Assembly: GCA_902388495.1 (NCBI GenBank)
Contig: CABMPP010000001.1
Span: forward strand, 124,001-188,000
Direction: 5' to 3'
DNA: 64,000 bases
Source: an uncultured Bacteroides sp.
GTDB taxonomy: Bacteria; Bacteroidota; Bacteroidia; Bacteroidales; Bacteroidaceae
The notes under the pieces were generated by a model. It was not told the origin of the DNA, did not search any database, and saw nothing but the letters and a program-made list of their open reading frames with translations. Shown one piece after another: positions 1-64,000 of this stretch (positions are counted from its first letter, which is position 1; each line of letters begins with the position of its first letter). Position numbers and translations under genes: made by a program.

Positions 1-2166
1 GTTCATCAACAGTTTGCTGTAACCCATGTGTGCAGGTTGTGCCAATTCCAATAAGATGTCTTTGGACAGTTTGTTATACCAATCGGCTGTCAAACGTACA
101 CGACCGTTGAGGATACCAAAGTCAACACCTACGTTGAATTGATCATTACGTTCCCACTTCAGATAAGGAGCGGCGGGGCGGTCTACTTTGTAAGAAGTCG
201 ATCCGTCGCTGTTTCTTACCGGAGTCATTTTAGAGAAAATACGGTAAGCTTCTACAGCTTGGTTACCTACAGAACCGTAGCCAAGGCGAAGTTTCAACTG
301 GTCGATGAAACTGTTGTCCTTCAAGAAGTTCTCTTGTTTCAGATCCCAAGCCAAGGCAGCAGAAGGGAAGTAGCTCCATTTGTCTTTCAGACGTGAAGAA
401 CCGTCGGCACGGATAGAGGCAGTAACCATATAACGATTCATAAATACATAGTTCACGCGGAACATACCGGACATCAATGTATTAATGACACGGTCGGAAC
501 CGATTGCTGCAAGATTAGCATCAGACCATGCAAGGTTGTTGGTACCTATGCGATCGATGTAGTCCAGATTGTAAGCAGTACCTGTATGATTGTAATTGTT
601 GTCGTAAGATTGCTCAAATACAGCTGTGGCATTAATACGATGGTTGGCATTGAATTCTTTAACGTAACTTAAAGTGTTGGTGTTTAGCCAAGAGGTATTC
701 CAATAGCTACGAGATATACCTTGAGTCATGTTGTTCTTGTAGTTGTAATAGCTTTGTTCGTTTTCTACAGAGGTATTCAGTCTGTTGTCGAACAAAACAC
801 CCAGTTGTGAGCGGAAGCTCAAACCATCCATGATGTCGAACTGAACATAACCTTGGATGCGGTTATTTATCGTCTTATTAGAGTTATTGGATTCCCAGAT
901 ATATCCCATCGGATTGTATGAAGGGCTGCCGTCAAAGAATGCATTGTTGTATCCACCCTCTTCGTTTTTCGGTTCGATGGTGTTGGGGAAATACATGGCT
1001 TGTTGAATTAAGCCGTCGTATTCGGTGATACGCGGAGATGTTGTTTCTCTGTAGTGACCGTAGATATTCATACCGGCTTTCAGCCATTTCTTGATTTTGG
1101 TGTCTACCTTCAAACGCCAGCTGTAGATTTGGCTGCTTGATTCTTTAATGATACCTTCATCGTTTTGGTAGCGGAGAGATGCCAGGAAAGTAGTTTTTTC
1201 ACCGCCACCGGCGATAGACATTTCATAGTTCTGTGTAACGGCAGGGCTACGGAAGATTTCTCTTGAATAGTCGAAACCAGCTTTACCAGACTTGAAAGCA
1301 GCCAGCTGATCGGCGCTATAATATTTATTACTTTCGCCAAAACGTTCTTGTCCGTACTCGTTAAGCAAGTTTGCATACTCGTATGGAGAAAGGTTATCAG
1401 CATATTTTGCCACAGTCTTAATGTTAGCGAATGCGTTGAAGGATACAGTCAACTTATCCTTAGACGGATTCTTCGTACTAACCAGAATCACACCATTAGC
1501 ACCCCGAGAACCGTAAACAGCCGTTGCAGATGCATCCTTCAATACTTCGATAGATTGGATGTCGGCAGGGTTCAGAGATTGGAGAGAGCCACCGATGAAA
1601 CCGTCGATAACAACCAGCGGGCCAGTTTCAGCAGTGATAGAGTTGATACCGCGCACGCGGATGGTGTTGTCTTCGCTTGGGTTACCGGAACCGGAGAGAA
1701 CCGATACACCCGCCATACGTCCTTGAAGGGCATCGGACACGTTACCGGTAGGAGTTCCTTTCAAGGCATCGGCAGCTTTTACCGAAGCAACTGCACCCGT
1801 CAAGTCACTTTTGCGCTGAACGCCGTAACCTACTACTACAACTTCTTGCAGCAGTTGGGTGTCTTCAGCCAGTTTCACGTCGATTTTGGTTTTGCCGCCT
1901 ACAGCGATCTTCTGTGTCTGGTAGCCGATGTAGGAGAATACGAGCGTTGCGTTTGCGGGGACACCGGGAAGGGTGTAGTTTCCGTCGATGTCTGTGATAC
2001 ATCCGTTGCTGGTTCCTTCAACTTGGATGGAAGCACCAATCACCGGACCTAAGTTGTCAGTCACTGTACCCGTTACTGTGAGATTCTGTGCGTTTGCCTG
2101 CGTGGCAAATAGGACAGAGAGCAACATGATACCTAATGCTTTAAAGAAGCTAGATTTCTGTTTCAT
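1..2166 (-). CDS. SusC-like TonB-dependent outer-membrane transporter, 3' end outside window
   Basis: This gene encodes an outer-membrane glycan importer of the SusC/RagA family that works with a SusD lipoprotein and TonB. The 722 visible codons start with MKQKSSFF, a signal peptide ending ANAQ, then a carboxypeptidase-regulatory-like domain (about residues 28-110, with GTSNGCITDIDGNYTL), a TonB-box-like EVVVVGYGVQ and the plug domain (IRVRGINS, VLKDASATAVYGSRGANGVI). The barrel continues past base 1, so the C-terminus and any susD partner are not visible. It lies 168 bp downstream of the sulfatase on the same strand but has its own -7 box and operator-like palindrome, so it can be transcribed separately. 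The family call is secure; the substrate is not known, although the neighbouring sulfatase suggests a sulfated glycan. Confidence 0.95.
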   Translation of the reverse strand, partial: MKQKSSFFKALGIMLLSVLFATQANAQNLTVTGTVTDNLGPVIGASIQVEGTSNGCITDIDGNYTLPGVPANATLVFSYIGYQTQKIAVGGKTKIDVKLAEDTQLLQEVVVVGYGVQRKSDLTGAVASVKAADALKGTPTGNVSDALQGRMAGVSVLSGSGNPSEDNTIRVRGINSITAETGPLVVIDGFIGGSLQSLNPADIQSIEVLKDASATAVYGSRGANGVILVSTKNPSKDKLTVSFNAFANIKTVAKYADNLSPYEYANLLNEYGQERFGESNKYYSADQLAAFKSGKAGFDYSREIFRSPAVTQNYEMSIAGGGEKTTFLASLRYQNDEGIIKESSSQIYSWRLKVDTKIKKWLKAGMNIYGHYRETTSPRITEYDGLIQQAMYFPNTIEPKNEEGGYNNAFFDGSPSYNPMGYIWESNNSNKTINNRIQGYVQFDIMDGLSFRSQLGVLFDNRLNTSVENEQSYYNYKNNMTQGISRSYWNTSWLNTNTLSYVKEFNANHRINATAVFEQSYDNNYNHTGTAYNLDYIDRIGTNNLAWSDANLAAIGSDRVINTLMSGMFRVNYVFMNRYMVTASIRADGSSRLKDKWSYFPSAALAWDLKQENFLKDNSFIDQLKLRLGYGSVGNQAVEAYRIFSKMTPVRNSDGSTSYKVDRPAAPYLKWERNDQFNVGVDFGILNGRVRLTADWYNKLSKDILLELAQPAHMGYSKLLMN

Positions 2167-2241
2167 AAATATTAATTTAATTAGTTATTAATAAAGGTTG
2201 TTCTTTCGTTTGGTACCCGTTTGAACGATTAAATCACATCG

Positions 2242-2249
2242 CAAAAGTA
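2242..2249 (-). promoter_or_regulatory. -7 box of the susC promoter
   Basis: On the minus strand the bases read TACTTTTG, an exact match to the Bacteroides -7 consensus TAnnTTTG. It would start transcription about 65-70 nt before the susC ATG. No clear -33 TTTG is present, as expected for an activator-dependent PUL promoter. Confidence 0.6.
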
Positions 2250-2281
2250 GGAGATGAGTAGTAGAAATGTATTAGTTAATA

Positions 2282-2319
2282 GTTCGCAAAAAGTACGAAT
2301 TCGTACAAAACCTGCGAAC
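2282..2319. promoter_or_regulatory. Nested palindromic operator candidate upstream of susC
   Basis: A perfect 14-bp palindrome GTACGAATTCGTAC (2293-2306) is enclosed by a second inverted pair, GTTCGCA (2282-2288) and TGCGAAC (2313-2319). The 14-mer GAATTCGTACAAAA (2297-2310) recurs upstream of the sulfatase at 3982-3995. The TTCGTACAAAA half lies about 50 bp upstream of the -7 box in both promoters. This fits a binding site for the neighbouring HTCS, which is an inference. Confidence 0.55.
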
Positions 2320-2334
2320 AACACCTATCTTGTA

Positions 2335-3894
2335 CTATTTCCGTTCCTCCTGGTTCCGGGCGGCCTTCACTTCGTCCAGAAGGGTGGAGAGGGAGGCTAC
2401 CTTGTCGGGATGGTCAGGTGCAATATTGTTCTTCTCGGATGGATCGACGGAAAGATTGTACAGTTGCGGATGTGGGTCATTGCCCATTTCCGTTCGGGTC
2501 CAATATTCCAGTGCGGGCTTGTCGCTGGGCTCGATATATTTCCAGTCTCCCTGGATGATGGACAGGGTGTTGTCAAGATTTTGCTGCACGATGTAACCAC
2601 ATCCGGTGGGGTCTGTACCGAGGAAGTTGTTCAGCTGGTCGCGGCTGTCGGGAGCGATGCCGGGGGCGAGCGGATGGTTCAACAGGGCGGCGAGCGAAGC
2701 ATAAACATCGATCATGGAGAAGAGCGCTTGCTGCTTGCCGGGCTTGATGCCTTGCGGCCAGCGTACGATGAACGGGATGCGTGTGCCGGCATCGAAGGCG
2801 CTGTACTTACCGCCGCGGTAGTGCTTCATGGGAGTATGGCCGTTCAGCAGTTCGCGGGCTTGGTCCTGATAGCCGTCGTCGATGACGGGGCCGTTGTCGC
2901 TACAGAAGACGAAGATGGTGTTGTCGGCCAGGTTCAGGCTGTCCAGTGTGTGCATGATTTGTCCGACGGTCCAGTCCAGTTGCAGGATGACGTCGCCGCG
3001 GGGGCCGAGGCCGCTCTTGCCTGCAAAGCGGGGGTGGGGGACGCGGGGAACGTGGACGTCTTGCGTACCCATATAGAGGAAGAAGGGTTCGTCTTTATGA
3101 GCCGTGATGAAGCCTTGGGCTTGGGCGGTGATGACGTCGGCGATGTCTTCATCGGTCCAGAGGGCGGAACGTCCGCCGGTCATCCAGCCGATGCGGGGGA
3201 TGCCGTTGATGATGGTATTGTTGTGACCCTGGCTGGGCTTCATCTTCACGAGTTCGGGGTTTTCGAGCCCGGTGGGCCAGTCGCCTACTTTATGGTCGTA
3301 GCTGACGGTGATGGGGTCGTTGGGGTCGAGGCCTACGACGCGGCCGTTCTGCACGAAGACGCAGGGGACGCGGTCTACGGTGGCGGGGATGATGTATTCG
3401 TAGTCGAAGCCGATGTCTTGGGTGTTGGGCTTGATGAGGCCGTTGAAGTCGGTGCCGCCTTTAGGGCCGAGGCCGAGGTGCCATTTGCCGATGGCGGCGG
3501 TGGCGTAGCCTTCTGCGCGGAACATATCGGCCATGGTGACGCAGGCGGTATCTATAATGAGTTCGGAGTTACCGGGGGCGATGCCGGTGTTCTCCTGTCG
3601 CCAGGGATACATACCCGTCAGCAGACCGAAGCGGGAGGGGGTGCTGGTGGAGGAGGTGGCGTAGGCGTTGGTGAACTGCATGCCTTGGCCGGCAAGGCGG
3701 TCGATGTTGGGGGTGCTGATGCGGGTGGCACCGTAGCAACTCAGGTCGCCGATGCCCAGGTCGTCGGCTATCAGGTAGATGACGTTGGGCTTCTGACGGG
3801 GGGCGTCCGAGGCGTCTTTCTTCGACGGGGAACCGCAGGCGGCCAGCAGGGCGGCGCCGGGGATCAGGGACCATAAAGGGGAGAAATGTTTCAT
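2335..3894 (-). CDS. Lipoprotein sulfatase, S1 family, serine-type
   Basis: The product should remove O-sulfate groups from glycans at the cell surface or in the periplasm. It has 519 residues, starting with a lipoprotein signal peptide (LLAAC, Cys20). The N-terminal metal-binding Asp pair is in LIADDLG (D44, D45), and the active-site motif is S84-T-P-S-R, followed by FGLLTG. Ser84 would be converted to formylglycine by the anaerobic maturase anSME, which is not in this window. It lies between the HTCS and susC on the same strand and shares an operator-like sequence with susC. The S1 family is clear; the subfamily and sulfate position are not. Long open frames on the opposite strand are shadows of its GC-rich codons. 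Confidence 0.95.
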   Translation of the reverse strand: MKHFSPLWSLIPGAALLAACGSPSKKDASDAPRQKPNVIYLIADDLGIGDLSCYGATRISTPNIDRLAGQGMQFTNAYATSSTSTPSRFGLLTGMYPWRQENTGIAPGNSELIIDTACVTMADMFRAEGYATAAIGKWHLGLGPKGGTDFNGLIKPNTQDIGFDYEYIIPATVDRVPCVFVQNGRVVGLDPNDPITVSYDHKVGDWPTGLENPELVKMKPSQGHNNTIINGIPRIGWMTGGRSALWTDEDIADVITAQAQGFITAHKDEPFFLYMGTQDVHVPRVPHPRFAGKSGLGPRGDVILQLDWTVGQIMHTLDSLNLADNTIFVFCSDNGPVIDDGYQDQARELLNGHTPMKHYRGGKYSAFDAGTRIPFIVRWPQGIKPGKQQALFSMIDVYASLAALLNHPLAPGIAPDSRDQLNNFLGTDPTGCGYIVQQNLDNTLSIIQGDWKYIEPSDKPALEYWTRTEMGNDPHPQLYNLSVDPSEKNNIAPDHPDKVASLSTLLDEVKAARNQEERK

Positions 3895-3927
3895 AGCTCT
3901 TTGACTTTAGATTTCTAATTCGGAGGT

Positions 3928-3935
3928 CAAAGATA
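3928..3935 (-). promoter_or_regulatory. -7 box of the sulfatase promoter
   Basis: The minus strand reads TATCTTTG, a perfect Bacteroides -7 box, about 33 bp before the sulfatase ATG. The shared operator half-site begins about 50 bp further upstream. Confidence 0.65.
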
Positions 3936-3966
3936 GGGAGCTGCCGGGAATTTTGCGTATATAGAA

Positions 3967-3995
3967 GTACGAAGGAAGGGAGAATTCGTACAAAA
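3967..3995. promoter_or_regulatory. Operator candidate upstream of the sulfatase
   Basis: An interrupted inverted repeat GTACGAA (3967-3973) and TTCGTAC (3985-3991), separated by 11 bp, is followed by AAAA. It uses the same words as the uninterrupted palindrome before susC. The likely binder is the AraC-type domain of the HTCS at 4382-8449; this is inferred from position and repetition. Confidence 0.5.
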
Positions 3996-4070
3996 TACGG
4001 ATAAAACGAAGAAAACGGATGAATCTGTAAAAGCTCTCCTGTACTCTGCATATAGCCTTGCGAACGGGGT

Positions 4071-4181
4071 GAAAACTGCGACTCGACGGAGCGAAAAATG
4101 CGTCGAGTCGCAATTAAAACTCCGTCGGGTCGCAGTTAAAAATGCGTCGAGTCGCAGTTTTCGCTCCGTCGGGTCGTAGTT
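4071..4181. repeat. 22-bp tandem palindromic repeat array 1
   Basis: Four head-to-tail 22-bp units (4094-4115, 4116-4137, 4138-4159, 4160-4181) follow one inverted unit (4071-4093). Two variants alternate A-B-A-B: core TGCGTCGAGTCGCA and core CTCCGTCGGGTCGCA. Each A core has TGCG/CGCA arms. The array lies between the sulfatase promoter and the 3' end of the HTCS. I do not recognise a named repeat family. Confidence 0.85.
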
Positions 4182-4248
4182 TTTGCTCAGATGCTTACTA
4201 TTCTTCATAGCGCTGATAGACATGAGTTATATTTTTTAGACAGAAGAA

Positions 4249-4316
4249 CATAAGAACAAAAGGATAAATGCAGCTCAGCTAAGCTGCATAAAAAAATATG
4301 TTCTTTTGTTCTTATG
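4249..4316. terminator. Two-stage hairpin after the HTCS gene
   Basis: A 14-bp outer stem CATAAGAACAAAAG (4249-4262) / CTTTTGTTCTTATG (4303-4316) encloses a separate 8-bp hairpin ATGCAGCT (4268-4275) / AGCTGCAT (4282-4289). It starts 66 bp after the HTCS stop codon and probably ends that transcript or protects its 3' end. The T tract in the HTCS direction is broken, so simple intrinsic termination is uncertain. Confidence 0.5.
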
Positions 4317-4381
4317 TCTAAAACAGATTCAATCCGCGTCTGAAAAATAATCACGTCGCAAGGAAACCTCGCAAGGAAATC

Positions 4382-7300
4382 TCAGCTTTCCTCTTCTTCC
4401 TCTTCCTCCCCGGTTCCGCTTTCCCCCTTGCGGTAGGCCAGCGGACTGACATGATAGACGTCCTTGAAGCATTTCGAGAAGTAGCGCGGCGAGCTGAATC
4501 CTATCCGGTCGGAGACTTCGGTAATGTTCAGCTCCGGATTGTTGCGCAGCAGCAGTGCGCCCTTCTTCAGGCGGATGGTGAGGATAAAATCGTTCGGCGT
4601 CTGTCCGGTGATGGCTTTCAGCTTGGTGAAGAGATTGGTGCGTGCCATCGCCATTTCGCGGGCGAAGGTGGCGACGTTGAATTCCGTATCGTCCAGATGC
4701 TTCTCAATGACGGCCATGGCCCGGTCCAGTATCTCCTTGTCGATGGGGTTCGTGGCGAGCATCTGCGCAAAGGCTTGCGGCTGCTTGCTGAACTTCTCTT
4801 GCAGGAGGATGCGCGAGTTCACCAGGTTGTTGCAGCGCGAGATGAGCAGGTTGGTGTTGAACGGCTTGGTGATGTAATCGTCCGCACCGATGCGCAGACC
4901 TTCGATGTTCTGCTCGATGGCGGTGCGCGCCGTGAGCAGGACCACGGGGATGTGGCAGGTGTTGAAGTCGCTCTTTATCTGCTTGCACAGTTCGGTGCCG
5001 GACATGCGGGGCATTACTACGTCGCTCACTACGATGTTGGGCATTTCCCTTTGTACCAGTTCCCAGCCTTCCACACCGTCGGCGGCCGTCAGCACCTGAT
5101 AGAAGGGCTGGAAGATACCTGCCAGCATTTCGCGGATGGAGGCGTTGTCTTCCACGATCAGTATCTTAGCATCGGGCAGGCGCTTGATGGGAGCGTTTTC
5201 TTCGAGTTCGGCCTTCAGCAGGGCGTCGTTTTCGGGTTTGGGAGTCTCTATCTGATGCACGCTGTCGGTATTCTTGTTAATCTGCTCTTCGTCGAACTGG
5301 GCATTTCCCAGCCGGAGGCGGACGATGAAGCTGGTACCTTTCCCCAGTTCACTTTCCACATGAATGCTACCGTGATGCAACTCTACAATACCCTTTGTCA
5401 GCGCCAGCCCGATACCGGTGCCGGTCTTGCTTGCGTCGGCAGAGTCTACGGGGTCTATCTGGTAAAAGCGGTCGAATATCTTGTCCACTTCCTGTGCATC
5501 GATGCCCGTGCCAGTGTCGCTCACGCGGATGACGGCATCGCTGCCTTCGGTCCGTATGCCGAGGGTGATGGTATCTTCGGCCTCGGTGTGCTTGATGGCG
5601 TTGGACAGCAGGTTGTTCACCACCTTCTGCAACTGCTTCTGGTCGTACCACACCTCGAGGCTGTCCGTCTCTTTCTCGAACTTGAAGTTGATTTGCTTGG
5701 CGCTGGCATATTCCAGGAAGAGCAGGTAGTTTTCGTAGAGGAAGTTGACGATGTTGTGCGGGCTCACTTTAATTTTCATGTGTCCCTGTTCCTGCTTGCG
5801 GAAGTCCAGCAGTTCGGTGATGAGCTCGCGCAGCTGGATGCTGTTCTTGTAGATGCCCAACACCTTATTATATATAGCAGGTGTGAAGTTCTGGAGTTGC
5901 ATCAGCGTTTCCACCTGCGCCACGATCAGCGTCAGCGGCGTGCGGAACTCGTGGGAGATATTGGTGAAGAAGCGCAACTTCGACTGGTTCAGCGCCTCCA
6001 CGTCCTGAATGTGCTTCTGCTCGTACTTCAACGACTCGCGCAGTTTGATACGCGACTTATAGGTACGCACCAGGTACCATAGCAGGGCGGCCGTCGCTAC
6101 CAGGTAGAGCAGCCAGGCAAGCGGCGTCTTGTACCAGGGCGGCAGTACGCGGATGATGAGCGATGCCTCCGGGCAGAGGCTTTCGTCCTTGCCGTTGGAC
6201 TTGATGAGCAACTTGTAGGTACCGGCGTTCAGGTTGGTATAAGTGATGTTGCGCAGGCCGCGGGTACTGTTCCAGTCGTTGGAGAAGCCTTCGAGCTTGT
6301 AGATGATGTCGTCTTTGTTGGCCGCCACATAGTTGGAGGTGGCAAACTCGATGCTGAACATGGACTGGTCGGCATTGAGCGTTATCTTGGGCGTGCAGAA
6401 CAAGGCTTGCTGCAGGATGCCGGTCTCGTCTCCCACTTGTATCTCCGCGCCGTTCACGATGAGGCGGGAGAGGATGATATTGTACGGTTTCGGGGTGAAG
6501 TTCAGTTCCATTTCGTGGAAGGAGATCATGCCTTGCGTACCGCCCAAGAAGATTTCGCCGTCGCGGGTCACGCAGAGGGCGTTCTCATTGACGGCGGTCA
6601 GCGGGAAACCGTTTTCGGTGCTGTAATTCTGGAAACGCTTGCTTTGGCAGTCGAAGATGGAGAAGCCTTCGTTGGTGATGAGCAACAGCTTGCCGCTGCT
6701 GGGCGACTCTTGCGTCTCGTAGATGCAGTCGCTGGCAAGGCCGTTCTTCGCCTGGTCGAAGTTCTCGAAGTCGTTCGTGTCGGGGCGGTACAGGTCCAGT
6801 CCGCTGCCCGAGGTGGCAAACCACAGGTTACCTTTGCTGTCTTGGGTGATGTTGTTTACGTTGTTGTTGCTGATGCTGTTCGGGTTGGCGGGGTCGTGGC
6901 GGTAGTTGGTCAGCCGGCCCGTGTCAAAGCGGTAGCTGAACACGCCTTCGCCGGTGGCGGCTATCCACAATGTGCCGTTGCGGTCGAAGGTGACGTCGGC
7001 CACCATCTTTATCCGCTTGCCTTCCTTGCTGTCTTGGAACAGTTGCCGGCATTTACCGTTGGCGGGGTCGAAGAGGCATACGCCGTACTGGGTTGCTACG
7101 ACCAGACGGTCCTCGTAGGGGGCAATGTCGCGGACGATGTCCGACGGAAGTGTTTCGGGGTTATCCGCCTCCATCCGGTAGTGGGTGAAGCGGCCGGTGC
7201 GGATGTCCAGCTTGTTCAGTCCTCCCAGGTGGGTACCTATCCATATCACTTCCTTCTGCGGGTCGTAGTAGAGCGCCTTGATGTTGTTGTGCGAAATGCT

Positions 7301-8449
7301 GTTCGGTCCGTCGCCGGGGCGGAACCACTTGAACTCGCGGGTGCGGCGGTTGTAATAGTTCAATCCACCGCCTTCGGTGCCAATCCACAGGTTGCCGTCC
7401 TTGTCTTCGATGGTACGGCCTACTACCGGATTGCTCAGTCCTTTCTTCTCGATGGGGGAGTAGATGTAGCGGGTATAGATTTCGTACTCCGGATTGAAGT
7501 AGTTTACTCCGCCGAAGTAAGTACCCAGCCATAGTGTGCCTTGATTGTCCTTCACGATGCACCAGATGGAGGAGTGCGTCAGTCCGTCGCTCTGCGTGTC
7601 GCTCGCGGTATGGTTCTGAAACAGACCCGTACTCTTGTCGTAGCGGTTCAGTCCGTTGAAAGTTCCTATCCAGATATTCCCCAGGTTATCTTCGCAGCAC
7701 GCCCTGACGAAGTTGGACGAAATGCTGTAAGGGTTCTTCGGGTCGTCGGTAAAGTTGATGATATTTCCGTCGGGTTGTACCTGATACAGACCCTCCTCCC
7801 AGCTACCTATCCACAGATTGCCTTCGCCGTCCTGGTAGATGCTGGTGATGTTTCCTTTGCGGATGGGGTGGCTCAGTTCCTTGCTGTCCAGGTGCAGGCG
7901 GTACACGCCGTCGGTGGTGGTTCCCATCCATAGCTGGCCTTTATCCAGGTGCATGCAGCATATTTCCAGGTTCTCGCCTGCCAGTTGGTAATACAAGTCG
8001 AAGTTCCCGGTCTGTTCGTTGTAGCGGTATATCTCGTTTCTTTTTCCGATGTAGAGGGCGTCGTTGTAGTAGATGCTGCTGACGGCTCCTTGCAGCAGGG
8101 TGGTGAACCGCTGGGTGGCGAGGTTGAATTCGGCAACGCCTTCGGTGCAGAGCAGGTATATCTTCCCGTTGTGGTTTCCGGCCATGCGCAGCACGGTGTT
8201 GCAGAAGAGGCTGTAAGGGTCGTTCTTCCGCAGCTTGTAGGTCTGTATGTCTTCTCCGTCGTAGCGGTTCAAGCCCTCGCGGGTGCCAATCCACAGTACA
8301 CCATTTTCGTCGATGTAAAGGCTGTTTACAGAAAACTGGGACAAACCGTCGTCGGTAGTCAGATGATTGAAAGTGATGTTCTGTGCTTGCAAGGTTGTAG
8401 CAGCTATGCCCGCTAAAATAAGGAGCAGTCCGATGGTTAACTTTCGCAC
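4382..8449 (-). CDS. Hybrid two-component system regulator (HTCS 1)
   Basis: This 1355-residue protein senses glycan fragments in the periplasm and controls PUL transcription. In order it has a signal peptide ending LQAQ, repeated beta-propeller strands of the LWIGTxxGLNRYD type, a Y_Y_Y domain, one membrane helix (about 776-796), a histidine kinase (ISHEFRTP, His about 833), an ATPase domain, a receiver (SDVVMP, Asp about 1143) and an AraC-type helix-turn-helix at the C-terminus. The chain ends in an unusual poly-Glu tail. The sulfatase and susC genes follow in the same direction and share operator-like sequences, so they are the likely targets. Unlike the two HTCS proteins in the second half of the window it has no lipobox. 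Confidence 0.96.
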   Translation of the reverse strand: MRKLTIGLLLILAGIAATTLQAQNITFNHLTTDDGLSQFSVNSLYIDENGVLWIGTREGLNRYDGEDIQTYKLRKNDPYSLFCNTVLRMAGNHNGKIYLLCTEGVAEFNLATQRFTTLLQGAVSSIYYNDALYIGKRNEIYRYNEQTGNFDLYYQLAGENLEICCMHLDKGQLWMGTTTDGVYRLHLDSKELSHPIRKGNITSIYQDGEGNLWIGSWEEGLYQVQPDGNIINFTDDPKNPYSISSNFVRACCEDNLGNIWIGTFNGLNRYDKSTGLFQNHTASDTQSDGLTHSSIWCIVKDNQGTLWLGTYFGGVNYFNPEYEIYTRYIYSPIEKKGLSNPVVGRTIEDKDGNLWIGTEGGGLNYYNRRTREFKWFRPGDGPNSISHNNIKALYYDPQKEVIWIGTHLGGLNKLDIRTGRFTHYRMEADNPETLPSDIVRDIAPYEDRLVVATQYGVCLFDPANGKCRQLFQDSKEGKRIKMVADVTFDRNGTLWIAATGEGVFSYRFDTGRLTNYRHDPANPNSISNNNVNNITQDSKGNLWFATSGSGLDLYRPDTNDFENFDQAKNGLASDCIYETQESPSSGKLLLITNEGFSIFDCQSKRFQNYSTENGFPLTAVNENALCVTRDGEIFLGGTQGMISFHEMELNFTPKPYNIILSRLIVNGAEIQVGDETGILQQALFCTPKITLNADQSMFSIEFATSNYVAANKDDIIYKLEGFSNDWNSTRGLRNITYTNLNAGTYKLLIKSNGKDESLCPEASLIIRVLPPWYKTPLAWLLYLVATAALLWYLVRTYKSRIKLRESLKYEQKHIQDVEALNQSKLRFFTNISHEFRTPLTLIVAQVETLMQLQNFTPAIYNKVLGIYKNSIQLRELITELLDFRKQEQGHMKIKVSPHNIVNFLYENYLLFLEYASAKQINFKFEKETDSLEVWYDQKQLQKVVNNLLSNAIKHTEAEDTITLGIRTEGSDAVIRVSDTGTGIDAQEVDKIFDRFYQIDPVDSADASKTGTGIGLALTKGIVELHHGSIHVESELGKGTSFIVRLRLGNAQFDEEQINKNTDSVHQIETPKPENDALLKAELEENAPIKRLPDAKILIVEDNASIREMLAGIFQPFYQVLTAADGVEGWELVQREMPNIVVSDVVMPRMSGTELCKQIKSDFNTCHIPVVLLTARTAIEQNIEGLRIGADDYITKPFNTNLLISRCNNLVNSRILLQEKFSKQPQAFAQMLATNPIDKEILDRAMAVIEKHLDDTEFNVATFAREMAMARTNLFTKLKAITGQTPNDFILTIRLKKGALLLRNNPELNITEVSDRIGFSSPRYFSKCFKDVYHVSPLAYRKGESGTGEEEEEEES

Positions 8450-8478
8450 TTTTCAGGTTGTTTTTAAGGTTTCAGTTA

Positions 8479-8486
8479 CAAATATA
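8479..8486 (-). promoter_or_regulatory. -7 box of HTCS 1
   Basis: The minus strand reads TATATTTG, matching TAnnTTTG, 30 bp before the HTCS start codon. A TTG exists upstream but its spacing is short, so only the -7 element is claimed. Confidence 0.5.
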
Positions 8487-8584
8487 GGTATATTTTATGC
8501 AAGACTTCTTATTTATCCGCTTGTTTTTGCGGTTATGTCTGCTTAAATGTATAATTTTGGAGGCTCCTTGTACGATATCTGACT

Positions 8585-8613
8585 TTTGATATCGGGCGAA
8601 GAGCATATCTTTG
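8585..8613 (+). promoter_or_regulatory. Promoter of the kinase-CBM9 operon
   Basis: A -33 TTTG (8585-8588) and a -7 TATCTTTG (8606-8613) are separated by 17 bp, and the ATG follows 25 bp after the -7 box. This is a housekeeping-type Bacteroides promoter, divergent from the HTCS promoter. Confidence 0.6.
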
Positions 8614-8638
8614 TAAACAAATTAATGTATTAACCATC

Positions 8639-9724
8639 ATGAAAGACCTTTTATCTATTGTATCTCATTTTCAAATGAATGGAACGGTCCGCGAAATCAA
8701 GCCCTTAGGCGCCGGACTCATCAACGACACGTACAAAGTAACTACCATCGAGGACGATGCTCCCGACTACGTCTTGCAGCGCATCAACCATGCCATCTTC
8801 CAGAATGTGGAGATGTTGCAGGCCAACATCGACGCCGTGACCCGTCACATCCGCCGGAAGCTCGAAGCAAACGGAGAGGCCGATGTAGAGCGTAAAGTAC
8901 TCCACTTCCTGCCTACCACCGACGATGGCAAGACTTACTGGTACGACGGTGAAAGCTACTGGCGCGTCATGGTATTCATCCCCCGTGCCAAAACCTACGA
9001 GACGGTGAATCCGGAGTATTCTTACTATGCAGGTGCTGCTTTCGGTAACTTCCAGGCCATGCTGGCCGATATCCCCGACACACTGGGCGAAACCATTCCC
9101 GACTTCCACAACATGGAGTTCCGCCTGAAGCAGCTCCGCGACGCCGTGGCTGCCGATGCCGCCGGACGTGTGAAGGAAGTGCAGTACTTCCTGGACGAAA
9201 TAGAGAAACGCGCCGACGAGATGTGCAAGGCCGAACGCCTGCACCGCGAAGGCAAGCTTCCGAAACGCGTGTGCCACTGCGACACGAAGGTGAACAACAT
9301 GATGTTCGATGAAGACGGCACCGTGCTCTGCGTCATCGACCTCGACACCGTGATGCCCAGTTTCATCTTCTCCGACTATGGTGACTTCCTCCGTTCCGGC
9401 GCCAACACCGGTCTGGAAGACGACAAGAACCTGGACAACGTGAACTTCAACATGGAGATATTCAAAGCCTTCACCAAAGGTTACCTGGAATCGGGCAAAG
9501 CCTTCCTGCTGCCGATAGAGATAGAGAACCTGCCATACGCAGCCGCCCTCTTCCCCTACATGCAGTGCGTCCGCTTCCTGGCCGACTACATCAATGGCGA
9601 TACTTATTATAAAATCCAATATCCGGAGCACAACCTGGTGCGTACCAAAGCGCAGTTCAAACTGTTGCAGAGCGTAGAAGAGCATACTCCGGAGATGCAG
9701 AAATTCATAGCATCATGTATCTGA
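8639..9724 (+). CDS. APH/choline-kinase-fold sugar kinase, NahK-like
   Basis: The 361-residue protein belongs to the aminoglycoside phosphotransferase fold. It resembles N-acetylhexosamine 1-kinases, which phosphorylate HexNAc at C1 in the cytoplasm. Visible signals are the N-terminal LGAGLINDTYKV loop, the catalytic HxDxxxxN motif H213-C-D215-T-K-V-N-N220 and a metal-binding IDLDTVMP shortly after. Older databases carry relatives as mucin desulfatase, a name this fold does not support. The next gene overlaps its end by 10 bp, so the two are translationally linked. Its place beside a sulfatase PUL suggests salvage of amino sugars from host or sulfated glycans, but the exact sugar is inferred. 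Confidence 0.75.
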   Translation: MKDLLSIVSHFQMNGTVREIKPLGAGLINDTYKVTTIEDDAPDYVLQRINHAIFQNVEMLQANIDAVTRHIRRKLEANGEADVERKVLHFLPTTDDGKTYWYDGESYWRVMVFIPRAKTYETVNPEYSYYAGAAFGNFQAMLADIPDTLGETIPDFHNMEFRLKQLRDAVAADAAGRVKEVQYFLDEIEKRADEMCKAERLHREGKLPKRVCHCDTKVNNMMFDEDGTVLCVIDLDTVMPSFIFSDYGDFLRSGANTGLEDDKNLDNVNFNMEIFKAFTKGYLESGKAFLLPIEIENLPYAAALFPYMQCVRFLADYINGDTYYKIQYPEHNLVRTKAQFKLLQSVEEHTPEMQKFIASCI

Positions 9725-10449
9725 GAAAGTGTTTAATGATGATAGCGGCGGTTCTTTGCGTCGCGCCGCTATCTGCCATCAACCCCCAAAACAACAAAAT
9801 GAAAGAATTGAACGTAAAGAAAGTAAGCGTGGCAAACATACCGGTAGAATCGGTTCCCGCCTTGCTCGACAAAGAGAAAGTGGCTTTTCAGCCCATAAAT
9901 ACCGTAAACTGGGCAGCATTTCCTTACTGTCCCGATGTAGAGTTCCGCATTGCTCATACGGAAGATGCCATCTTGCTGCACTTCAAGGTGAAAGAAGCCA
10001 GTGTGCGTGCCGTGGCAGGCAAGGACAACGGCCCGGTATGGGAAGACGCCTGTGTGGAGTTCTTCTCCATTCCTGCCGGAGACGGAGTGTATTATAATAT
10101 GGAGTGCAACTGTGCCGGTACATTGCTCATCGGCGCCGGTGCCGGACGTGAAAACCGTCAGCATGCCCCGCAGGAAGTGCTCGACAAGGTGCAACGTTGG
10201 GCTTCTTTAGGCCGCGAGGCTTTTGAAGAGAAAGTAGGGGAGTGCAACTGGGAAGTAGCTCTGGTTGTTCCTTATTCTGCCTTCTTCCTCCACAACATCA
10301 CTTCACTGGATGGCAAGACGATTCGTGCTAACTTCTACAAGTGCGGTGATAAGCTTCAGACTCCCCATTTCCTATCCTGGAATCCGATTGGGCTGGAAAA
10401 GCCGAACTTCCATTGCCCGGAGTTCTTCGGTACGCTGAATATGGAATAG
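9715..10449 (+). CDS. Carbohydrate-binding family 9-like protein
   Basis: The protein has 244 residues with the look of a CBM9-like (DOMON-type) beta-sandwich: FRIAHTEDAILLHFKVKEASVRA, then WEDACVEFFSIP and a closing FHCPEFFGTLNM. The first start overlaps the kinase by 10 bp and gives a hydrophobic leader (MMIAAVLCVAPLSA) resembling a signal peptide. An internal ATG at 9799 (MKELNVKKV) would give a leaderless protein; I prefer the longer form because of the leader and the coupling. It probably binds a monosaccharide or glycan end and shares the kinase's pathway. No catalytic residues are apparent. Transcription ends at the hairpin at 10568-10601. Confidence 0.7.
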   Translation: MYLRKCLMMIAAVLCVAPLSAINPQNNKMKELNVKKVSVANIPVESVPALLDKEKVAFQPINTVNWAAFPYCPDVEFRIAHTEDAILLHFKVKEASVRAVAGKDNGPVWEDACVEFFSIPAGDGVYYNMECNCAGTLLIGAGAGRENRQHAPQEVLDKVQRWASLGREAFEEKVGECNWEVALVVPYSAFFLHNITSLDGKTIRANFYKCGDKLQTPHFLSWNPIGLEKPNFHCPEFFGTLNME

Positions 10450-10505
10450 TCCTGAAGATGTGGTTTTATAAACCAGAGTTTTTAATGATATTTCCAGCAC
10501 TCCGT

Positions 10506-10545
10506 CACTATGTCGTATAATCGTTTGATTATTATGATGATAGTG
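10506..10545. other. Imperfect inverted repeat
   Basis: CACTATGTCGTATAATC can pair with GATTATTATGATGATAGTG around a GTTT loop, with several mismatches. It lies between the CBM9-like stop codon and the strong terminator and may protect the 3' end of the mRNA. Confidence 0.35.
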
Positions 10546-10567
10546 CGTGCTGGTAAGCGTGTAGGTA

Positions 10568-10601
10568 GCGTGACGGTAAATGATTACCGTCACGCTTTTT
10601 T
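10568..10601 (+). terminator. Rho-independent terminator of the kinase-CBM9 operon
   Basis: A perfect 12-bp stem GCGTGACGGTAA / TTACCGTCACGC with a 4-nt ATGA loop is followed by six T residues. It lies about 120 bp after the CBM9-like stop codon. Confidence 0.92.
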
Positions 10602-10846
10602 GGGCAAATGTTTATCCAATTCTTGCTGTAGTTTCTTAATACATAGATATTTCCTTCTCTTTCTTGTATGCTTCTGCGAATAGGGGCAAATAACTTCTAT
10701 TAACACGAAAAATGGAGGTTTTCGGAGTTTCCTTCAACGTTTATGGACCGAAATAAGGTAGTGGGATAGCTTAATCTTCTTTCAGACTTTCGACAGTAAT
10801 AAACATGGAAGTTTTTGTAAATAAGGTGATTACAGTTTCCTATAGG

Positions 10847-10970
10847 TAGGAAACTGGCGTTTCTTATGCGCGGGAACTACCGTTTCTCCTCATGGGAACG
10901 CGCGTTTCTCTTAATGGGAACTGCAGTTTCCTCTTATGGGAACGCGCGTTCCCTTATATGGAAACGGAAC
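10847..10970. repeat. 22-bp tandem palindromic repeat array 2
   Basis: GGGAAC-like repeat starts fall at 10849, 10872, 10894, 10916, 10938 and 10960, a 22-bp period with one 23. The clearest unit contains the perfect 16-bp palindrome GGGAACGCGCGTTCCC (10938-10953); others read GGGAACTGCAGTTTCC or GGGAACGCGCGTTTCT. Period and architecture match arrays 1 and 3 while the sequence differs. No coding function is visible. Confidence 0.85.
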
Positions 10971-11012
10971 TCATAGACTTATACTGGAAATGGTTGTCAC
11001 TATTAGAGTCTG

Positions 11013-11063
11013 GTTACTAAATAAGTTGTCAGTTTGCATGCTTTGTTACTAAATGAGTTGTCA
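11013..11063. repeat. 19-bp direct repeat pair
   Basis: GTTACTAAATAAGTTGTCA (11013-11031) recurs with one mismatch as GTTACTAAATGAGTTGTCA (11045-11063), 32 bp apart start to start. It could be operator half-sites or a relic of a mobile element end. Confidence 0.6.
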
Positions 11064-11107
11064 CATACGGAAAACAATGGACAAATCAGAGTGTACTTCG
11101 GTTCTCG

Positions 11108-11146
11108 GTAAAAGTCAATAGGGCTTGATGCCCTATCGATTTTTAC
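11108..11146. other. Strong hairpin in gene-poor DNA
   Basis: A 17-bp arm beginning GTAAAAGTC and ending ATAGGGC (11108-11124) pairs with GCCCTATCGATTTTTAC (11130-11146) over a 5-nt TTGAT loop with two mismatches. No T tract follows. It may be a transcript end, a small RNA structure or an insertion-sequence relic. Confidence 0.5.
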
Positions 11147-11255
11147 GAGACAATGGATTAAACCGTCACGTGACTTATACCTCTGAGTATATTTCACCCA
11201 TTTTTTCATAAGAGGAAATAAAATGAGTAAATTTTTTTTATATTAAAAAAATGAA

Positions 11256-11263
11256 TATCTTTG
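11256..11263 (+). promoter_or_regulatory. -7 box of the crystallin-like lipoprotein gene
   Basis: TATCTTTG matches the consensus exactly and lies 32 bp before the ATG, after a T-rich stretch. Confidence 0.6.
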
Positions 11264-11295
11264 TGGTGTATTATTAATTAATAAATCTAATATTT

Positions 11296-12099
11296 ATGAA
11301 AAGAAATTTCTTTTTTGTAGCATTAATGCTTTCTTTATCTCTGTTCTCTTGTAATCAAGATGATGACTTATTAAGAGATAAATCTGATGAGACTGTTAAT
11401 TACGATGTAATTACCGGAAAAGATGAATTTAAATCTGATGATTCGGAGGGGGCATCTACCCTTAATGTACTTAAGTTTACCTATAAAGGCAAAACTTATA
11501 TTTCTGATTGCATATTTGGAGAGGACTTTCAAATAAAAGATGATAGTATTAAACGTATTTTTGATGAGCTTAATAATATTCCTAATGTAGCCATTGAAAT
11601 AAAATCAGATTTATCTGTTGAATTTTATGACTCCAAGGAAGAATTAGATTATGCAAGTAAATTGAGACGCGAGTTCCCTCTTACAAGAGCGGAATTCGCT
11701 CCTGATGGAACATATATAAGGAATTATGAGTTGAGACTTTGGGATCGTGCTAAAGGTCGTACGAAAGGAGGCCCGTATACTCACTTCTATTCAAATGGTA
11801 TACAGGGAAATCAATCTCCTGCCCCATTGTCTATTAATGAAGCCTATTTGACTAAAATTGGGTTTAATAATAACATTTCTTCTTGTCAGATGTGGGGAGA
11901 AGTTCATATGACCACCCTTATGGGCTGTCAGCCAGGTCAATATAAACAAGTTGCAGTAACGTTTTATGATGGAAATTTTACGGGAAAAAGTTTAAACCTT
12001 CCTGACATAGATGTAAACAGAACGTATACATATAGAGATTATTTTAGTGGCTTCAAATTTAATGATCTGACAAGCTCTTTTGTTGTAACTTATTATTAA
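11296..12099 (+). CDS. Secreted lipoprotein with beta/gamma-crystallin-like C-terminus
   Basis: The product is a 267-residue predicted lipoprotein (SLFSC, Cys19) followed by acidic residues NQDDD, which favour surface export in Bacteroides. The middle (about 30-140) matches no family I know. The last 49 residues resemble a beta/gamma-crystallin Greek-key motif: FYDGNFTG (223-230), with aromatic and Gly at the expected spacing, and N256-D-L-T-S-S261, which fits the calcium-binding signature (N/D)(N/D)xx(S/T)S. Such domains bind calcium and are rare in gut Bacteroidetes lipoproteins. The gene is visibly more AT-rich than its neighbours and sits alone in a remnant-rich stretch, which suggests acquisition by transfer. 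No function is claimed beyond possible calcium binding. Confidence 0.7.
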   Translation: MKRNFFFVALMLSLSLFSCNQDDDLLRDKSDETVNYDVITGKDEFKSDDSEGASTLNVLKFTYKGKTYISDCIFGEDFQIKDDSIKRIFDELNNIPNVAIEIKSDLSVEFYDSKEELDYASKLRREFPLTRAEFAPDGTYIRNYELRLWDRAKGRTKGGPYTHFYSNGIQGNQSPAPLSINEAYLTKIGFNNNISSCQMWGEVHMTTLMGCQPGQYKQVAVTFYDGNFTGKSLNLPDIDVNRTYTYRDYFSGFKFNDLTSSFVVTYY

Positions 12100-12554
12100 A
12101 TGATATTGGAGTGATTGGAATTTAGATTCTCTTTTAGAAAAGCATTCTTTCTCAAGAATATCCTATGAATGCTCTTGTGAAAAGGGAAACTGGAAAATGG
12201 GGGCATTTTTTTTACCCTCCTCTGTGGGTTAATACGTTCATTGACGGTTTATTAAGGCCTATAAGAAGGGATATTCAGTAAATGTTCCTATTTTATATAA
12301 AATGAGAAGTAAGCTTGTCTCCCATCCAGCTTTACTTTTCATTTTTTATACTTTCCACCCTTTCCTGCTTCAAAAACTTTGATATGGGCATAACACTTCA
12401 CAGGTAGTTCTTCCGACTGCCTGTTTTAATTTATATTTGTGATAAATCATCTATGCTGTTTTTTCTTTTGTATCTTTTTCAATCATACAAACAGCATTGG
12501 CGGTATATATTCCCTAAAAAATCCAGAGAATCTCTGTTTTCCTGTTTCTTGCTT
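12100..12554. other. Gene-free AT-rich stretch
   Basis: No convincing coding frame, promoter or terminator was found between the lipoprotein and the transposase-like fragment. The composition is AT-rich and the region looks like decayed sequence. Confidence 0.5.
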
Positions 12555-12713
12555 TTATCCTTTGAAGTGAGTAGTGTTGCTTCTGTGTGGCTGTAAACGG
12601 ATATAATCCTTCAAACGTGTACCTTCATTAAAAGCTTTGAAAGCGAGGTGTTCTATAAAAGAGATACTGCCTACCTGTATGTTATTTACCTCGGCTGCGA
12701 ACTCAACATTCAT
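12555..12713 (-). pseudogene. Possible transposase fragment (IS1182/IS5-like)
   Basis: A 52-codon frame starts at 12713. It contains FIEHLAFKAFNEGTRLKDYI, which resembles the segment of IS1182/IS5-type DDE transposases just before their conserved RTGxYP region (compare FxxxLSFDAYNESxDL). It stops soon after and no terminal inverted repeats were found, so if real it is a remnant. The family call rests on one short stretch and is tentative. Confidence 0.35.
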
Positions 12714-12823
12714 TCTAAACGTTTCCAAGCTTTTACCGTAATTTTATTGTAAGCCATATTTGTGGCAATTTATAGAGGCTTACTCTGTAGAAAGAACTGA
12801 ATGCTTTGTAAAGGATAGGAGGC

Positions 12824-12979
12824 ATGCGTGCAAACTTGGAAGAAGACCGGATTGATTTGTTTCATGGATTGAGCAATGAGTTACCGCTGAATATCCATCG
12901 TGTCCGCGGCATGAAGAGTGCAGTCACTATTCATGACCTCATTTTTATGCATTTGCCAAGAACTCGTTTCATACTTTGA
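12824..12979 (+). pseudogene. Remnant of a GT4-type glycosyltransferase
   Basis: The 51-codon frame reads as an internal piece of a GT4 glycosyltransferase. It has RIDLFHGLSNELPLNI followed by AVTIHDLIFMHLP, the standard pair of motifs in mannosyl- and rhamnosyltransferases of this group. An in-frame stop lies just upstream (12809-12811), and the N-terminal donor lobe and the C-terminal EX7E region are missing. It is therefore a decayed gene, not a small protein. It lies beside an active glycan locus, which suggests loss of one transferase during remodelling. Confidence 0.75.
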
Positions 12980-12999
12980 AACTCTCTTGAATGCAAATC

Positions 13000-14046
13000 T
13001 TACCATCTGAAGTACTTTAGTTGCCATCTCAACTTCAGTTTACGAAATAGGTTGAGAGGCTTGGCTTTGATACGTCCTCGGAAGTTAGCTATAAAGTCAT
13101 CTACAGCATTTAGTACCCGGGCTGAATTTTGTCCGTCGCGATGACTTTCATGGTAAGAGGTGTATCGGTGAATTTCCTCTATTAGCTCAGTTGGGTGGCT
13201 AAGGGCTTTCTCTATTGCGGGACCTACTTCTTCCTTTGTTTGTACATCCAGCAGGAAAGGACCGGGGTGCGTGTTACGGAAAGTTACTACCGGCTTATCG
13301 AGCATCATGTATTCTACAATGAGTGAGGAACTATCACATAGCAACACATCACTCTCTCTGAAAGTTTCCAAACCTTTGTTCACTAAGCGAAAATCTACAT
13401 TAGGGCATTTCTGTGCCAAATGCTTATATTGCTGCTGAAGAATGGGGTCATCCAATTTGGGATGGAAGGTGATAATCCAGTTCCATTCTTTTTCTTTAGC
13501 CAGTTTCTCAATAACGGGAGCCATGTCCCAAGCGGAAGAAATTCCTTTGGTGAAGGTAGGGGCATAGAGTATGGTAGGAGTTTCCCGGTGAGGCTCAGGT
13601 GGTAACTTTGGGTCGAAGAAGCTGTCTACCTTGCACCATCCGGTTTCGTATATTTTAAAATAGCGATGTTTTTTCTCTAAAAAACAAAAGTAAGGCGTGC
13701 TGCTTTGCCCTTGGGTACAGTAGATATCGAACCAGCCGCGCAAGGTGAAGTGGTCATCGATCTTTTCGATGCGCTTCTTCATGGGGTAGCCATGAAAAAC
13801 TGCGACCTTTACACCTGGAAAGAAGTCATAAACCCAGTTGCCGGGAACGAATACGGCAATGGGGTTGAAATAAAAAACTTCATCGAATGTCTTTAGTTGT
13901 ATCTCGTCCTTTTGTAATAGATTAGGGCATGAATCCTCTAAATACCAAGCAACAACATCATTACGCCGACGTATCTCTTCTTGTAAAGGCCGCAAGATAC
14001 TATAGGCGTAAGTCAACGAAGCAAAAAAGAGGTAGTGTTTTTTCAT
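13000..14046 (-). CDS. CDP-glycerol glycerophosphotransferase family protein (copy 1)
   Basis: This 348-residue cytoplasmic protein has the Glyphos_transf fold. The family transfers glycerol phosphate or a related polyol or amino-alcohol phosphate from a CDP donor onto a glycan. Visible motifs are VPGNWVYDFFPGVKVAVFHGYP, YAPTFTKG, FHPKLDDP and DVLLCDSSSLIVEYMMLDKPVV, the usual donor-binding DxSS...E segment. It is the last gene of a four-gene minus-strand set, 97 bp after licD. A close paralog with the same opening MKKHYLFF and HGYP, DDHF and GWFDIYCTQG blocks lies at 23334-24398 in the opposite direction. The transferred group is unknown; the aminotransferase and nucleotidyltransferase in the same cassette suggest an amino-alcohol phosphate. 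Confidence 0.85.
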   Translation of the reverse strand: MKKHYLFFASLTYAYSILRPLQEEIRRRNDVVAWYLEDSCPNLLQKDEIQLKTFDEVFYFNPIAVFVPGNWVYDFFPGVKVAVFHGYPMKKRIEKIDDHFTLRGWFDIYCTQGQSSTPYFCFLEKKHRYFKIYETGWCKVDSFFDPKLPPEPHRETPTILYAPTFTKGISSAWDMAPVIEKLAKEKEWNWIITFHPKLDDPILQQQYKHLAQKCPNVDFRLVNKGLETFRESDVLLCDSSSLIVEYMMLDKPVVTFRNTHPGPFLLDVQTKEEVGPAIEKALSHPTELIEEIHRYTSYHESHRDGQNSARVLNAVDDFIANFRGRIKAKPLNLFRKLKLRWQLKYFRW

Positions 14047-14143
14047 TGCTACTTTTATGTTATACCTAATTTCTGAATTAAGCTGTGAAGATACATGCCC
14101 GATGCAGACGTTTGTATTTTCGGGGTAAATATAAGAAATTGTT

Positions 14144-14950
14144 TTAAATCTGGTCTTTATATGGGCGCTTTAAATCCAAATAATGAAATTCGTGTTGGCG
14201 TTGTTCTTCTTGTTTGGGAACAATCATGTAGTTTCCATATTTCTGCTTTAGATAGTAATCATACTTCTCTATGCCCCACACTTCTTTCCCTTCAAATAGG
14301 ACCGGAGTAGGTTTTCCTATTGCTTCTTTGGGCATGATTCCTTTCCGTCCGTCATCATAATCACAAACAAACGGACTGTTATCAAAGTCATATTTAGTCA
14401 TCACTTTGCGTATTCTTGTTTGTATTTCAGCAGATGCGAATAACTTGCGGCATATCAAAGGAAGCCACGAATTGACACCTTTCCCATGTTTATAGGGGTC
14501 GCGGTGTATCAGGTAGAGTAACTGCTTATACAGTTTGTAGCGGGTAAAATGCCACCGTTGTGATAATTGCCCCGTCGGCACACCATCTAACGGGAAGACG
14601 TCAAGATAAACGCCTCCTAGTCTGGAGTGTTTGCGTTCAATGAGGGTAGTACTGGCATCTTGTATTTTGGCAAATGGGAAAGGATATTCGCTATTGTTCT
14701 CAGCACATACCATTTCGTAAGGAGTCGGTAACCATTCGGAAGCATGTGCTATAAACTTATCGTAATCGGTCCTCGGCATACCTATGTCCAAATCGTCATC
14801 CCAAGGGATGAAGCCTTTGTGGCGAATAGCCCCTAATAGGGTTCCTGCCACGATATAGTATCTTAATTGATGCGTTTTACATACTCGATCGGTGGCAAGT
14901 AGGATGTCCAATATATGGAGTTGCAGAGGGCGGATGTCATATGTTACCAT
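14144..14950 (-). CDS. LicD-family phosphotransferase
   Basis: The 268-residue protein has the LicD nucleotidyltransferase-fold core: YYIVAGTLLGAIRHKGFIPWDDDLDIGMPRTDYDKF, cut here in two as GTLLGAIRHKGFIPW and DDDLDIGMPRTDY (about 37-67), and GVYLDVFPLDGVP. LicD proteins attach phosphocholine or related phospho-amino-alcohols to surface sugars from CDP-activated donors. It starts 14 bp after the nucleotidyltransferase gene, which would make the donor. It therefore probably decorates a surface glycan in the same pathway. Whether the group is choline, ethanolamine, serinol or another compound cannot be read from the sequence. Confidence 0.88.
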   Translation of the reverse strand: MVTYDIRPLQLHILDILLATDRVCKTHQLRYYIVAGTLLGAIRHKGFIPWDDDLDIGMPRTDYDKFIAHASEWLPTPYEMVCAENNSEYPFPFAKIQDASTTLIERKHSRLGGVYLDVFPLDGVPTGQLSQRWHFTRYKLYKQLLYLIHRDPYKHGKGVNSWLPLICRKLFASAEIQTRIRKVMTKYDFDNSPFVCDYDDGRKGIMPKEAIGKPTPVLFEGKEVWGIEKYDYYLKQKYGNYMIVPKQEEQRQHEFHYLDLKRPYKDQI

Positions 14951-14964
14951 AAACTTATTAAGGA

Positions 14965-15696
14965 TTAATAGAGATAGGGCGGTATTAATTGTTGTGCTTG
15001 ACGAAAGTCATCTACGGTATCTAGTTCTATAGAGAAAAATTGAGAGGTGTCTGTTGCAAAGAAACTATATCCTTGTGGAATCAGTCGTTCGAATGCCCGC
15101 TCGTAAAATATATTGTCCAGATTCTCTTGTTTAATCATAATTTCCAGTTCCTGAAAAAGGGCATCGGTGTATGCTGCCGACATCTTTTCGATGCCTATGG
15201 ATTCTCCTATAGCCTGACTGATGGAGCAGGTCTTGCTGATTTCCAGAATTTTTCCTTCAGAATCTGTGATGACTTTGATCTCTTCCTCTCCTAATTTATG
15301 CCGATTGACGGCAAGAGTGTCAGCCTTTTCAGAGTGAAGTAGTTCAGTGACAACTTGAGGATCGAAAAGAATATCGCTATCCAGTAATAATATTTCTTCT
15401 TTTGCGGCTTGTGAAGCGGTAAGCCATAAAGAGTAGATATTGTTGGTCGATGCATAAAGTTCATTATAGATGAATGTAATGTCTTGCTGCGGATAGTGTG
15501 CCCGAATAAAATCGACAATTAGCTGTTGGCAATAGCCTGTGACGATGATAAACTCTTTGATGCCATTATTGATAAGAGCGTTCATGGTGCGCTCCAGTAG
15601 GCAGCTTTCTCCTACTTTGAGGAGGCATTTGGGCTGTGTATTAGTCAAAGGGCGAAGGCGTGAAGCAATTCCTGCAGCTAAAATTATTGCTTTCAT
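14965..15696 (-). CDS. Nucleotidyltransferase, LicC-like
   Basis: The 243-residue protein has the sugar/choline-phosphate nucleotidyltransferase signature MKAIILAAGIASRLRPLT followed by PKCLLKVG, and a metal-binding LLLDSDILF. It resembles LicC-type CTP:phosphocholine cytidylyltransferases more than RmlA-type enzymes in length and in the IIVTGYCQQ and NNIYSLWLT blocks. The likely reaction is activation of a small phosphate compound with CTP. The start codon overlaps the stop of the upstream aminotransferase by 4 bp (ATGA), which implies translational coupling, and licD follows 14 bp downstream. The exact substrate is inferred from context only. Confidence 0.8.
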   Translation of the reverse strand: MKAIILAAGIASRLRPLTNTQPKCLLKVGESCLLERTMNALINNGIKEFIIVTGYCQQLIVDFIRAHYPQQDITFIYNELYASTNNIYSLWLTASQAAKEEILLLDSDILFDPQVVTELLHSEKADTLAVNRHKLGEEEIKVITDSEGKILEISKTCSISQAIGESIGIEKMSAAYTDALFQELEIMIKQENLDNIFYERAFERLIPQGYSFFATDTSQFFSIELDTVDDFRQAQQLIPPYLY

Positions 15697-16742
15697 TGGG
15701 CAGCGGTCATTTTGATGGTGTTTATAACAATACGGTTTTGCTCCGGGCGCCCCAGTGTGATACGTAAATGGGTATCGATGCCTGGTTCATTCATAAATTT
15801 AATTTTGTAGCTTTCTTCCGCGAGAGCTTGTTGTAGTGCTTCCTTTAGGGCAATGGGGTATTTGATAAGGATGAAATTGGCAACGGAATGATAGACTTTA
15901 AATCCGGGTAATGCGCCGATTTCTGTTTCGTAGCGAGCACGGTCTTCGTTCATCATACAGGCAATATTGCGGTAATGGGCATCTGATTTCAGAGCAGCAA
16001 TAGCTAGGTCTTCGGATATACGGTTATACCCCAAATACTTATTGCTGTATTTGATGAATCGTTCCAACTCTTTACTTATGAAGCCGAATCCCATACGCAG
16101 TCCTGGCAGGCCGTAGAATTTGGAAAGGGTACGCGCAATAATGAGGTTGGGGTATTTATTGATTAATACTCGGAGATATCCGGCATCTGCCGATACGAAG
16201 GAGGCATATGCTTCATCCACTATCACAGTTGTGTAGGATGGAATGTCCGCTAATAGTGTGTCAAGTTCTTCGGGAGAAATCCCATTCCCCGTAGGATTGT
16301 TGGGGGAGGCGATAAGTAGGACTTTAGCTTTTTCGTGCTTTACCACCTCCTTCATTGCTTCGAAGTCATACTTGAAAGTGTCTCCTTCTTCGTAAAGTGG
16401 ATATTGCAGTGTATGACCGTTTACCTCATCGGCAATAGATTTATAGTACCACCATGAGAACTGGGGAATCAGGATGGTTTTGTTATCTTTATCTTCGGTC
16501 AAGAAGTAGTGTACGGCTTGTTTTAGAATATCTTCACCTCCGTAACCTAATAGGATTTGTGATTCTTCTATATGATATAATTCTGATAAAAAGACTGATA
16601 GTATACTTTTTTGCCCTTCATCGTAGATACGGGTATAGAAGCAAAGCTTATTTATATCGAAGTTTTTTAAGGCTTCCACAACTTCCTTTGACGGTTGAAA
16701 GTTAAATTCATTCCGGTCTAAAAAGTTTAATTCGTTTTTCAT
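15693..16742 (-). CDS. PLP-dependent aminotransferase/decarboxylase, HisC/CobD-like
   Basis: This 349-residue fold-type I class I/II aminotransferase has LLGYGGEDILKQ at the cofactor-binding N-terminus, SPNNPTGN, IVDEAYASF and the PLP lysine in ARTLSKFYGLPGLRMGFG (Lys about 206), with a closing LRITLGRPEQN typical of HisC and CobD relatives. HisC itself belongs in a his operon; here the gene opens a cassette with LicC-, LicD- and Glyphos-type genes. Two roles fit the family: decarboxylation of phosphoserine or phosphothreonine to an amino-alcohol phosphate (CobD-like), or transamination of dihydroxyacetone phosphate to serinol phosphate (HisC-like chemistry). Either product could be activated by the next gene. 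A consensus promoter lies upstream. Confidence 0.82.
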   Translation of the reverse strand: MKNELNFLDRNEFNFQPSKEVVEALKNFDINKLCFYTRIYDEGQKSILSVFLSELYHIEESQILLGYGGEDILKQAVHYFLTEDKDNKTILIPQFSWWYYKSIADEVNGHTLQYPLYEEGDTFKYDFEAMKEVVKHEKAKVLLIASPNNPTGNGISPEELDTLLADIPSYTTVIVDEAYASFVSADAGYLRVLINKYPNLIIARTLSKFYGLPGLRMGFGFISKELERFIKYSNKYLGYNRISEDLAIAALKSDAHYRNIACMMNEDRARYETEIGALPGFKVYHSVANFILIKYPIALKEALQQALAEESYKIKFMNEPGIDTHLRITLGRPEQNRIVINTIKMTAAQ

Positions 16743-16803
16743 GTTATTTCTTAATATGATTTCTTGGACTTTGATATTATTTAAGTCCGCTTATAAAATT
16801 TCG

Positions 16804-16835
16804 CAAAGATATATATTTTATTTAGGAATGGCAAG
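16804..16835 (-). promoter_or_regulatory. Promoter of the aminotransferase-LicC-LicD-Glyphos operon
   Basis: On the minus strand a CTTG (16835-16832) is followed after 20 bp by TATCTTTG (16811-16804), close to the Bacteroides -33/-7 consensus. The start codon lies about 60 bp downstream. Confidence 0.6.
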
Positions 16836-16904
16836 AAAAGAGAACAGAACTGATTATATGGTATAGTGAATAGGGTGAAATATAGCATATTTTTACCCAA
16901 GTAC

Positions 16905-16935
16905 TTTGTTTTTTCATTATTGACACTTACTTTTG
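16905..16935 (+). promoter_or_regulatory. Promoter of the GT9 heptosyltransferase
   Basis: TTTG (16905-16908), a 19-bp spacer and TACTTTTG (16928-16935) form a textbook Bacteroides promoter. The ATG follows 28 bp later. Confidence 0.7.
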
Positions 16936-16963
16936 TGCCATATCAATAATAAATTTGCCGGTT

Positions 16964-17962
16964 ATGACCAAATTCTTAATTATCCGTTTCAGTTCGATAG
17001 GCGATATCATCCAGTGTATGGGGATTATCGGTGGAATACGCGAACGTTTTGAGGATGTAGAAATTCACTGGATTACCCGCAAAGACATGGTAGGGACCTT
17101 GTCGATGGATAGTAGAATTGATAAAATCTGGGCTTTCGATAAGGCGGCAGGGCTTTCCGGGCTGTTGAGTATGGCGGCTGATTTGAGAAAGGAACATTTT
17201 GACTATATCTATGATGCTCATAGCAATATCCGGTCTAATATACTGAAGTTGATATTGTCTCCTATCCCCTTTGTGAAGCCCCATGTAGCTCTACGGAGTA
17301 AGGAGAGAGGCAAACGCTTTTTGCTTTTCAATTTTGGTATCAACCGTTTCGATAAACCTTTCAGAGGAGTGGTCTCTTTTCAGAAACCATTGAAGAAATG
17401 GGGGATTACGCATTTCCCGAATGACTATAACGATTGGCACTTCCCGGAAGAAATAATCAGCAAGTACGAAAACTTTGTGACGAAAGATACCGTTACGCTT
17501 GTTCCGTCTGCCAATTGGGAGATGAAACGGTGGCCTGTCTCTCATTGGAAGGCACTGATTTCCTTGCTTCCCAATTATAAATTTATCATTCTGGCGGGGC
17601 CGAGTGATACTTTTTGCGAAGAGATAAGGAACATTGCTCCCGAACGGGTGGTGAACCTTGCCGGGCGCACTTCGTTGATGGAATCTTGCTACTTGGTGTC
17701 CCGTTCTAATCTTGTTATTAGTGCCGATACAGGCTTTATGCATGCAGCAGATTTATTTAGAGTTCCGGCTCTTGCATTGATGGGACCTACTGCTTTTGGT
17801 TTCCCTACGGGACCTACGGTAGAAGTACTCGAAATAAACCTGCCTTGCCGTCCGTGCACCAAAGACGGACGGGGCAAATGCAAGCAAGCGGTTTATCAGA
17901 AGTGTATGGTGGATATTACACCCAAACAAATTGCTGACCGGGTTATTGCTTCTCTTGGCTGA
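16964..17962 (+). CDS. Glycosyltransferase family 9, LPS heptosyltransferase-like
   Basis: The product (332 residues) transfers a heptose from ADP-heptose onto the LPS core at the inner face of the cytoplasmic membrane. It begins MTKFLIIRFSSIGDIIQ, the GT9 glycine-rich start, and has VTLVPSANWEMKRWP, IILAGPSD and VISADTGFMHAADLFRVPALALMGPT, the donor-binding region of WaaC/WaaF-type enzymes. I chose ATG 16964 over a TTG nine bases upstream because family members begin at this point. The gene converges on hldE and their coding ends overlap by 20 bp. The neighbouring gmhA-gmhB-hldE genes make its donor. Which heptose position it fills is not known. Confidence 0.9.
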   Translation: MTKFLIIRFSSIGDIIQCMGIIGGIRERFEDVEIHWITRKDMVGTLSMDSRIDKIWAFDKAAGLSGLLSMAADLRKEHFDYIYDAHSNIRSNILKLILSPIPFVKPHVALRSKERGKRFLLFNFGINRFDKPFRGVVSFQKPLKKWGITHFPNDYNDWHFPEEIISKYENFVTKDTVTLVPSANWEMKRWPVSHWKALISLLPNYKFIILAGPSDTFCEEIRNIAPERVVNLAGRTSLMESCYLVSRSNLVISADTGFMHAADLFRVPALALMGPTAFGFPTGPTVEVLEINLPCRPCTKDGRGKCKQAVYQKCMVDITPKQIADRVIASLG

Positions 17963-19373
17963 TAGCACTTATCGTTTTAGTGGTAGAGAAGCCATCGACA
18001 AAAGGAATTGTTATCGTTTCTTTGGCATACTCCCTGCCTACGATATTCTCTATCGCATAGTCTCCGCCTTTTACCAGCACATCCGGGGCCACAGTCTTGA
18101 TAATGTTCAGCGGGGTATCTTCTGTGAAGATCACTACGTAGTCCACGGACTGCAGAGCAGCAAGAACTGTAGAACGGGCATCCTCATCATTGATGGGGCG
18201 TGATTCTCCTTTCAGGCGCTTTGTTGACGCATCGGAGTTCAGTCCTACAATGAGTATATCTCCCATCCTTTTGGCTTTTTCAAGGTAGGTGACATGTCCT
18301 TTGTGCAGGATGTCAAAGCATCCGTTCGTAAATACGATTTTCCGTTCTTGTGCCCGCAACTGCCTTACGGTATCTGCCAGTTGGGAGACAGGGATGAGCT
18401 TGCCGGCAGGTCTCCCGGTTTGCAATTCGGCTTGCAGCTCTTTGAACAGGATGGGGCTGGTTCCCATCTTTCCTACAACAATGCCGGCGGCTTTGTTGGC
18501 AAGGTAGATGGCATCTGCAATGGGGATGCCGGCAGCCAAAGCCGCGGCCAAAGTAGCCACAACCGTATCGCCTGCACCGGAGACATCATAAACTTCTTTT
18601 GCTTCGGTTGGTATGTCCTGAAAGGTTTCCGGGGCAATGTAGGACATTCCTTTCTCAGAGCGGGTCACCAACAGAGAAGTCAGATTATACCCTTTTAGAA
18701 TCTTGTCGGCTGCATGATGGATGGCTTCATCCTCATTCTTTACTTCCACTCCTGAAACGGCAGAGAGCTCTTTCAGATTGGGAGTGATGATGGTGGCAGA
18801 GCGGTATTTCTCCCAATTGGTTCCTTTGGGGTCTATAATGACTTGTTTCCCTTGCCGGGCAGAGGCAGCTATAACGTGCTGGCAGATGACGTCGTTGCAC
18901 ACACCTTTGCCGTAGTCCGAGATAACGACGATATCTATTTCGGGAAGTGCTCTTTGCACGGCATTCAGTAGTTTCTGTTCTGTCTCTTCGTCCAGGCACT
19001 CATTTTCTGTCTCGAAGTCCAGGCGTACCACTTGTTGGTTGTTGCCTATGATGCGGGTTTTGGTAATGGTGGGGTGCTTGGTGCAGAATACTTCGTTCTT
19101 GATAGATAGTTCGGAGAACATCTGTTGCATGATTTCCCCGTTATGGTCGTTGCCGAGCAGGCTGATGACATAAGGCGAGCAACCTAACCCCAACAAATTC
19201 CGTGCAACATTGGCAGCTCCTCCCAGTACGCTGTAGGTGCGGTTGATGCGGACAATGGGTACAGGGGCTTCGGGAGATATTCTTTTTACGTCTCCAATGT
19301 GGTAGGTATCCAGCATGATATCGCCGATGACGAGTACTCTTTTCCCCTTTATGCTATTTAATTCTGCATTCAT
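17943..19373 (-). CDS. hldE: Bifunctional heptose 7-phosphate kinase / heptose 1-phosphate adenylyltransferase
   Basis: The 476-residue fusion carries two steps of ADP-heptose synthesis. The N-terminal PfkB/ribokinase domain phosphorylates D-glycero-beta-D-manno-heptose 7-phosphate at C1 (LGGAANVARNL near the N-terminus, catalytic SGAGDTV about 266). The C-terminal cytidylyltransferase-fold domain adds AMP (TNGCFDILHKGHV about 350, the GxFDxxHxGH motif). The start at 19373 overlaps the gmhB stop codon as ATGA; a longer reading from 19463 would run well into gmhB and is unlikely. The order gmhA-gmhB-hldE gives a complete pathway from sedoheptulose 7-phosphate to ADP-heptose, apart from the HldD epimerase, which is not visible here. 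Confidence 0.95.
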   Translation of the reverse strand: MNAELNSIKGKRVLVIGDIMLDTYHIGDVKRISPEAPVPIVRINRTYSVLGGAANVARNLLGLGCSPYVISLLGNDHNGEIMQQMFSELSIKNEVFCTKHPTITKTRIIGNNQQVVRLDFETENECLDEETEQKLLNAVQRALPEIDIVVISDYGKGVCNDVICQHVIAASARQGKQVIIDPKGTNWEKYRSATIITPNLKELSAVSGVEVKNEDEAIHHAADKILKGYNLTSLLVTRSEKGMSYIAPETFQDIPTEAKEVYDVSGAGDTVVATLAAALAAGIPIADAIYLANKAAGIVVGKMGTSPILFKELQAELQTGRPAGKLIPVSQLADTVRQLRAQERKIVFTNGCFDILHKGHVTYLEKAKRMGDILIVGLNSDASTKRLKGESRPINDEDARSTVLAALQSVDYVVIFTEDTPLNIIKTVAPDVLVKGGDYAIENIVGREYAKETITIPFVDGFSTTKTISAISQEKQ

Positions 19374-19858
19374 AATAGATGGTTTGTTAATTGATTGGCC
19401 CAGTATAGAAGCGGATGCTCTGCGGTAACTAAGAAAGACTTGACATTGCTTCTTTCGCCGCATTCCACGTCAGACTTTTTGTCTCCGAACATGTAAGAGC
19501 TGGAAGGGTCTATATTATGTTTTTTGATTGCTTCCATTACCATGAATGGGGAGGGCTTGCGACAGTTGCAATTTTCCTCCGGGCTGTGAGGGCAGGTGAA
19601 GAAATCGCATAACAGGATTCCTTGCTCCTTCAGCTTCAGCGACATTGCCCGGTTGAATGCTTCGGCATCCTCCAGCGTGTAGTATCCGCGGCCTATGCCG
19701 GATTGGTTCGTTATGATAATCAGCAGAAAGCCCAGTTCTTGAAAAAGACGGAGTGCCTCGACTGCTCCGGGCAGGAATTCAAGGTCTTCAGGCTTATAGA
19801 CGTACCCGAAGTCGACATTGATAGTACCGTCGCGGTCAAGAAAAATCGCTTTATTCAT
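19370..19858 (-). CDS. gmhB: D-glycero-manno-heptose 1,7-bisphosphate 7-phosphatase
   Basis: The 162-residue HAD-family phosphatase removes the C7 phosphate between the two HldE steps. The nucleophile motif is FLDRDGTIN (Asp8 and Asp10), motif II is IIITNQSGIGRG, the zinc loop is CPHSPEENCNCRKP and motif IV is MFGDKKSDVECG. It overlaps gmhA by 8 bp upstream and hldE by 4 bp downstream, so all three genes are coupled in translation. Length and motifs are typical of the family. Confidence 0.95.
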   Translation of the reverse strand: MNKAIFLDRDGTINVDFGYVYKPEDLEFLPGAVEALRLFQELGFLLIIITNQSGIGRGYYTLEDAEAFNRAMSLKLKEQGILLCDFFTCPHSPEENCNCRKPSPFMVMEAIKKHNIDPSSSYMFGDKKSDVECGERSNVKSFLVTAEHPLLYWANQLTNHLL

Positions 19859-20432
19859 GGGAGCTCAGTTGGTTGTCAACGATGCCGCACAGTATATGTC
19901 CGATCGTTATATGTACTTCTTGAATTCTTGCAGATTCGGGATGGCGTATGATGAAAGAATAGTCGCAGAGATCTTTGCATCTTCCTCCGTCTCTACCTAA
20001 AAGTCCTACCGTTGTAAGGCCCATGGCTCGTGCTTTTTGCAATGCCCGCTCCACGTTGGGGGAATTGCCGCTTGTAGAGAGGCCTATCAGCATGTCCCCC
20101 TCCATCCCTAAAGCTTCTGTCTGGCGTTCGAAGATGTGGTCGAAGCCGTAATCGTTGCTGACTGCGGTCAGGATGGAAGTATCTGTTGTCATGGCGATGG
20201 CGGGAAGCCCCTTGCGGTCTGTTACAAAACGTCCCACGAGTTCGGCGGCGATGTGTTGGGCATCGGCGGCGCTTCCACCATTGCCGCAAAGTAATACTTT
20301 ATGTCCTTGCCGGATTGTTTGTACTATCAGGTTGCCTACGCTTTCAATATCGGCAAGCATCCGGCGGTCGTTCAGGAGATCTTCTTTTAGCTTGATTCCT
20401 TCTATGATGGATTGGGTAATATAATCTTGCAT
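19851..20432 (-). CDS. gmhA: Sedoheptulose 7-phosphate isomerase
   Basis: This SIS-domain enzyme of 194 residues makes D-glycero-D-manno-heptose 7-phosphate, the first step of the ADP-heptose pathway. Signals are LLCGNGGSAADAQHIAAELVGRF, AMTTDTSILTAVSNDYGFDHIF and GLSTSGNSPNV, the family's phosphosugar-binding segments. I place the start at ATG 20432 (MQDYITQ) because a consensus -7 box lies at 20455-20462, inside the longer frame that would begin at 20468. gmhB begins before this gene ends. Confidence 0.95.
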   Translation of the reverse strand: MQDYITQSIIEGIKLKEDLLNDRRMLADIESVGNLIVQTIRQGHKVLLCGNGGSAADAQHIAAELVGRFVTDRKGLPAIAMTTDTSILTAVSNDYGFDHIFERQTEALGMEGDMLIGLSTSGNSPNVERALQKARAMGLTTVGLLGRDGGRCKDLCDYSFIIRHPESARIQEVHITIGHILCGIVDNQLSSHE

Positions 20433-20454
20433 AATTTTTTTTGTCTCATTATTG

Positions 20455-20462
20455 CAAAGATA
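20455..20462 (-). promoter_or_regulatory. -7 box of the gmhA-gmhB-hldE operon
   Basis: The minus strand reads TATCTTTG. Its position fixes the gmhA start at 20432, with a leader of about 15 nt. Confidence 0.65.
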
Positions 20463-20521
20463 CGACATTTTGCTTAATTCTAATCTGAAAAGGTATAAAG
20501 CTGAATGCTTTTGAGTGTTTT

Positions 20522-21271
20522 TTAGAAATGTAGTTTGCGCTTGATGTACTTTTTAAGGTCTCTCTTTTTTCTCCACCTCAATCGGTTGTACAAGATGAAA
20601 AAGATACATTCTTCAATATCGAACCCTCTCTTCTCGGCATATTGGGGGACTACTTTCATAAAATCCTCGGGCTGTACATTCAACTGGCTGAATGCATTCA
20701 TGGACACCCTGATGCCGGGAACTTTACCCAGTTTCAGGCGGTTGATGTCAATCAGTGCAAAATGATAATTGCCGTCTACTTTATGGCAGAATATATTCCT
20801 GGGGTTATAGTCCAAAGGCACAATCTTATGCAGATGCAGCTGGAGGGTGAATGAAACGAGATCATTTGTCAGTTTCTGTTTCTCTTCTTCATTTATTTCT
20901 GTCTCATAAATGTCTGCTACGAGTGGATAGGGAATATATTCGGAGATAAAATACCCGGTATGGAAGAAACCGTTCTTCTTAATCTCGATATAAGCTACCG
21001 GAAAGGCGGTATCAATGCCACGCTGTAGAAACAATTCTGCATATTCAAAAGCGCGGCGCGCCTTACTTTTGCGAATCCATGTATAAATGAAGCAATTTAT
21101 AAGAGCGGGTCTTTTGTATTTTTTGATTACAAATTCTTTGTCGCCGAACCGCACTCTCTCCACGGTATTCCTTCGGTTGCAATAGATTTCTTCCTGTTCA
21201 TATTCTCCTGATGGGATAGTCCGGATGAAACTTTCGTAAGCTGTATAATGTGGATGAATATGTATCTTCAT
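20522..21271 (-). CDS. LPS core kinase-like protein (Kdo/WaaP family)
   Basis: The 249-residue protein has a minimal protein-kinase-like fold of the lipopolysaccharide kinase group. It shows an ATP-binding lysine in FVIKKYKRP, a catalytic loop IVPLDYNPRNIFCH in place of HxDxxxxN, and a metal-binding ALIDINR. Such enzymes phosphorylate a core sugar, often heptose or Kdo. It begins 8 bp after the LtaS-like gene, so the two are probably one transcript, and it sits just upstream of the heptose genes on the same strand. The histidine of the usual catalytic HxD is replaced by Pro-Leu-Asp, which is common in the family. The substrate is inferred from context. Confidence 0.8.
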   Translation of the reverse strand: MKIHIHPHYTAYESFIRTIPSGEYEQEEIYCNRRNTVERVRFGDKEFVIKKYKRPALINCFIYTWIRKSKARRAFEYAELFLQRGIDTAFPVAYIEIKKNGFFHTGYFISEYIPYPLVADIYETEINEEEKQKLTNDLVSFTLQLHLHKIVPLDYNPRNIFCHKVDGNYHFALIDINRLKLGKVPGIRVSMNAFSQLNVQPEDFMKVVPQYAEKRGFDIEECIFFILYNRLRWRKKRDLKKYIKRKLHF

Positions 21272-21279
21272 GATTCCAG

Positions 21280-23073
21280 TTATTTTGAGTGTTTGCCCAG
21301 ATAGTCAAAGCGTATCATCAGATCCGAAATGTCGTATGCTTTTTTAGCGAACTCAATATCTTCGGGCGTGGCATCTGTTCCTTCCACTTCCAACTGTGGA
21401 CTGATGGCAAACCCTTTCTTTTGCGGGTCGAGGATGCTTTGCCCCAAGCCGCTCCAGTAGTAATCGTCCAGCTGCAACAGGTTCAGTAGGGTAGGATACA
21501 TATCTATCTGCCCCATTACTTTATCATAACGCATACCTACAGGGGAGTTTACAACAATGAATGGAGTAAATGTTTTGTCGGACACGACGCCTTTGCCGCC
21601 GGGTGCTTCGCATAGCTCCTTGCGGTAAGTAGCCAGTCCTTCATGGTCACCGGTGATGACGATAAGGGTCTCGTCGTATTGGGGAAGAGTCTTCAGGTAT
21701 TCAACAAACTTGCCTATCGCTTTGTCGGTATAACGTGCGGTGGTCATGTAGTCGTTCATTTTCTGCGGAATGGCAGATGAGAAGGAAACCTCTTTCAGCT
21801 CTTCGGGCAATTTGAAAGGTGCATGGCCGGAGTAAGTGACGAGCTGCATATATACATTTTCACCTTTCTTCCAGATTTCTCCGTTTTCTATCTTTTGGCG
21901 GCACTGTGCCAGGAAGGAACCGTCTCCGGTGCGTTTATGCGTGCCGAAGGCTTCTGTCAGTTCGAAATCATGATAGGCGATAATTGTATCGGTGCCGAAA
22001 CTGTAGGCTATCACTCCCTGGTTCCAGGTAGATACTTTGTCTATGGTCAGCAGATAGTTGCGTGAATTTTTCTTCTGATGCATGGCCTTCAGCAGGGTTC
22101 CGTACGTATGGTCGGGATATTGGCTGCTGTATGTGCCGCTATTAATGGGAAGCATGCCGGCACAGAGCAGCAGCTGTGCATCGATGGAACGCCCTCCCTT
22201 TACCTGAGTCAGCATATGGGGCGCATACAATGTGGTGGAATCTTTCAGCAGTTTGTTGAGGTAGGGGGTGATTTCCTGTCCTTCTACTTCGGTTTCCAGT
22301 ACCCAGCTTTCCAGCGATTCTGCCAGAATGACGATGCAGTTATTGCGTACACTTATATGTCCGGCAAGCGGATGATGTTCCGGTCTTTGGTTCAGCCAGC
22401 TCTCTATTTCATGCTGTATCTGTGGAGTAGGTTCCTGTTTTTGGTTTATCAAATCGTAATACAGATTGCCGAATACAGTATATATGGAAGTGGTACTTGC
22501 ACATAAATAAGATTGTTGCCGAATTTTGTCGTACGATTCTTTGAATCCCCCTTTGGTCATGATGGTTATGGCAAACAGGAGAATGCAGAAACCTAAGGCG
22601 CCTTCGTAATAGAGGTGTGAGACATTCTTTGAAGAATGCTTATAGCGTAGATAAAGAGGAATATTAGCAATGGTGGAAATGGGGAAAAGAATATCATACC
22701 AGCGGAAGGAATCGTAGACGCTTCCGGTAAAATCGGCAAGATTCCCTGATAAGGCATAGCTGTTAAGGGGGATGGCGGTGTAGTATGTGCGGAAATACAT
22801 CAAGTTGATTATCAGTAGTATATCCAGCAAGAACATGATGACGATTTCTGTCTTCCAAAGACGGAAAAACTTATAGGGTACAAGCAGTATAAGAGTTGCG
22901 ATTATTTTCGTAGCATAAAATTCGATGGTCGAGAATGAAGCGAACGTAGTCGGTATGCTCCATATAAGATCGAATAGTAAGAATTTGAAAAAAATGGTGA
23001 TTCCGAACAAAAGAGCCACTTTATCTGTTGCCCTTTGCTGGTTACCAGAGCAATGAAAAAGGTTTCTTATCAT
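21280..23073 (-). CDS. LtaS-like membrane phosphotransferase (sulfatase fold)
   Basis: This is a 597-residue inner-membrane protein with about five N-terminal helices and a periplasmic alkaline-phosphatase/sulfatase-fold domain. Family members move phosphoglycerol or phosphoethanolamine from a phospholipid to a glycan. Metal-site elements are visible as VILAESLESW, TYSGHAPF and VITGDHEG. The nucleophile segment reads KGGRSIDAQ where LtaS has GKTSDxE, so Ser seems to replace the usual Thr. I chose ATG 23073 because a -7 box at 23099-23106 lies inside the longer frame. Gram-negative bacteria have no lipoteichoic acid, so a phosphate decoration of LPS or another envelope glycan is more likely. 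Confidence 0.85.
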   Translation of the reverse strand: MIRNLFHCSGNQQRATDKVALLFGITIFFKFLLFDLIWSIPTTFASFSTIEFYATKIIATLILLVPYKFFRLWKTEIVIMFLLDILLIINLMYFRTYYTAIPLNSYALSGNLADFTGSVYDSFRWYDILFPISTIANIPLYLRYKHSSKNVSHLYYEGALGFCILLFAITIMTKGGFKESYDKIRQQSYLCASTTSIYTVFGNLYYDLINQKQEPTPQIQHEIESWLNQRPEHHPLAGHISVRNNCIVILAESLESWVLETEVEGQEITPYLNKLLKDSTTLYAPHMLTQVKGGRSIDAQLLLCAGMLPINSGTYSSQYPDHTYGTLLKAMHQKKNSRNYLLTIDKVSTWNQGVIAYSFGTDTIIAYHDFELTEAFGTHKRTGDGSFLAQCRQKIENGEIWKKGENVYMQLVTYSGHAPFKLPEELKEVSFSSAIPQKMNDYMTTARYTDKAIGKFVEYLKTLPQYDETLIVITGDHEGLATYRKELCEAPGGKGVVSDKTFTPFIVVNSPVGMRYDKVMGQIDMYPTLLNLLQLDDYYWSGLGQSILDPQKKGFAISPQLEVEGTDATPEDIEFAKKAYDISDLMIRFDYLGKHSK

Positions 23074-23098
23074 AAAACAACTATTTAGTATTGGGGTG

Positions 23099-23106
23099 CA
23101 AAGATA
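23099..23106 (-). promoter_or_regulatory. -7 box of the LtaS-like/WaaP-like operon
   Basis: The minus strand reads TATCTTTG, 26 bp before ATG 23073, supporting that start over one at 23139. Confidence 0.6.
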
Positions 23107-23333
23107 AATATTTTGAGGGACAAAGCGTTGCATATCCATAGGTTTTGATGAAAATATTGATAAAAGTCATTTTTTTTTCTGCTTTCATGCAGTATATGAC
23201 AAATTCTTGTATTTACTTTGCAGACGTTTAAAGCAAAGATACAGGGCAACTATAGATTTTGAGATTTTGACTTAACGTTTTGTTCTATTGGTAACTTGGT
23301 GACGCTTGTCGTCGCTACGACATTTGTAGATTT

Positions 23334-24398
23334 ATGAAGAAGCATTATTTATTTTTCGTTTCGGTAGCATATTCTTACCCTATCCTTCGTCCGCTTCAGG
23401 ATGAGATTTGGAGCAGGGGAGATGATGTTGCGTGGTTTATTGAGCCTGATTGCCCGGTTATGTTAGAGAAAAGTGAAAGATGGTTGCACTCTGTCCAAGA
23501 GGTGATGGACTATCAGCCGATTGCAGTTTTTGCACCGGGTAACTATATTTATGACTTCTTTCCTGGAGTGAAAGTTTCACTCTTCCATGGCTACCCCATC
23601 AATAAGCGTGGCGACGAGAAGGACGACCATTTCTCTGTCCGCGGTTGGTTCGATATTTATTGCACGCAAGGCGAAACGAGTACATTGCCGTTTAAGGAAC
23701 TTGAGCGTAAGTATGGTTTCTTCAAAGTATACGAGACGGGGTGGTGCAAGGCGGATACCTTTGTGAAGGAGCGTGCAAATACTTCTCATAATGCCCGTCC
23801 GGTAGTTCTGTATTCAACAACGTTCACGAAAGATATTACTTCTGCTCCCTATCTGTTTGAGACTATCAAGCGGCTGGTTAAGGAGAAAGATTGGGATTGG
23901 ATTATTTCTTTCCATCCTAAATTCAATGATTCGGCTGTACTCAAAAAATATAAGGCACTGGCAAGTGCTTGTCCCAATGTGACTTTCCATGAAAACGGCA
24001 TTGTGGATGCCAATTTGCTGAATCGTGCAGATGTGCTTTTGTCTGACGCTTCATCTGTGATTGTAGAGTTTATGATGCTGGATAAGCCGGTGGTGACTTA
24101 TCGTAATACCATGCCCGGTAAGCATTTGCTGGATGTTACGGATATAAACGCTGTTGAAGGTGCTTTGGAGAAAGCAATCTCTCGTCCGGCTGAGTTGATG
24201 GAACAGATTCGTGCGTATGTACATAAGCATGAGGCACATTTGGATGGGGAGTCTTCTGCCCGTGTGCTGGACGCTGTGAATAACTATATTTGGTATTATC
24301 AGGGCAGAACCAGAACGAAACCATGGAATCTGGTGCGGAAATTTAAATTGAGATGGAAGATTGGTTATCCTCTGATGTCCACCTTGGGGCTATGGTAA
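23334..24398 (+). CDS. CDP-glycerol glycerophosphotransferase family protein (copy 2)
   Basis: The 354-residue paralog of the protein at 13000-14046 has the same motif order: MKKHYLFF, APGNYIYDFFPGVKVSLFHGYP, DDHF, GWFDIYCTQGE, YETGWCKAD, FHPKFND and LLSDASSVIVEFMMLDKPVV. It should transfer a polyol- or amino-alcohol phosphate from a CDP donor to a glycan. A GT2 gene follows 15 bp later, so the two form an operon. The two copies flank the heptose and phosphotransferase genes and point outward, suggesting duplication with later specialisation for different acceptors. No aminotransferase or nucleotidyltransferase lies beside this copy; it may share the donor made by the first cassette. Confidence 0.85.
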   Translation: MKKHYLFFVSVAYSYPILRPLQDEIWSRGDDVAWFIEPDCPVMLEKSERWLHSVQEVMDYQPIAVFAPGNYIYDFFPGVKVSLFHGYPINKRGDEKDDHFSVRGWFDIYCTQGETSTLPFKELERKYGFFKVYETGWCKADTFVKERANTSHNARPVVLYSTTFTKDITSAPYLFETIKRLVKEKDWDWIISFHPKFNDSAVLKKYKALASACPNVTFHENGIVDANLLNRADVLLSDASSVIVEFMMLDKPVVTYRNTMPGKHLLDVTDINAVEGALEKAISRPAELMEQIRAYVHKHEAHLDGESSARVLDAVNNYIWYYQGRTRTKPWNLVRKFKLRWKIGYPLMSTLGLW

Positions 24399-24413
24399 CC
24401 ATCACACACAATA

Positions 24414-25412
24414 ATGGGGAATACGGAAGAATTGCCTTTAATAAGCATTATAGTACCGGTCTATAATGTAAAAGACTATCTGAAGAAATGCCTGGATTCA
24501 ATCTGCGGACAGACTTACAAGAATCTGGAGATAATCGTGGTCGATGATGGATCTACCGACGGTTCGGGAGAGATATGCGATTCGTATGCTCAATCAGATA
24601 CTCGTATAAAGGTATTCCACCAGCCGAATGCGGGACAGAGTGTTGCGCGAAATAAAGGACTTTCTGTTGCTCAAGGCGAGTATCTCGGCTTTGTAGATAG
24701 TGATGATTGGATTGAACAAGATATGTATGAATCCTTGTACCGTTTGCTGGAAGAGAATGAAGCGGACATTGCTATTTCATCGCATTGGATAGAAAAATCA
24801 GGTCGTGCAATTGTAAAATACCAATCAAACAGTCTTACTGTATTTTCGCGTGATGAGGCTATTCGTGCTTTAGTGGAGGATAAACGAGTACGGAATTATG
24901 TGTGGGATAAACTATATAAGCGTCTATTGTTTGAGGATATTCTTTTCCCACCCAACAGAATCTTTGAAGACATTGCAATCTCATATAAGATATTTTACAG
25001 GACAAAGAAAGTGGTCATGCAGGAAACACCTAAATACCATTATGTAGTCCGTAGTGGGAGTGCAATGCAGAGTAAATATGATCCTTTGAAAGAACATAAT
25101 CTTTTTTTGAGTGTATACGAACAAGCCAATTTTGTTCTTGAAAAAAGTATTTGGGATGAGGCTGCTGTATATGTATTACGTCGTGGCATACGTTTGATAG
25201 ATCATACTTTGATGCTCAACTCTTCGTCTTCTATAGATGAAGTTATAAATGATGTACTTGCTAAAATGCATGAATTTGATTATGTTGGATATTCACGTTT
25301 GGGCATTGCTTTGTCGTTGAAACTCCATTTTATTTATTACCACTTGACTACATACAGAAAGATATACCGCTTCATAAGATCTTTCTTTAAATCGAAACGT
25401 TACAGGTATTAA
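24414..25412 (+). CDS. Glycosyltransferase family 2
   Basis: A 332-residue inverting GT-A transferase. It has ISIIVPVYNVKDYLKKCLDSI, VVDDGSTDGS (43-51), NAGQSVARNKGL and the metal-binding DSDDW (95-99), followed by a C-terminal helical part ending in a basic tail (FFKSKRYRY). It probably adds one sugar to a surface glycan from a nucleotide-sugar donor. The gene follows the second Glyphos paralog closely and converges on the GT8 gene with a 3-bp gap. The sugar is unknown. Confidence 0.92.
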   Translation: MGNTEELPLISIIVPVYNVKDYLKKCLDSICGQTYKNLEIIVVDDGSTDGSGEICDSYAQSDTRIKVFHQPNAGQSVARNKGLSVAQGEYLGFVDSDDWIEQDMYESLYRLLEENEADIAISSHWIEKSGRAIVKYQSNSLTVFSRDEAIRALVEDKRVRNYVWDKLYKRLLFEDILFPPNRIFEDIAISYKIFYRTKKVVMQETPKYHYVVRSGSAMQSKYDPLKEHNLFLSVYEQANFVLEKSIWDEAAVYVLRRGIRLIDHTLMLNSSSSIDEVINDVLAKMHEFDYVGYSRLGIALSLKLHFIYYHLTTYRKIYRFIRSFFKSKRYRY

Positions 25413-25415
25413 GTT

Positions 25416-26336
25416 TTATTTTTTAAGAGCTATTGTACGTCTTTTTTGTATGTGCGTTCTTGTCAATAAGAAGTACCAGAAACTGCGTATATGATAGTAT
25501 ATGGACTCTTTAGCAGTTATTACATTCCAACCATATTGCCGGGCTATCGTTAGATATTGATTCCTATATGGACTGTCACAGCGATGTGACCAAGGTTTAC
25601 GCTTGCCTGTGAAGTGGATGATACCCGGATTTTCGATAGCTGTGTGCAAATCATTCATTCTCCTCGTCTGTATTAAAGGCTTTGTGAATAGGAAAAAGTC
25701 CATAACATTCCATTTGATGGATAGAAACTTTCGTTCTTTGTATAATAAAGCATTCAATACATCTTGATCGTGTAGTTTTATAATATCGTAATTGTCAGCG
25801 ATAAACTTCTTGCAACATTCCAGTAGGTTCTTTTCTCTCCATGCTTTCAGATTGACGAGCATGACACCTGAGTTAAAGTAAGAATATTCGACCGGGTATC
25901 CTAATGCCGTAGGTGCATCTATATCGTATGGCGGCCTTTCTTCAACGGCGGCTACGGAAACGTTATTTATATCTGTTTCCCATAAATCTTTAATAGAACT
26001 TGTTACTATTAAGTCGCAATCCAGATATAATATTTTATCGATATTTTCAGGAATAAGCGTGCTCATGAAAAGACGTAAGTAAGCGGCAAGGCTTAAGTGA
26101 TCCTTTTCTTTAATAGGAAAGTCTTTTATGGATGAGAAATCTACATTATAGAAAAAAATGCTGGTGTTAAATTTTTGGCAGAATGTTGTCAGTCTGTTCT
26201 GCTGCGTTGAACTGATATTACTGTTTATAGCATGTATTCTGAAATCCTCTTGTGGATTGTGAATAAACAAACTGCTAAGCATTACACCGCAATACTCAAC
26301 GTAATTTTCATCTATGTTGCAAACAATATCAATCAT
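25416..26336 (-). CDS. Glycosyltransferase family 8
   Basis: The 306-residue retaining transferase is of the LgtC/WaaJ type, which adds glucose or galactose to LPS cores. It has IDENYVEYCGVMLSSLF, LRLFMSTLIPENIDKILYLDCDL with the DxD metal site at 106-108, YFNSGVMLVNL, HDQDVLN and the C-terminal FTGKRKPW motif. The start overlaps the GT4 gene by 8 bp, so it is the last gene of a three-gene transferase operon. The exact donor is not known. Confidence 0.93.
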   Translation of the reverse strand: MIDIVCNIDENYVEYCGVMLSSLFIHNPQEDFRIHAINSNISSTQQNRLTTFCQKFNTSIFFYNVDFSSIKDFPIKEKDHLSLAAYLRLFMSTLIPENIDKILYLDCDLIVTSSIKDLWETDINNVSVAAVEERPPYDIDAPTALGYPVEYSYFNSGVMLVNLKAWREKNLLECCKKFIADNYDIIKLHDQDVLNALLYKERKFLSIKWNVMDFFLFTKPLIQTRRMNDLHTAIENPGIIHFTGKRKPWSHRCDSPYRNQYLTIARQYGWNVITAKESIYYHIRSFWYFLLTRTHIQKRRTIALKK

Positions 26337-27579
26337 TTTTCTTGCCTATATATTCTATGCAATTAGTTAATCTTTGTAATATTAAGTCCCAATTGTAGTT
26401 CTTCTGGACATAACTGGCCCCTTTTTCTCCCATTTGGATTCTAAGTTTTTCTGAAGAGTCTATTTTATGCAGTTTTTTGATAAAGTCTTGTTTGCTGAAG
26501 TACGCTAGGGCAGCGTGTTTACTCTTCTTGCAATGTTCCTTTAATACATTGCAAAGTCCATTGACTAGCATGGCTTTTTTCATGCTCATTGCTTCAAGCA
26601 AAATAAGTGATAAACTTTCATACTTTGAGGGATTTACTACAATCTTTGCATGTTGAATGATTGCCGTCTTTTCGTGTTCATCAACAAAACCAGTGTATAT
26701 GATATCGGGATGTACAAAAGGTTCTGTAAAAAGGCCGCCGACCATTACAAGCTTCAGTTTCGAATCTTTGTATGTTTCCTTGTAAGTAGTAAAATAGTCA
26801 AAAATGTGATGCAGTTTGTTGCGGTCTATTCTTCCTACATATAGCAGGTACTCCGGTGGAAGCTGGTATTTGGCAGTGGTTATAGTCCAGTCCGCAGGGC
26901 TTGCTACATCAATACCCACGCTGATAATTCCATGCCGAGACATGGCAGGACCAAAAATCCGTTTCCCTAATTTTTCTTCAGCCTTGGTATTGAAACCTAT
27001 ATAAGCAACTTTGGTAAATACGTTGGTTAGGATGGAACGGAATGAAACACTGTGATAATGCATGGTGGGAATAACCAATGTCCTTTCCGGCGCATACAGT
27101 GCAGTGTAATATACTTGAGGGTAATCTAAAGATATTGGAATAATTGCTCTATATTCCTTTTTGTGCTCTTTGATAAATGAAAAGAGTGCAGGTGAATAGA
27201 ACACATTACTATTGAGCGCGTTTATTTCATATTTTCTTCTATATGTCCAAATAGGGAAAAAGAGCGAAACTAGCGGTAAAAGATATGTTTGATATAGAAA
27301 CTTTCTTAATTTGCGCGCTCGCTTTGCTCCTCGCATATAGGAGTAAATTTTCTCTTTATTAATAGGGGCAGCTTTAAACCTGCGCACGATAACCCCGTTG
27401 ATATTTTCTTCTCCTTCGGGAAACTCATTATCTCCGGTAACGTAGTTCTTGACACAAGTAGTCAGAACTTCTACCTGATATTTACCAACCAGCCTTTCAG
27501 CCAGCATTTTGCAATGGAATTCAGCACCTCCATTGATATCTTTTCCATATCTTACAACAACAAATGCAATCTTGTTCAT
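26329..27579 (-). CDS. Glycosyltransferase family 4 (GT-B)
   Basis: The 416-residue protein has the two-lobed GT-B layout. The N-terminal lobe opens with AFVVVRYGKDINGGAEFHC, and the C-terminal lobe has LLYVGRIDRNKLHHIFD, LVMVGG, IIYTGFVDEHEK and the EX7E motif in KYESLSLILLEAM. I start at ATG 27579 (MNKIAFVVV), two bases after the upstream GT2 stop; the longer frame from 27612 would overlap that gene. It belongs to the GT2-GT4-GT8 operon and probably adds one residue to the same surface glycan. Confidence 0.92.
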   Translation of the reverse strand: MNKIAFVVVRYGKDINGGAEFHCKMLAERLVGKYQVEVLTTCVKNYVTGDNEFPEGEENINGVIVRRFKAAPINKEKIYSYMRGAKRARKLRKFLYQTYLLPLVSLFFPIWTYRRKYEINALNSNVFYSPALFSFIKEHKKEYRAIIPISLDYPQVYYTALYAPERTLVIPTMHYHSVSFRSILTNVFTKVAYIGFNTKAEEKLGKRIFGPAMSRHGIISVGIDVASPADWTITTAKYQLPPEYLLYVGRIDRNKLHHIFDYFTTYKETYKDSKLKLVMVGGLFTEPFVHPDIIYTGFVDEHEKTAIIQHAKIVVNPSKYESLSLILLEAMSMKKAMLVNGLCNVLKEHCKKSKHAALAYFSKQDFIKKLHKIDSSEKLRIQMGEKGASYVQKNYNWDLILQRLTNCIEYIGKKND

Positions 27580-27581
27580 AT

Positions 27582-28577
27582 CTATTTCTTTTTTGAATAA
27601 GGAGTAAGACAATGCTCTTTAATGTATAAGAAGTATTTTTTATGTTTTCTGCTTTTGCGCAATGTAATCATAATATAAATTTTGCAGCGCAGGTATAGAA
27701 AGTAATTCCACTTTGCCCTATTTATTTTCCTCAGTGCTTTGTATAGCTTCTTTTGCGGAACACAATCTGTTAAAGTGAGAATGTCGGAGATAATCAGTTT
27801 AAGCCTTTCTTCCAGATTGAACGGGCAATCTTCCGGTTGCTGCGAGTAATAGTGCTCAAGCCAATTGAAAAAGTCAATGGTGGCGTATGCTCTTCTTATT
27901 TTTAAAGAGCTGTTGTGGCTTGAAGATATGTTTATGCCGCTATCTCGCCAAAGAATTTTGGCATTAGGAATAGTATAGATGCCTTTCTCTTTTGCACTTA
28001 CTATTACAGTGGCATTATCTGAGCGATAAGCTAAATCGAAATTGATAAATCCGCCCGATTGATAAAAATGATCAGTTCTAAAAATAAACTCGGGCATTCG
28101 TGCATCAATCTGATAGGTATATAAAAGGCGCATATACTCCTCTACCGATAAAACGGAAGGATACTCATTGCATCGCTTTACTATCTTTTCATTGCCGTCT
28201 ATGATGTCGATATCAAAGTGGAAAACATCAAAATCGCTTTTCTGTTTTAGAGTTTCGTGGAACTTCTCTATACATGTTGGTTCCATAATATCATCATCTG
28301 AAAATAAACAGAAAAATTCCTCATTTTGCATCAACTGAAGGCATCTTTCCCATTGTCGGACAAGATTCGTACCTCCTGAGTTAGTGTCGAAGCGTCGATA
28401 AGTAATGTTTAGCTTCTCTAAATATTTATTGACGATCTTCTCTAGCTCATAAGGACTATTGTCATCTCCGATATAGACAACGAAATTCTTATCAGTTTGT
28501 TGACTTAAAGAATTTAGGGTTTTGTCAAGGTATGCATCTTTATAGGCTGGAATGACAATTGCTAAATTATTCGACAT
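27582..28577 (-). CDS. Glycosyltransferase family 2
   Basis: The 331-residue GT-A protein has LAIVIPAYKDAYLDKTLNSLSQQ, YIGDDNSPYE and the metal-binding FSDDDIMEP. It is the first gene of the three-gene transferase operon on this strand, with a consensus promoter upstream (28619-28650). Its C-terminus is basic and Lys-rich, which fits loose membrane association. The sugar and acceptor are unknown. Confidence 0.92.
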   Translation of the reverse strand: MSNNLAIVIPAYKDAYLDKTLNSLSQQTDKNFVVYIGDDNSPYELEKIVNKYLEKLNITYRRFDTNSGGTNLVRQWERCLQLMQNEEFFCLFSDDDIMEPTCIEKFHETLKQKSDFDVFHFDIDIIDGNEKIVKRCNEYPSVLSVEEYMRLLYTYQIDARMPEFIFRTDHFYQSGGFINFDLAYRSDNATVIVSAKEKGIYTIPNAKILWRDSGINISSSHNSSLKIRRAYATIDFFNWLEHYYSQQPEDCPFNLEERLKLIISDILTLTDCVPQKKLYKALRKINRAKWNYFLYLRCKIYIMITLRKSRKHKKYFLYIKEHCLTPYSKKK

Positions 28578-28618
28578 AAATGTAGTTTAGTTTAGGTAAA
28601 CATTTGATTAATAATGTG

Positions 28619-28650
28619 CAAAGGTATGATAATAAGTAACCCCCTCCAAA
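28619..28650 (-). promoter_or_regulatory. Promoter of the GT2-GT4-GT8 operon
   Basis: On the minus strand TTTG (28650-28647), a 20-bp spacer and TACCTTTG (28626-28619) match the Bacteroides consensus closely. Confidence 0.7.
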
Positions 28651-28703
28651 TGTTTTGATTGTTTGTTTTCAGAAGGAGCTTTTATTCCATGTCTTTTTCC
28701 TGG

Positions 28704-29315
28704 TTAGAAGAAGTATCCCAATGATAACATCAGGTTACGGTTCTTGTTTCCGCCATTTTCTACGTTGTCAATCAGTCCCCAGTCATATCCGATGGAAAAT
28801 TGATACTTTTGGCAGAATTCAACTCCGGCTTTTAGTCCGAGACCGAAGTCGAAACGCTTCATGGCATCGTCTCCGAAAACCTTAGCGGAATCATGAATGT
28901 TTGATTCGTCAATCAAATATCCAGTTGCCTTCACCTTGCCGAAGAGTCCGACTGCAAAGTAAGGGCCAAAGTTACCAAATACGGCAATGTTGTCATTCAC
29001 GGCATACTTATAGCCCATGTGTATGGGTATTTCTAAATAGTAAGGATTGAACTTTAGGGATGCATCGTCTCCATTTACTTGTGCTCCTTTCAGGGACAGT
29101 AGTGCAGCCATGTCGAGATAAACACCTTGGGCTATCTGAGATAACTCCTTCTCTGCTTTGATGCCGACATGGAAACCTACCTTGCTGCTAAAACCATCGG
29201 TGGAGAAATCACTGGAGTTCATACCTGCCATTGCTCCCCATTTGAGACCTTCTTGTGCATGGATGCCAATAACGCCGGTCATCAGTAATACGAATAATAC
29301 AAAAAACTTTTTCAT
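28704..29315 (-). CDS. Outer-membrane beta-barrel protein, porin family
   Basis: The 203-residue exported protein has a signal peptide ending IHAQ and alternating strands typical of small outer-membrane barrels: LKWGAMAGMN, KVGFHVGIKAE, YLEIPIHMGYKY, FGNFGPYFAVGLFG, FDFGLGLKAGVEF and a closing LMLSLGYFF with a C-terminal Phe. It matches the OMP_b-brl type often seen in Bacteroidetes. It has its own promoter and no operon partner. The function is unknown. Confidence 0.88.
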   Translation of the reverse strand: MKKFFVLFVLLMTGVIGIHAQEGLKWGAMAGMNSSDFSTDGFSSKVGFHVGIKAEKELSQIAQGVYLDMAALLSLKGAQVNGDDASLKFNPYYLEIPIHMGYKYAVNDNIAVFGNFGPYFAVGLFGKVKATGYLIDESNIHDSAKVFGDDAMKRFDFGLGLKAGVEFCQKYQFSIGYDWGLIDNVENGGNKNRNLMLSLGYFF

Positions 29316-29345
29316 TATAATATACTTTTGAGGTTATTAATGCCG

Positions 29346-29353
29346 CAAAATTA
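29346..29353 (-). promoter_or_regulatory. -7 box of the barrel protein gene
   Basis: The minus strand reads TAATTTTG, matching TAnnTTTG, 31 bp before the start codon. Confidence 0.5.
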
Positions 29354-29440
29354 TTGTTTCATTTAAAGCAAGGGTGTATAAAAAGTGTATAATCTGGGTC
29401 GTATAATGCCTTATATATGTATAAAATGTAAGGGAATCAT

Positions 29441-31177
29441 CTAAATAGAACTTTTCAGGGTTTCTTTCAAGGAGGTTTCTTTGTGTGAGAGTCCCATCTT
29501 CTGCTCCAAAATACGATTTGCTTTTTTGTAGATGGTATCTCGGGTGCAATTCAGCAAGTAGCCCAAATGTTTAATCGGAAGGTTTGTCAGGTATAAACAA
29601 CATAGGTGGATTTCTTCTTCTGTCAGATCGTATTCCGATTGCAGGCGCAAGGTAATATTATTCCAGCAACGGTCGGTTTCTGCAATCAGTTGCAGCCAAT
29701 CTTCTTTTTCCATTGCTTCTTCCGATTTATCAGACTTTTGGTAGGAAAGGATGATGTGCTTCATCTTGTTGTTTACATCTGAATGGTTGAAGCTTTCTTT
29801 CAGTAAACTGTTTCTTTCTGTATTTAGTGTATTTAGTTCGCTACATAGCCTTTGTTTTTGTGTTTCGTCGTTATGGTATTTCTCTATTTCGTTTTGCAGA
29901 TATATTATTCTTTCTTCTTTATGTTGCAGTTCTTGTCTGAGTTGTCTATATTGCTCTTGTATACTGGCTTGCTCGGTAGCTATTTTATTTTTATCTTTTT
30001 GTAGCTGTTTGGCGCGGTTACGATACCTTTTTGATGAAAAGAAGGCTATGGTAATAATGATTCCAACTGAAAAAAGGAAGAAGTAGGTACGTTCATTGAT
30101 TGAAGAGTCGTACTTCTTTTTTTGTTGTGTGATTTGCTGTCTCTTTTCTGCATCAATGATGTCATGGGGCTGGCGGCTTTTTCGCATACTGTCCAAATAA
30201 GCAGAGTAATTGCGCTCCATTTCTAAGGAGGTGGCTAAATCTCCTTGTTCTTTGGCTATATCTGCCAGATACATGTAGGCTCCGGCCTTGGTGGCATAGT
30301 CTACTGTGGAGAGGGATTTTTGCAGATAGTAGAGGGCGGAATCATATTGTGATGTTTGGTAATATGCGCTTCCAAGAAATTTATAGGCTTCGTAGCATGT
30401 TGCACGATTTTTTTGTATGCTAAGATTCCGTTTGGCGAATTCTATTGATTTGTCTCCATCTTCCATCCAATTGTATAATTGACTTAGTGATGAAAATATG
30501 TTTCTTTTTAATTGTATGTTGGAGAATTTTTCGGCGATGTCAAGCGCTTTTAGCATCATTCTTTCGGCCTCGGGATAGAATGCTTCTCCCTTTTCCATTC
30601 GGATTAATCCTTGCTGTGATAGTGCCTCTGCCTGAAGTATGGAATCTTTCAGTTGGATGGCCATTTGTTCTGTCAATTGAAAGATAGAGTCTGCTTGCTC
30701 ATTCCAATCTTGTGCATAATATAGATATCCTATATTGTTGTAGATAAGACTTAATAGACGTTTCTCTCCAGCTTCCTTGGCTAAAGGTTGTGCCATGAGG
30801 TATTGAGTCATAGCTTCTTTCTTCTTTTTGGAGTCCCGGTAGACACACCCTGAATAATAGTATGCTCTTGCCTGCTTTTCTAGATCGTTTGTCCTATTGT
30901 AGTAGGCCAAGGCTGATTGTATCAGGGAATCGTCGGTTTGGATAATGAAATTCTTGTCTTTTGCTTCCGTCATCAAAAGGGCATAATAGGCACTATCGGC
31001 TTGGGTTTGCAGGCTGTCCATCGGGAGTGTTTTGAGCATAGACAGAGCCGTGTCTGGTTTCAGCGTGATGAGGGAGTCTATCTTAATCAGACATTCATTG
31101 TAGTCTGCTTGATTATCACAGGCGATGAACAGAAGAATGAAAAGGACGGATATGGTTGTAATAGCTGCTTTTCTCAT
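29441..31177 (-). CDS. TPR sensor with membrane helix and LuxR-like HTH
   Basis: The 578-residue regulator starts with a lipobox-like FIAC (Cys20), followed by TPR units (for example ARAYYYSGCVYRDSKKKKEAMTQ split as ARAYYYSGCVYRD and KKKEAMTQ, and YLQKSLSTVD). A single membrane helix (TYFFLFSVGIIITIAFF, about residues 365-383), a coiled coil and a C-terminal helix-turn-helix follow (LTEEEIHLCCLYLTN, then IKHLGYLLNCTRDTIYKKANRI). Periplasmic repeats could signal directly to a cytoplasmic DNA-binding domain. I start at ATG 31177 because the -7 box at 31209-31216 lies in the longer frame. Targets are unknown; the barrel gene downstream is one candidate. Confidence 0.82.
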   Translation of the reverse strand: MRKAAITTISVLFILLFIACDNQADYNECLIKIDSLITLKPDTALSMLKTLPMDSLQTQADSAYYALLMTEAKDKNFIIQTDDSLIQSALAYYNRTNDLEKQARAYYYSGCVYRDSKKKKEAMTQYLMAQPLAKEAGEKRLLSLIYNNIGYLYYAQDWNEQADSIFQLTEQMAIQLKDSILQAEALSQQGLIRMEKGEAFYPEAERMMLKALDIAEKFSNIQLKRNIFSSLSQLYNWMEDGDKSIEFAKRNLSIQKNRATCYEAYKFLGSAYYQTSQYDSALYYLQKSLSTVDYATKAGAYMYLADIAKEQGDLATSLEMERNYSAYLDSMRKSRQPHDIIDAEKRQQITQQKKKYDSSINERTYFFLFSVGIIITIAFFSSKRYRNRAKQLQKDKNKIATEQASIQEQYRQLRQELQHKEERIIYLQNEIEKYHNDETQKQRLCSELNTLNTERNSLLKESFNHSDVNNKMKHIILSYQKSDKSEEAMEKEDWLQLIAETDRCWNNITLRLQSEYDLTEEEIHLCCLYLTNLPIKHLGYLLNCTRDTIYKKANRILEQKMGLSHKETSLKETLKSSI

Positions 31178-31208
31178 GTAGTAAAATAAGTTTTCGATTA
31201 GTCGGGTG

Positions 31209-31216
31209 CAAATGTA
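31209..31216 (-). promoter_or_regulatory. -7 box of the TPR/HTH regulator
   Basis: The minus strand reads TACATTTG, a consensus match 31 bp before ATG 31177. Confidence 0.55.
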
Positions 31217-31466
31217 CATCTTTTATATCATTTACTGACATACCGGGTGTGGTCACTTTCAACTTTCCTACCTTTTTCTTTGTTCCTCCGGTTGGAATTC
31301 ATTAATATCGTCCCCAACAAGCAAGGAGAAGAAATCTATTATGTTCTGACCCACGCCAGCGTTTTTTATTGCAAAGTGTCCAAGAAATTTAAAGGTATGT
31401 TCGAGTGCATCTACAGGGTTTAAATAGAAATAATGTGAAACTCTTTTCCATTCCCCCGTTTTCTTG
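31217..31466. other. Intergenic stretch without a supported gene
   Basis: Only short frames occur on both strands, none with a recognisable family or start signal. The MsbA-like promoter begins at its right edge. Confidence 0.5.
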
Positions 31467-31474
31467 TATCTTTG
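31467..31474 (+). promoter_or_regulatory. -7 box of the MsbA-like transporter
   Basis: TATCTTTG matches the consensus and lies 28 bp before the ATG. Confidence 0.6.
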
Positions 31475-31502
31475 CCCCCCATAATTCACTTAATCACAAG
31501 CA

Positions 31503-33341
31503 ATGAAGGAATTCCTGCAACTGATGCGGCGCTTTGTGTCGCCTTATAAGAACTATATCGGCTGGGCAATTGTGCTCAATGTGTTATCCGCTATATTCAA
31601 CGTTTTCTCATTTACGCTATTGATTCCTATCCTGAATATCCTTTTCAAGACGGGCGATAATACACAAGTCTATCAGTTTATGGAGTGGGGAGCCGGCAGC
31701 TTGAAAGAAGTTGCGGTGAATAACTTCTACTACTACGTCACCCGGATGATAGAAACACACGGGCCGACTATGACATTGCTGTTCATGGGACTCTTCCTTG
31801 CCTTCATGACGATGCTGAAAACATCCTGCTACTTCGGTTCCTCGGCCATCATGATTCCCCTCCGCACGGGCGTAGTGCGCGATATCCGTATCATGGTCTA
31901 TTCCAAAGTAATGCATCTGCCGCTCGGCTTCTTCTCCGAAGAGAGGAAAGGAGACATCATTGCCCGTATGAGCGGTGACGTGGGCGAGATTGAAAACTCC
32001 ATCACCAGTTCGCTGGATATGTTGCTGAAGAATCCGATTCTGATACTTCTTTATTTCTCGACCTTGATTGTCACCAGCTGGCAGTTGACGCTGTTCACCA
32101 TCCTGGTGCTGCCCGGTATGGGCTGGCTGATGGGGAAAGTCGGCAAGAAGCTGAAACGTAAGTCTTTGGAAGCACAGAGCAAATGGAGCGACACCATGTC
32201 TCAGCTGGAAGAAACGCTCGGCGGATTGCGCATCATCAAGGCATTCATTGCCGAAGACAAGATGGTGGACCGCTTCAAGCAATGCAGCAACGAGCTGCGC
32301 GATGCAACTAACAAAGTTGCTATGCGCCAGGCACTTGCCCATCCTATGAGTGAATTCCTCGGTACGTTGCTGATAGTGCTGGTGCTTTGGTTCGGCGGTA
32401 TGCTGATTCTGGGAGAATCTTCTTCTATCGAGGCTTCCACGTTCATCTTCTACATGGTTATATTATACAGCATCATCAATCCGTTGAAGGATTTTGCCAA
32501 GGCAGGATACAACATCCCGAAAGGTCTGGCGTCTATGGAGCGTGTCGATAAGATTCTGAAAGCAGAGAACCCGATAAAGGAGCCTGCTAACCCGATGCCT
32601 CTGCATGGCATGAACGATCGGATTGAGTTTAAAGACTTGTCTTTCAGCTACGACGGAAAGCGGGAAGTGCTGAAGCACGTCAATCTGACTGTACCGAAAG
32701 GACATACGATTGCTCTGGTCGGCCAGTCCGGTTCCGGCAAGTCTACGCTGGTCGATCTGTTGCCGCGCTATCACGACGTACAGTCGGGAGAAATAACGAT
32801 AGACGGCGTGAATATCAAGAACTTCCGCATCCACGACCTGCGTGCGCTGATAGGAAATGTAAACCAGGAGGCTATCCTTTTCAATGATACCTTCTTCAAT
32901 AACATCGCTTTCGGTGTAGAGAATGCAACGATGGAGCAAGTCGTCGAGGCGGCGAAGATTGCCAATGCCCACGATTTCATCATGGAGACGGAGAACGGTT
33001 ATCAGACAAATATCGGTGACCGCGGCGGTAAGTTGTCTGGCGGACAACGCCAGCGCATCAGTATTGCCCGCGCCATCTTGAAGAATCCGCCCATACTGAT
33101 ACTCGATGAGGCTACTTCCGCACTCGATACGGAGAGTGAACGCCTAGTGCAAGAGGCTTTGGAGCGGTTGATGAAGACACGTACCACTATTGCCATTGCC
33201 CACCGCCTCAGTACCATCAAGAATGCCGATGAAATCTGTGTGCTCTACGAGGGAGAAATCGTGGAACGCGGCCGGCATGAGGAACTTTTGGCAAAGAACG
33301 GCTACTATAAGAGGCTGAATGACATGCAGTCACTCGCCTGA
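31503..33341 (+). CDS. ABC exporter, MsbA-like (fused permease and ATPase)
   Basis: This 612-residue half-transporter has six predicted helices in the first 330 residues (FLGTLLIVLVLWFGGMLIL is the clearest) and one nucleotide-binding domain. The domain shows Walker A GQSGSGKST (about 403), the signature LSGGQRQR (about 510), Walker B ILILDEATSALD and an H-loop in AIAHRLST. The length suits lipid A or lipid-linked exporters of the MsbA type working as homodimers in the inner membrane. It stands alone behind its own promoter. Other type IV exporters look the same, so the lipid role is probable, not proven. Confidence 0.9.
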   Translation: MKEFLQLMRRFVSPYKNYIGWAIVLNVLSAIFNVFSFTLLIPILNILFKTGDNTQVYQFMEWGAGSLKEVAVNNFYYYVTRMIETHGPTMTLLFMGLFLAFMTMLKTSCYFGSSAIMIPLRTGVVRDIRIMVYSKVMHLPLGFFSEERKGDIIARMSGDVGEIENSITSSLDMLLKNPILILLYFSTLIVTSWQLTLFTILVLPGMGWLMGKVGKKLKRKSLEAQSKWSDTMSQLEETLGGLRIIKAFIAEDKMVDRFKQCSNELRDATNKVAMRQALAHPMSEFLGTLLIVLVLWFGGMLILGESSSIEASTFIFYMVILYSIINPLKDFAKAGYNIPKGLASMERVDKILKAENPIKEPANPMPLHGMNDRIEFKDLSFSYDGKREVLKHVNLTVPKGHTIALVGQSGSGKSTLVDLLPRYHDVQSGEITIDGVNIKNFRIHDLRALIGNVNQEAILFNDTFFNNIAFGVENATMEQVVEAAKIANAHDFIMETENGYQTNIGDRGGKLSGGQRQRISIARAILKNPPILILDEATSALDTESERLVQEALERLMKTRTTIAIAHRLSTIKNADEICVLYEGEIVERGRHEELLAKNGYYKRLNDMQSLA

Positions 33342-33429
33342 TTGCACATCTTTCTCTCCATTTGTTTTTTAGAACTTTCTCCTACATCCTACACCCGGCA
33401 GACAATTCATTCACTTACTGATGATTACG

Positions 33430-33484
33430 GGTGTATAAGAAAACTTGAGGGTGTATAAGGATTATTTATTCCTTATACACCCTC
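33430..33484. terminator. Hairpin after the MsbA-like gene
   Basis: A perfect 15-bp stem GAGGGTGTATAAGGA (33447-33461) / TCCTTATACACCCTC (33470-33484) closes an 8-nt loop. A further direct copy, GGGTGTATAAG, lies just upstream (33429-33439). No T tract follows on the plus strand, so it may be a processing end or a transcription barrier between convergent genes. Confidence 0.55.
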
Positions 33485-33545
33485 ATTGAATCATTGTAAC
33501 ATGCGTTCGATATAAGATATGTAGTTGAGATACTCTGCTTTTAAA

Positions 33546-33722
33546 GGTCCTGTGAACTTGTTGCAACGATCCTGTAGACTTGTTGCAACGACACTGCAAA
33601 CATGCTGCAGTCCTGCTGCAAACTATATTGCAGTGTCGCTGCAACTTGTTTGCAGTACCTCTGTAATAGGTTTGCAGTAGTTCTGCAATAGGTTTGCAGT
33701 AACTTTGCAGAGGTTTTGCAGC
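33546..33722. repeat. 22-bp tandem palindromic repeat array 3
   Basis: Eight units run from 33546 to 33722, each 22 bp except the fourth, which has 23. Units 1-2 carry CTTGTTGCAAC; units 3-8 carry CTGCAA or a variant followed by TTTGCAGT, for example CTGCAACTTGTTTGCAG, an inverted repeat. Period and palindromic design match arrays 1 and 2 though the sequences are unrelated. The array lies between two convergent genes (MsbA-like and RNase H). Confidence 0.87.
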
Positions 33723-33755
33723 ATTAAACATGCATCTTATCTCTTCGTATGCATC

Positions 33756-34388
33756 TTATTTCCGTCCGAAGTCGGCAGGTACTTCTCCCCACTGCTTGGT
33801 CTCCCATTTCAGGATGCGGGTAGTATAAGTGTTCTCGCGCAGCCACTTCTCGGCGCGCTCTATCAATAAGAAAAGTTCTTCGGTCTTGGGTTCGCGTGGT
33901 AGTTTTGTCTTACACTTCTTCTGCCTTACCCAGTTGATAGCGTTTACACTATCGCTATAAATAGGCATGTCGAAGCCTTTCTGTTTGAGCAAGGCAAGGC
34001 CGTGGACGATGGCAAGGAATTCTCCGATATTGTTTGTGCCATACATCGGTCCGAAGTGGAAAACCTGCTGGCGGCTGCCCACGTGTACGCCTTGATACTC
34101 CATTGCTCCGGGATTTCCGCTGCAGGCAGCATCTACTGCAAGGCTGTTCTCTATGACGGCAGCGGGGAGGGGAGCATCTGCGCTTTTAGGGACGTTTGTA
34201 GGAGAGGCAGACCGCTTGATGTAATCGTATGGCGAAGCAGCAAAGGCCCTTTCTGCTTCTTCGCGTGTCTCGAACGACTTGAATTTCGCTCCTTCGTAGC
34301 CCTTGATTTGCAACTGGCACTCCGTCCAGGATGTGTAAATGCCCGGATTGACTCCTGCCCAAACGACGTAAAATTTCTCCTTCTTCAT
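33756..34388 (-). CDS. Ribonuclease HI with N-terminal hybrid-binding domain
   Basis: The 210-residue cytoplasmic protein removes RNA from RNA-DNA hybrids. The N-terminal caulimovirus viroplasmin-type domain (FYVVWAGVNPGIYTSWTEC, FKSFETREEAERAF) binds hybrids, and the RNase H domain has the acidic residues in LAVDAACSGNPG, NIGEFLAIVHGL, IYSDSVNAINWV and a C-terminal Asp (VPADFGRK). I start at ATG 34388 (MKKEKFYVV): a longer frame from 34487 would contain the -7 box at 34398-34405. It is divergent from the nitroreductase-like gene. Confidence 0.92.
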   Translation of the reverse strand: MKKEKFYVVWAGVNPGIYTSWTECQLQIKGYEGAKFKSFETREEAERAFAASPYDYIKRSASPTNVPKSADAPLPAAVIENSLAVDAACSGNPGAMEYQGVHVGSRQQVFHFGPMYGTNNIGEFLAIVHGLALLKQKGFDMPIYSDSVNAINWVRQKKCKTKLPREPKTEELFLLIERAEKWLRENTYTTRILKWETKQWGEVPADFGRK

Positions 34389-34397
34389 AATAGGCGA

Positions 34398-34405
34398 CAA
34401 AGGTA
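34398..34405 (-). promoter_or_regulatory. -7 box of the RNase H gene
   Basis: The minus strand reads TACCTTTG only 10 bp before ATG 34388, giving a very short leader. Confidence 0.5.
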
Positions 34406-34503
34406 AGAATATATTCTGCAAAACCGAACAACTTCTCCCCCTCACTTGTTCTATCAATATAGGAAAACAATAAATTAAGAAAACCATTATGAGAGAAAGA
34501 CAT

Positions 34504-35106
34504 ATGAAGAGGACATTTGAAGAGGCTTTGGAGCATCGCCGTACGTATTATTCCATCAACAGTGACTCGCCCGTGCTGGACGAGGAAGTGGTACACGCCA
34601 TCCGCGTGGCGGTGAAGCATGTGCCGTCGGCATTCAATTCGCAGACAACGCGCGTAGTATTGTTGCTGGGCGACGAACATCAGAAGTTGTGGCGGATCGT
34701 GAAAGACCAGCTGAGAGCCCTGGTTCCCGCAGACCGTTTCCAGAAGACAGAAGAAAAGATTGACGGCTCCTTTGCCTGCGGACACGGTACCATCCTCTTC
34801 TTTGAGGAACATGCCATCGTGACGAAGCTGGAAGAGCAATTCCCTGCCTACAAGCATAACTTTGCCACCTGGTCGCAGCAGACTTCTGCCATGCACCAAT
34901 TCGCCATTTGGACCATGCTCGAAGACTTGGGCCTGGGAGCCTCCCTGCAACACTACAACCCGCTGATTGACGAGGAAGTACGCCGCACCTGGCATCTGCC
35001 CGAAACGTGGACACTCGTTGCACAAATGCCTTTCGGTACGCCCACCGCCGAGCCGGGTGAGAAGGAATTTGATGATTTGAGCGAACGTATCAAGATTTTC
35101 CTTTAA
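34504..35106 (+). CDS. Nitroreductase-family protein, Frm2-like
   Basis: The 200-residue flavoprotein candidate of the nitroreductase superfamily resembles the fatty-acid-repression mutant (Frm2/Hbn1) branch: FEEALEHRRTYYSI at the start, HVPSAFNSQTTRVVLLLG, GTILFFEE, NFATWSQQTSAMHQFAIWTMLEDLGLGASLQHYNP (cut as NFATWSQQTSAMHQFAIW and MLEDLGLGASLQHYNP) and FGTPTAEPGEKEF. It probably reduces nitro or quinone compounds with NAD(P)H and FMN. An ATG 15 bases upstream (34489) is also possible; I prefer 34504 because relatives begin MKRTFEEAL. Confidence 0.85.
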   Translation: MKRTFEEALEHRRTYYSINSDSPVLDEEVVHAIRVAVKHVPSAFNSQTTRVVLLLGDEHQKLWRIVKDQLRALVPADRFQKTEEKIDGSFACGHGTILFFEEHAIVTKLEEQFPAYKHNFATWSQQTSAMHQFAIWTMLEDLGLGASLQHYNPLIDEEVRRTWHLPETWTLVAQMPFGTPTAEPGEKEFDDLSERIKIFL

Positions 35107-35124
35107 ACAGATGAAATAATTTGT

Positions 35125-35146
35125 TTACCTTTGCCTGCAAAGGTAA
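35125..35146. promoter_or_regulatory. Palindromic promoter element before aroK
   Basis: TTACCTTTGC-CT-GCAAAGGTAA is a perfect inverted repeat. Its left arm contains a consensus -7 box TACCTTTG (35126-35133) for aroK, and its right arm presents the same box on the other strand. It could be a bidirectional start site or a repressor site over the promoter. Confidence 0.5.
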
Positions 35147-35152
35147 GCAGAT

Positions 35153-35680
35153 ATGATACGTATTTTCTTGACCGGCTACATGGGAGCCGGAAAAACAACT
35201 TTAGGAAAGGCTTTTGCCCGCCAACTGAATGTGCCGTTCATCGACCTGGACTGGCACATCGAAGAACGTTTTCACAAATCAATCCGTGAATTGTTCGCCG
35301 AGCGGGGAGAGGCCTCTTTTCGTGAACTGGAACGGACGATGCTGCACGAGGTGGGCGAGTTTGAGGATGTAGTCATTTCCACCGGCGGCGGCACCCCTTG
35401 TTTCTTCGATAACATGGACTATATGAACAGTTGCGGACAGACGGTGTTTCTGGACGTACACCCCGATGTGCTGTTCCGGCGCTTGCGCATAGCTACCCAG
35501 AAGCGCCCCATCCTGCAAGGCAAGACGGACGAGGAGTTGCGTGCCTTCATTGTGGAGGCATTGGAAAAGCGTGCCCCTTTCTATTCGCGGGCGCTTTATC
35601 GTTTTGATGCCGGACGCTTGGAAAGTTATAGTCAGATAGCCGAATCCGTGCAACAATTGCGTAATCTTTTGAACCTTTAA
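35153..35680 (+). CDS. aroK: Shikimate kinase
   Basis: The 175-residue enzyme phosphorylates shikimate at O3 in aromatic amino-acid synthesis. Walker A is GYMGAGKTT (8-16), the shikimate-binding Asp lies in FIDLDWHIEERF, GEASFRELE and ISTGGGTPC are both present, and the lid has QKRPIL. Length and motifs are typical. The gene follows a palindromic promoter and stands alone before speA. Confidence 0.95.
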   Translation: MIRIFLTGYMGAGKTTLGKAFARQLNVPFIDLDWHIEERFHKSIRELFAERGEASFRELERTMLHEVGEFEDVVISTGGGTPCFFDNMDYMNSCGQTVFLDVHPDVLFRRLRIATQKRPILQGKTDEELRAFIVEALEKRAPFYSRALYRFDAGRLESYSQIAESVQQLRNLLNL

Positions 35681-35736
35681 TCCCTTGTAAATGTGTATTT
35701 TTCGGCCAAAAGAGCGGGAAATATTATATTTATATG

Positions 35737-35744
35737 TATTTTTG
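35737..35744 (+). promoter_or_regulatory. -7 box of the speA-argB operon
   Basis: TATTTTTG matches TAnnTTTG and lies 44 bp before the speA ATG. Confidence 0.45.
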
Positions 35745-35788
35745 TCCCCCTTTATATTTCAAATCACTAAACTGCAAAGTAACAAAAA

Positions 35789-37681
35789 ATGAGAAAATGG
35801 CGTATTGAAGATTCAGAAGAGCTGTACAACATAACAGGTTGGGGCACTTCGTACTTTAGTATCAATGACAAAGGTCATGTTGTGGTAACACCGCGTAAGA
35901 ATGGCGTTGCCGTCGATTTAAAAGAGTTGGTAGACGAGTTGCAACTGCGCGATGTGACGGCCCCTATGTTGTTACGTTTTCCTGACATCCTCGACAACCG
36001 GATTGAGAAAACTTCTTGCTGTTTCAAGCAGGCAGCCGAGGAATACGGTTATAAGGCGGAAAACTTCATCATTTATCCCATTAAGGTGAATCAGATGCGC
36101 CCGGTAGTGGAGGAAATCATCAGCCACGGCAAGAAGTTCAACTTGGGGCTGGAAGCTGGTTCCAAACCCGAACTGCATGCCGTGATTGCCATCAATACGG
36201 ACTCCGATTCGCTGATTATCTGCAACGGCTACAAAGATGAGAGCTATATAGAGTTGGCTTTGCTTGCTCAGAAGATGGGTAAGCGCATCTTCCTTGTAGT
36301 AGAAAAAATGAACGAGCTTAAACTGATTGCCAAGATGGCGAAGCAGTTGAACGTAAGACCTAATATCGGTATTCGCATTAAGCTGGCTTCTTCGGGAAGT
36401 GGCAAGTGGGAAGATTCCGGCGGGGATGCAAGCAAGTTTGGTCTGTCTTCCAGCGAATTGCTCGAGGCGCTCGACTTTTTGTCGGATAAAGGCTTGCAGG
36501 ATTGTCTGAAATTGATACATTTTCACATCGGTAGCCAGGTGACGAAGATACGCCGCATCAAGACTGCACTTCGTGAGGCTTCGCAATTCTATGTCCAGTT
36601 GCATGCCATGGGCTTTAAGGTGGAGTTTGTGGATATAGGCGGTGGTCTTGGCGTGGATTATGACGGGACCCGTTCTTCCAGCAGTGAGAGCAGTGTGAAC
36701 TATTCCATTCAGGAATACGTCAACGACTCCATATCTACCTTGGTAGATGCCAGCGATAAGAATGGCATTCCCCATCCTAATATTATCACCGAGAGCGGAC
36801 GCGCTCTGACCGCCCATCACTCCGTGCTCATCTTCGAGGTGCTGGAAACCACTACTTTGCCCGAGTGGGACGATGACGAAGTGGTGACGGAAGACGACCA
36901 TGAACTGCTACGCGAACTTTATGGCATTTGGGACACACTGAACCAGAACAAGATGCTGGAAGCCTGGCACGATGCGCAGCAGATTCGCGAAGAAGCGCTC
37001 GACTTGTTCAGCCACGGTATTGTGGACTTGAAGACACGTGCGCAGATAGAACGTCTGTATTGGTCTATCATGCGCGAAGTGCATCAGATAGCAAGCGGAC
37101 TGAAACATGCTCCCGATGAATTCCGCGGTCTTCCTAAGCTGCTGGCGGATAAATATTTCTGTAACTTCTCGCTCTTCCAGTCCTTGCCGGACTCGTGGGC
37201 GATAGACCAGATATTCCCCATTATGCCTATCCAGCGCCTGGACGAGAAACCCGAACGCTCCGCCACTTTGCAGGACGTGACTTGCGACTCCGACGGAAAG
37301 ATAGCCAACTTTATCTCTACGAAGAATGTGGCACACTACCTGCCGGTGCACTCCCTGAAGAGCAAGGAGCCTTATTATGTAGGTGTGTTCCTGGTGGGCG
37401 CTTATCAGGAAATCTTGGGCGATATGCACAATCTATTCGGCGATACCAATGCCGTACATATCTCTGTCAGTGACAAGGGGTACTCCATCGATCAGGTGAT
37501 TGACGGTGAAACAGTTGCCGAAGTGCTGGACTACGTGCAATACAGTCCTAAGAAACTGGTGCGTACCCTCGAAACCTGGGTGTCGCAATCGGTCAAGGAA
37601 GGGCGCATTTCGCTGGAAGAAGGAAAAGAATTCTTGTCTAACTATCGTTCCGGACTCTACGGATATACTTATTTGGAATAA
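35789..37681 (+). CDS. speA: Biosynthetic arginine decarboxylase
   Basis: The 630-residue PLP fold-type III enzyme converts arginine to agmatine for polyamine synthesis. It opens MRKWRIEDSEELYNITGWG, a hallmark of SpeA; the PLP lysine is in YPIKVNQ (about 99), the glycine-rich phosphate site is FVDIGGGLGVDYDG and the substrate loop is ESGRALTAHHSVL. The stop codon overlaps the argB start in TAATG, so the two genes are coupled. Pairing an arginine-using enzyme with an arginine-making enzyme suggests joint control of arginine supply for polyamines. Confidence 0.96.
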   Translation: MRKWRIEDSEELYNITGWGTSYFSINDKGHVVVTPRKNGVAVDLKELVDELQLRDVTAPMLLRFPDILDNRIEKTSCCFKQAAEEYGYKAENFIIYPIKVNQMRPVVEEIISHGKKFNLGLEAGSKPELHAVIAINTDSDSLIICNGYKDESYIELALLAQKMGKRIFLVVEKMNELKLIAKMAKQLNVRPNIGIRIKLASSGSGKWEDSGGDASKFGLSSSELLEALDFLSDKGLQDCLKLIHFHIGSQVTKIRRIKTALREASQFYVQLHAMGFKVEFVDIGGGLGVDYDGTRSSSSESSVNYSIQEYVNDSISTLVDASDKNGIPHPNIITESGRALTAHHSVLIFEVLETTTLPEWDDDEVVTEDDHELLRELYGIWDTLNQNKMLEAWHDAQQIREEALDLFSHGIVDLKTRAQIERLYWSIMREVHQIASGLKHAPDEFRGLPKLLADKYFCNFSLFQSLPDSWAIDQIFPIMPIQRLDEKPERSATLQDVTCDSDGKIANFISTKNVAHYLPVHSLKSKEPYYVGVFLVGAYQEILGDMHNLFGDTNAVHISVSDKGYSIDQVIDGETVAEVLDYVQYSPKKLVRTLETWVSQSVKEGRISLEEGKEFLSNYRSGLYGYTYLE

Positions 37682-38454
37682 TGAGAGAAAAACTTACTGT
37701 AATCAAAGTGGGTGGCAAAATCGTAGAAGAGGAAGCCACCCTCTACAAGTTGTTGGATGACTTTGCCGCCATCGACGGTTATAAAGTCCTGGTACACGGG
37801 GGCGGACGCTCGGCTACCAAGCTGGCCGCCCAACTGGGTATTGAAAGCAAAATGGTAAATGGACGTCGCATCACCGATGCCGAAACCCTGAAAGTGGTGA
37901 CAATGGTGTACGGCGGATTGGTAAACAAGAACATCGTAGCCGGACTGCAGGCGCGCGGCGTCAATGCACTGGGGCTTACGGGTGCCGATATGGATGTGAT
38001 CCGCTCCGTGAAGCGTCCCGTGAAAGAAGTGGACTATGGCTTTGTGGGCGATGTGAAGCAGGTAAATGCTGCTTTCCTGGGCGACCTGATCCATAAAGGG
38101 GTCGTTCCCGTGATGGCTCCGCTGACGCACGACGGCAACGGACACATGCTGAATACGAACGCCGACACCATTGCCGGCGAAACGGCCAAGGCACTGGCAA
38201 GCCTGTTCGACGTAACCCTGGTCTTCTGTTTTGAGAAGAAAGGTGTATTGCGCGACGAAAACGATGACGACAGCGTCATTCCGCAGATTACACCTGCTGA
38301 ATTCCAGCAATACGTGGCCGACGGAGTGATTCAAGGAGGTATGATTCCGAAACTGGAGAACTCTTTTGAGGCATTGAATGCCGGTGTGTCCGAAGTCGTA
38401 ATTACCTTGGCTTCAGCGATTAATGGAAACAGTGGAACCCGAATCAAAAAATAA
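37681..38454 (+). CDS. argB: Acetyl- or succinylglutamate kinase
   Basis: The 257-residue amino-acid kinase phosphorylates the gamma-carboxylate of N-acylglutamate in arginine synthesis. It has TVIKVGGKIVEEE, LVHGGGRSATKLAAQLGI, GLTGADMDVIRS, NTNADTIAGETAKAL and GGMIPKLENSFEAL. Bacteroides fragilis is known to use N-succinyl intermediates in this pathway, so the substrate may be N-succinylglutamate. It shares one base with the speA stop codon. A sigma factor gene follows after 61 bp, possibly on the same transcript. Confidence 0.94.
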   Translation: MREKLTVIKVGGKIVEEEATLYKLLDDFAAIDGYKVLVHGGGRSATKLAAQLGIESKMVNGRRITDAETLKVVTMVYGGLVNKNIVAGLQARGVNALGLTGADMDVIRSVKRPVKEVDYGFVGDVKQVNAAFLGDLIHKGVVPVMAPLTHDGNGHMLNTNADTIAGETAKALASLFDVTLVFCFEKKGVLRDENDDDSVIPQITPAEFQQYVADGVIQGGMIPKLENSFEALNAGVSEVVITLASAINGNSGTRIKK

Positions 38455-38515
38455 TTCAGAAAAAAGTGGTGGTAAGCTGTAACTTTCTGTATACTTAACC
38501 GTCAATTTATTAGAG

Positions 38516-39025
38516 ATGCAAGAACTCAGCTTTCGTAATGACATTCTCCCTCTGAAAGACAAGCTCTTTCGGTTAGCCCTGAGAATAACGTTCGATAGGG
38601 CAGAAGCAGAGGATGTTGTGCAGGAAACGCTGATAAGGGTCTGGAACAAGCGTGATGAGTGGACGCAATTCGGTTCTGTCGAAGCCTATTGCCTGACAGT
38701 GGCAAAGAATCTGGCGATAGACCGCAGCGAAAAGAAAGATGCTCAGACCGTGGAGTTGACTCCTGAAATGGAGGAGGCCTCAGATGCATCGAGCCCTTAC
38801 GAGAAGTTGGTGAACAAAGAACGTATGACGTTGATACACCGGCTGATGAACGAGCTTCCCGAGAAACAACGACTGATTATGGAGTTGAGGGACATCGAAG
38901 GTAAGAGCTACAAGGAAATAGCGGCAGCCTTGAACTTGACCGAGGAACAAGTAAAAGTAAACCTCTTCAGGGCGCGGCAAAAAGTAAAACAAAAGTTTAT
39001 AGATATAGAAGGTTATGGACTCTAA
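38516..39025 (+). CDS. ECF-type RNA polymerase sigma factor
   Basis: The 169-residue sigma-70 factor of the extracytoplasmic type has region 2 around RLALRITFDRAEAEDVVQETLIRVW and region 4 around LPEKQRLIMELRDIEGKSYKEIAAALNLTEEQVKVNLFRARQ (cut here as the two marks LPEKQRLIMELRDIEG and SYKEIAAALNLTEEQVKV). The next gene, a likely membrane anti-sigma, overlaps it by 11 bp. The pair should respond to an envelope signal. The promoters it recognises are unknown. Confidence 0.92.
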   Translation: MQELSFRNDILPLKDKLFRLALRITFDRAEAEDVVQETLIRVWNKRDEWTQFGSVEAYCLTVAKNLAIDRSEKKDAQTVELTPEMEEASDASSPYEKLVNKERMTLIHRLMNELPEKQRLIMELRDIEGKSYKEIAAALNLTEEQVKVNLFRARQKVKQKFIDIEGYGL

Positions 39026-39497
39026 ATATATAGAACAACTCTTGGAACGCTACTGGCAGTGCGAGACTTCCCTCGAAGAAGAAGCGCAGCTACGTACATT
39101 CTTTAGTGAAGGCAATGTTCCCGCACATCTGCTTCGCTACAAGGACTTGTTTGTATATCAGCAGTTTCTGCAAGAAGACCGTCTGGGCGAAGATTTCGAC
39201 GCACGGGTACTTGCCGAAGTGGAAGTTCCGGTAGTCAAGGCCAAGCGCCTGACGTTGACCGCTCGCTTCATGCCGTTGTTCAAAGCCGCCGCAGTAGTGG
39301 CAGTGGTTCTTTCGTTGGGGAATGTGATGCAACATTCATTTTTCTCGGATGTGAAGGAGGTAGCCGCCGCCGATACCATCGGCAAACAAATTTCCGCACC
39401 GTCGGTCGCTCTTTCGGGAGAGGCAGCCGTGACGCACGAGAAGCAGCTGATAGACAGCCTGCGGCGTGTAGAGAAGGAAGCGGAAATCAAGGAATAG
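39015..39497 (+). CDS. Probable anti-sigma partner, single-pass membrane protein
   Basis: The 160-residue protein starts within the sigma factor gene. It has a cytoplasmic acidic helix typical of Bacteroides anti-sigma-like proteins (LLERYWQCETSLEEEAQLRTFF), one membrane helix (LFKAAAVVAVVLSLGNVM, about 89-106) and a short periplasmic tail. It likely holds the sigma factor inactive at the membrane. The tail has no FecR or protease-site domain that I recognise, so the signal is unknown. The anti-sigma role is inferred from gene overlap and topology. Confidence 0.7.
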   Translation: MDSKYIEQLLERYWQCETSLEEEAQLRTFFSEGNVPAHLLRYKDLFVYQQFLQEDRLGEDFDARVLAEVEVPVVKAKRLTLTARFMPLFKAAAVVAVVLSLGNVMQHSFFSDVKEVAAADTIGKQISAPSVALSGEAAVTHEKQLIDSLRRVEKEAEIKE

Positions 39498-39634
39498 ATG
39501 TTTTCATTTGCTTTTTAAAAATAACATTTTCATTTGCTTTAAACATAATATAGTTAGTGTGCTTTATTAAAACAACTTGAGGCTGTGAAGTTTCAATTCT
39601 CTCAAAATCTTATAAAAAACTAACTAAGATAGAT
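39498..39634. other. Noncoding stretch with a 14-bp direct repeat
   Basis: TTTTCATTTGCTTT occurs at 39501-39514 and 39527-39540. No gene is visible between the anti-sigma stop and the terminator. Confidence 0.5.
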
Positions 39635-39670
39635 GGGACGCCGCGTGATGCAGCGTCCCTTTATTTTTTT
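39635..39670 (+). terminator. Rho-independent terminator of the sigma/anti-sigma operon
   Basis: Stem GGGACGC (39635-39641) / GCGTCCC (39653-39659) is followed by TTTATTTTTTT. Confidence 0.85.
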
Positions 39671-39703
39671 ATGCCCTTCTCCAAGGAGGTGGTAAAAACA
39701 CGA

Positions 39704-39725
39704 AAGGCTTCCTCCCGGAAGCCTT
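39704..39725 (-). terminator. Hairpin after the GIN-domain gene
   Basis: A perfect 9-bp stem AAGGCTTCC / GGAAGCCTT encloses a 4-nt loop. In the minus direction it is followed by TCGTGTTTTT, so it probably ends the GIN-domain transcript, about 90 bp after its stop codon. Confidence 0.65.
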
Positions 39726-39811
39726 ACGCCATTCATATAGGTTATTTTTAGAGAGAATCTAGTTTAGGTCTGTTTATTCATTAATCTTAAAATATATACA
39801 ATCAATCCCAA

Positions 39812-40672
39812 TTAGAGCTTATACAATCCTTTCTTCGGGTAATCCAGTTCCGGATTTCCTTTGTAGCCTACGCTTCCGCTTCCGGCAGTACGTACTTTCA
39901 GGAAATCGGTTGCATGGCATTTGATGTCGCCCGAGCCGGTTACGCTGGCAGAGATTCTCTTGGCTTGGAAGTCGGAAGCGAACAAATCACCCGATCCTGC
40001 TACGCTGTATTCTGCTTCTTCGGTGCTTCCGCTCAGTTTTACTGTACCCGAACCTGCTACGGAGGCAATGGTGGAAGCCGCTGTAACGTTATCCAACTTC
40101 ATGTCACCCGATCCTGCCACTGAAACTTTAAGGTTATTGCAAGTAATATTGCTGCTATTGATATCTCCCGATCCAGCAACGGAAATGTTGAGGTCTGTGC
40201 AAGAGATGTTATTGCCTTCTATATCTCCCGAACCTGCAACAGATATTTTGAGTTCATCTGTCTTCAGTCCGTTGGCCAGTTCTATGTCTCCTGAGCCTGC
40301 TACGGCTATGCCGTTCAGTTTCTCGGCAGAAACGCGGATTTTCAACTTATCGTAAGATACACTGACATTCTTCTTGAAGCCTACGATGAGAGTATTGCCC
40401 TCTACGCGGATATCCAGCAAGTCTACGATGTTGTCCGAAGTATACACTTCTACTGACGGCTTACCGGGTTTCTGTGTATAGGTGACGTCCGGACTGCCGG
40501 ATACACTCAGTTTGGTGAAGTTATCAACCTTGATATCTTTGGTTACATAGTTCTTGCTGGCTTTCACTGTTTTGCCGCGAGAACCGCCGGAACTATACGT
40601 GTGCTGTTGTGAACAAGCTGTTGTACTGAATGCCAAGATGGCGATTGTGAGGAATGCTGTTAAACTTTTCAT
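39812..40672 (-). CDS. GIN-domain (DUF2807) lipoprotein
   Basis: The 286-residue exported lipoprotein (STTAC, Cys20) has a head GIN domain: a right-handed beta-helix-like stack in which VAGSGDI or a variant recurs about eight times, each turn roughly 20 residues long (for example GIAVAGSGDIELANG and ISVAGSGDIEGNN). The domain is known as a putative auto-transporter adhesin head in Bacteroidetes, but no enzyme activity is established. The repeated codons also leave an open frame on the plus strand that is not a gene. It stands alone with its own terminator. Confidence 0.9.
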   Translation of the reverse strand: MKSLTAFLTIAILAFSTTACSQQHTYSSGGSRGKTVKASKNYVTKDIKVDNFTKLSVSGSPDVTYTQKPGKPSVEVYTSDNIVDLLDIRVEGNTLIVGFKKNVSVSYDKLKIRVSAEKLNGIAVAGSGDIELANGLKTDELKISVAGSGDIEGNNISCTDLNISVAGSGDINSSNITCNNLKVSVAGSGDMKLDNVTAASTIASVAGSGTVKLSGSTEEAEYSVAGSGDLFASDFQAKRISASVTGSGDIKCHATDFLKVRTAGSGSVGYKGNPELDYPKKGLYKL

Positions 40673-40931
40673 ATTCGTTCGTTTTTATAATTTGCTTTAT
40701 ATGTTAGACGTTATTTGTTTCAAGAAAGTTGCATGCCAAAATGCTTTTTTCTTTTGAAATGTTTAGCTGGTATTCTTTAGTCAATTCCCGTGCCATAAAT
40801 ATAACTTGCTGATTCTTAGAAAGAAGAACTTTGGGCCGGGTGTTCGTTTTCGGACACTTCGTTCGCTTTTGGCAGACAAATCCTTGTTTTTTCGGACGAT
40901 TCTTCGTTCATTTGTCCATTCATTAAAGTAG

Positions 40932-41636
40932 ATGGTGACAGAACGTATTTTAGAAGATAAGGAGCTGGGGCGTTTGTTTATCCGGGTGAATGCCCGGGCA
41001 AGGCGCTTGACTTTCCGGACGAAGGAAGACGGGGTGTATGTAACCGTACCTCCCGGCACTACGCTTGCCGAAGTAAAGAATGCGATAGAGCAACTTCGTC
41101 CGCGGTTGAGGAATGCCAGGCAGAAGCAGGTTCGTCCGTTGATTGATTTAGATTACCGGATTGATACGGAGTTCTTTAAGTTGAGTTTGACAAGCGGCCA
41201 GCGGGAACGTTTCCTGTCGCGTTCGGAGTTGGGTGAGATGCAGATAATTTGTCCGCCCGATGCCGACTTTACGGATGAGAACCTGCAAGCCTGGTTGCGA
41301 AAGGTGATTGAAGAGGCTTTGCGGCGCAATGCGAAGATTATCCTTCCTCCCCGTTTGTATATGCTCTCCATGCAGCACAATCTTCCCTATAAAAGTGTGA
41401 AGATCAATTCAAGCAGCGGGCGCTGGGGGAGTTGCTCGGCACGCGGCAATATCAATCTTTCCTATTATCTGGTGCTTCTTCCCAAGCATTTGATAGACTA
41501 CGTTTTGCTCCACGAGCTGGCACATACCCGCGAGATGAACCACGGAGAACGTTTCTGGGCGTTGCTCGACAAAATGACGGATGGAAAGGCGCAGGCATTG
41601 CGGAATGAGTTGAAAGGGTATCGCACAGACTTCTGA
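40932..41636 (+). CDS. YgjP-like metallopeptidase-domain protein
   Basis: The 234-residue cytoplasmic protein of the YgjP/DUF45 group has the zinc motif HELAHTREMNHG...FW near the C-terminus (HExxH plus a third His), preceded by KSVKINSSSGRWGSCSARGNINLSYYLVLLP, of which GRWGSCSARGNINLSYYL is the family signature. Relatives are annotated as M48-like or SprT-like metal-dependent hydrolases, but no physiological substrate is firmly known. The start at 40932 is the first ATG. It is alone on its strand. Confidence 0.88.
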   Translation: MVTERILEDKELGRLFIRVNARARRLTFRTKEDGVYVTVPPGTTLAEVKNAIEQLRPRLRNARQKQVRPLIDLDYRIDTEFFKLSLTSGQRERFLSRSELGEMQIICPPDADFTDENLQAWLRKVIEEALRRNAKIILPPRLYMLSMQHNLPYKSVKINSSSGRWGSCSARGNINLSYYLVLLPKHLIDYVLLHELAHTREMNHGERFWALLDKMTDGKAQALRNELKGYRTDF

Positions 41637-41675
41637 AATAGAAGTCGTTCAAGCATATTTCCCGGATTGTATTCT

Positions 41676-42080
41676 TTACCTGTCTTCTTGTGCCAACTGC
41701 TTCACCTCTTCCCCTTCCTTCTCGAACCGGTATTTTCCTCCTTTCTCGCTCAATTCGAACAAGGAGAGTTTTTCGGTGAGGTTATCGACTATCATCAGTG
41801 CGCTTTGCTCTGCAAACCGTTTCACTTCGATAGTGAAAGGTTCTTCGGTCATTTTTTGGTTTACCAGCAGGCTGTCGTTGATGAAGATAGATGTGGAGTC
41901 ACCGGCAAAGCCTTTTACCAGAGTGACGGTATAGGTTTCGATAAAGTTCCGTCCTTCCTTTTTCTGTTGTTGCAGCCTCATGCTCATATAGACGAAGATT
42001 ACGACCACGAAAATCACTGCAAAGGCAAGGAGGCCGTTGCCTATCATAAATTGCTTGTTGGTATTGAGACGGTGTGCCAT
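41676..42080 (-). CDS. Small single-pass membrane protein of unknown function
   Basis: The 134-residue protein has one N-terminal membrane helix (IGNGLLAFAVIFVVVIFVYMSM, of which LLAFAVIFVVVIFVYM is the core) and a periplasmic part rich in beta strands (FIETYTVTLVKGFAGDSTSIFINDSLL). I start at ATG 42080 because a -7 box at 42105-42112 lies in the longer frame. I do not recognise the family. It is divergent from the alpha/beta hydrolase gene, and the operator-like repeat at 42122-42148 lies between the two promoters, so both genes may answer to the same regulator. Confidence 0.7.
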   Translation of the reverse strand: MAHRLNTNKQFMIGNGLLAFAVIFVVVIFVYMSMRLQQQKKEGRNFIETYTVTLVKGFAGDSTSIFINDSLLVNQKMTEEPFTIEVKRFAEQSALMIVDNLTEKLSLFELSEKGGKYRFEKEGEEVKQLAQEDR

Positions 42081-42104
42081 AAAAGCTGATTTTAAGAAAC
42101 ACTG

Positions 42105-42112
42105 CAAATGTA
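42105..42112 (-). promoter_or_regulatory. -7 box of the small membrane protein gene
   Basis: The minus strand reads TACATTTG. The operator candidate begins only 10 bp upstream, over the expected -33 region. Confidence 0.55.
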
Positions 42113-42121
42113 ACGAATAAA

Positions 42122-42148
42122 ATTGAACCGACAGACAAACTTTTGAAC
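42122..42148 (+). promoter_or_regulatory. HTCS-type operator candidate before the alpha/beta hydrolase
   Basis: ATTGAAC (42122-42128), N6, ACAAA (42135-42139), N2, TTTGAAC (42142-42148). The same pattern precedes the two PUL operons at 48080 and 58109. Its first half starts 59 bp before the TAATATTGCA box. Confidence 0.65.
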
Positions 42149-42180
42149 AAATAGGAAATAATGTTTTAGGGGTAATTCGC

Positions 42181-42190
42181 TAATATTGCA
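42181..42190 (+). promoter_or_regulatory. -7-like box TAATATTGCA of the alpha/beta hydrolase gene
   Basis: TAATATTG differs from TAnnTTTG at one base and is followed by CA. The identical 10-mer lies before the carboxylesterase (58210) and a one-base variant before susC (48181). The ATG is 28 bp downstream. Confidence 0.55.
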
Positions 42191-42217
42191 GTCATAAAAC
42201 TAATTGTTAAGAATACT

Positions 42218-43909
42218 ATGAAACTAAAATTCGTCTTTTTACTCTTGTTGTCTGTATTTGCTTTGCAGATGAAGAGTGCTGATGGAACTCCTGACGGACT
42301 TCCTCCTTTTGTTCGTTTTCCCGGGTTAGAGCAGGAAACTTATATTACGCGCGATACGTGTAAGAATGTCCAGGGGCGTTTTCCCGGTTTCTCTCCTTTT
42401 TTTCTTGTTTATCCCGATAAGCCTTGCGATGCTGCCGGAGCTACGGCTTTGATCAATGAACTGGGCATTGCGGAGTATGCCCATAAGTATTCGGGAACGG
42501 TTTGTGTTATGAATCCGTTGGGAAAGGAGTATGATGCGATTAAAGACTTGGAGGGGTATAAAAACTTCCTGAACAAAATGCGGATTTTTACAAATCTGAA
42601 GATAATCGGTATCGGTGCAGGAGCAACATTCGTTAATAAGGCCATAGCCGGACACGCAGGTGCCGTGGCAGGTATTGTTTCCCTGAATGGGCGGCCGGCT
42701 AAGGTGGGTAAGGATGTCGCTTCTGTTCCTGCGTTTATTGGCGGAGTGCGCAGTCGGCAGGTAGCAGCTGCCTATATTGAGCAGAATCAGGCGGAACTGG
42801 TACGAAAGGCAGACGGTTTGGCTTATTATGCCAATCGACAAGAACCGTTGCAGCAGGTCGTGGTCAGTACAAACAAATATGTTTCGTTGAAAGAGGCGTT
42901 TGCCGAAGCTTGGGAGGTTCTACTTTGCAAGAACTATCGTTTCAATAATTATAAGCATACCTGGTATACGGGGGCGTTATCCGATCAATATGGTGCGTAT
43001 GAGTTGGAGCCTTATATAATGCCCGAAGACTGGGGAATCACGCGTCGGGTGATAGAAAAAGACCTGATAGGGACGGGAAATTTCTTGTGGTATGAGTTTC
43101 ATCCGGAAGCTACTTTAAAAGCGGAAAAAGGTACTGTGCCTTTGTTGCTTCTGCTGCATGGCAACAATAATGATCCTCGTACGCAGGCCGAGACGTCTGG
43201 TTTCATTGAACTTGCAGGCAAGGAGAACTTCATTGTTGCGGAGCTGGAGTGGCAAGGCAATGGTTATGCTGCTATGGGTTTGGATGGCATTGAGCAGGTG
43301 GTATATCATTTATTGAAGACGTATCCTCAGATAGATCCTTCTCGAGTATATGCTGAAGGCCTTTCAGCCGGGGCAGCTACGGCTACGGGACTTGGCATCC
43401 GCAAATCGCATGTGTTTGCCGCCGTGGGCGCTCAGTCGGCAGGTCTGACTCCCAATCGGTATATGTTCGGTTATAATGGTGAAGCACTGATGAATGAAGC
43501 CGTACAGAAACGGGGGAATGTGGAAACTGCGTATTTCTCGGTTACCGGTACGGATGATGAGGTGGTTCCTTTTGTAAACGAAAGCAACTGGCGTACCAAT
43601 GCCTTTTTCTGTGCGTGGACTGCCTATCAGACCATGAATGGCATGGAAGTGAGCAGTCGGCCGGATTTTTCGAAAGATGCAACTTTCGGTATCGAACTGA
43701 AAGATAGGAAAGTGCTTCATACAAACAAGCGCATCACAATGGAAGCAGGGGTACTTTACAAAGGCGATGTCCCTCTGATTAAAATGGTGGCTGTGAATGA
43801 CTACGGTCATTGGAACTTTAAGCCGGATGCGCAGTTAATGTGGGATTTCTTTAAGCATTTTTCGCGCGATCCGTTGACGAAAAAGTTGATTTATAGTAAG
43901 TGCCCCTAA
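42218..43909 (+). CDS. Secreted alpha/beta hydrolase with an inactive N-terminal twin
   Basis: The 563-residue exported protein (signal peptide LLLLSVFALQMKSA) seems to contain two alpha/beta-hydrolase halves. In the C-terminal half the nucleophile elbow is GLSAG (Ser383), the oxyanion region is LLLLLHGNNND, the Asp lies in GTDDEVVP and the His in NDYGHWNF, as in polyhydroxybutyrate-depolymerase or feruloyl-esterase relatives. In the N-terminal half the elbow position reads GIGAG (131-135) with Gly for Ser, so that half is probably structural or ligand-binding. A promoter like those of the two PULs suggests co-regulation with them. It converges on HTCS 2 with a 6-bp gap. The ester substrate is unknown. 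Confidence 0.85.
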   Translation: MKLKFVFLLLLSVFALQMKSADGTPDGLPPFVRFPGLEQETYITRDTCKNVQGRFPGFSPFFLVYPDKPCDAAGATALINELGIAEYAHKYSGTVCVMNPLGKEYDAIKDLEGYKNFLNKMRIFTNLKIIGIGAGATFVNKAIAGHAGAVAGIVSLNGRPAKVGKDVASVPAFIGGVRSRQVAAAYIEQNQAELVRKADGLAYYANRQEPLQQVVVSTNKYVSLKEAFAEAWEVLLCKNYRFNNYKHTWYTGALSDQYGAYELEPYIMPEDWGITRRVIEKDLIGTGNFLWYEFHPEATLKAEKGTVPLLLLLHGNNNDPRTQAETSGFIELAGKENFIVAELEWQGNGYAAMGLDGIEQVVYHLLKTYPQIDPSRVYAEGLSAGAATATGLGIRKSHVFAAVGAQSAGLTPNRYMFGYNGEALMNEAVQKRGNVETAYFSVTGTDDEVVPFVNESNWRTNAFFCAWTAYQTMNGMEVSSRPDFSKDATFGIELKDRKVLHTNKRITMEAGVLYKGDVPLIKMVAVNDYGHWNFKPDAQLMWDFFKHFSRDPLTKKLIYSKCP

Positions 43910-43915
43910 CGATAC

Positions 43916-46900
43916 TTATTGATATTCACTTGGGTTTACACCAAATTGCTTTTTGAAGCAGGTAGAGAAGTGGGAAAGGGTATTAAAACCAGTCATGTCT
44001 GCAATTTCAGAAATGGTATAGATTCCTTCTTTAATTAGTTCGGCTGCTCGGTTCAGTTTATAAGTTCTGAAGAAAACACTTGGGTTTTTACCGGTCAGCC
44101 CTTTCACTTTGTAGTAGAATTTGGTACGGGAGATTTTGAGTAATTCGGTCATTCGTGTGATGTCCAATTCGGGATTATCCAACTCATTTTCCATTAATTT
44201 ATATAGTTCTGCCATAAAAGCTTCATCTTTTGGGGTAAGGACAAATTCATTCGTTTGGCTTGTCCGGGTATTTTGTACTAAGAAATTACGCACTTTGTCA
44301 CGGTTTGTCAATAGTGATTCGATTAAAGCCAGTAAATAGGCCGGTTCGAAAGGTTTGGGTACGTATGCATCTGCTCCTGTGTGTAATCCTTCTATTTGGT
44401 TTTCCATGGTAGCTTTAGCTGTTACCAGAATAACCGGTATGTGGCAAAATTGTAGATTTGCTTTAATCTCCTTACAAAGCTGATATCCGTCCTTGTCCGG
44501 CATTAGTACATCGCTCAGTACTAAGTCCGGTGCTTCCTCGGCAATGGTCTGAAGGATATTATTGGAATTGAATCGGCTGATAATATGATAGTATGGGGTC
44601 AATAATATCTGTAAATAATGCATTATGGTTGGGTCATCATCTACTATTAATACCGTTTTCGGATTTATTTGATCTTTATGGCTGTCGTCCGGTTGTATCT
44701 CTGCAGGTTTTATGGGAATATTGTTTATGGGCGTTTTGGGGCCATAGCATCGCTCTTCTTTGGTGTATGAAAAGTCATCTGCGGGCAAGACCAGGGTGAA
44801 TACGGCACCTCCTCCTTCCTTTCGGTTTGCCGCTTCAAGGTACCCATGGTGTAGTTTGGCAAGGCTGCGGGCATAATAGAGCCCTATGCCTGTTCCCCAG
44901 TTGTAGGTACCTTTATTTTCTTTAATCTGATAGAATCGTTCAAATATCTTTTCCAGCTGATCTTCCGGGATATTTTCTCCGGTGTTGGCTATAGAAATCT
45001 GGACGTATCGGGTACTTTTGTCTTGTTCTGTCAATTTGAAGGACTGTTCGATTTCTTGGCGCATGACAGTGGCAAATGAAACCTCTATTTCACCTCCTGC
45101 GGGAGTGAACTTCATGGCATTGGAAAGCAGGTTGCTTAGTATTTTTTCAACTTTGTCTTCATCTGCCCAGCTGAGAATATCATTGTGTAAGCCTTGAGGG
45201 ATTATAGTTATGTTTTTACTTTGGGCGTTGATACTGAAAAAACTGATGATTTGTTTGATGGTAGAAGTGAGATTTGTCTGCTGCACTTCCAGTCCTAAAC
45301 TATTGTTGTCTATCTTATTGAAATCAAGTAGCTGGTTGACCAATCGGAGCATCCGTAAGATGCCATCTTGTAGAATATTTAAAAGTTCCTTGTTGGGTGC
45401 AGCATTGGCAGGAACGGCACACAATTGCCTGATAGATCCCAGCATCGTTGTCAGCGGTGTACGGAATTCATGCGATATGTTGGTAAAATAGCTCATGTGT
45501 ATTTTGTTCATCTTCTGCTCTTGTGCTTTCTCTTGTTCGGCACGATATGCGGTTTCTTTTTCAATTTTTATGCGCCGCCAACTGTGTATGAGTATGCCGG
45601 CTATTCCGATGATTGCCAGAGTATACAGGCATCTTGCCCACCAAGTATCCCAAGGAGCTGGTTTGATGATGATGCGTAATCGTTTTTCTTTTCCAATTAT
45701 ACTTTGGTCTTCATTGGTAATTTTTATTTTGAAGATGTAAGTTCCTGCAGGAAGGTTGGCATAATAAGCTTCCCGGTTAGTGTATGCGTGTATCCAGTAG
45801 CGGTCAATGCCCTCCAACTGGTAATGATAGTGTATTCGTTCGTATTCACTATAATCCAGTGCGGCAAATGATATGCTGAAACTGGTCTGGTCGTGTCTCA
45901 GATGTATGTCAGGTTGGCAGGAGAGGTCTTTTTCGATGATTGCATTTTCTCCGGGCTGTATAAGTTGATTGTGAATTTTCAGACTTTCGAATTTTAGGGG
46001 AATGTTGTATTTATAGAAAGCCTCCATAGGATTGAAGAATGTTATTCCGTGGGTTCCTCCGAATATCAAAGTACCGTCTGAAAGCCGACAAGATGCACGG
46101 TCATAGAATTGATTGCCCTCGATGCCGTCACTTGCATAATAATTGCTGACTTGGTTTGTCCGGCGTTCGTACTTGCTTAATCCGTATAATGTAGATATCC
46201 AGATATTTCCTTGTACATCTTCTTCGATACTGCAAACTTCTGTGCAGGCAATGCCGGGAATAGCTACTAACTTCTGATTTTGAGGGCTGTATCGTAAAAG
46301 ACCGTTATAGGAGGTACCAATCCAGATATCTCCCTGGCTGTCTTCGTACAATGTGGTAGGGATAAATTTGGAACGTCGTATGCAGGTAGCACTGTCGGCT
46401 CTCGAAATGTTTATCATTTGACTTTTCCACGTATCGGGGTTTACTAAACGAATCCTATTGGCAAAGGAGGCGATTAAAATTTCTCCATTGGAGAGAGGAC
46501 GTATGGCAGGAGTAAAGGTGAAATACGATTTGGGATAAAGGGATATGGGCGTGAAATCTTTTTCACCTTCTCTCAGAGCATATATTGTTTGGCTAAAACT
46601 GCCTACCCATATCGTTCCGTTACGGTCTTGTACTATGCATAGTGGATGAGGAATGGAGAAAGTTTTTGTTGCTGTTAGTTGATTGTTTTCAAAGGTACAT
46701 TTTATTATTTGATTAGTGTTGGTAGCCACCCAAATATGTTGATCTTTATCATGGTAGATGTGCTTGATGACTATATTCCCGGAATTTTCAGCAGGTATTA
46801 TTTTATTAATATCTACGGCTTTTATGTGTTGCGTATTTAAGTTGTAGATGTACATGCCGTCTTTTAGGGTTGATATATATAGATTATGTTGGTCGGCATC

Positions 46901-47962
46901 AATGGCAATAATGGATTTTTGACTGAAAAAGGAACGTAGATAATTGTTGCTGTTGAAGCGTTCCTTATAATGATACCGTACGGTATATCCTTGGTCTTGG
47001 GAACCTATCCATAGATTCTTGTGAGAATCGGTAAACATACAGTTAACTCCATATTGTGGAACTTCAAAAGGAAATTCTTTTTCTTTCTCATTTATGATAA
47101 TGTCTTTCTTTTCGTTGTAAAGGAACATATTGTTTTGCGTACAGATTAGCAGACTGTTTTTTTCGTATGGATGTATGTAGTTAATAGCGTTTTTTGATAA
47201 AATGGGATGTCTTTTTATAGCATCAGGGAGTGCTTTGAATCGTTTGTTCTCGGTGTCAAATATGAAAAGACGGTTATTGCTCACCAACCATAAAGATGTA
47301 CGATTATGCATGTAGGAATATGTAATCCTCTGATGCATTGGAATAGAGTCTCTCAATTTCATGTTCGAAGAATCATAACATCTTATGGAAGTAGGGTTGA
47401 CGGCCCATAGATGATTGTTCCTGTCAATGTAGCAAGTTTGCTTATAGGTGTTGTCCGGGTCGAAGTTAAAAAAAATAGGATTGAAACTTTCTGTTTCGGG
47501 ATTATATACGCACAGATGCACAATCATGTTTAAAAAGATTTTTCCATTTTTATTTTCTATCAGTTGATATCCATTTTTGTTGCTGTATGGTACGTTTATG
47601 GGAATCTGACGGAAGTTGTCTTGGTCGGTATATTGGCAGACACCGTTGGTAGTTGCTATCCATAAGCGTTTACGTGAGTCCATAAAGATGTCCTGAATTC
47701 TGTCCCCGGGCAGTTGAAGGGTATCGGAGGAACTATAATATTGCCGATACTCATGTGCATTGAATTTATTTAGTCCCCGGGCAGTACCTATCCAAATGTA
47801 ACCTTGTGCATCTTCTTGAAAAGCCGTAATGTTTTGATTGGAGATGGTTGCTGAAATTTTCGAAACATCCGGATTGTTCGTTTCCTCTTTCACAGTGATT
47901 GGCTTGCATGAGATTATAGTAATTGCAGATAAAACTATGATGAATATGATATGTGTTTTCAT
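43916..47962 (-). CDS. Hybrid two-component system regulator (HTCS 2), lipobox-bearing
   Basis: This 1348-residue sensor-regulator starts with a signal peptide ending IISC (Cys19), an apparent lipobox. A periplasmic beta-propeller with YIWIGTARGLNKFNAHEY-type strands, a Y_Y_Y domain, one membrane helix (about 775-793), a kinase with ISHEFRTP (His about 831), an ATPase domain, a receiver with LSDVLMP (Asp about 1151) and a C-terminal AraC-type HTH follow. It is divergent from the susC/susD/MBL operon, its probable target. It is closely similar to HTCS 3: long stretches such as FGGTHG, FFNP, ALDYSEY and EAYYANLP are shared. Lipidation plus a membrane helix would anchor the sensor domain at both ends. 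Confidence 0.95.
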   Translation of the reverse strand: MKTHIIFIIVLSAITIISCKPITVKEETNNPDVSKISATISNQNITAFQEDAQGYIWIGTARGLNKFNAHEYRQYYSSSDTLQLPGDRIQDIFMDSRKRLWIATTNGVCQYTDQDNFRQIPINVPYSNKNGYQLIENKNGKIFLNMIVHLCVYNPETESFNPIFFNFDPDNTYKQTCYIDRNNHLWAVNPTSIRCYDSSNMKLRDSIPMHQRITYSYMHNRTSLWLVSNNRLFIFDTENKRFKALPDAIKRHPILSKNAINYIHPYEKNSLLICTQNNMFLYNEKKDIIINEKEKEFPFEVPQYGVNCMFTDSHKNLWIGSQDQGYTVRYHYKERFNSNNYLRSFFSQKSIIAIDADQHNLYISTLKDGMYIYNLNTQHIKAVDINKIIPAENSGNIVIKHIYHDKDQHIWVATNTNQIIKCTFENNQLTATKTFSIPHPLCIVQDRNGTIWVGSFSQTIYALREGEKDFTPISLYPKSYFTFTPAIRPLSNGEILIASFANRIRLVNPDTWKSQMINISRADSATCIRRSKFIPTTLYEDSQGDIWIGTSYNGLLRYSPQNQKLVAIPGIACTEVCSIEEDVQGNIWISTLYGLSKYERRTNQVSNYYASDGIEGNQFYDRASCRLSDGTLIFGGTHGITFFNPMEAFYKYNIPLKFESLKIHNQLIQPGENAIIEKDLSCQPDIHLRHDQTSFSISFAALDYSEYERIHYHYQLEGIDRYWIHAYTNREAYYANLPAGTYIFKIKITNEDQSIIGKEKRLRIIIKPAPWDTWWARCLYTLAIIGIAGILIHSWRRIKIEKETAYRAEQEKAQEQKMNKIHMSYFTNISHEFRTPLTTMLGSIRQLCAVPANAAPNKELLNILQDGILRMLRLVNQLLDFNKIDNNSLGLEVQQTNLTSTIKQIISFFSINAQSKNITIIPQGLHNDILSWADEDKVEKILSNLLSNAMKFTPAGGEIEVSFATVMRQEIEQSFKLTEQDKSTRYVQISIANTGENIPEDQLEKIFERFYQIKENKGTYNWGTGIGLYYARSLAKLHHGYLEAANRKEGGGAVFTLVLPADDFSYTKEERCYGPKTPINNIPIKPAEIQPDDSHKDQINPKTVLIVDDDPTIMHYLQILLTPYYHIISRFNSNNILQTIAEEAPDLVLSDVLMPDKDGYQLCKEIKANLQFCHIPVILVTAKATMENQIEGLHTGADAYVPKPFEPAYLLALIESLLTNRDKVRNFLVQNTRTSQTNEFVLTPKDEAFMAELYKLMENELDNPELDITRMTELLKISRTKFYYKVKGLTGKNPSVFFRTYKLNRAAELIKEGIYTISEIADMTGFNTLSHFSTCFKKQFGVNPSEYQ

Positions 47963-48001
47963 GATAAAGATGCATTAAAGTAAATCTTACAATGGAACGG
48001 A

Positions 48002-48009
48002 CAAAAGTA
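48002..48009 (-). promoter_or_regulatory. -7 box of HTCS 2
   Basis: The minus strand reads TACTTTTG, a consensus match 40 bp before the HTCS 2 start. Confidence 0.55.
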
Positions 48010-48079
48010 GAAAGAAAATTGGTAGGTAACATTTGCCGATGAAGTGATTTTCTGGTCAGAATTATGTTGTAAGACATCT

Positions 48080-48106
48080 TTTGAACATATTGACAAATTT
48101 TTGAAC
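48080..48106 (+). promoter_or_regulatory. HTCS-type operator candidate upstream of the first susC
   Basis: TTTGAAC (48080-48086), N6, ACAAA (48093-48097), N2, TTTGAAC (48100-48106). Its first half starts 101 bp before the TAAAATTGCA box at 48181. A lone GTTGAAC at 48122-48128 marks a degenerate second site 42 bp downstream, exactly 59 bp from the box. Confidence 0.65.
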
Positions 48107-48180
48107 GTGCAAGAAACAAAGGTTGAACAAAGAGAAAATATTTATGTATTTCCCCAATACTATTTTAGAGGTTCTTTTGA

Positions 48181-48190
48181 TAAAATTGCA
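48181..48190 (+). promoter_or_regulatory. -7-like box TAAAATTGCA before the first susC
   Basis: This is a one-base variant of the TAATATTGCA box of the two co-regulated genes. The susC ATG is 65 bp downstream. Confidence 0.5.
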
Positions 48191-48254
48191 CCAAGAGTAC
48201 TACAATATAAATGAATGTAGTTTTTTTATTAACAAGTCTAATTATTTAAGTATT

Positions 48255-51200
48255 ATGGAAAACAATTTTAAGAGAAGGCTGACGGCATTTGGGTTATTCC
48301 TTTTAATAGGAATACCTTTTATGCTAGCGCAGAGTCCGGTGTTGATATCGGGACAGGTTGTAGATGATTTGGGGGAACCTATGATTGGTGTGAGTGTACT
48401 TGAGAAAGGTACTTCGAATGGAGTAATAACGAATATGGAAGGAACTTACTCGCTAAAGGTAAAACAAGGTGCCATAATTGTCTATTCATACATAGGATAT
48501 GTGACACAGGAGCGGAAAGCCGTATCAGAGAAAATGGATGTAATAATGAAAGAAGATACGCGGACACTGGATGAAGTAGTAGTGGTGGGCTATGGTGTGC
48601 AGAAGAAGAGTGATTTGACCGGTGCCATATCTTCAGTTAAGGCGGAGGATATCCAGAACCGATCCATTACTCGGGTGGAGGAAGCTTTGCAAGGTAAGAC
48701 TGCCGGTGTACAATTAATATCCACCACTTCACAACCGGGCGCTTCGCCTACTATCCGTGTCCGTGGTTTTTCCTCGAATGGGACTTCGGATCCCCTCTAT
48801 GTTGTAGATGGATTGATTGTCTCCGATTTGAGCTCAGTGGATCCTAATAATATAAAAAGTATGGAGGTCTTGAAAGATGCTGCTTCAGCTGCTATTTATG
48901 GTGCACAGGCAGGTAATGGAGTGGTTCTTATTACAACAAAAAGCGGAAGTAAAGGAACCAGCAGCATTTCTTATGATTTTCAATATTCTATCAGTAGTCT
49001 GGCTCGGCGGCCCAAACTGATTAATTCACAGGAAGCTTTGCTGCAAAAAAAGGAGCAGGACCCTACTTTTACAGATGATAATATTCAGGAACTCATTAGC
49101 AGCGGTACATGGGATGGAGTATCAACTACCGATTGGTATGATGTAGCTTTTAATGCTTCACCGTCTTCTCATCATACCGTCAACTTCCAAGGGGCAAATG
49201 ATAAGGGATCTTTTTTCTTGTCATTGAATAATCTTTATGATAATGGTATCCTTCGTGAAAATAAGGATACTTATAAGCGACTCTCGGTAATGTTGAATGC
49301 CGATTATGACATTAAGTCCTGGTTGAAGGTGGGGGTTACGGCCAATTATGCCAAATATACGCAGAAATCAATCAATGATGGAAGTGCAGGCAATTCATAT
49401 TCCAGTATGATTGCTACGGTGATGACTATGGCTCCTTATTATGCAGACACATATTCTGCCGATGCACTTCCCAAGCAGATGGAAGCATTGATTGCCAACG
49501 GTTTTACTTTGTTGCGTAATGATAAAGGCGACTATTATAGTTGTTTAGGTTCCATGGAACAGATACACCCTATGGTAGCTATTCGCATGAGTGATAAGAA
49601 AAATTTCGGTAATAGTCTGATGGGGACACTGTATGCTAATCTGACTCCATTCAAAGGACTTGTATTTACTACCCGTTTGGGATATAGAGAATTGAATGCA
49701 AACACTTATCAGTATAATAATTTATATTATGGTTCGGCATCAGCCAACAATAAAGACAAAAATGGAGCTACTCGTACCAATACTTCCACTACCTATTACC
49801 AGTGGGAGAACTTTGTCAACTATAGTACAGATTTGTGGGATAAGCATCATGTTTCTGCTATGCTGGGTATGTCTTATAGTGAGAACAACTTTACTTACGT
49901 GTCTGCCGGTGTGGACAAGACGGCCAAACATGACCCTTTGTATGCCGATGTCTCGTATCCTGCCGGAGATGCAGTGAAGAGTACTGCCGGTTATAATCTG
50001 ATTAATCGTAAATTGTCTTATTTTGGTCGTTTGGCTTATGATTATCAGAACCGTTATATGCTGCAGGTAGCTATGCGTGCCGATGCAGCCGATACTTCTG
50101 TGCTTCCGGGTAATAATCGCTGGGGATATTTCCCATCGGTATCTGCCGGTTGGGTTATTTCCAATGAAAGCTTTTTCACGGAGAGGAATAATACCCCTCT
50201 GACATTTTTGAAAGTACGTGCAAGTTGGGGACAAAATGGTAGTACGAGTAACTTGAGTGGTTATAAATATTCCAATTCTTTGGTTACTTCGGCTGCCGGA
50301 TACTCTTTTAGCAATACGGCAATGAAATACGTTACTTCTGCTAAGCCTTCCCAACTATATAATCCTGATTTGAAATGGGAAACTTCAGAACAACTGGATT
50401 TAGGTATAGATCTGCGCGCTTTCAATGATCGTTTCTCGTTTGGTATGGACTGGTATAAAAAGAAAACAAAAGATTTGATTGTTTCTGATATCGTTATTCC
50501 TTATGAGGCAGGAAACTCATCAGCTCCGATGAATGCCGGTAATGTTATGAATAAAGGATTTGAATTTGAAACCGGATGGAAGGATAAAATTGGAGATTTC
50601 AATTATTCTGTAACAGCTAATCTGGCAACTTTGAAAAATGAGGTTACTTATTTGGACCCGCATGTTAGCGGCGGACGTATAGAGGGTGCCACTACCATGG
50701 CTTCAAACGGTTCTTTCTCTGCATTTGAGGTAGGTTATCCGGTATGGTATTTCAGAGGCTACCAAGTCGATCACTTGGATGATGCCGGTAACCCTATATT
50801 CAAGGATAATACAGGTGACGGTACTATTGATGCAAGTGATAAAGCAATGATTGGTAAGCCGATGCCGGACTTTACGTATGGAATTACATTAACAGCCAAC
50901 TATAAGAATTTTGATTTTCTGATTTTCGGGAATGGTTCCGTAGGCAATGATGTATTCATGTCCTATAGTTATAACTCAATATCATATACTCTGAAAGAAA
51001 TGTATGATCAACGTTGGACGGCAGATGGAAACACGAGTCGTAAGTTTGCACGGCCGCAAAATACAAATGCAGATAAATATGGTTTGTCGGATGCCTATAT
51101 TTTTGATGGTTCTTATTTCCGTATCAAGCAGATACAGTTGGGATATACATTGCCTCAAACTGTTACAAAAAAGTTCTTGGTTGATAAATTGAGAGTTTAT

Positions 51201-51347
51201 GCTTCGCTGGATAATTTTTTCTTGTTTACGAAGTATCCGGGACTTGATCCGGAGGTTTCATCCACAACTACCAGTGGTATGGGTGTAGATTATGGAAATT
51301 ATCCTACAACGAAGAAAGTGGTATTCGGGTTATCAGTTACATTTTAA
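48255..51347 (+). CDS. SusC-like TonB-dependent transporter, first tandem PUL
   Basis: The 1030-residue outer-membrane importer pairs with the SusD protein encoded next. I start at ATG 48255 (MENNFKRRL), which gives a signal peptide ending FMLAQ; a TTG frame start at 48123 would place the promoter box inside the gene. Domains are a carboxypeptidase-regulatory-like region (GQVVDDLGEPMIGVSV), the TonB box TLDEVVVVGYGVQ, the plug (IRVRGFSS, YVVDGLIV) and a barrel ending KKVVFGLSVTF. susD follows after 17 bp. It is a clear paralog of the transporter at 60077-63160. The substrate is unknown. Confidence 0.95.
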   Translation: MENNFKRRLTAFGLFLLIGIPFMLAQSPVLISGQVVDDLGEPMIGVSVLEKGTSNGVITNMEGTYSLKVKQGAIIVYSYIGYVTQERKAVSEKMDVIMKEDTRTLDEVVVVGYGVQKKSDLTGAISSVKAEDIQNRSITRVEEALQGKTAGVQLISTTSQPGASPTIRVRGFSSNGTSDPLYVVDGLIVSDLSSVDPNNIKSMEVLKDAASAAIYGAQAGNGVVLITTKSGSKGTSSISYDFQYSISSLARRPKLINSQEALLQKKEQDPTFTDDNIQELISSGTWDGVSTTDWYDVAFNASPSSHHTVNFQGANDKGSFFLSLNNLYDNGILRENKDTYKRLSVMLNADYDIKSWLKVGVTANYAKYTQKSINDGSAGNSYSSMIATVMTMAPYYADTYSADALPKQMEALIANGFTLLRNDKGDYYSCLGSMEQIHPMVAIRMSDKKNFGNSLMGTLYANLTPFKGLVFTTRLGYRELNANTYQYNNLYYGSASANNKDKNGATRTNTSTTYYQWENFVNYSTDLWDKHHVSAMLGMSYSENNFTYVSAGVDKTAKHDPLYADVSYPAGDAVKSTAGYNLINRKLSYFGRLAYDYQNRYMLQVAMRADAADTSVLPGNNRWGYFPSVSAGWVISNESFFTERNNTPLTFLKVRASWGQNGSTSNLSGYKYSNSLVTSAAGYSFSNTAMKYVTSAKPSQLYNPDLKWETSEQLDLGIDLRAFNDRFSFGMDWYKKKTKDLIVSDIVIPYEAGNSSAPMNAGNVMNKGFEFETGWKDKIGDFNYSVTANLATLKNEVTYLDPHVSGGRIEGATTMASNGSFSAFEVGYPVWYFRGYQVDHLDDAGNPIFKDNTGDGTIDASDKAMIGKPMPDFTYGITLTANYKNFDFLIFGNGSVGNDVFMSYSYNSISYTLKEMYDQRWTADGNTSRKFARPQNTNADKYGLSDAYIFDGSYFRIKQIQLGYTLPQTVTKKFLVDKLRVYASLDNFFLFTKYPGLDPEVSSTTTSGMGVDYGNYPTTKKVVFGLSVTF

Positions 51348-51364
51348 ATAAAAAATAAAAAAGT

Positions 51365-53026
51365 ATGAAACTAAAATATATCTTATCCGGACTATTGGCG
51401 TGTGCATTTATATTTTCCGCATGTGATGTCGATTTGCTGGATATTCCCCAAAAGGGTGTAGAGAATGAAGAAAATTATTATAAAACAGATGAACAGTGCG
51501 AGTCTGCTATTGCTGCAGTTTATGCATCTTGGCGGAATGCCTATTCCGGACGTGGTGAGAAGGCCTCACAGTATGCAAACGGTTTCTTTTTGAAGAATTT
51601 TCTGGCAGATGATTTTAATTCGGGTGGAGCTCGCTCGGACCAGGTTTATGCGCAGGAAATATACGAGAGCGCAATAGTGGCTACTAACGGTTGGGTGGAA
51701 AACTACTACAAGAGATTGTATGCTACGATTTATTTGTGTAATCTGGTGATTGAACGTTTTGATGCCAGCGAAAGTGACGTGAAGGCAAGAAATATTGCTG
51801 AAGCCAAATTTTTCAGGGCTATTTGTTATTTTGAATTGAATACTTTGTGGGGAACACCTCCTTTGGTGGACCGGGTATTGAAAAATTCAGAAGAATATAA
51901 AGTTCCTAATTCTACTACGGAACAGTTGTGGAAATTCATTGAGGCAGACCTTTCGGAAGCCATTACTTCTGGAAAATTGACCTCCAAAGCCAATCTGGAA
52001 GATAGAGACGGGGGAACCCGTGCTACGTTAGAGGCTGCTCGAAGTTTATTGGGAAAGGCTTATTTGTATCAAGAGAAATATGGTGATGCTAAGAATGAAC
52101 TAGAACAAGTCATATCTTCCGGTAAATATGATTTAATAGGTGATATCAGTACATTCTATCATCCGGCTGCTGCCGGTTGTAAGGAGTATGTTTTGGAGTG
52201 TGTACGCCATTACGATCCTTCCAATATGTATGCCCAGGAGGGTTGGTTCGGTATTTTGGCTAATTGGGGATTTGGTTATGGCTTTATTGCCGGTCCGGAA
52301 GCAACAATGCACTATCAGTTCAATACAACCAGTGGCTATAGCTATTTTAATCCATCAAAGTCTTTGTATGATGCATTTGTGGCCGAAGAGGGCGTTGACG
52401 GATATCGTTTGAATACATGGATTAAAACTTGGGAACAAGTGATTGCCATGAATATTGCGGTGAATACAACGACCAATAAATATGCTTCTGAAGGTTATTT
52501 CCGCTTGAAATGGTTGGCAAGTACAGATGATGAATTTGTAGGATATTGGTGTGGAAATCAGAGCAATACTCCGGTTATAAGATATGCGGACGTGTTATTG
52601 ATGGCGGCTGAAGCATGTTTGCTTTCGGGTGACCAGGCCGGTGCTGACGAATATTTGGGGAGAGTACGTGAAAGGGCACATCTTTCCAGAAAAAGTAATG
52701 TGACACTTTCTGATATAAAATTAGAGCGTCGTTTGGAGCTTGCTATGGAAGGTACACGTTTCCAAGATTTGAAACGTTGGGGAGATGCCCCTACTGCATT
52801 AGCAGATAAAGGGAAGAAACTGCCGACCTTCCAGATTGTGCCTGATCCGGAAAATGATTTGACTACTGCAGAGGGTATTTACAATGCTCGTTATACGACA
52901 AAAATAACTTATATTGATAATGAAAAGACTTTGGCTGGCTGGACCCCCAATCGGGATGAATTCCTGCCATTTCCGGAGAGTGAACTGGAAGTGAATAGTA
53001 ATCTGAAACAGAATCCCGGATATTAA
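51365..53026 (+). CDS. SusD-like glycan-binding lipoprotein, first tandem PUL
   Basis: The 553-residue surface lipoprotein (IFSAC, Cys20) binds glycans and hands them to its SusC partner. It has the N-terminal helical repeat region with NYYKTDEQCESAIAAVYASWRNA, RAICYFELNTLWGTPPLVD, RATLEAARSLLGKAYLYQEKY and a C-terminal block with RYADVLLMAAEACL, ERRLELAMEGTRFQDLKRWG and a closing FLPFPESELEVNSNLKQNPGY, whose FPESE...NPGY end is diagnostic of RagB/SusD. The MBL-fold gene follows after 20 bp. Confidence 0.95.
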   Translation: MKLKYILSGLLACAFIFSACDVDLLDIPQKGVENEENYYKTDEQCESAIAAVYASWRNAYSGRGEKASQYANGFFLKNFLADDFNSGGARSDQVYAQEIYESAIVATNGWVENYYKRLYATIYLCNLVIERFDASESDVKARNIAEAKFFRAICYFELNTLWGTPPLVDRVLKNSEEYKVPNSTTEQLWKFIEADLSEAITSGKLTSKANLEDRDGGTRATLEAARSLLGKAYLYQEKYGDAKNELEQVISSGKYDLIGDISTFYHPAAAGCKEYVLECVRHYDPSNMYAQEGWFGILANWGFGYGFIAGPEATMHYQFNTTSGYSYFNPSKSLYDAFVAEEGVDGYRLNTWIKTWEQVIAMNIAVNTTTNKYASEGYFRLKWLASTDDEFVGYWCGNQSNTPVIRYADVLLMAAEACLLSGDQAGADEYLGRVRERAHLSRKSNVTLSDIKLERRLELAMEGTRFQDLKRWGDAPTALADKGKKLPTFQIVPDPENDLTTAEGIYNARYTTKITYIDNEKTLAGWTPNRDEFLPFPESELEVNSNLKQNPGY

Positions 53027-53046
53027 GTTGATAATAAAAAAGAAGT

Positions 53047-53865
53047 ATGAAAAGAAATTTAGTAATATTTGCGCTATTGTTTGTTTGTGTGGCCATAGGA
53101 GCGCAGACTGTATTCAAGAATGAAGAAGTAGAAGTTTCCTTATTAAAGGAAAAGACATGGGTATTTGAAACTTGGGACCATACTACTATGTATTTGATAG
53201 AAGGAGAAGAGAAGGCGGCGTTGATTGATACCGGTACGCGTTGTGAAGGCTTGGATAAGATCGTAAAACAGATATCACAGAAACCGCTGGAGGTGATTGT
53301 TACCCATATGCATCCTGACCATGCAGGTTGTATTAGATATTTTGACAAAGTATGGATGCATCGGGCCGACAGTGTATTGGTACCTCAGAATGCCGCAGAC
53401 TATAAAGGGGAATTGCTCTACATGGAAGAAGGACAAGTGTTTGATTTGGGAGGACGTAAATTAGAGGTTGTATGGATGCCCGGCCATACCCCAGGTTCAG
53501 TGGTTCTCCTGGACAAAATTAATGGAGACTGCTATTCCGGCGATGCGTTCGGTTCGGGTGAGGTATGGTTGCAATGTGTACCGATGTCACCCATTGCCAC
53601 CTTCCACCAATCATGTTGCCGCATGGAAAAGATAATGAAAGATGAGCATATTAAGGACATCTGGTGTGGACATTACCCTTATCTGAAATCATCTTTGCCG
53701 TTGTCGTATATTCAGACGATGATACGTATTTCCCGGAGATTGATGAATGGAGACCAGGAGGGATCGGTACCTTATTCCAATTATTTCATAAAGATGCCTC
53801 CCACTGCCCGGAAATTATCCGAAGGCCGTGCGATGATTGTCTATGATTCTACTAATATTCCTTAA
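53047..53865 (+). CDS. Exported MBL-fold metallo-hydrolase
   Basis: The 272-residue protein has a signal peptide ending IGAQ, so it should act in the periplasm or outside the cell. Zinc ligands are visible in VTHMHPDHAG (His87 first), MPGHTPGS, CYSGDAF and CGHYP, the standard metallo-beta-lactamase-fold order. The fold includes lactonases, esterases and phosphodiesterases, so the reaction cannot be named. Position as third gene of a susC-susD operon suggests it removes an ester or lactone group from the imported glycan. A bidirectional hairpin follows. Confidence 0.85.
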   Translation: MKRNLVIFALLFVCVAIGAQTVFKNEEVEVSLLKEKTWVFETWDHTTMYLIEGEEKAALIDTGTRCEGLDKIVKQISQKPLEVIVTHMHPDHAGCIRYFDKVWMHRADSVLVPQNAADYKGELLYMEEGQVFDLGGRKLEVVWMPGHTPGSVVLLDKINGDCYSGDAFGSGEVWLQCVPMSPIATFHQSCCRMEKIMKDEHIKDIWCGHYPYLKSSLPLSYIQTMIRISRRLMNGDQEGSVPYSNYFIKMPPTARKLSEGRAMIVYDSTNIP

Positions 53866-53902
53866 GTCCGCTGATACGTACTGTATGGATTGAAGATTGG
53901 AA

Positions 53903-53951
53903 AAGGAAGTTCAAAATAGATTTTGCTGTCATTTTGAACTTCCTTTCTTTT
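53903..53951. terminator. Bidirectional terminator between the MBL gene and HTCS 3
   Basis: A perfect 15-bp stem AAGGAAGTTCAAAAT (53903-53917) / ATTTTGAACTTCCTT (53931-53945) with a 13-nt loop is followed by TCTTTTT on the plus strand. It serves two convergent genes. Confidence 0.9.
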
Positions 53952-53958
53952 TCATGCC

Positions 53959-56900
53959 TTACTTGCGATACTCGCTCGGATTCACCCCAAACTGCTTTTT
54001 GAAGCTCTTAGAGAAGTGTGACAGTGTACTGAAACCCGTCATATCTGCTATTTCCGAAACAGTATATTTTTCTTCTGCTATCAGTTCGGCAGCACGGTTC
54101 AGCTTATAGGTCTTGAAGAATATGCTGGGGTTCTCGCCTGTCAGGCCTTTTACTTTATAGTAGAATTTAGTTCGTGAGATTCTCAGCAGCTCCGTCATTC
54201 GGGCGACGTCCAGTTCCGGGTTGGAAAGTTCGTTTTCCATCAGGTGATAGAGGTCGGTCATAAAGACATTATCCTGGGGGGAGAGAATGTTTTCTTCTAT
54301 ATTGTCCGTCTGCGTAGCCTTGCCGAGCATGCTGCGTGCTTTCTCACGGTTTTTGAGCTGCGACTTGATGAGCGCCAGCAGGTAAGTCGGGTCGAAAGGT
54401 TTGGTCACGTAGGCATCGGCTCCGGTATTCAGTCCTTCCACCTGGTTCTCAACAGTAGCTTTGGCAGTCACCAGAATCACTGGCAGGTGGCAAAGCTGCA
54501 AGTCTTCCTTTATTTCCCGGCAGAGCTGGTAACCGTCTTTCCCCGGCATCACCACATCACTCAGAATCAAATCGGGAGCTTCCTCACGCATCGCTTTCAA
54601 CGCATCATCGGCATTAAAACGGCATATCACCTTATAGTGTGCGGAGAGGAGTGTGCGCAGGTAGTGGGCTACTTCGGTATCGTCGTCCACGACCAGAATC
54701 TTGGGCTGCTCTTCGTCGGGTTTTACCGTTTTTTCGGCAGGGCAGGAGGGAGCAGTCAACGGGAAAGCCTCTGACTGGTTGCCCGGTTCGGCGGCACGTT
54801 CGTCTTCGGCATACGCGGCATCGCCCACGGGCAGGATGAAGGTGAATACGGCACCGTCTCCTTCATCGGGCTGGTGGGCTTTCAGCTGTCCGTGATGAAG
54901 CATGGCCAGGCTGCGGGCATAGTACAGTCCGATGCCGGTTCCCCAGTTGTAGGTACCTTCGGCCTGGTTCCCCAGCTGGTAATAGCGTTCGAATATTTTC
55001 TCTATCTTGTCTTCGGGGATGTTCTGCCCGGTGTTGGCCACGGATACTTTGATGTACTGCGTGGCGTGGTCATCCGGCTGCAGGCCGAAGAGCGGTGAAG
55101 CTTGCTCGCGGCTTATGACGTCGAAGCTGACACTGATTTTTCCTCCTTGCGGTGTAAATTTCAAGGCGTTGGACATCAGGTTGCCGAATATCTTCTCCAC
55201 TTTGTCCTCGTCCAGCCACATTAGGAAGGTGTCTTCCAGCCCGTAGGCGTTCAGTACAATGTGCTTGTCTTTGGCGTTCACCTGGAAGATGCTCACTTGG
55301 CGTTGCAGGCAGGCTATGATGTCGGAACGCTTCACTTGCAGGCGCAGGGTGTCGTTCTCCAGTTTGTTGAAGTCCATAAGTTGGTTGACGAGTTTCAGCA
55401 TGCGGTTTACACTACGTTGCACGATGCAGAGCAGGTTCTTTTCTTCGCCCTCTATCCGGGGATTGTTGCAGAGCTGCGTCACAGGGCCCGAAATCATAGT
55501 AAGCGGTGTACGGAACTCGTGCGAAATATTGGCGAAGAAACTCATGTTCATCCGGTTGAGCCTTTGTTCCTGTTCCTTTTCCAACCGCGCGTGCCGGGCA
55601 GCTTCCTTTTCAGTCCTGATGCGCAGGAGGGCACGCAGGAAGAGCAGTACGATGGCGGTTGCCAGTATGAAGTAGATGCTATATGCCCACCATGTACGCC
55701 AGGGGGCAGGATATACTATGATGCGGATGGAGTTTTCTGCTTCTATGATGCTCTTGTCGTTATTGGTAATCTTTACATGGAAGACGTACTCACCGGTGGG
55801 CAGGTTAGCGTAATAGGCCTCGTGGTTATTACGGGCATCTATCCAGTAATTGTCGAAGCCCTCCAGGTGATATTGATAGTGTACACGGTCATATTCGCTG
55901 TAGTCCAAGGCAGAGAAGGAGAGGCTGAAACTGTTCTCGTCATGCTCCAGATGTATGTCGGGAGAGTAGGACAGATGTTCGCTGATGGTTTGCCCGTTCT
56001 GCTGCGGCCGTATCAGCCGGTTGTGTATCTTCAAGTCGCTGAACAGTAGTGGGATGTTGCGCTTGATGGGCACGTCGATGGGATTGAAGAAGGTCAGTCC
56101 GTGCGTGCCGCCGAAGACCAGCGTTCCGTCGGGCAGCCGGCAGGAGGCGCGGTCGTAGAATTGGTTTCCGCCTATGCCGTCGGCTGCATAATAGTTGGTG
56201 AAGTGCTTTGTGGTCCGGTCATATTTGCTCAAGCCGTATTGTGTACTTATCCAGAGGTTGCCTTGCAAGTCTTCCTCGATACCGGATATGTCGAGGCAGG
56301 AGGTACCTGGTACGGGTATCATCCTGCCCGTGTCGGGGTAGTAACACATCAGGCCGTTGCTGACGGAACCTATCCAGATAGCTCCGTAGGTGTCTTTGTG
56401 CAGGGCCGTGGGGATAAATACGGAACGGCGGATGCAAGCTTTTTGGTCTTCTTCGGAGATATCCACCAAGCTTGTAGTCAAGTCTCCGATGTTGATTTTC
56501 TTTAGCGGCTGGTAAAATCCCGCCACCATCAGTTGGCTGTTGTCTATCATCGTTAAACCGGGGACGAAGGTGAAACCCTCGAAAAGCTCTACCTGCCTGA
56601 ACTCCTTTTCGCCCGGGCGAAGTGCATAGACGTTGACGGTGGCTGTTCCTATCCAGATGGTGCCGTCGGGTGACTGCATAATGGACATGGGCAGGAAAAT
56701 AGGGTATCGTTCTTCTATTTTCAGTTGTCCGTCGGGGGTATAGTGTCCTTTTAATATCTCGTTGTTGGTCGTGCTCATCCAAATGGCGTCGCTGTCGTCC
56801 ACCATCAATTGGTTCACGTAGATGTCTTTCTGTTTATCCTGCGCGAAGAACAGCTCCGGGTCGATGTGCTTTATTTCCCGGGTCTTCGTGTCGTATATGT

Positions 56901-58038
56901 ATATACCGTCCATGAGTGTGGATATCCATAATCTGTTGTCTCTTCCGGCACTGAGGGATATTACGGATTTCTTGTCTAACTCCGTGCGCAGATAATTGTC
57001 GTTGTTGAAGCGTTCCTTGTAGTTGTAGCGCACGGTGTAGCCCTGGTCTACGGAGCCGATCCACAGATTTTGCTGGGAGTCGGTAAACATTTTGCTGATT
57101 TTGAAGCGGGGCATTTCGAAGGGGAACCCGTTTTCGTCCTGACCAGTTACACTTTCGGTTGTCGGATTGTAATAGAACATGCCATGCTTGGCAGTGTTCA
57201 GCAACAGACCGTTGTTGCCGTATGGGTGTATGTAGTTGATGTCGGCGTTGCGGAGTACGGGGTGCCGGGCAATGGATGGAGGAAGTTGCTTGAAGGCCCG
57301 TGTCCGGGTATCGAAGATGGCAATGGTGTGGTTCCCGGTTATCCATAGGTCGTTGTTGTGTAAGTACGAGTTGTAGGGATATCCGCGGAGTGCGATAGAA
57401 TCTTTCCGTTGCAGGGTAGCGGGGTCGTAGCGATAAAGGGCGGCGGAGGTCGTCACCCACAAGTTGTTGCCGGCGTCGATGTGGCATTGTACGTAGAACG
57501 TATGGTTGGGATCTAAATCGGGTAGGACGCAGGTGATTCTCTCCGTTTCGGGGTTATAGGCATAAAGTTGTGATACGGTGTTCATGAAGATACGTCCTTT
57601 GCGGTCTTCGATGATTTGGTGTACGTTCTTGTTGTTGGCTTCGATGGGGATAAACTTGAAATTATCCTGATTGGTGTATCGGCATATTCCGTTCACAGTG
57701 GCAATCCAGAGCCGGTTCTTGGAGTCGCGCAGCAGGTGGGTGATTTGGTTGTCGGGCAGTCCCAGTGAGTCGTCGGTACAGAAGTACTGGTGGTATTCGT
57801 GCACGTTGTATTTGTTCAGTCCCCGGAATGTACCTATCCATATATGTCCTTGGGCATCTTCGGCAATGGCGGTGACTTTCTGGTTGGATAGGTCGTTGGC
57901 AATGACAGGACTTTCTATCTCGGAGTATCGGTTTTCGGAAACGGATTCTTTACCACCGCAGGCCAACAGGCAGATGGCGGATAGGATGACGGACAGCAAG
58001 CGGCACTGTGTACGGAGGTTAGATTTGAACAAGGTCAT
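53959..58038 (-). CDS. Hybrid two-component system regulator (HTCS 3), lipobox-bearing
   Basis: The 1359-residue paralog of HTCS 2 has the same domain order. I start at ATG 58038 (MTLFKSNLRTQC), which gives a lipobox LLAC (Cys27); longer frames lack a clear signal peptide. The periplasmic propeller (HIWIGTFRGLNKYNVHEY) and Y_Y_Y domain are followed by a membrane helix (about 782-803), His about 840 (ISHEFRTP), receiver Asp about 1161 (LSDVVMP) and an AraC-type HTH ending KQFGVNPSEYRK. It faces the carboxylesterase-susC-susD genes across a control region carrying two operator-like sites. Similarity to HTCS 2 over the whole length indicates duplication. Confidence 0.95.
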   Translation of the reverse strand: MTLFKSNLRTQCRLLSVILSAICLLACGGKESVSENRYSEIESPVIANDLSNQKVTAIAEDAQGHIWIGTFRGLNKYNVHEYHQYFCTDDSLGLPDNQITHLLRDSKNRLWIATVNGICRYTNQDNFKFIPIEANNKNVHQIIEDRKGRIFMNTVSQLYAYNPETERITCVLPDLDPNHTFYVQCHIDAGNNLWVTTSAALYRYDPATLQRKDSIALRGYPYNSYLHNNDLWITGNHTIAIFDTRTRAFKQLPPSIARHPVLRNADINYIHPYGNNGLLLNTAKHGMFYYNPTTESVTGQDENGFPFEMPRFKISKMFTDSQQNLWIGSVDQGYTVRYNYKERFNNDNYLRTELDKKSVISLSAGRDNRLWISTLMDGIYIYDTKTREIKHIDPELFFAQDKQKDIYVNQLMVDDSDAIWMSTTNNEILKGHYTPDGQLKIEERYPIFLPMSIMQSPDGTIWIGTATVNVYALRPGEKEFRQVELFEGFTFVPGLTMIDNSQLMVAGFYQPLKKINIGDLTTSLVDISEEDQKACIRRSVFIPTALHKDTYGAIWIGSVSNGLMCYYPDTGRMIPVPGTSCLDISGIEEDLQGNLWISTQYGLSKYDRTTKHFTNYYAADGIGGNQFYDRASCRLPDGTLVFGGTHGLTFFNPIDVPIKRNIPLLFSDLKIHNRLIRPQQNGQTISEHLSYSPDIHLEHDENSFSLSFSALDYSEYDRVHYQYHLEGFDNYWIDARNNHEAYYANLPTGEYVFHVKITNNDKSIIEAENSIRIIVYPAPWRTWWAYSIYFILATAIVLLFLRALLRIRTEKEAARHARLEKEQEQRLNRMNMSFFANISHEFRTPLTMISGPVTQLCNNPRIEGEEKNLLCIVQRSVNRMLKLVNQLMDFNKLENDTLRLQVKRSDIIACLQRQVSIFQVNAKDKHIVLNAYGLEDTFLMWLDEDKVEKIFGNLMSNALKFTPQGGKISVSFDVISREQASPLFGLQPDDHATQYIKVSVANTGQNIPEDKIEKIFERYYQLGNQAEGTYNWGTGIGLYYARSLAMLHHGQLKAHQPDEGDGAVFTFILPVGDAAYAEDERAAEPGNQSEAFPLTAPSCPAEKTVKPDEEQPKILVVDDDTEVAHYLRTLLSAHYKVICRFNADDALKAMREEAPDLILSDVVMPGKDGYQLCREIKEDLQLCHLPVILVTAKATVENQVEGLNTGADAYVTKPFDPTYLLALIKSQLKNREKARSMLGKATQTDNIEENILSPQDNVFMTDLYHLMENELSNPELDVARMTELLRISRTKFYYKVKGLTGENPSIFFKTYKLNRAAELIAEEKYTVSEIADMTGFSTLSHFSKSFKKQFGVNPSEYRK

Positions 58039-58062
58039 ATTGGAAATATTTTGAGTTGTTTG

Positions 58063-58070
58063 CGAAAATA
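58063..58070 (-). promoter_or_regulatory. -7-like box of HTCS 3
   Basis: The minus strand reads TATTTTCG, one base from TAnnTTTG, 25 bp before the chosen start. Confidence 0.4.
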
Positions 58071-58108
58071 CATATAAAAAGTTGAACATAACTTGCTTTA
58101 CGGCATGT

Positions 58109-58135
58109 TTTGAACAAAAGAACAAACATTTGAAC
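58109..58135 (+). promoter_or_regulatory. HTCS-type operator candidate, distal site, second tandem PUL
   Basis: TTTGAAC (58109-58115), N6, ACAAA (58122-58126), N2, TTTGAAC (58129-58135). Its first half starts 101 bp before the TAATATTGCA box, exactly as at the first susC. Confidence 0.65.
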
Positions 58136-58150
58136 ATACAGGCAAGCGCT

Positions 58151-58178
58151 TTTGACCCTTTGGACAAACCCTTTGTAC
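58151..58178 (+). promoter_or_regulatory. HTCS-type operator candidate, proximal site, second tandem PUL
   Basis: TTTGACC (58151-58157), N6, ACAAA (58164-58168), N3, TTTGTAC (58172-58178). It lies 42 bp after the distal site and 59 bp before the TAATATTGCA box, the same place as the single site of the alpha/beta hydrolase gene. Confidence 0.55.
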
Positions 58179-58209
58179 AAATCAACCAATCCCTTCGGCA
58201 GAATCGGCG

Positions 58210-58219
58210 TAATATTGCA
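58210..58219 (+). promoter_or_regulatory. -7-like box TAATATTGCA before the carboxylesterase
   Basis: This 10-mer is identical to the box before the alpha/beta hydrolase gene. The ATG follows 49 bp later. Confidence 0.55.
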
Positions 58220-58267
58220 ACAGGAAAAACAACCTGTATTTTTTAATCTTTAAACTAATATGTAATC

Positions 58268-59926
58268 ATGAAAAAGCAACATCTATCTATGCTGGCATTT
58301 GCATCCATGCTTCTTTTTGCCTCCTGCGGGCAAACGTCGGGTGTGAAAGTTTCCAACGCACAGGCATCGGGCGAAATCATCGCCTCCTCCGAGACAGCCA
58401 TCGCCGAGACCGAATCCGGTAAAGTGGGAGGGTATCTGCAAGACGGTATCTATATATATAAAGGTATTCCATACGCCAAAGCCGAACGCTTCATGCCACC
58501 CCAGCCGGTGGATAAGTGGGAAGGTATACGCAGTAGCCGCATGTTCGGGCCCACCTGCCCTCAGGCTGTACGTACGGGTTGGCAGAGCGACGAACACGCT
58601 TTTGCCTTTCATTGGGACGATGGTTTTCCCGGCGAAGACTGCCTGCGGGTGAACATCTGGACTCCGGGCATTGCCGACGGAAAGAAACGTCCCGTCATGG
58701 TGTGGCTTCATGGTGGCGGCTATGCTGCCGGCAGCGGACAGGAACTGCCTTCGTACGACGGTTTCAACCTGGCCAAGAAGGGCGATGCAGTGGTTGTGTC
58801 ACTGAACCACCGTCTCAACGTCCTGGGCTTTCTCGACCTTTCTGCCTATGGCGACAAATATGCAAAATCCGGTAATGCCGGTCTGCTCGACCTTGTGGCA
58901 GCACTTCAATGGGTAAACAAGAATATAGCATCGTTTGGTGGCGATGCACAGAATGTCACGATTTTCGGCCAGTCGGGCGGTGGCGGCAAGGTCTCCACAT
59001 TGCTTGCCACACCGTCTGCCAGGGGACTCTACCAGAAAGCCATCGTACAGAGCGGTTCTATGCTTCGTTCGATGGAGGCCAAATACTCCCGCCGCATCGG
59101 TGTTGCCGTGATGGACGAACTGGGGTTGAACGCATCCCGGATAGACGAACTGCAGAAGATGCCTTACGAGCAGTTGCTGGCTGCCGGTGAAAAGGCAGTG
59201 GCTAAGGTGAAGGCCGAGGCTGAGAAAGAAGGTGGTATCTCTACTTTTATCTTCGGCTGGGCTCCTACCGTGGACGGTGATGTGCTGCCTGCACAACCTT
59301 TCGACCCGCAGGCACCTGCGCAGAGCAAGGACATTCCCGTGATGATAGGTACCACGTTGCACGAGTTCACTATGAGCACTTACGTTCCCGCTTTCCGCAC
59401 CATTACCAAAGAAAAGGCTGTGGAACTCCTGAAACAACGTTACGGTGACCGCACGAACGACTTCCTCGCTGCTTTTGAGAAGGCTTATCCCGGTTATCAG
59501 CCTAAGGACCTGGTGGATGTGGACCTCATGTTCCGTCCCAGTGCCGTAGAACAGGCCAAGTTGAAGGCTGCGCAGCAGGGCGCTCCGGTCTATATGTATA
59601 TGTTTGCCTGGGAATCTCCCGTGCTGAACGGCATGTTCCGCAGCACTCACTGCATGGAGATACCTTTTGCATTCAACAATGCCGTACTCCATGCTTCCAT
59701 GACGGGCGGCGGCGCCGAAGCGCAGGCCCTGGCCGAGAAGATGAGCAGCGCTTGGCTGAACTTTGCCCGTACCGGTAATCCCAATGCCGAGGGCTTACCC
59801 CAGTGGGAACCTTTCACGGCCGAAGAGGGAGCTACCATGTTTTTCAACAATACTTGTGAGGTGAAGAATAATCACGATAAGGAACTATTGGAGGTAGTGC
59901 GGGCATTTCCTACACGGGGTTTCTAA
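58268..59926 (+). CDS. Lipoprotein carboxylesterase, type B family
   Basis: The 552-residue exported lipoprotein (LFASC, Cys20) of the carboxylesterase/cholinesterase family has FPGEDCLRVNIWTP, VWLHGGGYAAGSG with the oxyanion Gly residues, the nucleophile elbow FGQSGGG (Ser236; most family members read GESAG), GTTLHEFT with the acid, and the His segment STHCMEIPFAF. It should cleave carboxylic esters, for example acetyl or feruloyl groups on plant glycans. It is the first gene after the second control region, followed by susC after 150 bp. The substrate is not determined. Confidence 0.92.
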   Translation: MKKQHLSMLAFASMLLFASCGQTSGVKVSNAQASGEIIASSETAIAETESGKVGGYLQDGIYIYKGIPYAKAERFMPPQPVDKWEGIRSSRMFGPTCPQAVRTGWQSDEHAFAFHWDDGFPGEDCLRVNIWTPGIADGKKRPVMVWLHGGGYAAGSGQELPSYDGFNLAKKGDAVVVSLNHRLNVLGFLDLSAYGDKYAKSGNAGLLDLVAALQWVNKNIASFGGDAQNVTIFGQSGGGGKVSTLLATPSARGLYQKAIVQSGSMLRSMEAKYSRRIGVAVMDELGLNASRIDELQKMPYEQLLAAGEKAVAKVKAEAEKEGGISTFIFGWAPTVDGDVLPAQPFDPQAPAQSKDIPVMIGTTLHEFTMSTYVPAFRTITKEKAVELLKQRYGDRTNDFLAAFEKAYPGYQPKDLVDVDLMFRPSAVEQAKLKAAQQGAPVYMYMFAWESPVLNGMFRSTHCMEIPFAFNNAVLHASMTGGGAEAQALAEKMSSAWLNFARTGNPNAEGLPQWEPFTAEEGATMFFNNTCEVKNNHDKELLEVVRAFPTRGF

Positions 59927-60076
59927 AGAAACATTTCGTTAGACTATCATATAACGAAATAAAAATAATGCTTTACGACTATAAGCCTCCTTGTCCGGAG
60001 GTTGAAAGTCCCTATTGCCCTATATAAAACTTGCAAAACCTTTTTAATCATTAACATAAATCTAATTTTAAACCAA

Positions 60077-63000
60077 ATGAAACAAATCATGAAGCAAACA
60101 GCCCGGAAGAGGCTTATGGTTACAGCACTCTTCCTATTGATTTGCCTTCCTTTCTGTCTGGCACAAGCCCAGACAGTGAAGGTGACAGGTAAAGTAACTG
60201 ACAATCTGAACGAACCGATGATTGGTGTAAGTATCGTAGAGAAAGGTACCACCAACGGTTGTATTACAGACATTGACGGTAACTATACCTTGAATGTATC
60301 CCAGGGGGCAACGATTGTCTATTCTTATATTGGCTATATCACTCAGGAGAAGCAAGCCGTTGCCGGTGCGATGAACATTGTGCTGAAAGAAGACAGCGAG
60401 ACGCTGGACGAAGTAGTGGTAGTGGGTTACGGTGTGCAGAAGAAAAGCTCCGTAACGGGTGCCATCTCGCAAGTGAAAGCCGAAGATATGCAGAATCGTA
60501 CCATCAGCAATGCACCCGCAGCGTTGCAAGGAAAAACCGCCGGTGTACAGGTCATCCAGACCTCGGCCGCTCCGGGCAGCAGCCCTACGGTGCGTGTCCG
60601 CGGTTATTCGTCTAACGTGGAATCTAACCCGCTTTACGTGGTGGATGGTATCCGCCTGAGTGATATCAGCGGTATAGATCCGAACGACATTGCTTCCATG
60701 GAAGTATTGAAGGATGCCGCTTCGGCTGCTATCTATGGTGCAGAAGCCGGTAACGGTGTGGTACTTATCACTACAAAGAAAGGCAAGAGCGGACAAGGTA
60801 AGATTACGTATGACTTCCAATGGTCTACCCAGTCGTTGGCCCGTATTCCTAAGATGCTGAATGCCGAACAATATATCGACTATATGGTGGAAGCACAAAC
60901 TTATACGGAAGATTACCTGCTGAGGAATTGGGATGGCGTGACCAATACTTCCTGGGCGGATGAAGTGTTTGGAAATAGCCAGATGCAGAAACACAATATA
61001 TCCTTTACCAACGGCAGCGAGAAAGGTAACTATTATCTTTCTTTGACCTACCTCGATAATAACGGTATTGTCAAAGGTAACGCCGATGTTTATAAGCGTC
61101 TGACCGCTACCATCAACTCTGAATACGAAATCAAGCCTTGGCTCAAGGTGGGCACCACTAACCAGATTGAGAAGTACAATGTGCGCAGTGTATCTTCCAA
61201 CAATGAATATGGTAGCATGTTGGCATCCATCCTGCAAGCCGACCCGCTTACTCCGTTTTCTTATACTTACGATGAATTGCCTTCTAACATGCTGAAAGCC
61301 CTGACAGAAGGAAAGCATCTGCTTGAAGACGGTAATGGAAATTATTACTCCGTTTCCAAGTTTACAGCCGGTGAGTCCTATCATCCTATGGTTATGCGTG
61401 ACAATAATATCGGCAAGAGCAGCGGTTTCAACGTTAATGGTTCTATTTATGCTGATTTCAAGCCCATCAAGGACCTTACGTTTACTTCACGTTTCGGATA
61501 TCGACTTTCTGGTACCCGTCAGAGTAACACCGATTTGCCGTTTTATGGCAATGCGACGCAAAGCCGCGATTTTGTAAGTCATAATGCCACCTCTTCTACC
61601 AGTATCTATTATCAGTGGGAGAACTTTGCCAATTACATGAAGAGATTTGGCATGCATACCGTGACAGGTATGGTGGGTATGTCCTATCAGGAATCTACCT
61701 ATGATTTTGTCAACGGAAGTTTATCGGCAAATGGTGAAGATGCTTTGAAGAAGAATGATCCTTTGTTCTATTTCCTCAATTACGGTTCGGCTTCGGCTAC
61801 CAAGGGTGTAGGTGGTGAGAAGACCCGTTCAGCCAAGATGTCTTATTTTGGTCGCGTGGGCTATGATTTTGCCGGACGCTACATGTTGCAGGCGTCTTTG
61901 CGTGCCGATGCTGCCGACCTCTCCATGCTTCCTGCCAGTAACCGTTGGGGCTACTTCCCCGCAGTTTCTGTTGGTTGGTCTGTATCAGAAGAGAAGTTCT
62001 TTGAACCTTTGAAGAAGCATGTTTCCAGTCTGAAATTGCGTGCCAGCTGGGGACAGAACGGTAGCCTTGCTGCATTGGGCGGTTATGCATACAGCACCGA
62101 TATGGCGTTGGGAGGTATTTATCCCTTTGCACCGGGCAACAATTATATAACCAGTGCTTCTCCTACTTCTATGGGTAACGATAATCTGAAGTGGGAAACC
62201 TCCGAACAGATTAATGTTGGTCTGGACGCGCGTTTCCTTAATGACCGTTTGACTTTCAGCCTGGACTATTTCGAAAAGAAAACCAAAGACCTGCTGGTGA
62301 AGGGTACTACTCCATCGCTCATTGTCGGTGGTACAACTTCGCCCATGAATGCCGGTAATGTAAGTAATAAGGGCTGGGAATTTGAATTAGGTTGGCGTGA
62401 CCACATCGGTGATTTCCAGTACAGTGTACGTGGTAACCTCGCTACGTTGAAGAATAAGGTAACCTACCTTGATCCCTCGCTGACTCGTCTGGGAGGAGTG
62501 AATTTTCATACAAGCACTATCACCTACTTTGAAAAAGGTTTCCCGGTTTACTACTTCCGAGGCTATAAGTTCAAAGGGGTGGATCCTGAAACCGGCGACC
62601 CTGTCTTCCATGATTTGGATGGCAGTGGTGACCTGAACGACGGCGACTTGGCTTATATCGGTGATGCCATTCCCGACTTCACCTACGGACTTACGTTGAC
62701 TGCCGCCTGGAAAGGCTTTGATCTCACAGTGTTCGGAACCGGTTCTCACGGCAATGATATCTTCAATTGTATCAATCGTCCCGACATTCCGACTTACAAC
62801 AAGCTGAAAGAGGTATTCTATGACAATCGTTGGACGGAAAGCAACAAGAGGGGAACTGTTCCCCGTGCCGGAGCCAAGAATATGGATAAGTATTGTGTGT
62901 CCGATGCATTGGTTTATGATGGCTCTTATTTTAAAATCAAACAGATTCAGTTGGGCTACTCCATTCCGAAGCAACTGTTGAAGAAGATAAGTGTCAACAA

Positions 63001-63160
63001 CCTGCGCGTCTATGCTTCATTAGATGACTTCTTCACCTTTAGCAGCTATCCGGGCTTCGACCCCGAAGCTGCAGCCAATGCTACAGCAGGTATGGGCATT
63101 GACAAGGGAGCTTATCCATGTTCCAAGAAAGTCGTACTTGGATTTAATGTCGAATTTTAA
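60077..63160 (+). CDS. SusC-like TonB-dependent transporter, second tandem PUL
   Basis: The 1027-residue outer-membrane importer starts at ATG 60077 (MKQIMKQTARKRL) or at ATG 60089; the first is used. A signal peptide ending CLAQAQ, a regulatory-like domain (VTDNLNEPMIGVSIVEKG), the TonB box TLDEVVVVGYGVQ, the plug (VRVRGYSSNVESNPLYVVDG) and a barrel ending KKVVLGFNVEF follow. It is closely similar to the transporter at 48255-51347. susD follows after 23 bp. No separate promoter was recognised in the 150-bp gap, so it is probably transcribed from the carboxylesterase promoter. Confidence 0.95.
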   Translation: MKQIMKQTARKRLMVTALFLLICLPFCLAQAQTVKVTGKVTDNLNEPMIGVSIVEKGTTNGCITDIDGNYTLNVSQGATIVYSYIGYITQEKQAVAGAMNIVLKEDSETLDEVVVVGYGVQKKSSVTGAISQVKAEDMQNRTISNAPAALQGKTAGVQVIQTSAAPGSSPTVRVRGYSSNVESNPLYVVDGIRLSDISGIDPNDIASMEVLKDAASAAIYGAEAGNGVVLITTKKGKSGQGKITYDFQWSTQSLARIPKMLNAEQYIDYMVEAQTYTEDYLLRNWDGVTNTSWADEVFGNSQMQKHNISFTNGSEKGNYYLSLTYLDNNGIVKGNADVYKRLTATINSEYEIKPWLKVGTTNQIEKYNVRSVSSNNEYGSMLASILQADPLTPFSYTYDELPSNMLKALTEGKHLLEDGNGNYYSVSKFTAGESYHPMVMRDNNIGKSSGFNVNGSIYADFKPIKDLTFTSRFGYRLSGTRQSNTDLPFYGNATQSRDFVSHNATSSTSIYYQWENFANYMKRFGMHTVTGMVGMSYQESTYDFVNGSLSANGEDALKKNDPLFYFLNYGSASATKGVGGEKTRSAKMSYFGRVGYDFAGRYMLQASLRADAADLSMLPASNRWGYFPAVSVGWSVSEEKFFEPLKKHVSSLKLRASWGQNGSLAALGGYAYSTDMALGGIYPFAPGNNYITSASPTSMGNDNLKWETSEQINVGLDARFLNDRLTFSLDYFEKKTKDLLVKGTTPSLIVGGTTSPMNAGNVSNKGWEFELGWRDHIGDFQYSVRGNLATLKNKVTYLDPSLTRLGGVNFHTSTITYFEKGFPVYYFRGYKFKGVDPETGDPVFHDLDGSGDLNDGDLAYIGDAIPDFTYGLTLTAAWKGFDLTVFGTGSHGNDIFNCINRPDIPTYNKLKEVFYDNRWTESNKRGTVPRAGAKNMDKYCVSDALVYDGSYFKIKQIQLGYSIPKQLLKKISVNNLRVYASLDDFFTFSSYPGFDPEAAANATAGMGIDKGAYPCSKKVVLGFNVEF

Positions 63161-63183
63161 TGAACCTTTAATTGATACGAACA

Positions 63184-64000
63184 ATGAAAACAAGATATAT
63201 TTACATGGTGTTGTTGGGTTTGCTGATGGTATTCACTACCGCTTGTGAAGATCGGTTGAATATACCCAAACATGGTAATATGGGAAGTCAGGAAGACTTC
63301 TATAAAACGGATGCGGATGCCATGCAAGCATTGGCTTCTCTCTATAACTCTTGGGGAGGCAATTATTATAACTGGTTTTATACGAAAAATCTGTTGGCCG
63401 ACGATGTCTGGTGTGGTGGAGGCGGACGTGGCGATAACCCGGATATGGAGCGCCTGAACGAATATACCTTTGATACGGATCATGGTATGATATCCGGATT
63501 GTATTCGGGCATGTATGGTATCATTTATAATGCCAACTTGATTATCGATTTGATGGAACCTGACACACAAGTGAAGAAGTGTGCCGTAGCTGAAGCCAAG
63601 TTCTTCCGTGCATGGGCAAACTTTGAATTGGTCACATTGTTTGGCACCGCTCCTAAGGTAGACCATCTGCTCACTCCGGGAGAATATCGCCAGGCAAACA
63701 GTACCCCCGAGGATTTGTGGAGCTTTGTGGAACAAGACCTGAACGATGCCATCAATTCCGGAGTGCTGCCTTCGAAGAAGAATGCAGATGATGGTGAGAC
63801 CGGCATCCGTGTCACTAAAGAAGTGGCGCAGGCGATGTTGGGCAAGGCATACCTTTTCCAGAAAAAATATGCCGATGCTGCTTCCATCTTGGATCAGGTA
63901 ATTGGCACCAAGAAATACAGTTTGTATAAAGGGGAGTATGACAAGTTACTTCATATAGCTGCCAACGGCAGTTGCGAGTCTATGCTCGAAGTTCAGAAGC
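63184..64000 (+). CDS. SusD-like lipoprotein, second tandem PUL, 3' end outside window
   Basis: The visible 272 codons encode a lipoprotein signal peptide (FTTAC, Cys21) and the N-terminal part of a SusD/RagB protein: NMGSQEDFYKTDADAMQALASLYNSW split as EDFYKTDADAMQALASLYNSW, minus its first two residues, RAWANFELVTLFGTAPKVD and EVAQAMLGKAYLFQKKYADA. It pairs with the SusC encoded 23 bp upstream. The C-terminal half and any later genes of the operon, such as glycoside hydrolases, lie past base 64000. Confidence 0.95.
   Translation, partial: MKTRYIYMVLLGLLMVFTTACEDRLNIPKHGNMGSQEDFYKTDADAMQALASLYNSWGGNYYNWFYTKNLLADDVWCGGGGRGDNPDMERLNEYTFDTDHGMISGLYSGMYGIIYNANLIIDLMEPDTQVKKCAVAEAKFFRAWANFELVTLFGTAPKVDHLLTPGEYRQANSTPEDLWSFVEQDLNDAINSGVLPSKKNADDGETGIRVTKEVAQAMLGKAYLFQKKYADAASILDQVIGTKKYSLYKGEYDKLLHIAANGSCESMLEVQK

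Follow-up and report, generated by a model that had tools for sequence, protein, structure and literature searches.

Hybrid two-component system regulators (HTCSs) are a principal means by which gut Bacteroides choose their food. In one such bacterium, the same repeated control element stands ahead of three neighboring genes or operons, its spacing to each promoter being fixed. What kind of operator do these repeats form, and which regulator would use it? We addressed both questions in a window of 64,000 nucleotides (the whole stretch of DNA analyzed), whose relevant features are collected in Table 1.

A repeated control sequence at three promoters

The pattern TTGAAC-N6-ACAAA-N2-TTTGAAC was found on the plus strand at positions 42123, 48081, and 58110. 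These are the positions of the original prediction plus one, since the register heptamer TTTGAAC (ATTGAAC at the first site, TTTGAAC at the other two) starts one nucleotide earlier. Three matches in the window compare with none in 100 dinucleotide shuffles and with an analytic expectation of 4e-6. The variant TTTGACC-N6-ACAAA-N3-TTTGTAC was present at 58151 as previously described. All sites are intergenic and lie upstream of the gene for a 563-aa alpha/beta hydrolase and of two operons, one SusC/SusD/metallo-beta-lactamase-fold and the other carboxylesterase/SusC/SusD. A matrix built from 18 other arrays (window rows excluded, two rows from the close relative L001 included) gave the three sites scores of 51.7, 36.2, and 34.3 over modules 1 and 2; no other place in the window exceeded 4.3, and across 30 mononucleotide shuffles the highest score was 5.4.

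The putative promoter box TAAnATTGCA was likewise where it had been reported, at 42181, 48181, and 58210; neither strand of the 64 kb has a further copy, so that every copy stands at an operator (3/3). By chance, 1.06 copies are expected on average and 8 of 100 shuffles contained at least three, which makes the count by itself weak; its placement carries the weight. The distances from first half-site to box (59, 101, 101, and 59 bp, with another 59 bp from GTTGAAC at 48122) also proved correct.

These distances had been read as a single operator occupying two alternative positions 42 bp apart. The shift itself stands, but box register and information content replace the single operator with four modules (TTTGAACAnAtaGRmAA) in tandem, spaced at steps 0/20/42/63 and followed by the -7 box at +101. 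At the hydrolase gene the box is at +59 because just the two promoter-proximal modules are retained, and the 42-bp shift is thereby explained. Relative to its box these stand at -59 and -39, where the full array has modules 3 and 4. Four modules were evident by information content in 24 arrays (20 without close copies); these had been chosen by their match to modules 1 and 2 and a box at +101, and modules 3 and 4 are the unbiased part of the result. The two-module layout at the hydrolase gene recurs in L001, L002, L005, L003, and L008.

Table 1. Operators, presumed promoter boxes, and genes of the locus (window coordinates)
Feature	Position	Strand	Details
Lone hydrolase operator, two modules	42122..42158	+	Modules 42122 (ATTGAACCGACAGACAA), 42142 (TTTGAACAAATAGGAAA)
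Presumed sigma-ABfr -7 box, hydrolase gene	42181..42190	+	TAATATTGCA
563-aa alpha/beta hydrolase	42218..43909	+	Signal-peptide-like start; weakly PHB-esterase/S9-like; GLSAG at residue 381
HTCS 2	43916..47962	-	Reg_prop, Y_Y_Y, HisKA, HATPase, REC, AraC-type HTH_18
susC2 operon operator	48080..48163	+	Modules 48080, 48100, 48122; barely recognizable fourth 48143
Presumed -7 box, susC2 operon	48181..48190	+	TAAAATTGCA; +101 from first module
susC2, SusC-like TonB-dependent transporter	48255..51347	+	ATG counted by hand
susD2, SusD-like lipoprotein	51365..53026	+	
Metallo-beta-lactamase-fold hydrolase	53047..53865	+	
HTCS 3, HTCS 2 paralog	53959..58038	-	Start taken as ATG at 58038
Carboxylesterase/susC3/susD3 operon operator	58109..58192	+	Four modules: 58109, 58129, 58151, 58172
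Presumed -7 box, carboxylesterase operon	58210..58219	+	TAATATTGCA; +101 from first, +38 from last module
Type-B carboxylesterase (COesterase)	58268..59926	+	GQSGG at residue 234
susC3, SusC-like transporter	60077..63160	+	ATG counted by hand
susD3, SusD-like	63172..64000	+	Continues past window end

Two sister regulators and their predicted regulon

HTCS 2 and HTCS 3 both lie between the three operators and are 52% identical overall. Each has the full set of periplasmic Reg_prop/Y_Y_Y, HisKA plus HATPase_c, REC, and AraC-type HTH_18 domains. Identity is 49.5% in the sensor, 53% in the kinase, 67% in REC, and 80% in the DNA-binding domain, reaching 84% in its HTH_18 part. We consider it highly probable that the repeats are operators of this pair; both regulators would then be able to use all three promoters. 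With diverged sensors and a nearly identical DNA-binding domain, the pair would bring two signals to bear on a single regulon for import and hydrolysis. The sequences themselves show the modules with their spacing, register, and conservation, the specificity across genomes, and the link to this class of domain; binding, activation, use by both HTCSs, and an ester-bearing substrate are inferred from them. There is precedent in Bacteroides thetaiotaomicron: in the part of the comparative study available to us (Ravcheev et al. 2013, PMC3878776), the closely related pairs BT4111/BT4124 and BT4178/BT4182 have a single motif per pair and are assigned a common regulon, which in each case includes a distant operon or gene. 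The corresponding features seen here are two closely related HTCSs in one locus and one motif at three promoters.

It is less likely, though worth weighing, that a single HTCS uses the sites. HTCS 3, the nearest to the best operator, would then act alone on sites inherited from a single-HTCS ancestor, HTCS 2 having drifted to other targets or lost its function. Parabacteroides loci L003 and L008 do manage the same operators with one HTCS of this family. In a quick-method tree, where HTCS 2 and HTCS 3 form separate clades, the HTCS 2 stem is long (0.67 versus 0.19); this tree has flagged long branches and gives no date for the split. However, the DNA-binding domain is the part of HTCS 2 most conserved relative to HTCS 3, the sensor having diverged more, and the operator adjoining HTCS 2 is retained in register in L001 and L002. 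Both observations speak against use by HTCS 3 alone. A crude 7-mer scan of two stretches for HTCS 1 of the window (4382-8449) detected no comparable array.

The lone hydrolase gene had been proposed as an extra member of the regulon, and its orthologs bear this out: one lies within the susCD operon (L004), and in L070 and L072 it is fused in frame to that operon's metallo-hydrolase. Through this locus, a hydrolase that had not been studied becomes linked to an esterase/SusCD regulon. The SusCD pairs are accompanied by esterase and metallo-beta-lactamase-fold hydrolases, and an ester-bearing substrate would fit this content. A classical glycan PUL combines a SusC/SusD pair with linked glycoside hydrolases. 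Of the window genes scanned, the last of which (susD3) is cut by the window end, none encodes a glycoside hydrolase, which sets this regulon apart from those in the accessible part of PMC3878776. In relatives, the regulon includes PF00756 esterases and GH3 genes by Pfam, with a GH3 gene following susD in L077. In this respect the relatives resemble an esterase-gene-enriched PUL of Bacteroides intestinalis, for which the available part of the source (PMC7815789) lists an HTCS, SusCD, several esterases, and GH3. That PUL also has three GH43 enzymes, and the term carboxylesterase is absent from the paper, whereas here a Pfam scan of 14 window genes and 10 genes of relatives found no GH43. We do not claim that the two are the same PUL.

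Promoter register and predicted mode of action

We next consider how such an array might work. The module (TTTGAAC, then GRmAA one helical turn on) would be covered by a single AraC-type DNA-binding domain, with its two helix-turn-helix units contacting successive major grooves. As modules recur every 20 to 22 bp, bound domains would line up along the same side of the helix, and the four modules of a full operator would hold two dimers' worth. Since the last module starts 38 bp before the -7 box, it covers the -33 region, within reach of RNA polymerase for an activator of the class II type. The minimal form, with the proximal pair only, would be that of the lone hydrolase promoter. In araI1-I2, used by an AraC-type class II activator, direct-repeat half-sites also lie two turns apart, the proximal one over -35/-33; unlike there, the regulator here would be a membrane-bound two-component protein acting at a sigma-ABfr-type promoter. 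The array offers a model for how the fused regulator meets RNA polymerase.

The register was examined locus by locus. Among 40 sites (matches with at most three mismatches), a TAAnATTG-like box with at most one mismatch stood at +58/59 or +101/102 in 32 by hand tally (30/34 plus 2/6). The eight sites lacking an in-register box were in L009 (+99), L062 (+81), L073 (+63), L067, L074, L079, and, twice, L076; the two L076 sites precede a susC-like and a carboxylesterase-like gene. The box was off register in L096 (+83) and L084 (+85). A half-site pair with an exact TAAnATTG at 58-59 or 100-102 bp occurred in 20 of 48 HTCS upstream regions and never in 100 shuffle rounds; 28 of the 48 fitted once TAnnTTTG and distances of 58-60 or 99-102 were permitted. 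The automated choice of upstream sites sometimes fell on a mis-registered one, as in L061, which was reread by hand as 0/20/42 with TAGCATTG at +101 and is left out of these register-fit counts. The window boxes (TAATATTG/TAAAATTG) deviate from the sigma-ABfr consensus TAnnTTTG at one fixed position, and the canonical TACTTTTG stands at the equivalent place (+99 to +102) in L088, L091, L097, L102, and L103.

An HTCS might instead block the promoter until its ligand binds, as the available part of PMC7815789 proposes for another esterase PUL, but we regard repression as improbable here. In favor of it, a protein bound at module 4 might also obstruct RNA polymerase, because this module extends over the -33 region. 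HTCS 3, moreover, has CHLP in place of the S/CHIP loop, which the accessible part of PMC11253607 links to phosphorylation-controlled DNA binding. Common to the HTCS described there and to the pair here is an AraC/HTH_18 domain that is joined to REC and carries two recognition helices, and HTCS 2 also keeps the CHIP loop; operator anatomy does not figure in that part of the source. Yet, according to the same source, the DNA binding of unphosphorylated HTCS fragments is repressed. The arrays also stop approximately 17 to 21 bp short of the -7 box, leaving it uncovered. Finally, the sigma-ABfr TTTG near -33 has no consensus across 20 arrays, its place being occupied by the second half of module 4, as expected of activator-dependent promoters.

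Could the geometry be general? Near unrelated HTCSs, 95 deduplicated box candidates gave a proximal signal at lag 21, starting 57 to 59 bp before the box, of 6.6 standard deviations over 3,894 correlated cells. At the proximal position, 6.38 of 17 positions matched in these candidates compared with 5.01 in 138 control boxes. A weaker best-of-range comparison agreed (Mann-Whitney P = 0.016; at least 11 matches in 13/95 versus 2/138). A similarly general distal pair was considered and rejected, as the distal position (101, lag 20) gave 4.59 near unrelated HTCSs versus 4.85 in controls. For 28 boxes divergent from an HTCS, the cell at 103, lag 21, reached 3.1 standard deviations. We hold with moderate confidence that the register of the proximal pair is general for HTCS promoters. 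As for a broader scenario, we would give even chances that HTCS promoters of Bacteroides at large, irrespective of half-site sequence, have a lag-21 direct repeat whose first copy starts some 58 bp upstream of the -7 box, that the HTCS 2/3 family doubled this unit into a four-module array, and that gene duplication put two different sensors on the same arrays, letting one set of promoters report two ligands. Arrays of the outgroup HTCSs L106, L107, and L108, judged by eye, agree with the layout.

Operators of this kind have been predicted before. In the available part of PMC3878776, those of B. thetaiotaomicron HTCSs are direct repeats whose sites lie 21 bp apart on average and which are retained ahead of PUL operons; they are taken to bind monomers on one DNA face, two turns apart. 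The modules here are alike in repeating directly, at steps of 20, 22, and 21 bp, and in being conserved before orthologous PUL genes. The operators there have two sites (a third or fourth being possible), whereas here there are four modules, a minimal two-module form, and a fixed -7 register. Neither a direct-repeat operator nor a regulon shared by paralogous HTCSs is thus a new prediction. What appears to be new is the doubled, register-locked array, the predicted HTCS 2/HTCS 3 regulon, and, at moderate strength, the evidence for a general proximal register. On the position of HTCS operators relative to the promoter we found nothing in the openly accessible sources consulted, among which was one comparative operator prediction. 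From a register-locked array follows a concrete rule, built on module spacing and on the distance to the -7 box, by which HTCS targets, unlinked genes included, could be predicted from sequence alone.

Conservation and specificity across genomes

The operators are kept, with their register, at orthologous genes in Bacteroides and Parabacteroides, as the original prediction anticipated; such sites are related by descent and so are not independent observations. The expectation that the motif would not be scattered also held in Bacteroides muris, whose SusD is 91% identical to that of the window (4.4 Mb searched, at most two mismatches), and in the Bacteroides sp. of L001 (2.2 Mb searched): each had three matches, all in this locus. 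It held in part in a Parabacteroides, where two matches fell in the locus and one on another contig, before another esterase gene.

A genus-wide blind search of 149 genomes returned 45 matches to the motif versus 12 to the reversed pattern. An HTCS DNA-binding domain at least 68% identical to that of HTCS 3 (the domain class) was present in 30 of these genomes. The motif occurred in 19 of the 30 and in 14 of the 119 others (Fisher P = 2.7e-8, from a hand-tallied table), the latter rate being close to that of the control. By hand tally, 26 of the 31 matches in domain-class genomes lay within approximately 21 kb of such an HTCS. Eleven of the 30 had no match within two mismatches; nine of these, a count uncorrected for chance, carried a degenerate site (three or four mismatches) upstream of the HTCS.

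The association bears on whether the repeats are bound instead by some other protein, either another HTCS or an AraC regulator that stands alone, with the HTCS link a matter of shared neighborhood only. We think this very unlikely, somewhat more so than repression. In its favor, the motif occurs without a close HTCS in G029, G047, and others. In G029 and G047 the sites, which stand ahead of esterase/GH3 genes, look functional, and G052 carries the same site as G047. A different HTCS with a near-identical DNA-binding domain was expected in such genomes, but among the up to 31 candidates scored per genome, none in G029, G047, G052, or G078 reached 68% identity. Nevertheless, the motif tracks the domain class over the 149 genomes and adjoins HTCSs before differing first genes (carboxylesterase or susC), and upstream of four outgroup HTCSs (34 to 36% identity) the best match had at least five mismatches. 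For matches in L110, L111, L113, and L115, the adjoining genes were not attributable to the regulon.

Chance or a dispersed repeat element is excluded for practical purposes by the empty shuffles and the locus-only matches in a close relative, and by eye the sequence beyond the modules differs among the three promoters. As a separate observation, the HTCS gene of G006 is open throughout (1351 aa).

Operator anatomy and promoter register

In agreement with the original prediction, the operator pattern TTGAAC-N6-ACAAA-N2-TTTGAAC had three exact matches in the window; there were none in 100 shuffles. The TAAnATTGCA box (the presumed -7 element) was confined to these three sites.

Operators of the window, the genes they are predicted to control, and the HTCS genes between them
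Feature	Modules	Box	Strand	Genes
Hydrolase-gene operator	42122, 42142	42181	+	563-aa alpha/beta hydrolase, standing alone
susC2-operon operator	48080, 48100, 48122, 48143 (weak)	48181	+	SusC/SusD/metallo-beta-lactamase-fold hydrolase
Carboxylesterase-operon operator	58109, 58129, 58151, 58172	58210	+	carboxylesterase/SusC/SusD
Two HTCS genes			opposite to the operators and their operons	HTCS 2, HTCS 3

The prediction also placed the operator at two positions 42 bp apart. The distance is correct, but the shift does not reflect one operator in two places. In the six genomes where the hydrolase gene stands alone with an operator (the window and relatives' loci L001, L002, L005, L003, and L008), its promoter has only the proximal pair of modules, 59 bp before the box; the shift therefore corresponds to the presence or absence of a distal pair, 101 bp before it.

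We built a consensus from 24 arrays with a box at +101 (20 once close copies were removed), selected by a match to modules 1 and 2 and by the box, leaving modules 3 and 4 free of selection. It reads TTTGAACAaATaGACAAAcA / TTTGAACAtAnAGGAAAGC / TTTGAACAtanaGaaAAatc / TTTGnAcAnatnAgAnA, followed by 17 loosely conserved bases and TAATATTGCA. Within each module, one helical turn separates two conserved blocks, a layout that fits an AraC-type domain with its two helix-turn-helix units. In relatives without TAAnATTG, the canonical TACTTTTG stands at a similar distance (+102 in L088 and L091, +99 in L097, +100 in L103, and +101 in L102), supporting the box as the -7 element. Bacteroides promoters have TAnnTTTG at -7 and TTTG at -33 (available part of PMC7366714). 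The place expected for the -33 element is roughly that of the second half of module 4, and no TTTG near -33 is conserved in the aligned arrays (24, or 20 without close copies).

Most likely, HTCS dimers would occupy the proximal pair with two DNA-binding domains, contact RNA polymerase from position -33, and activate transcription, with the distal pair reinforcing activation at the two SusCD promoters. The sequence data establish the modules, their register, their conservation, and their association with the DNA-binding domain class; we infer such binding and activation, and use of the same operators by both HTCS 2 and HTCS 3. HTCS motifs have been predicted to be direct repeats at an average distance of 21 bp, and paralogous HTCS pairs to have joint regulons with distant members (available part of PMC3878776); the operators and regulon of the window are of that kind. 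The doubled array, its register to the -7 box, and the window regulon appear to be new, as we found no earlier description in the open-access literature searched.

Conservation and specificity among relatives

Conservation was judged in relatives, where a SusD2 scan gave nine loci. The same genes carry orthologous operators upstream in L001, L002 (Bacteroides muris), and Parabacteroides L003 and L008, and two of the three operators are present in L005. The third L003 operator stands before an esterase gene (PF00756) and a GH3 gene, and L003 and L008 each have one HTCS of the HTCS 2/HTCS 3 family, not two. L004 had no operator match at ≤3 mismatches; degenerate sites lie upstream of both its HTCSs (L081 and L082). 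Counting from the first module, 32 of 40 sites (hand tally) had a TAAnATTG-like box (≤1 mismatch) at +58/59 or +101/102, the sites being operator matches with ≤3 mismatches in the relatives' loci searched. The other eight were out of register, with the box at +99 (L009), +81 (L062), or +63 (L073), or with no box (L067, L074, L079, and two L076 sites). At L067, where the promoter has no box in register, the HTCS gene is interrupted.

The pattern was not scattered through relatives' genomes. At ≤2 mismatches, B. muris had three matches, all at this locus; the genomes of L001, L005, and L004 had three, two, and none, and G003, G006, and G007 had three (one on another contig), two, and one. The reversed-pattern control gave none in all seven. 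Across 149 genomes of the genus, we found 45 matches in 33 genomes versus 12 for the control. Among the candidates scored (≤31 per genome), 30 of the 149 genomes had a matching DNA-binding domain (68 to 93% identity), and the next domain group reached ≤59%. On this scoring, pattern matches occurred in 19 of the 30 genomes with the domain versus 14 of the 119 without (P = 2.7e-8; hand tally); the 30 held 31 matches versus 2.4 expected from the control (hand tally).

Upstream of HTCSs, a half-site pair with an exact TAAnATTG in register was present in 20 of 48 regions (0 in 100 shuffle rounds), or in 28 with canonical boxes allowed; the 20 failing regions include all four outgroup HTCSs (34 to 36% identity). 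A matrix built without window rows (18 rows, two from the close relative L001) ranked the three window sites top (51.7, 36.2, and 34.3), with 4.3 in fourth place. Operator-like pairs also precede esterase/GH3 genes at L073:9806 (+) in G029 and L078:9744 (-) in G047, genomes with no HTCS of similar DNA-binding domain among the candidates scored (≤31 per genome).

The paired regulators and HTCS promoters in general

HTCS 2 and HTCS 3 are 52% identical overall: 49.5% in the sensor, 53% in the kinase, 67% in REC, and 80% in the DNA-binding domain (84% in its HTH_18 part). This matches what a shared operator predicts, namely, two sensors joined to DNA-binding domains of almost the same specificity. 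The receiver-domain loop of HTCS 3 (window 53959-58038) is CHLP instead of the S/CHIP that is the rule in most HTCSs (available part of PMC11253607), so control of DNA binding may differ from the usual.

From 143 Y_Y_Y matches in five genomes, we took 10 kb around 74 (four genomes), set aside four loci of the HTCS 2/HTCS 3 family, and mapped self-repeats, free of any motif, relative to each candidate -7 box preceding a gene. After deduplication, 95 boxes remained, and among 3,894 cells the highest was lag 21 with the first copy 57 to 59 bp upstream of the box (6.38 of 17 matches versus a map mean of 4.80). For control, 138 boxes were taken from 20 arbitrarily chosen stretches in two of the four genomes, which may include PULs; here this cell reached 5.01 and the strongest cell anywhere 3.3 sd. 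At least 11 matches were seen at 13 of 95 HTCS-locus boxes versus 2 of 138 control boxes, and a best-of-range test between the two sets gave P = 0.016. Since the lag-21 cell is strongest near HTCSs, with no like signal in the control, the position of the proximal pair looks general for HTCS promoters, with moderate support. The distal pair does not look general, its position giving no signal near unrelated HTCSs (4.59 versus 4.85; 95 versus 138 boxes). By eye, L106, L107, and L108 appear to have arrays of other half-sites upstream of HTCS genes, with a box again at about +100; L107 carries TnGGAnnnTGaTTAcAg four times.

The hydrolase and other regulon members

The lone hydrolase had been proposed as an extra regulon member, and its orthologs argue for this. 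In L004, the ortholog (64%) lies inside the susCD operon, between SusD and the metallo-hydrolase; in L070 and L072, a single 818-aa open reading frame (L070:11437-13893, L072:11822-14278) encodes both the metallo-beta-lactamase-fold hydrolase and the ortholog of the 563-aa hydrolase, a natural fusion that links the two. Judged from gene arrangement, the lone gene belongs to the regulon. Of the 393 genomes from the order, 3 contain a homolog of the hydrolase (E of 1e-60 or better). A PF00756 esterase of ~290 aa repeats the pattern: it is found close to the SusCD operon in L077, L063, and L071 (Pfam tested for the L077 copy), and in Parabacteroides G003 (L080) it is on a different contig and has an array in register. 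In-frame TAGs in the L080 esterase gene (after site 9887, - strand) and the L067 HTCS 3 ortholog (G149:C97:45415-49482) possibly reflect decay, sequencing error, or something else.

A YgjP-like metallopeptidase gene and a small 131- to 143-aa gene (window 40932-42107; no Pfam match for the window copy of the latter) recur near HTCS/esterase cassettes with differing cargo in L072, L073, L077, and L078, possibly marking a recurrent insertion or exchange point.
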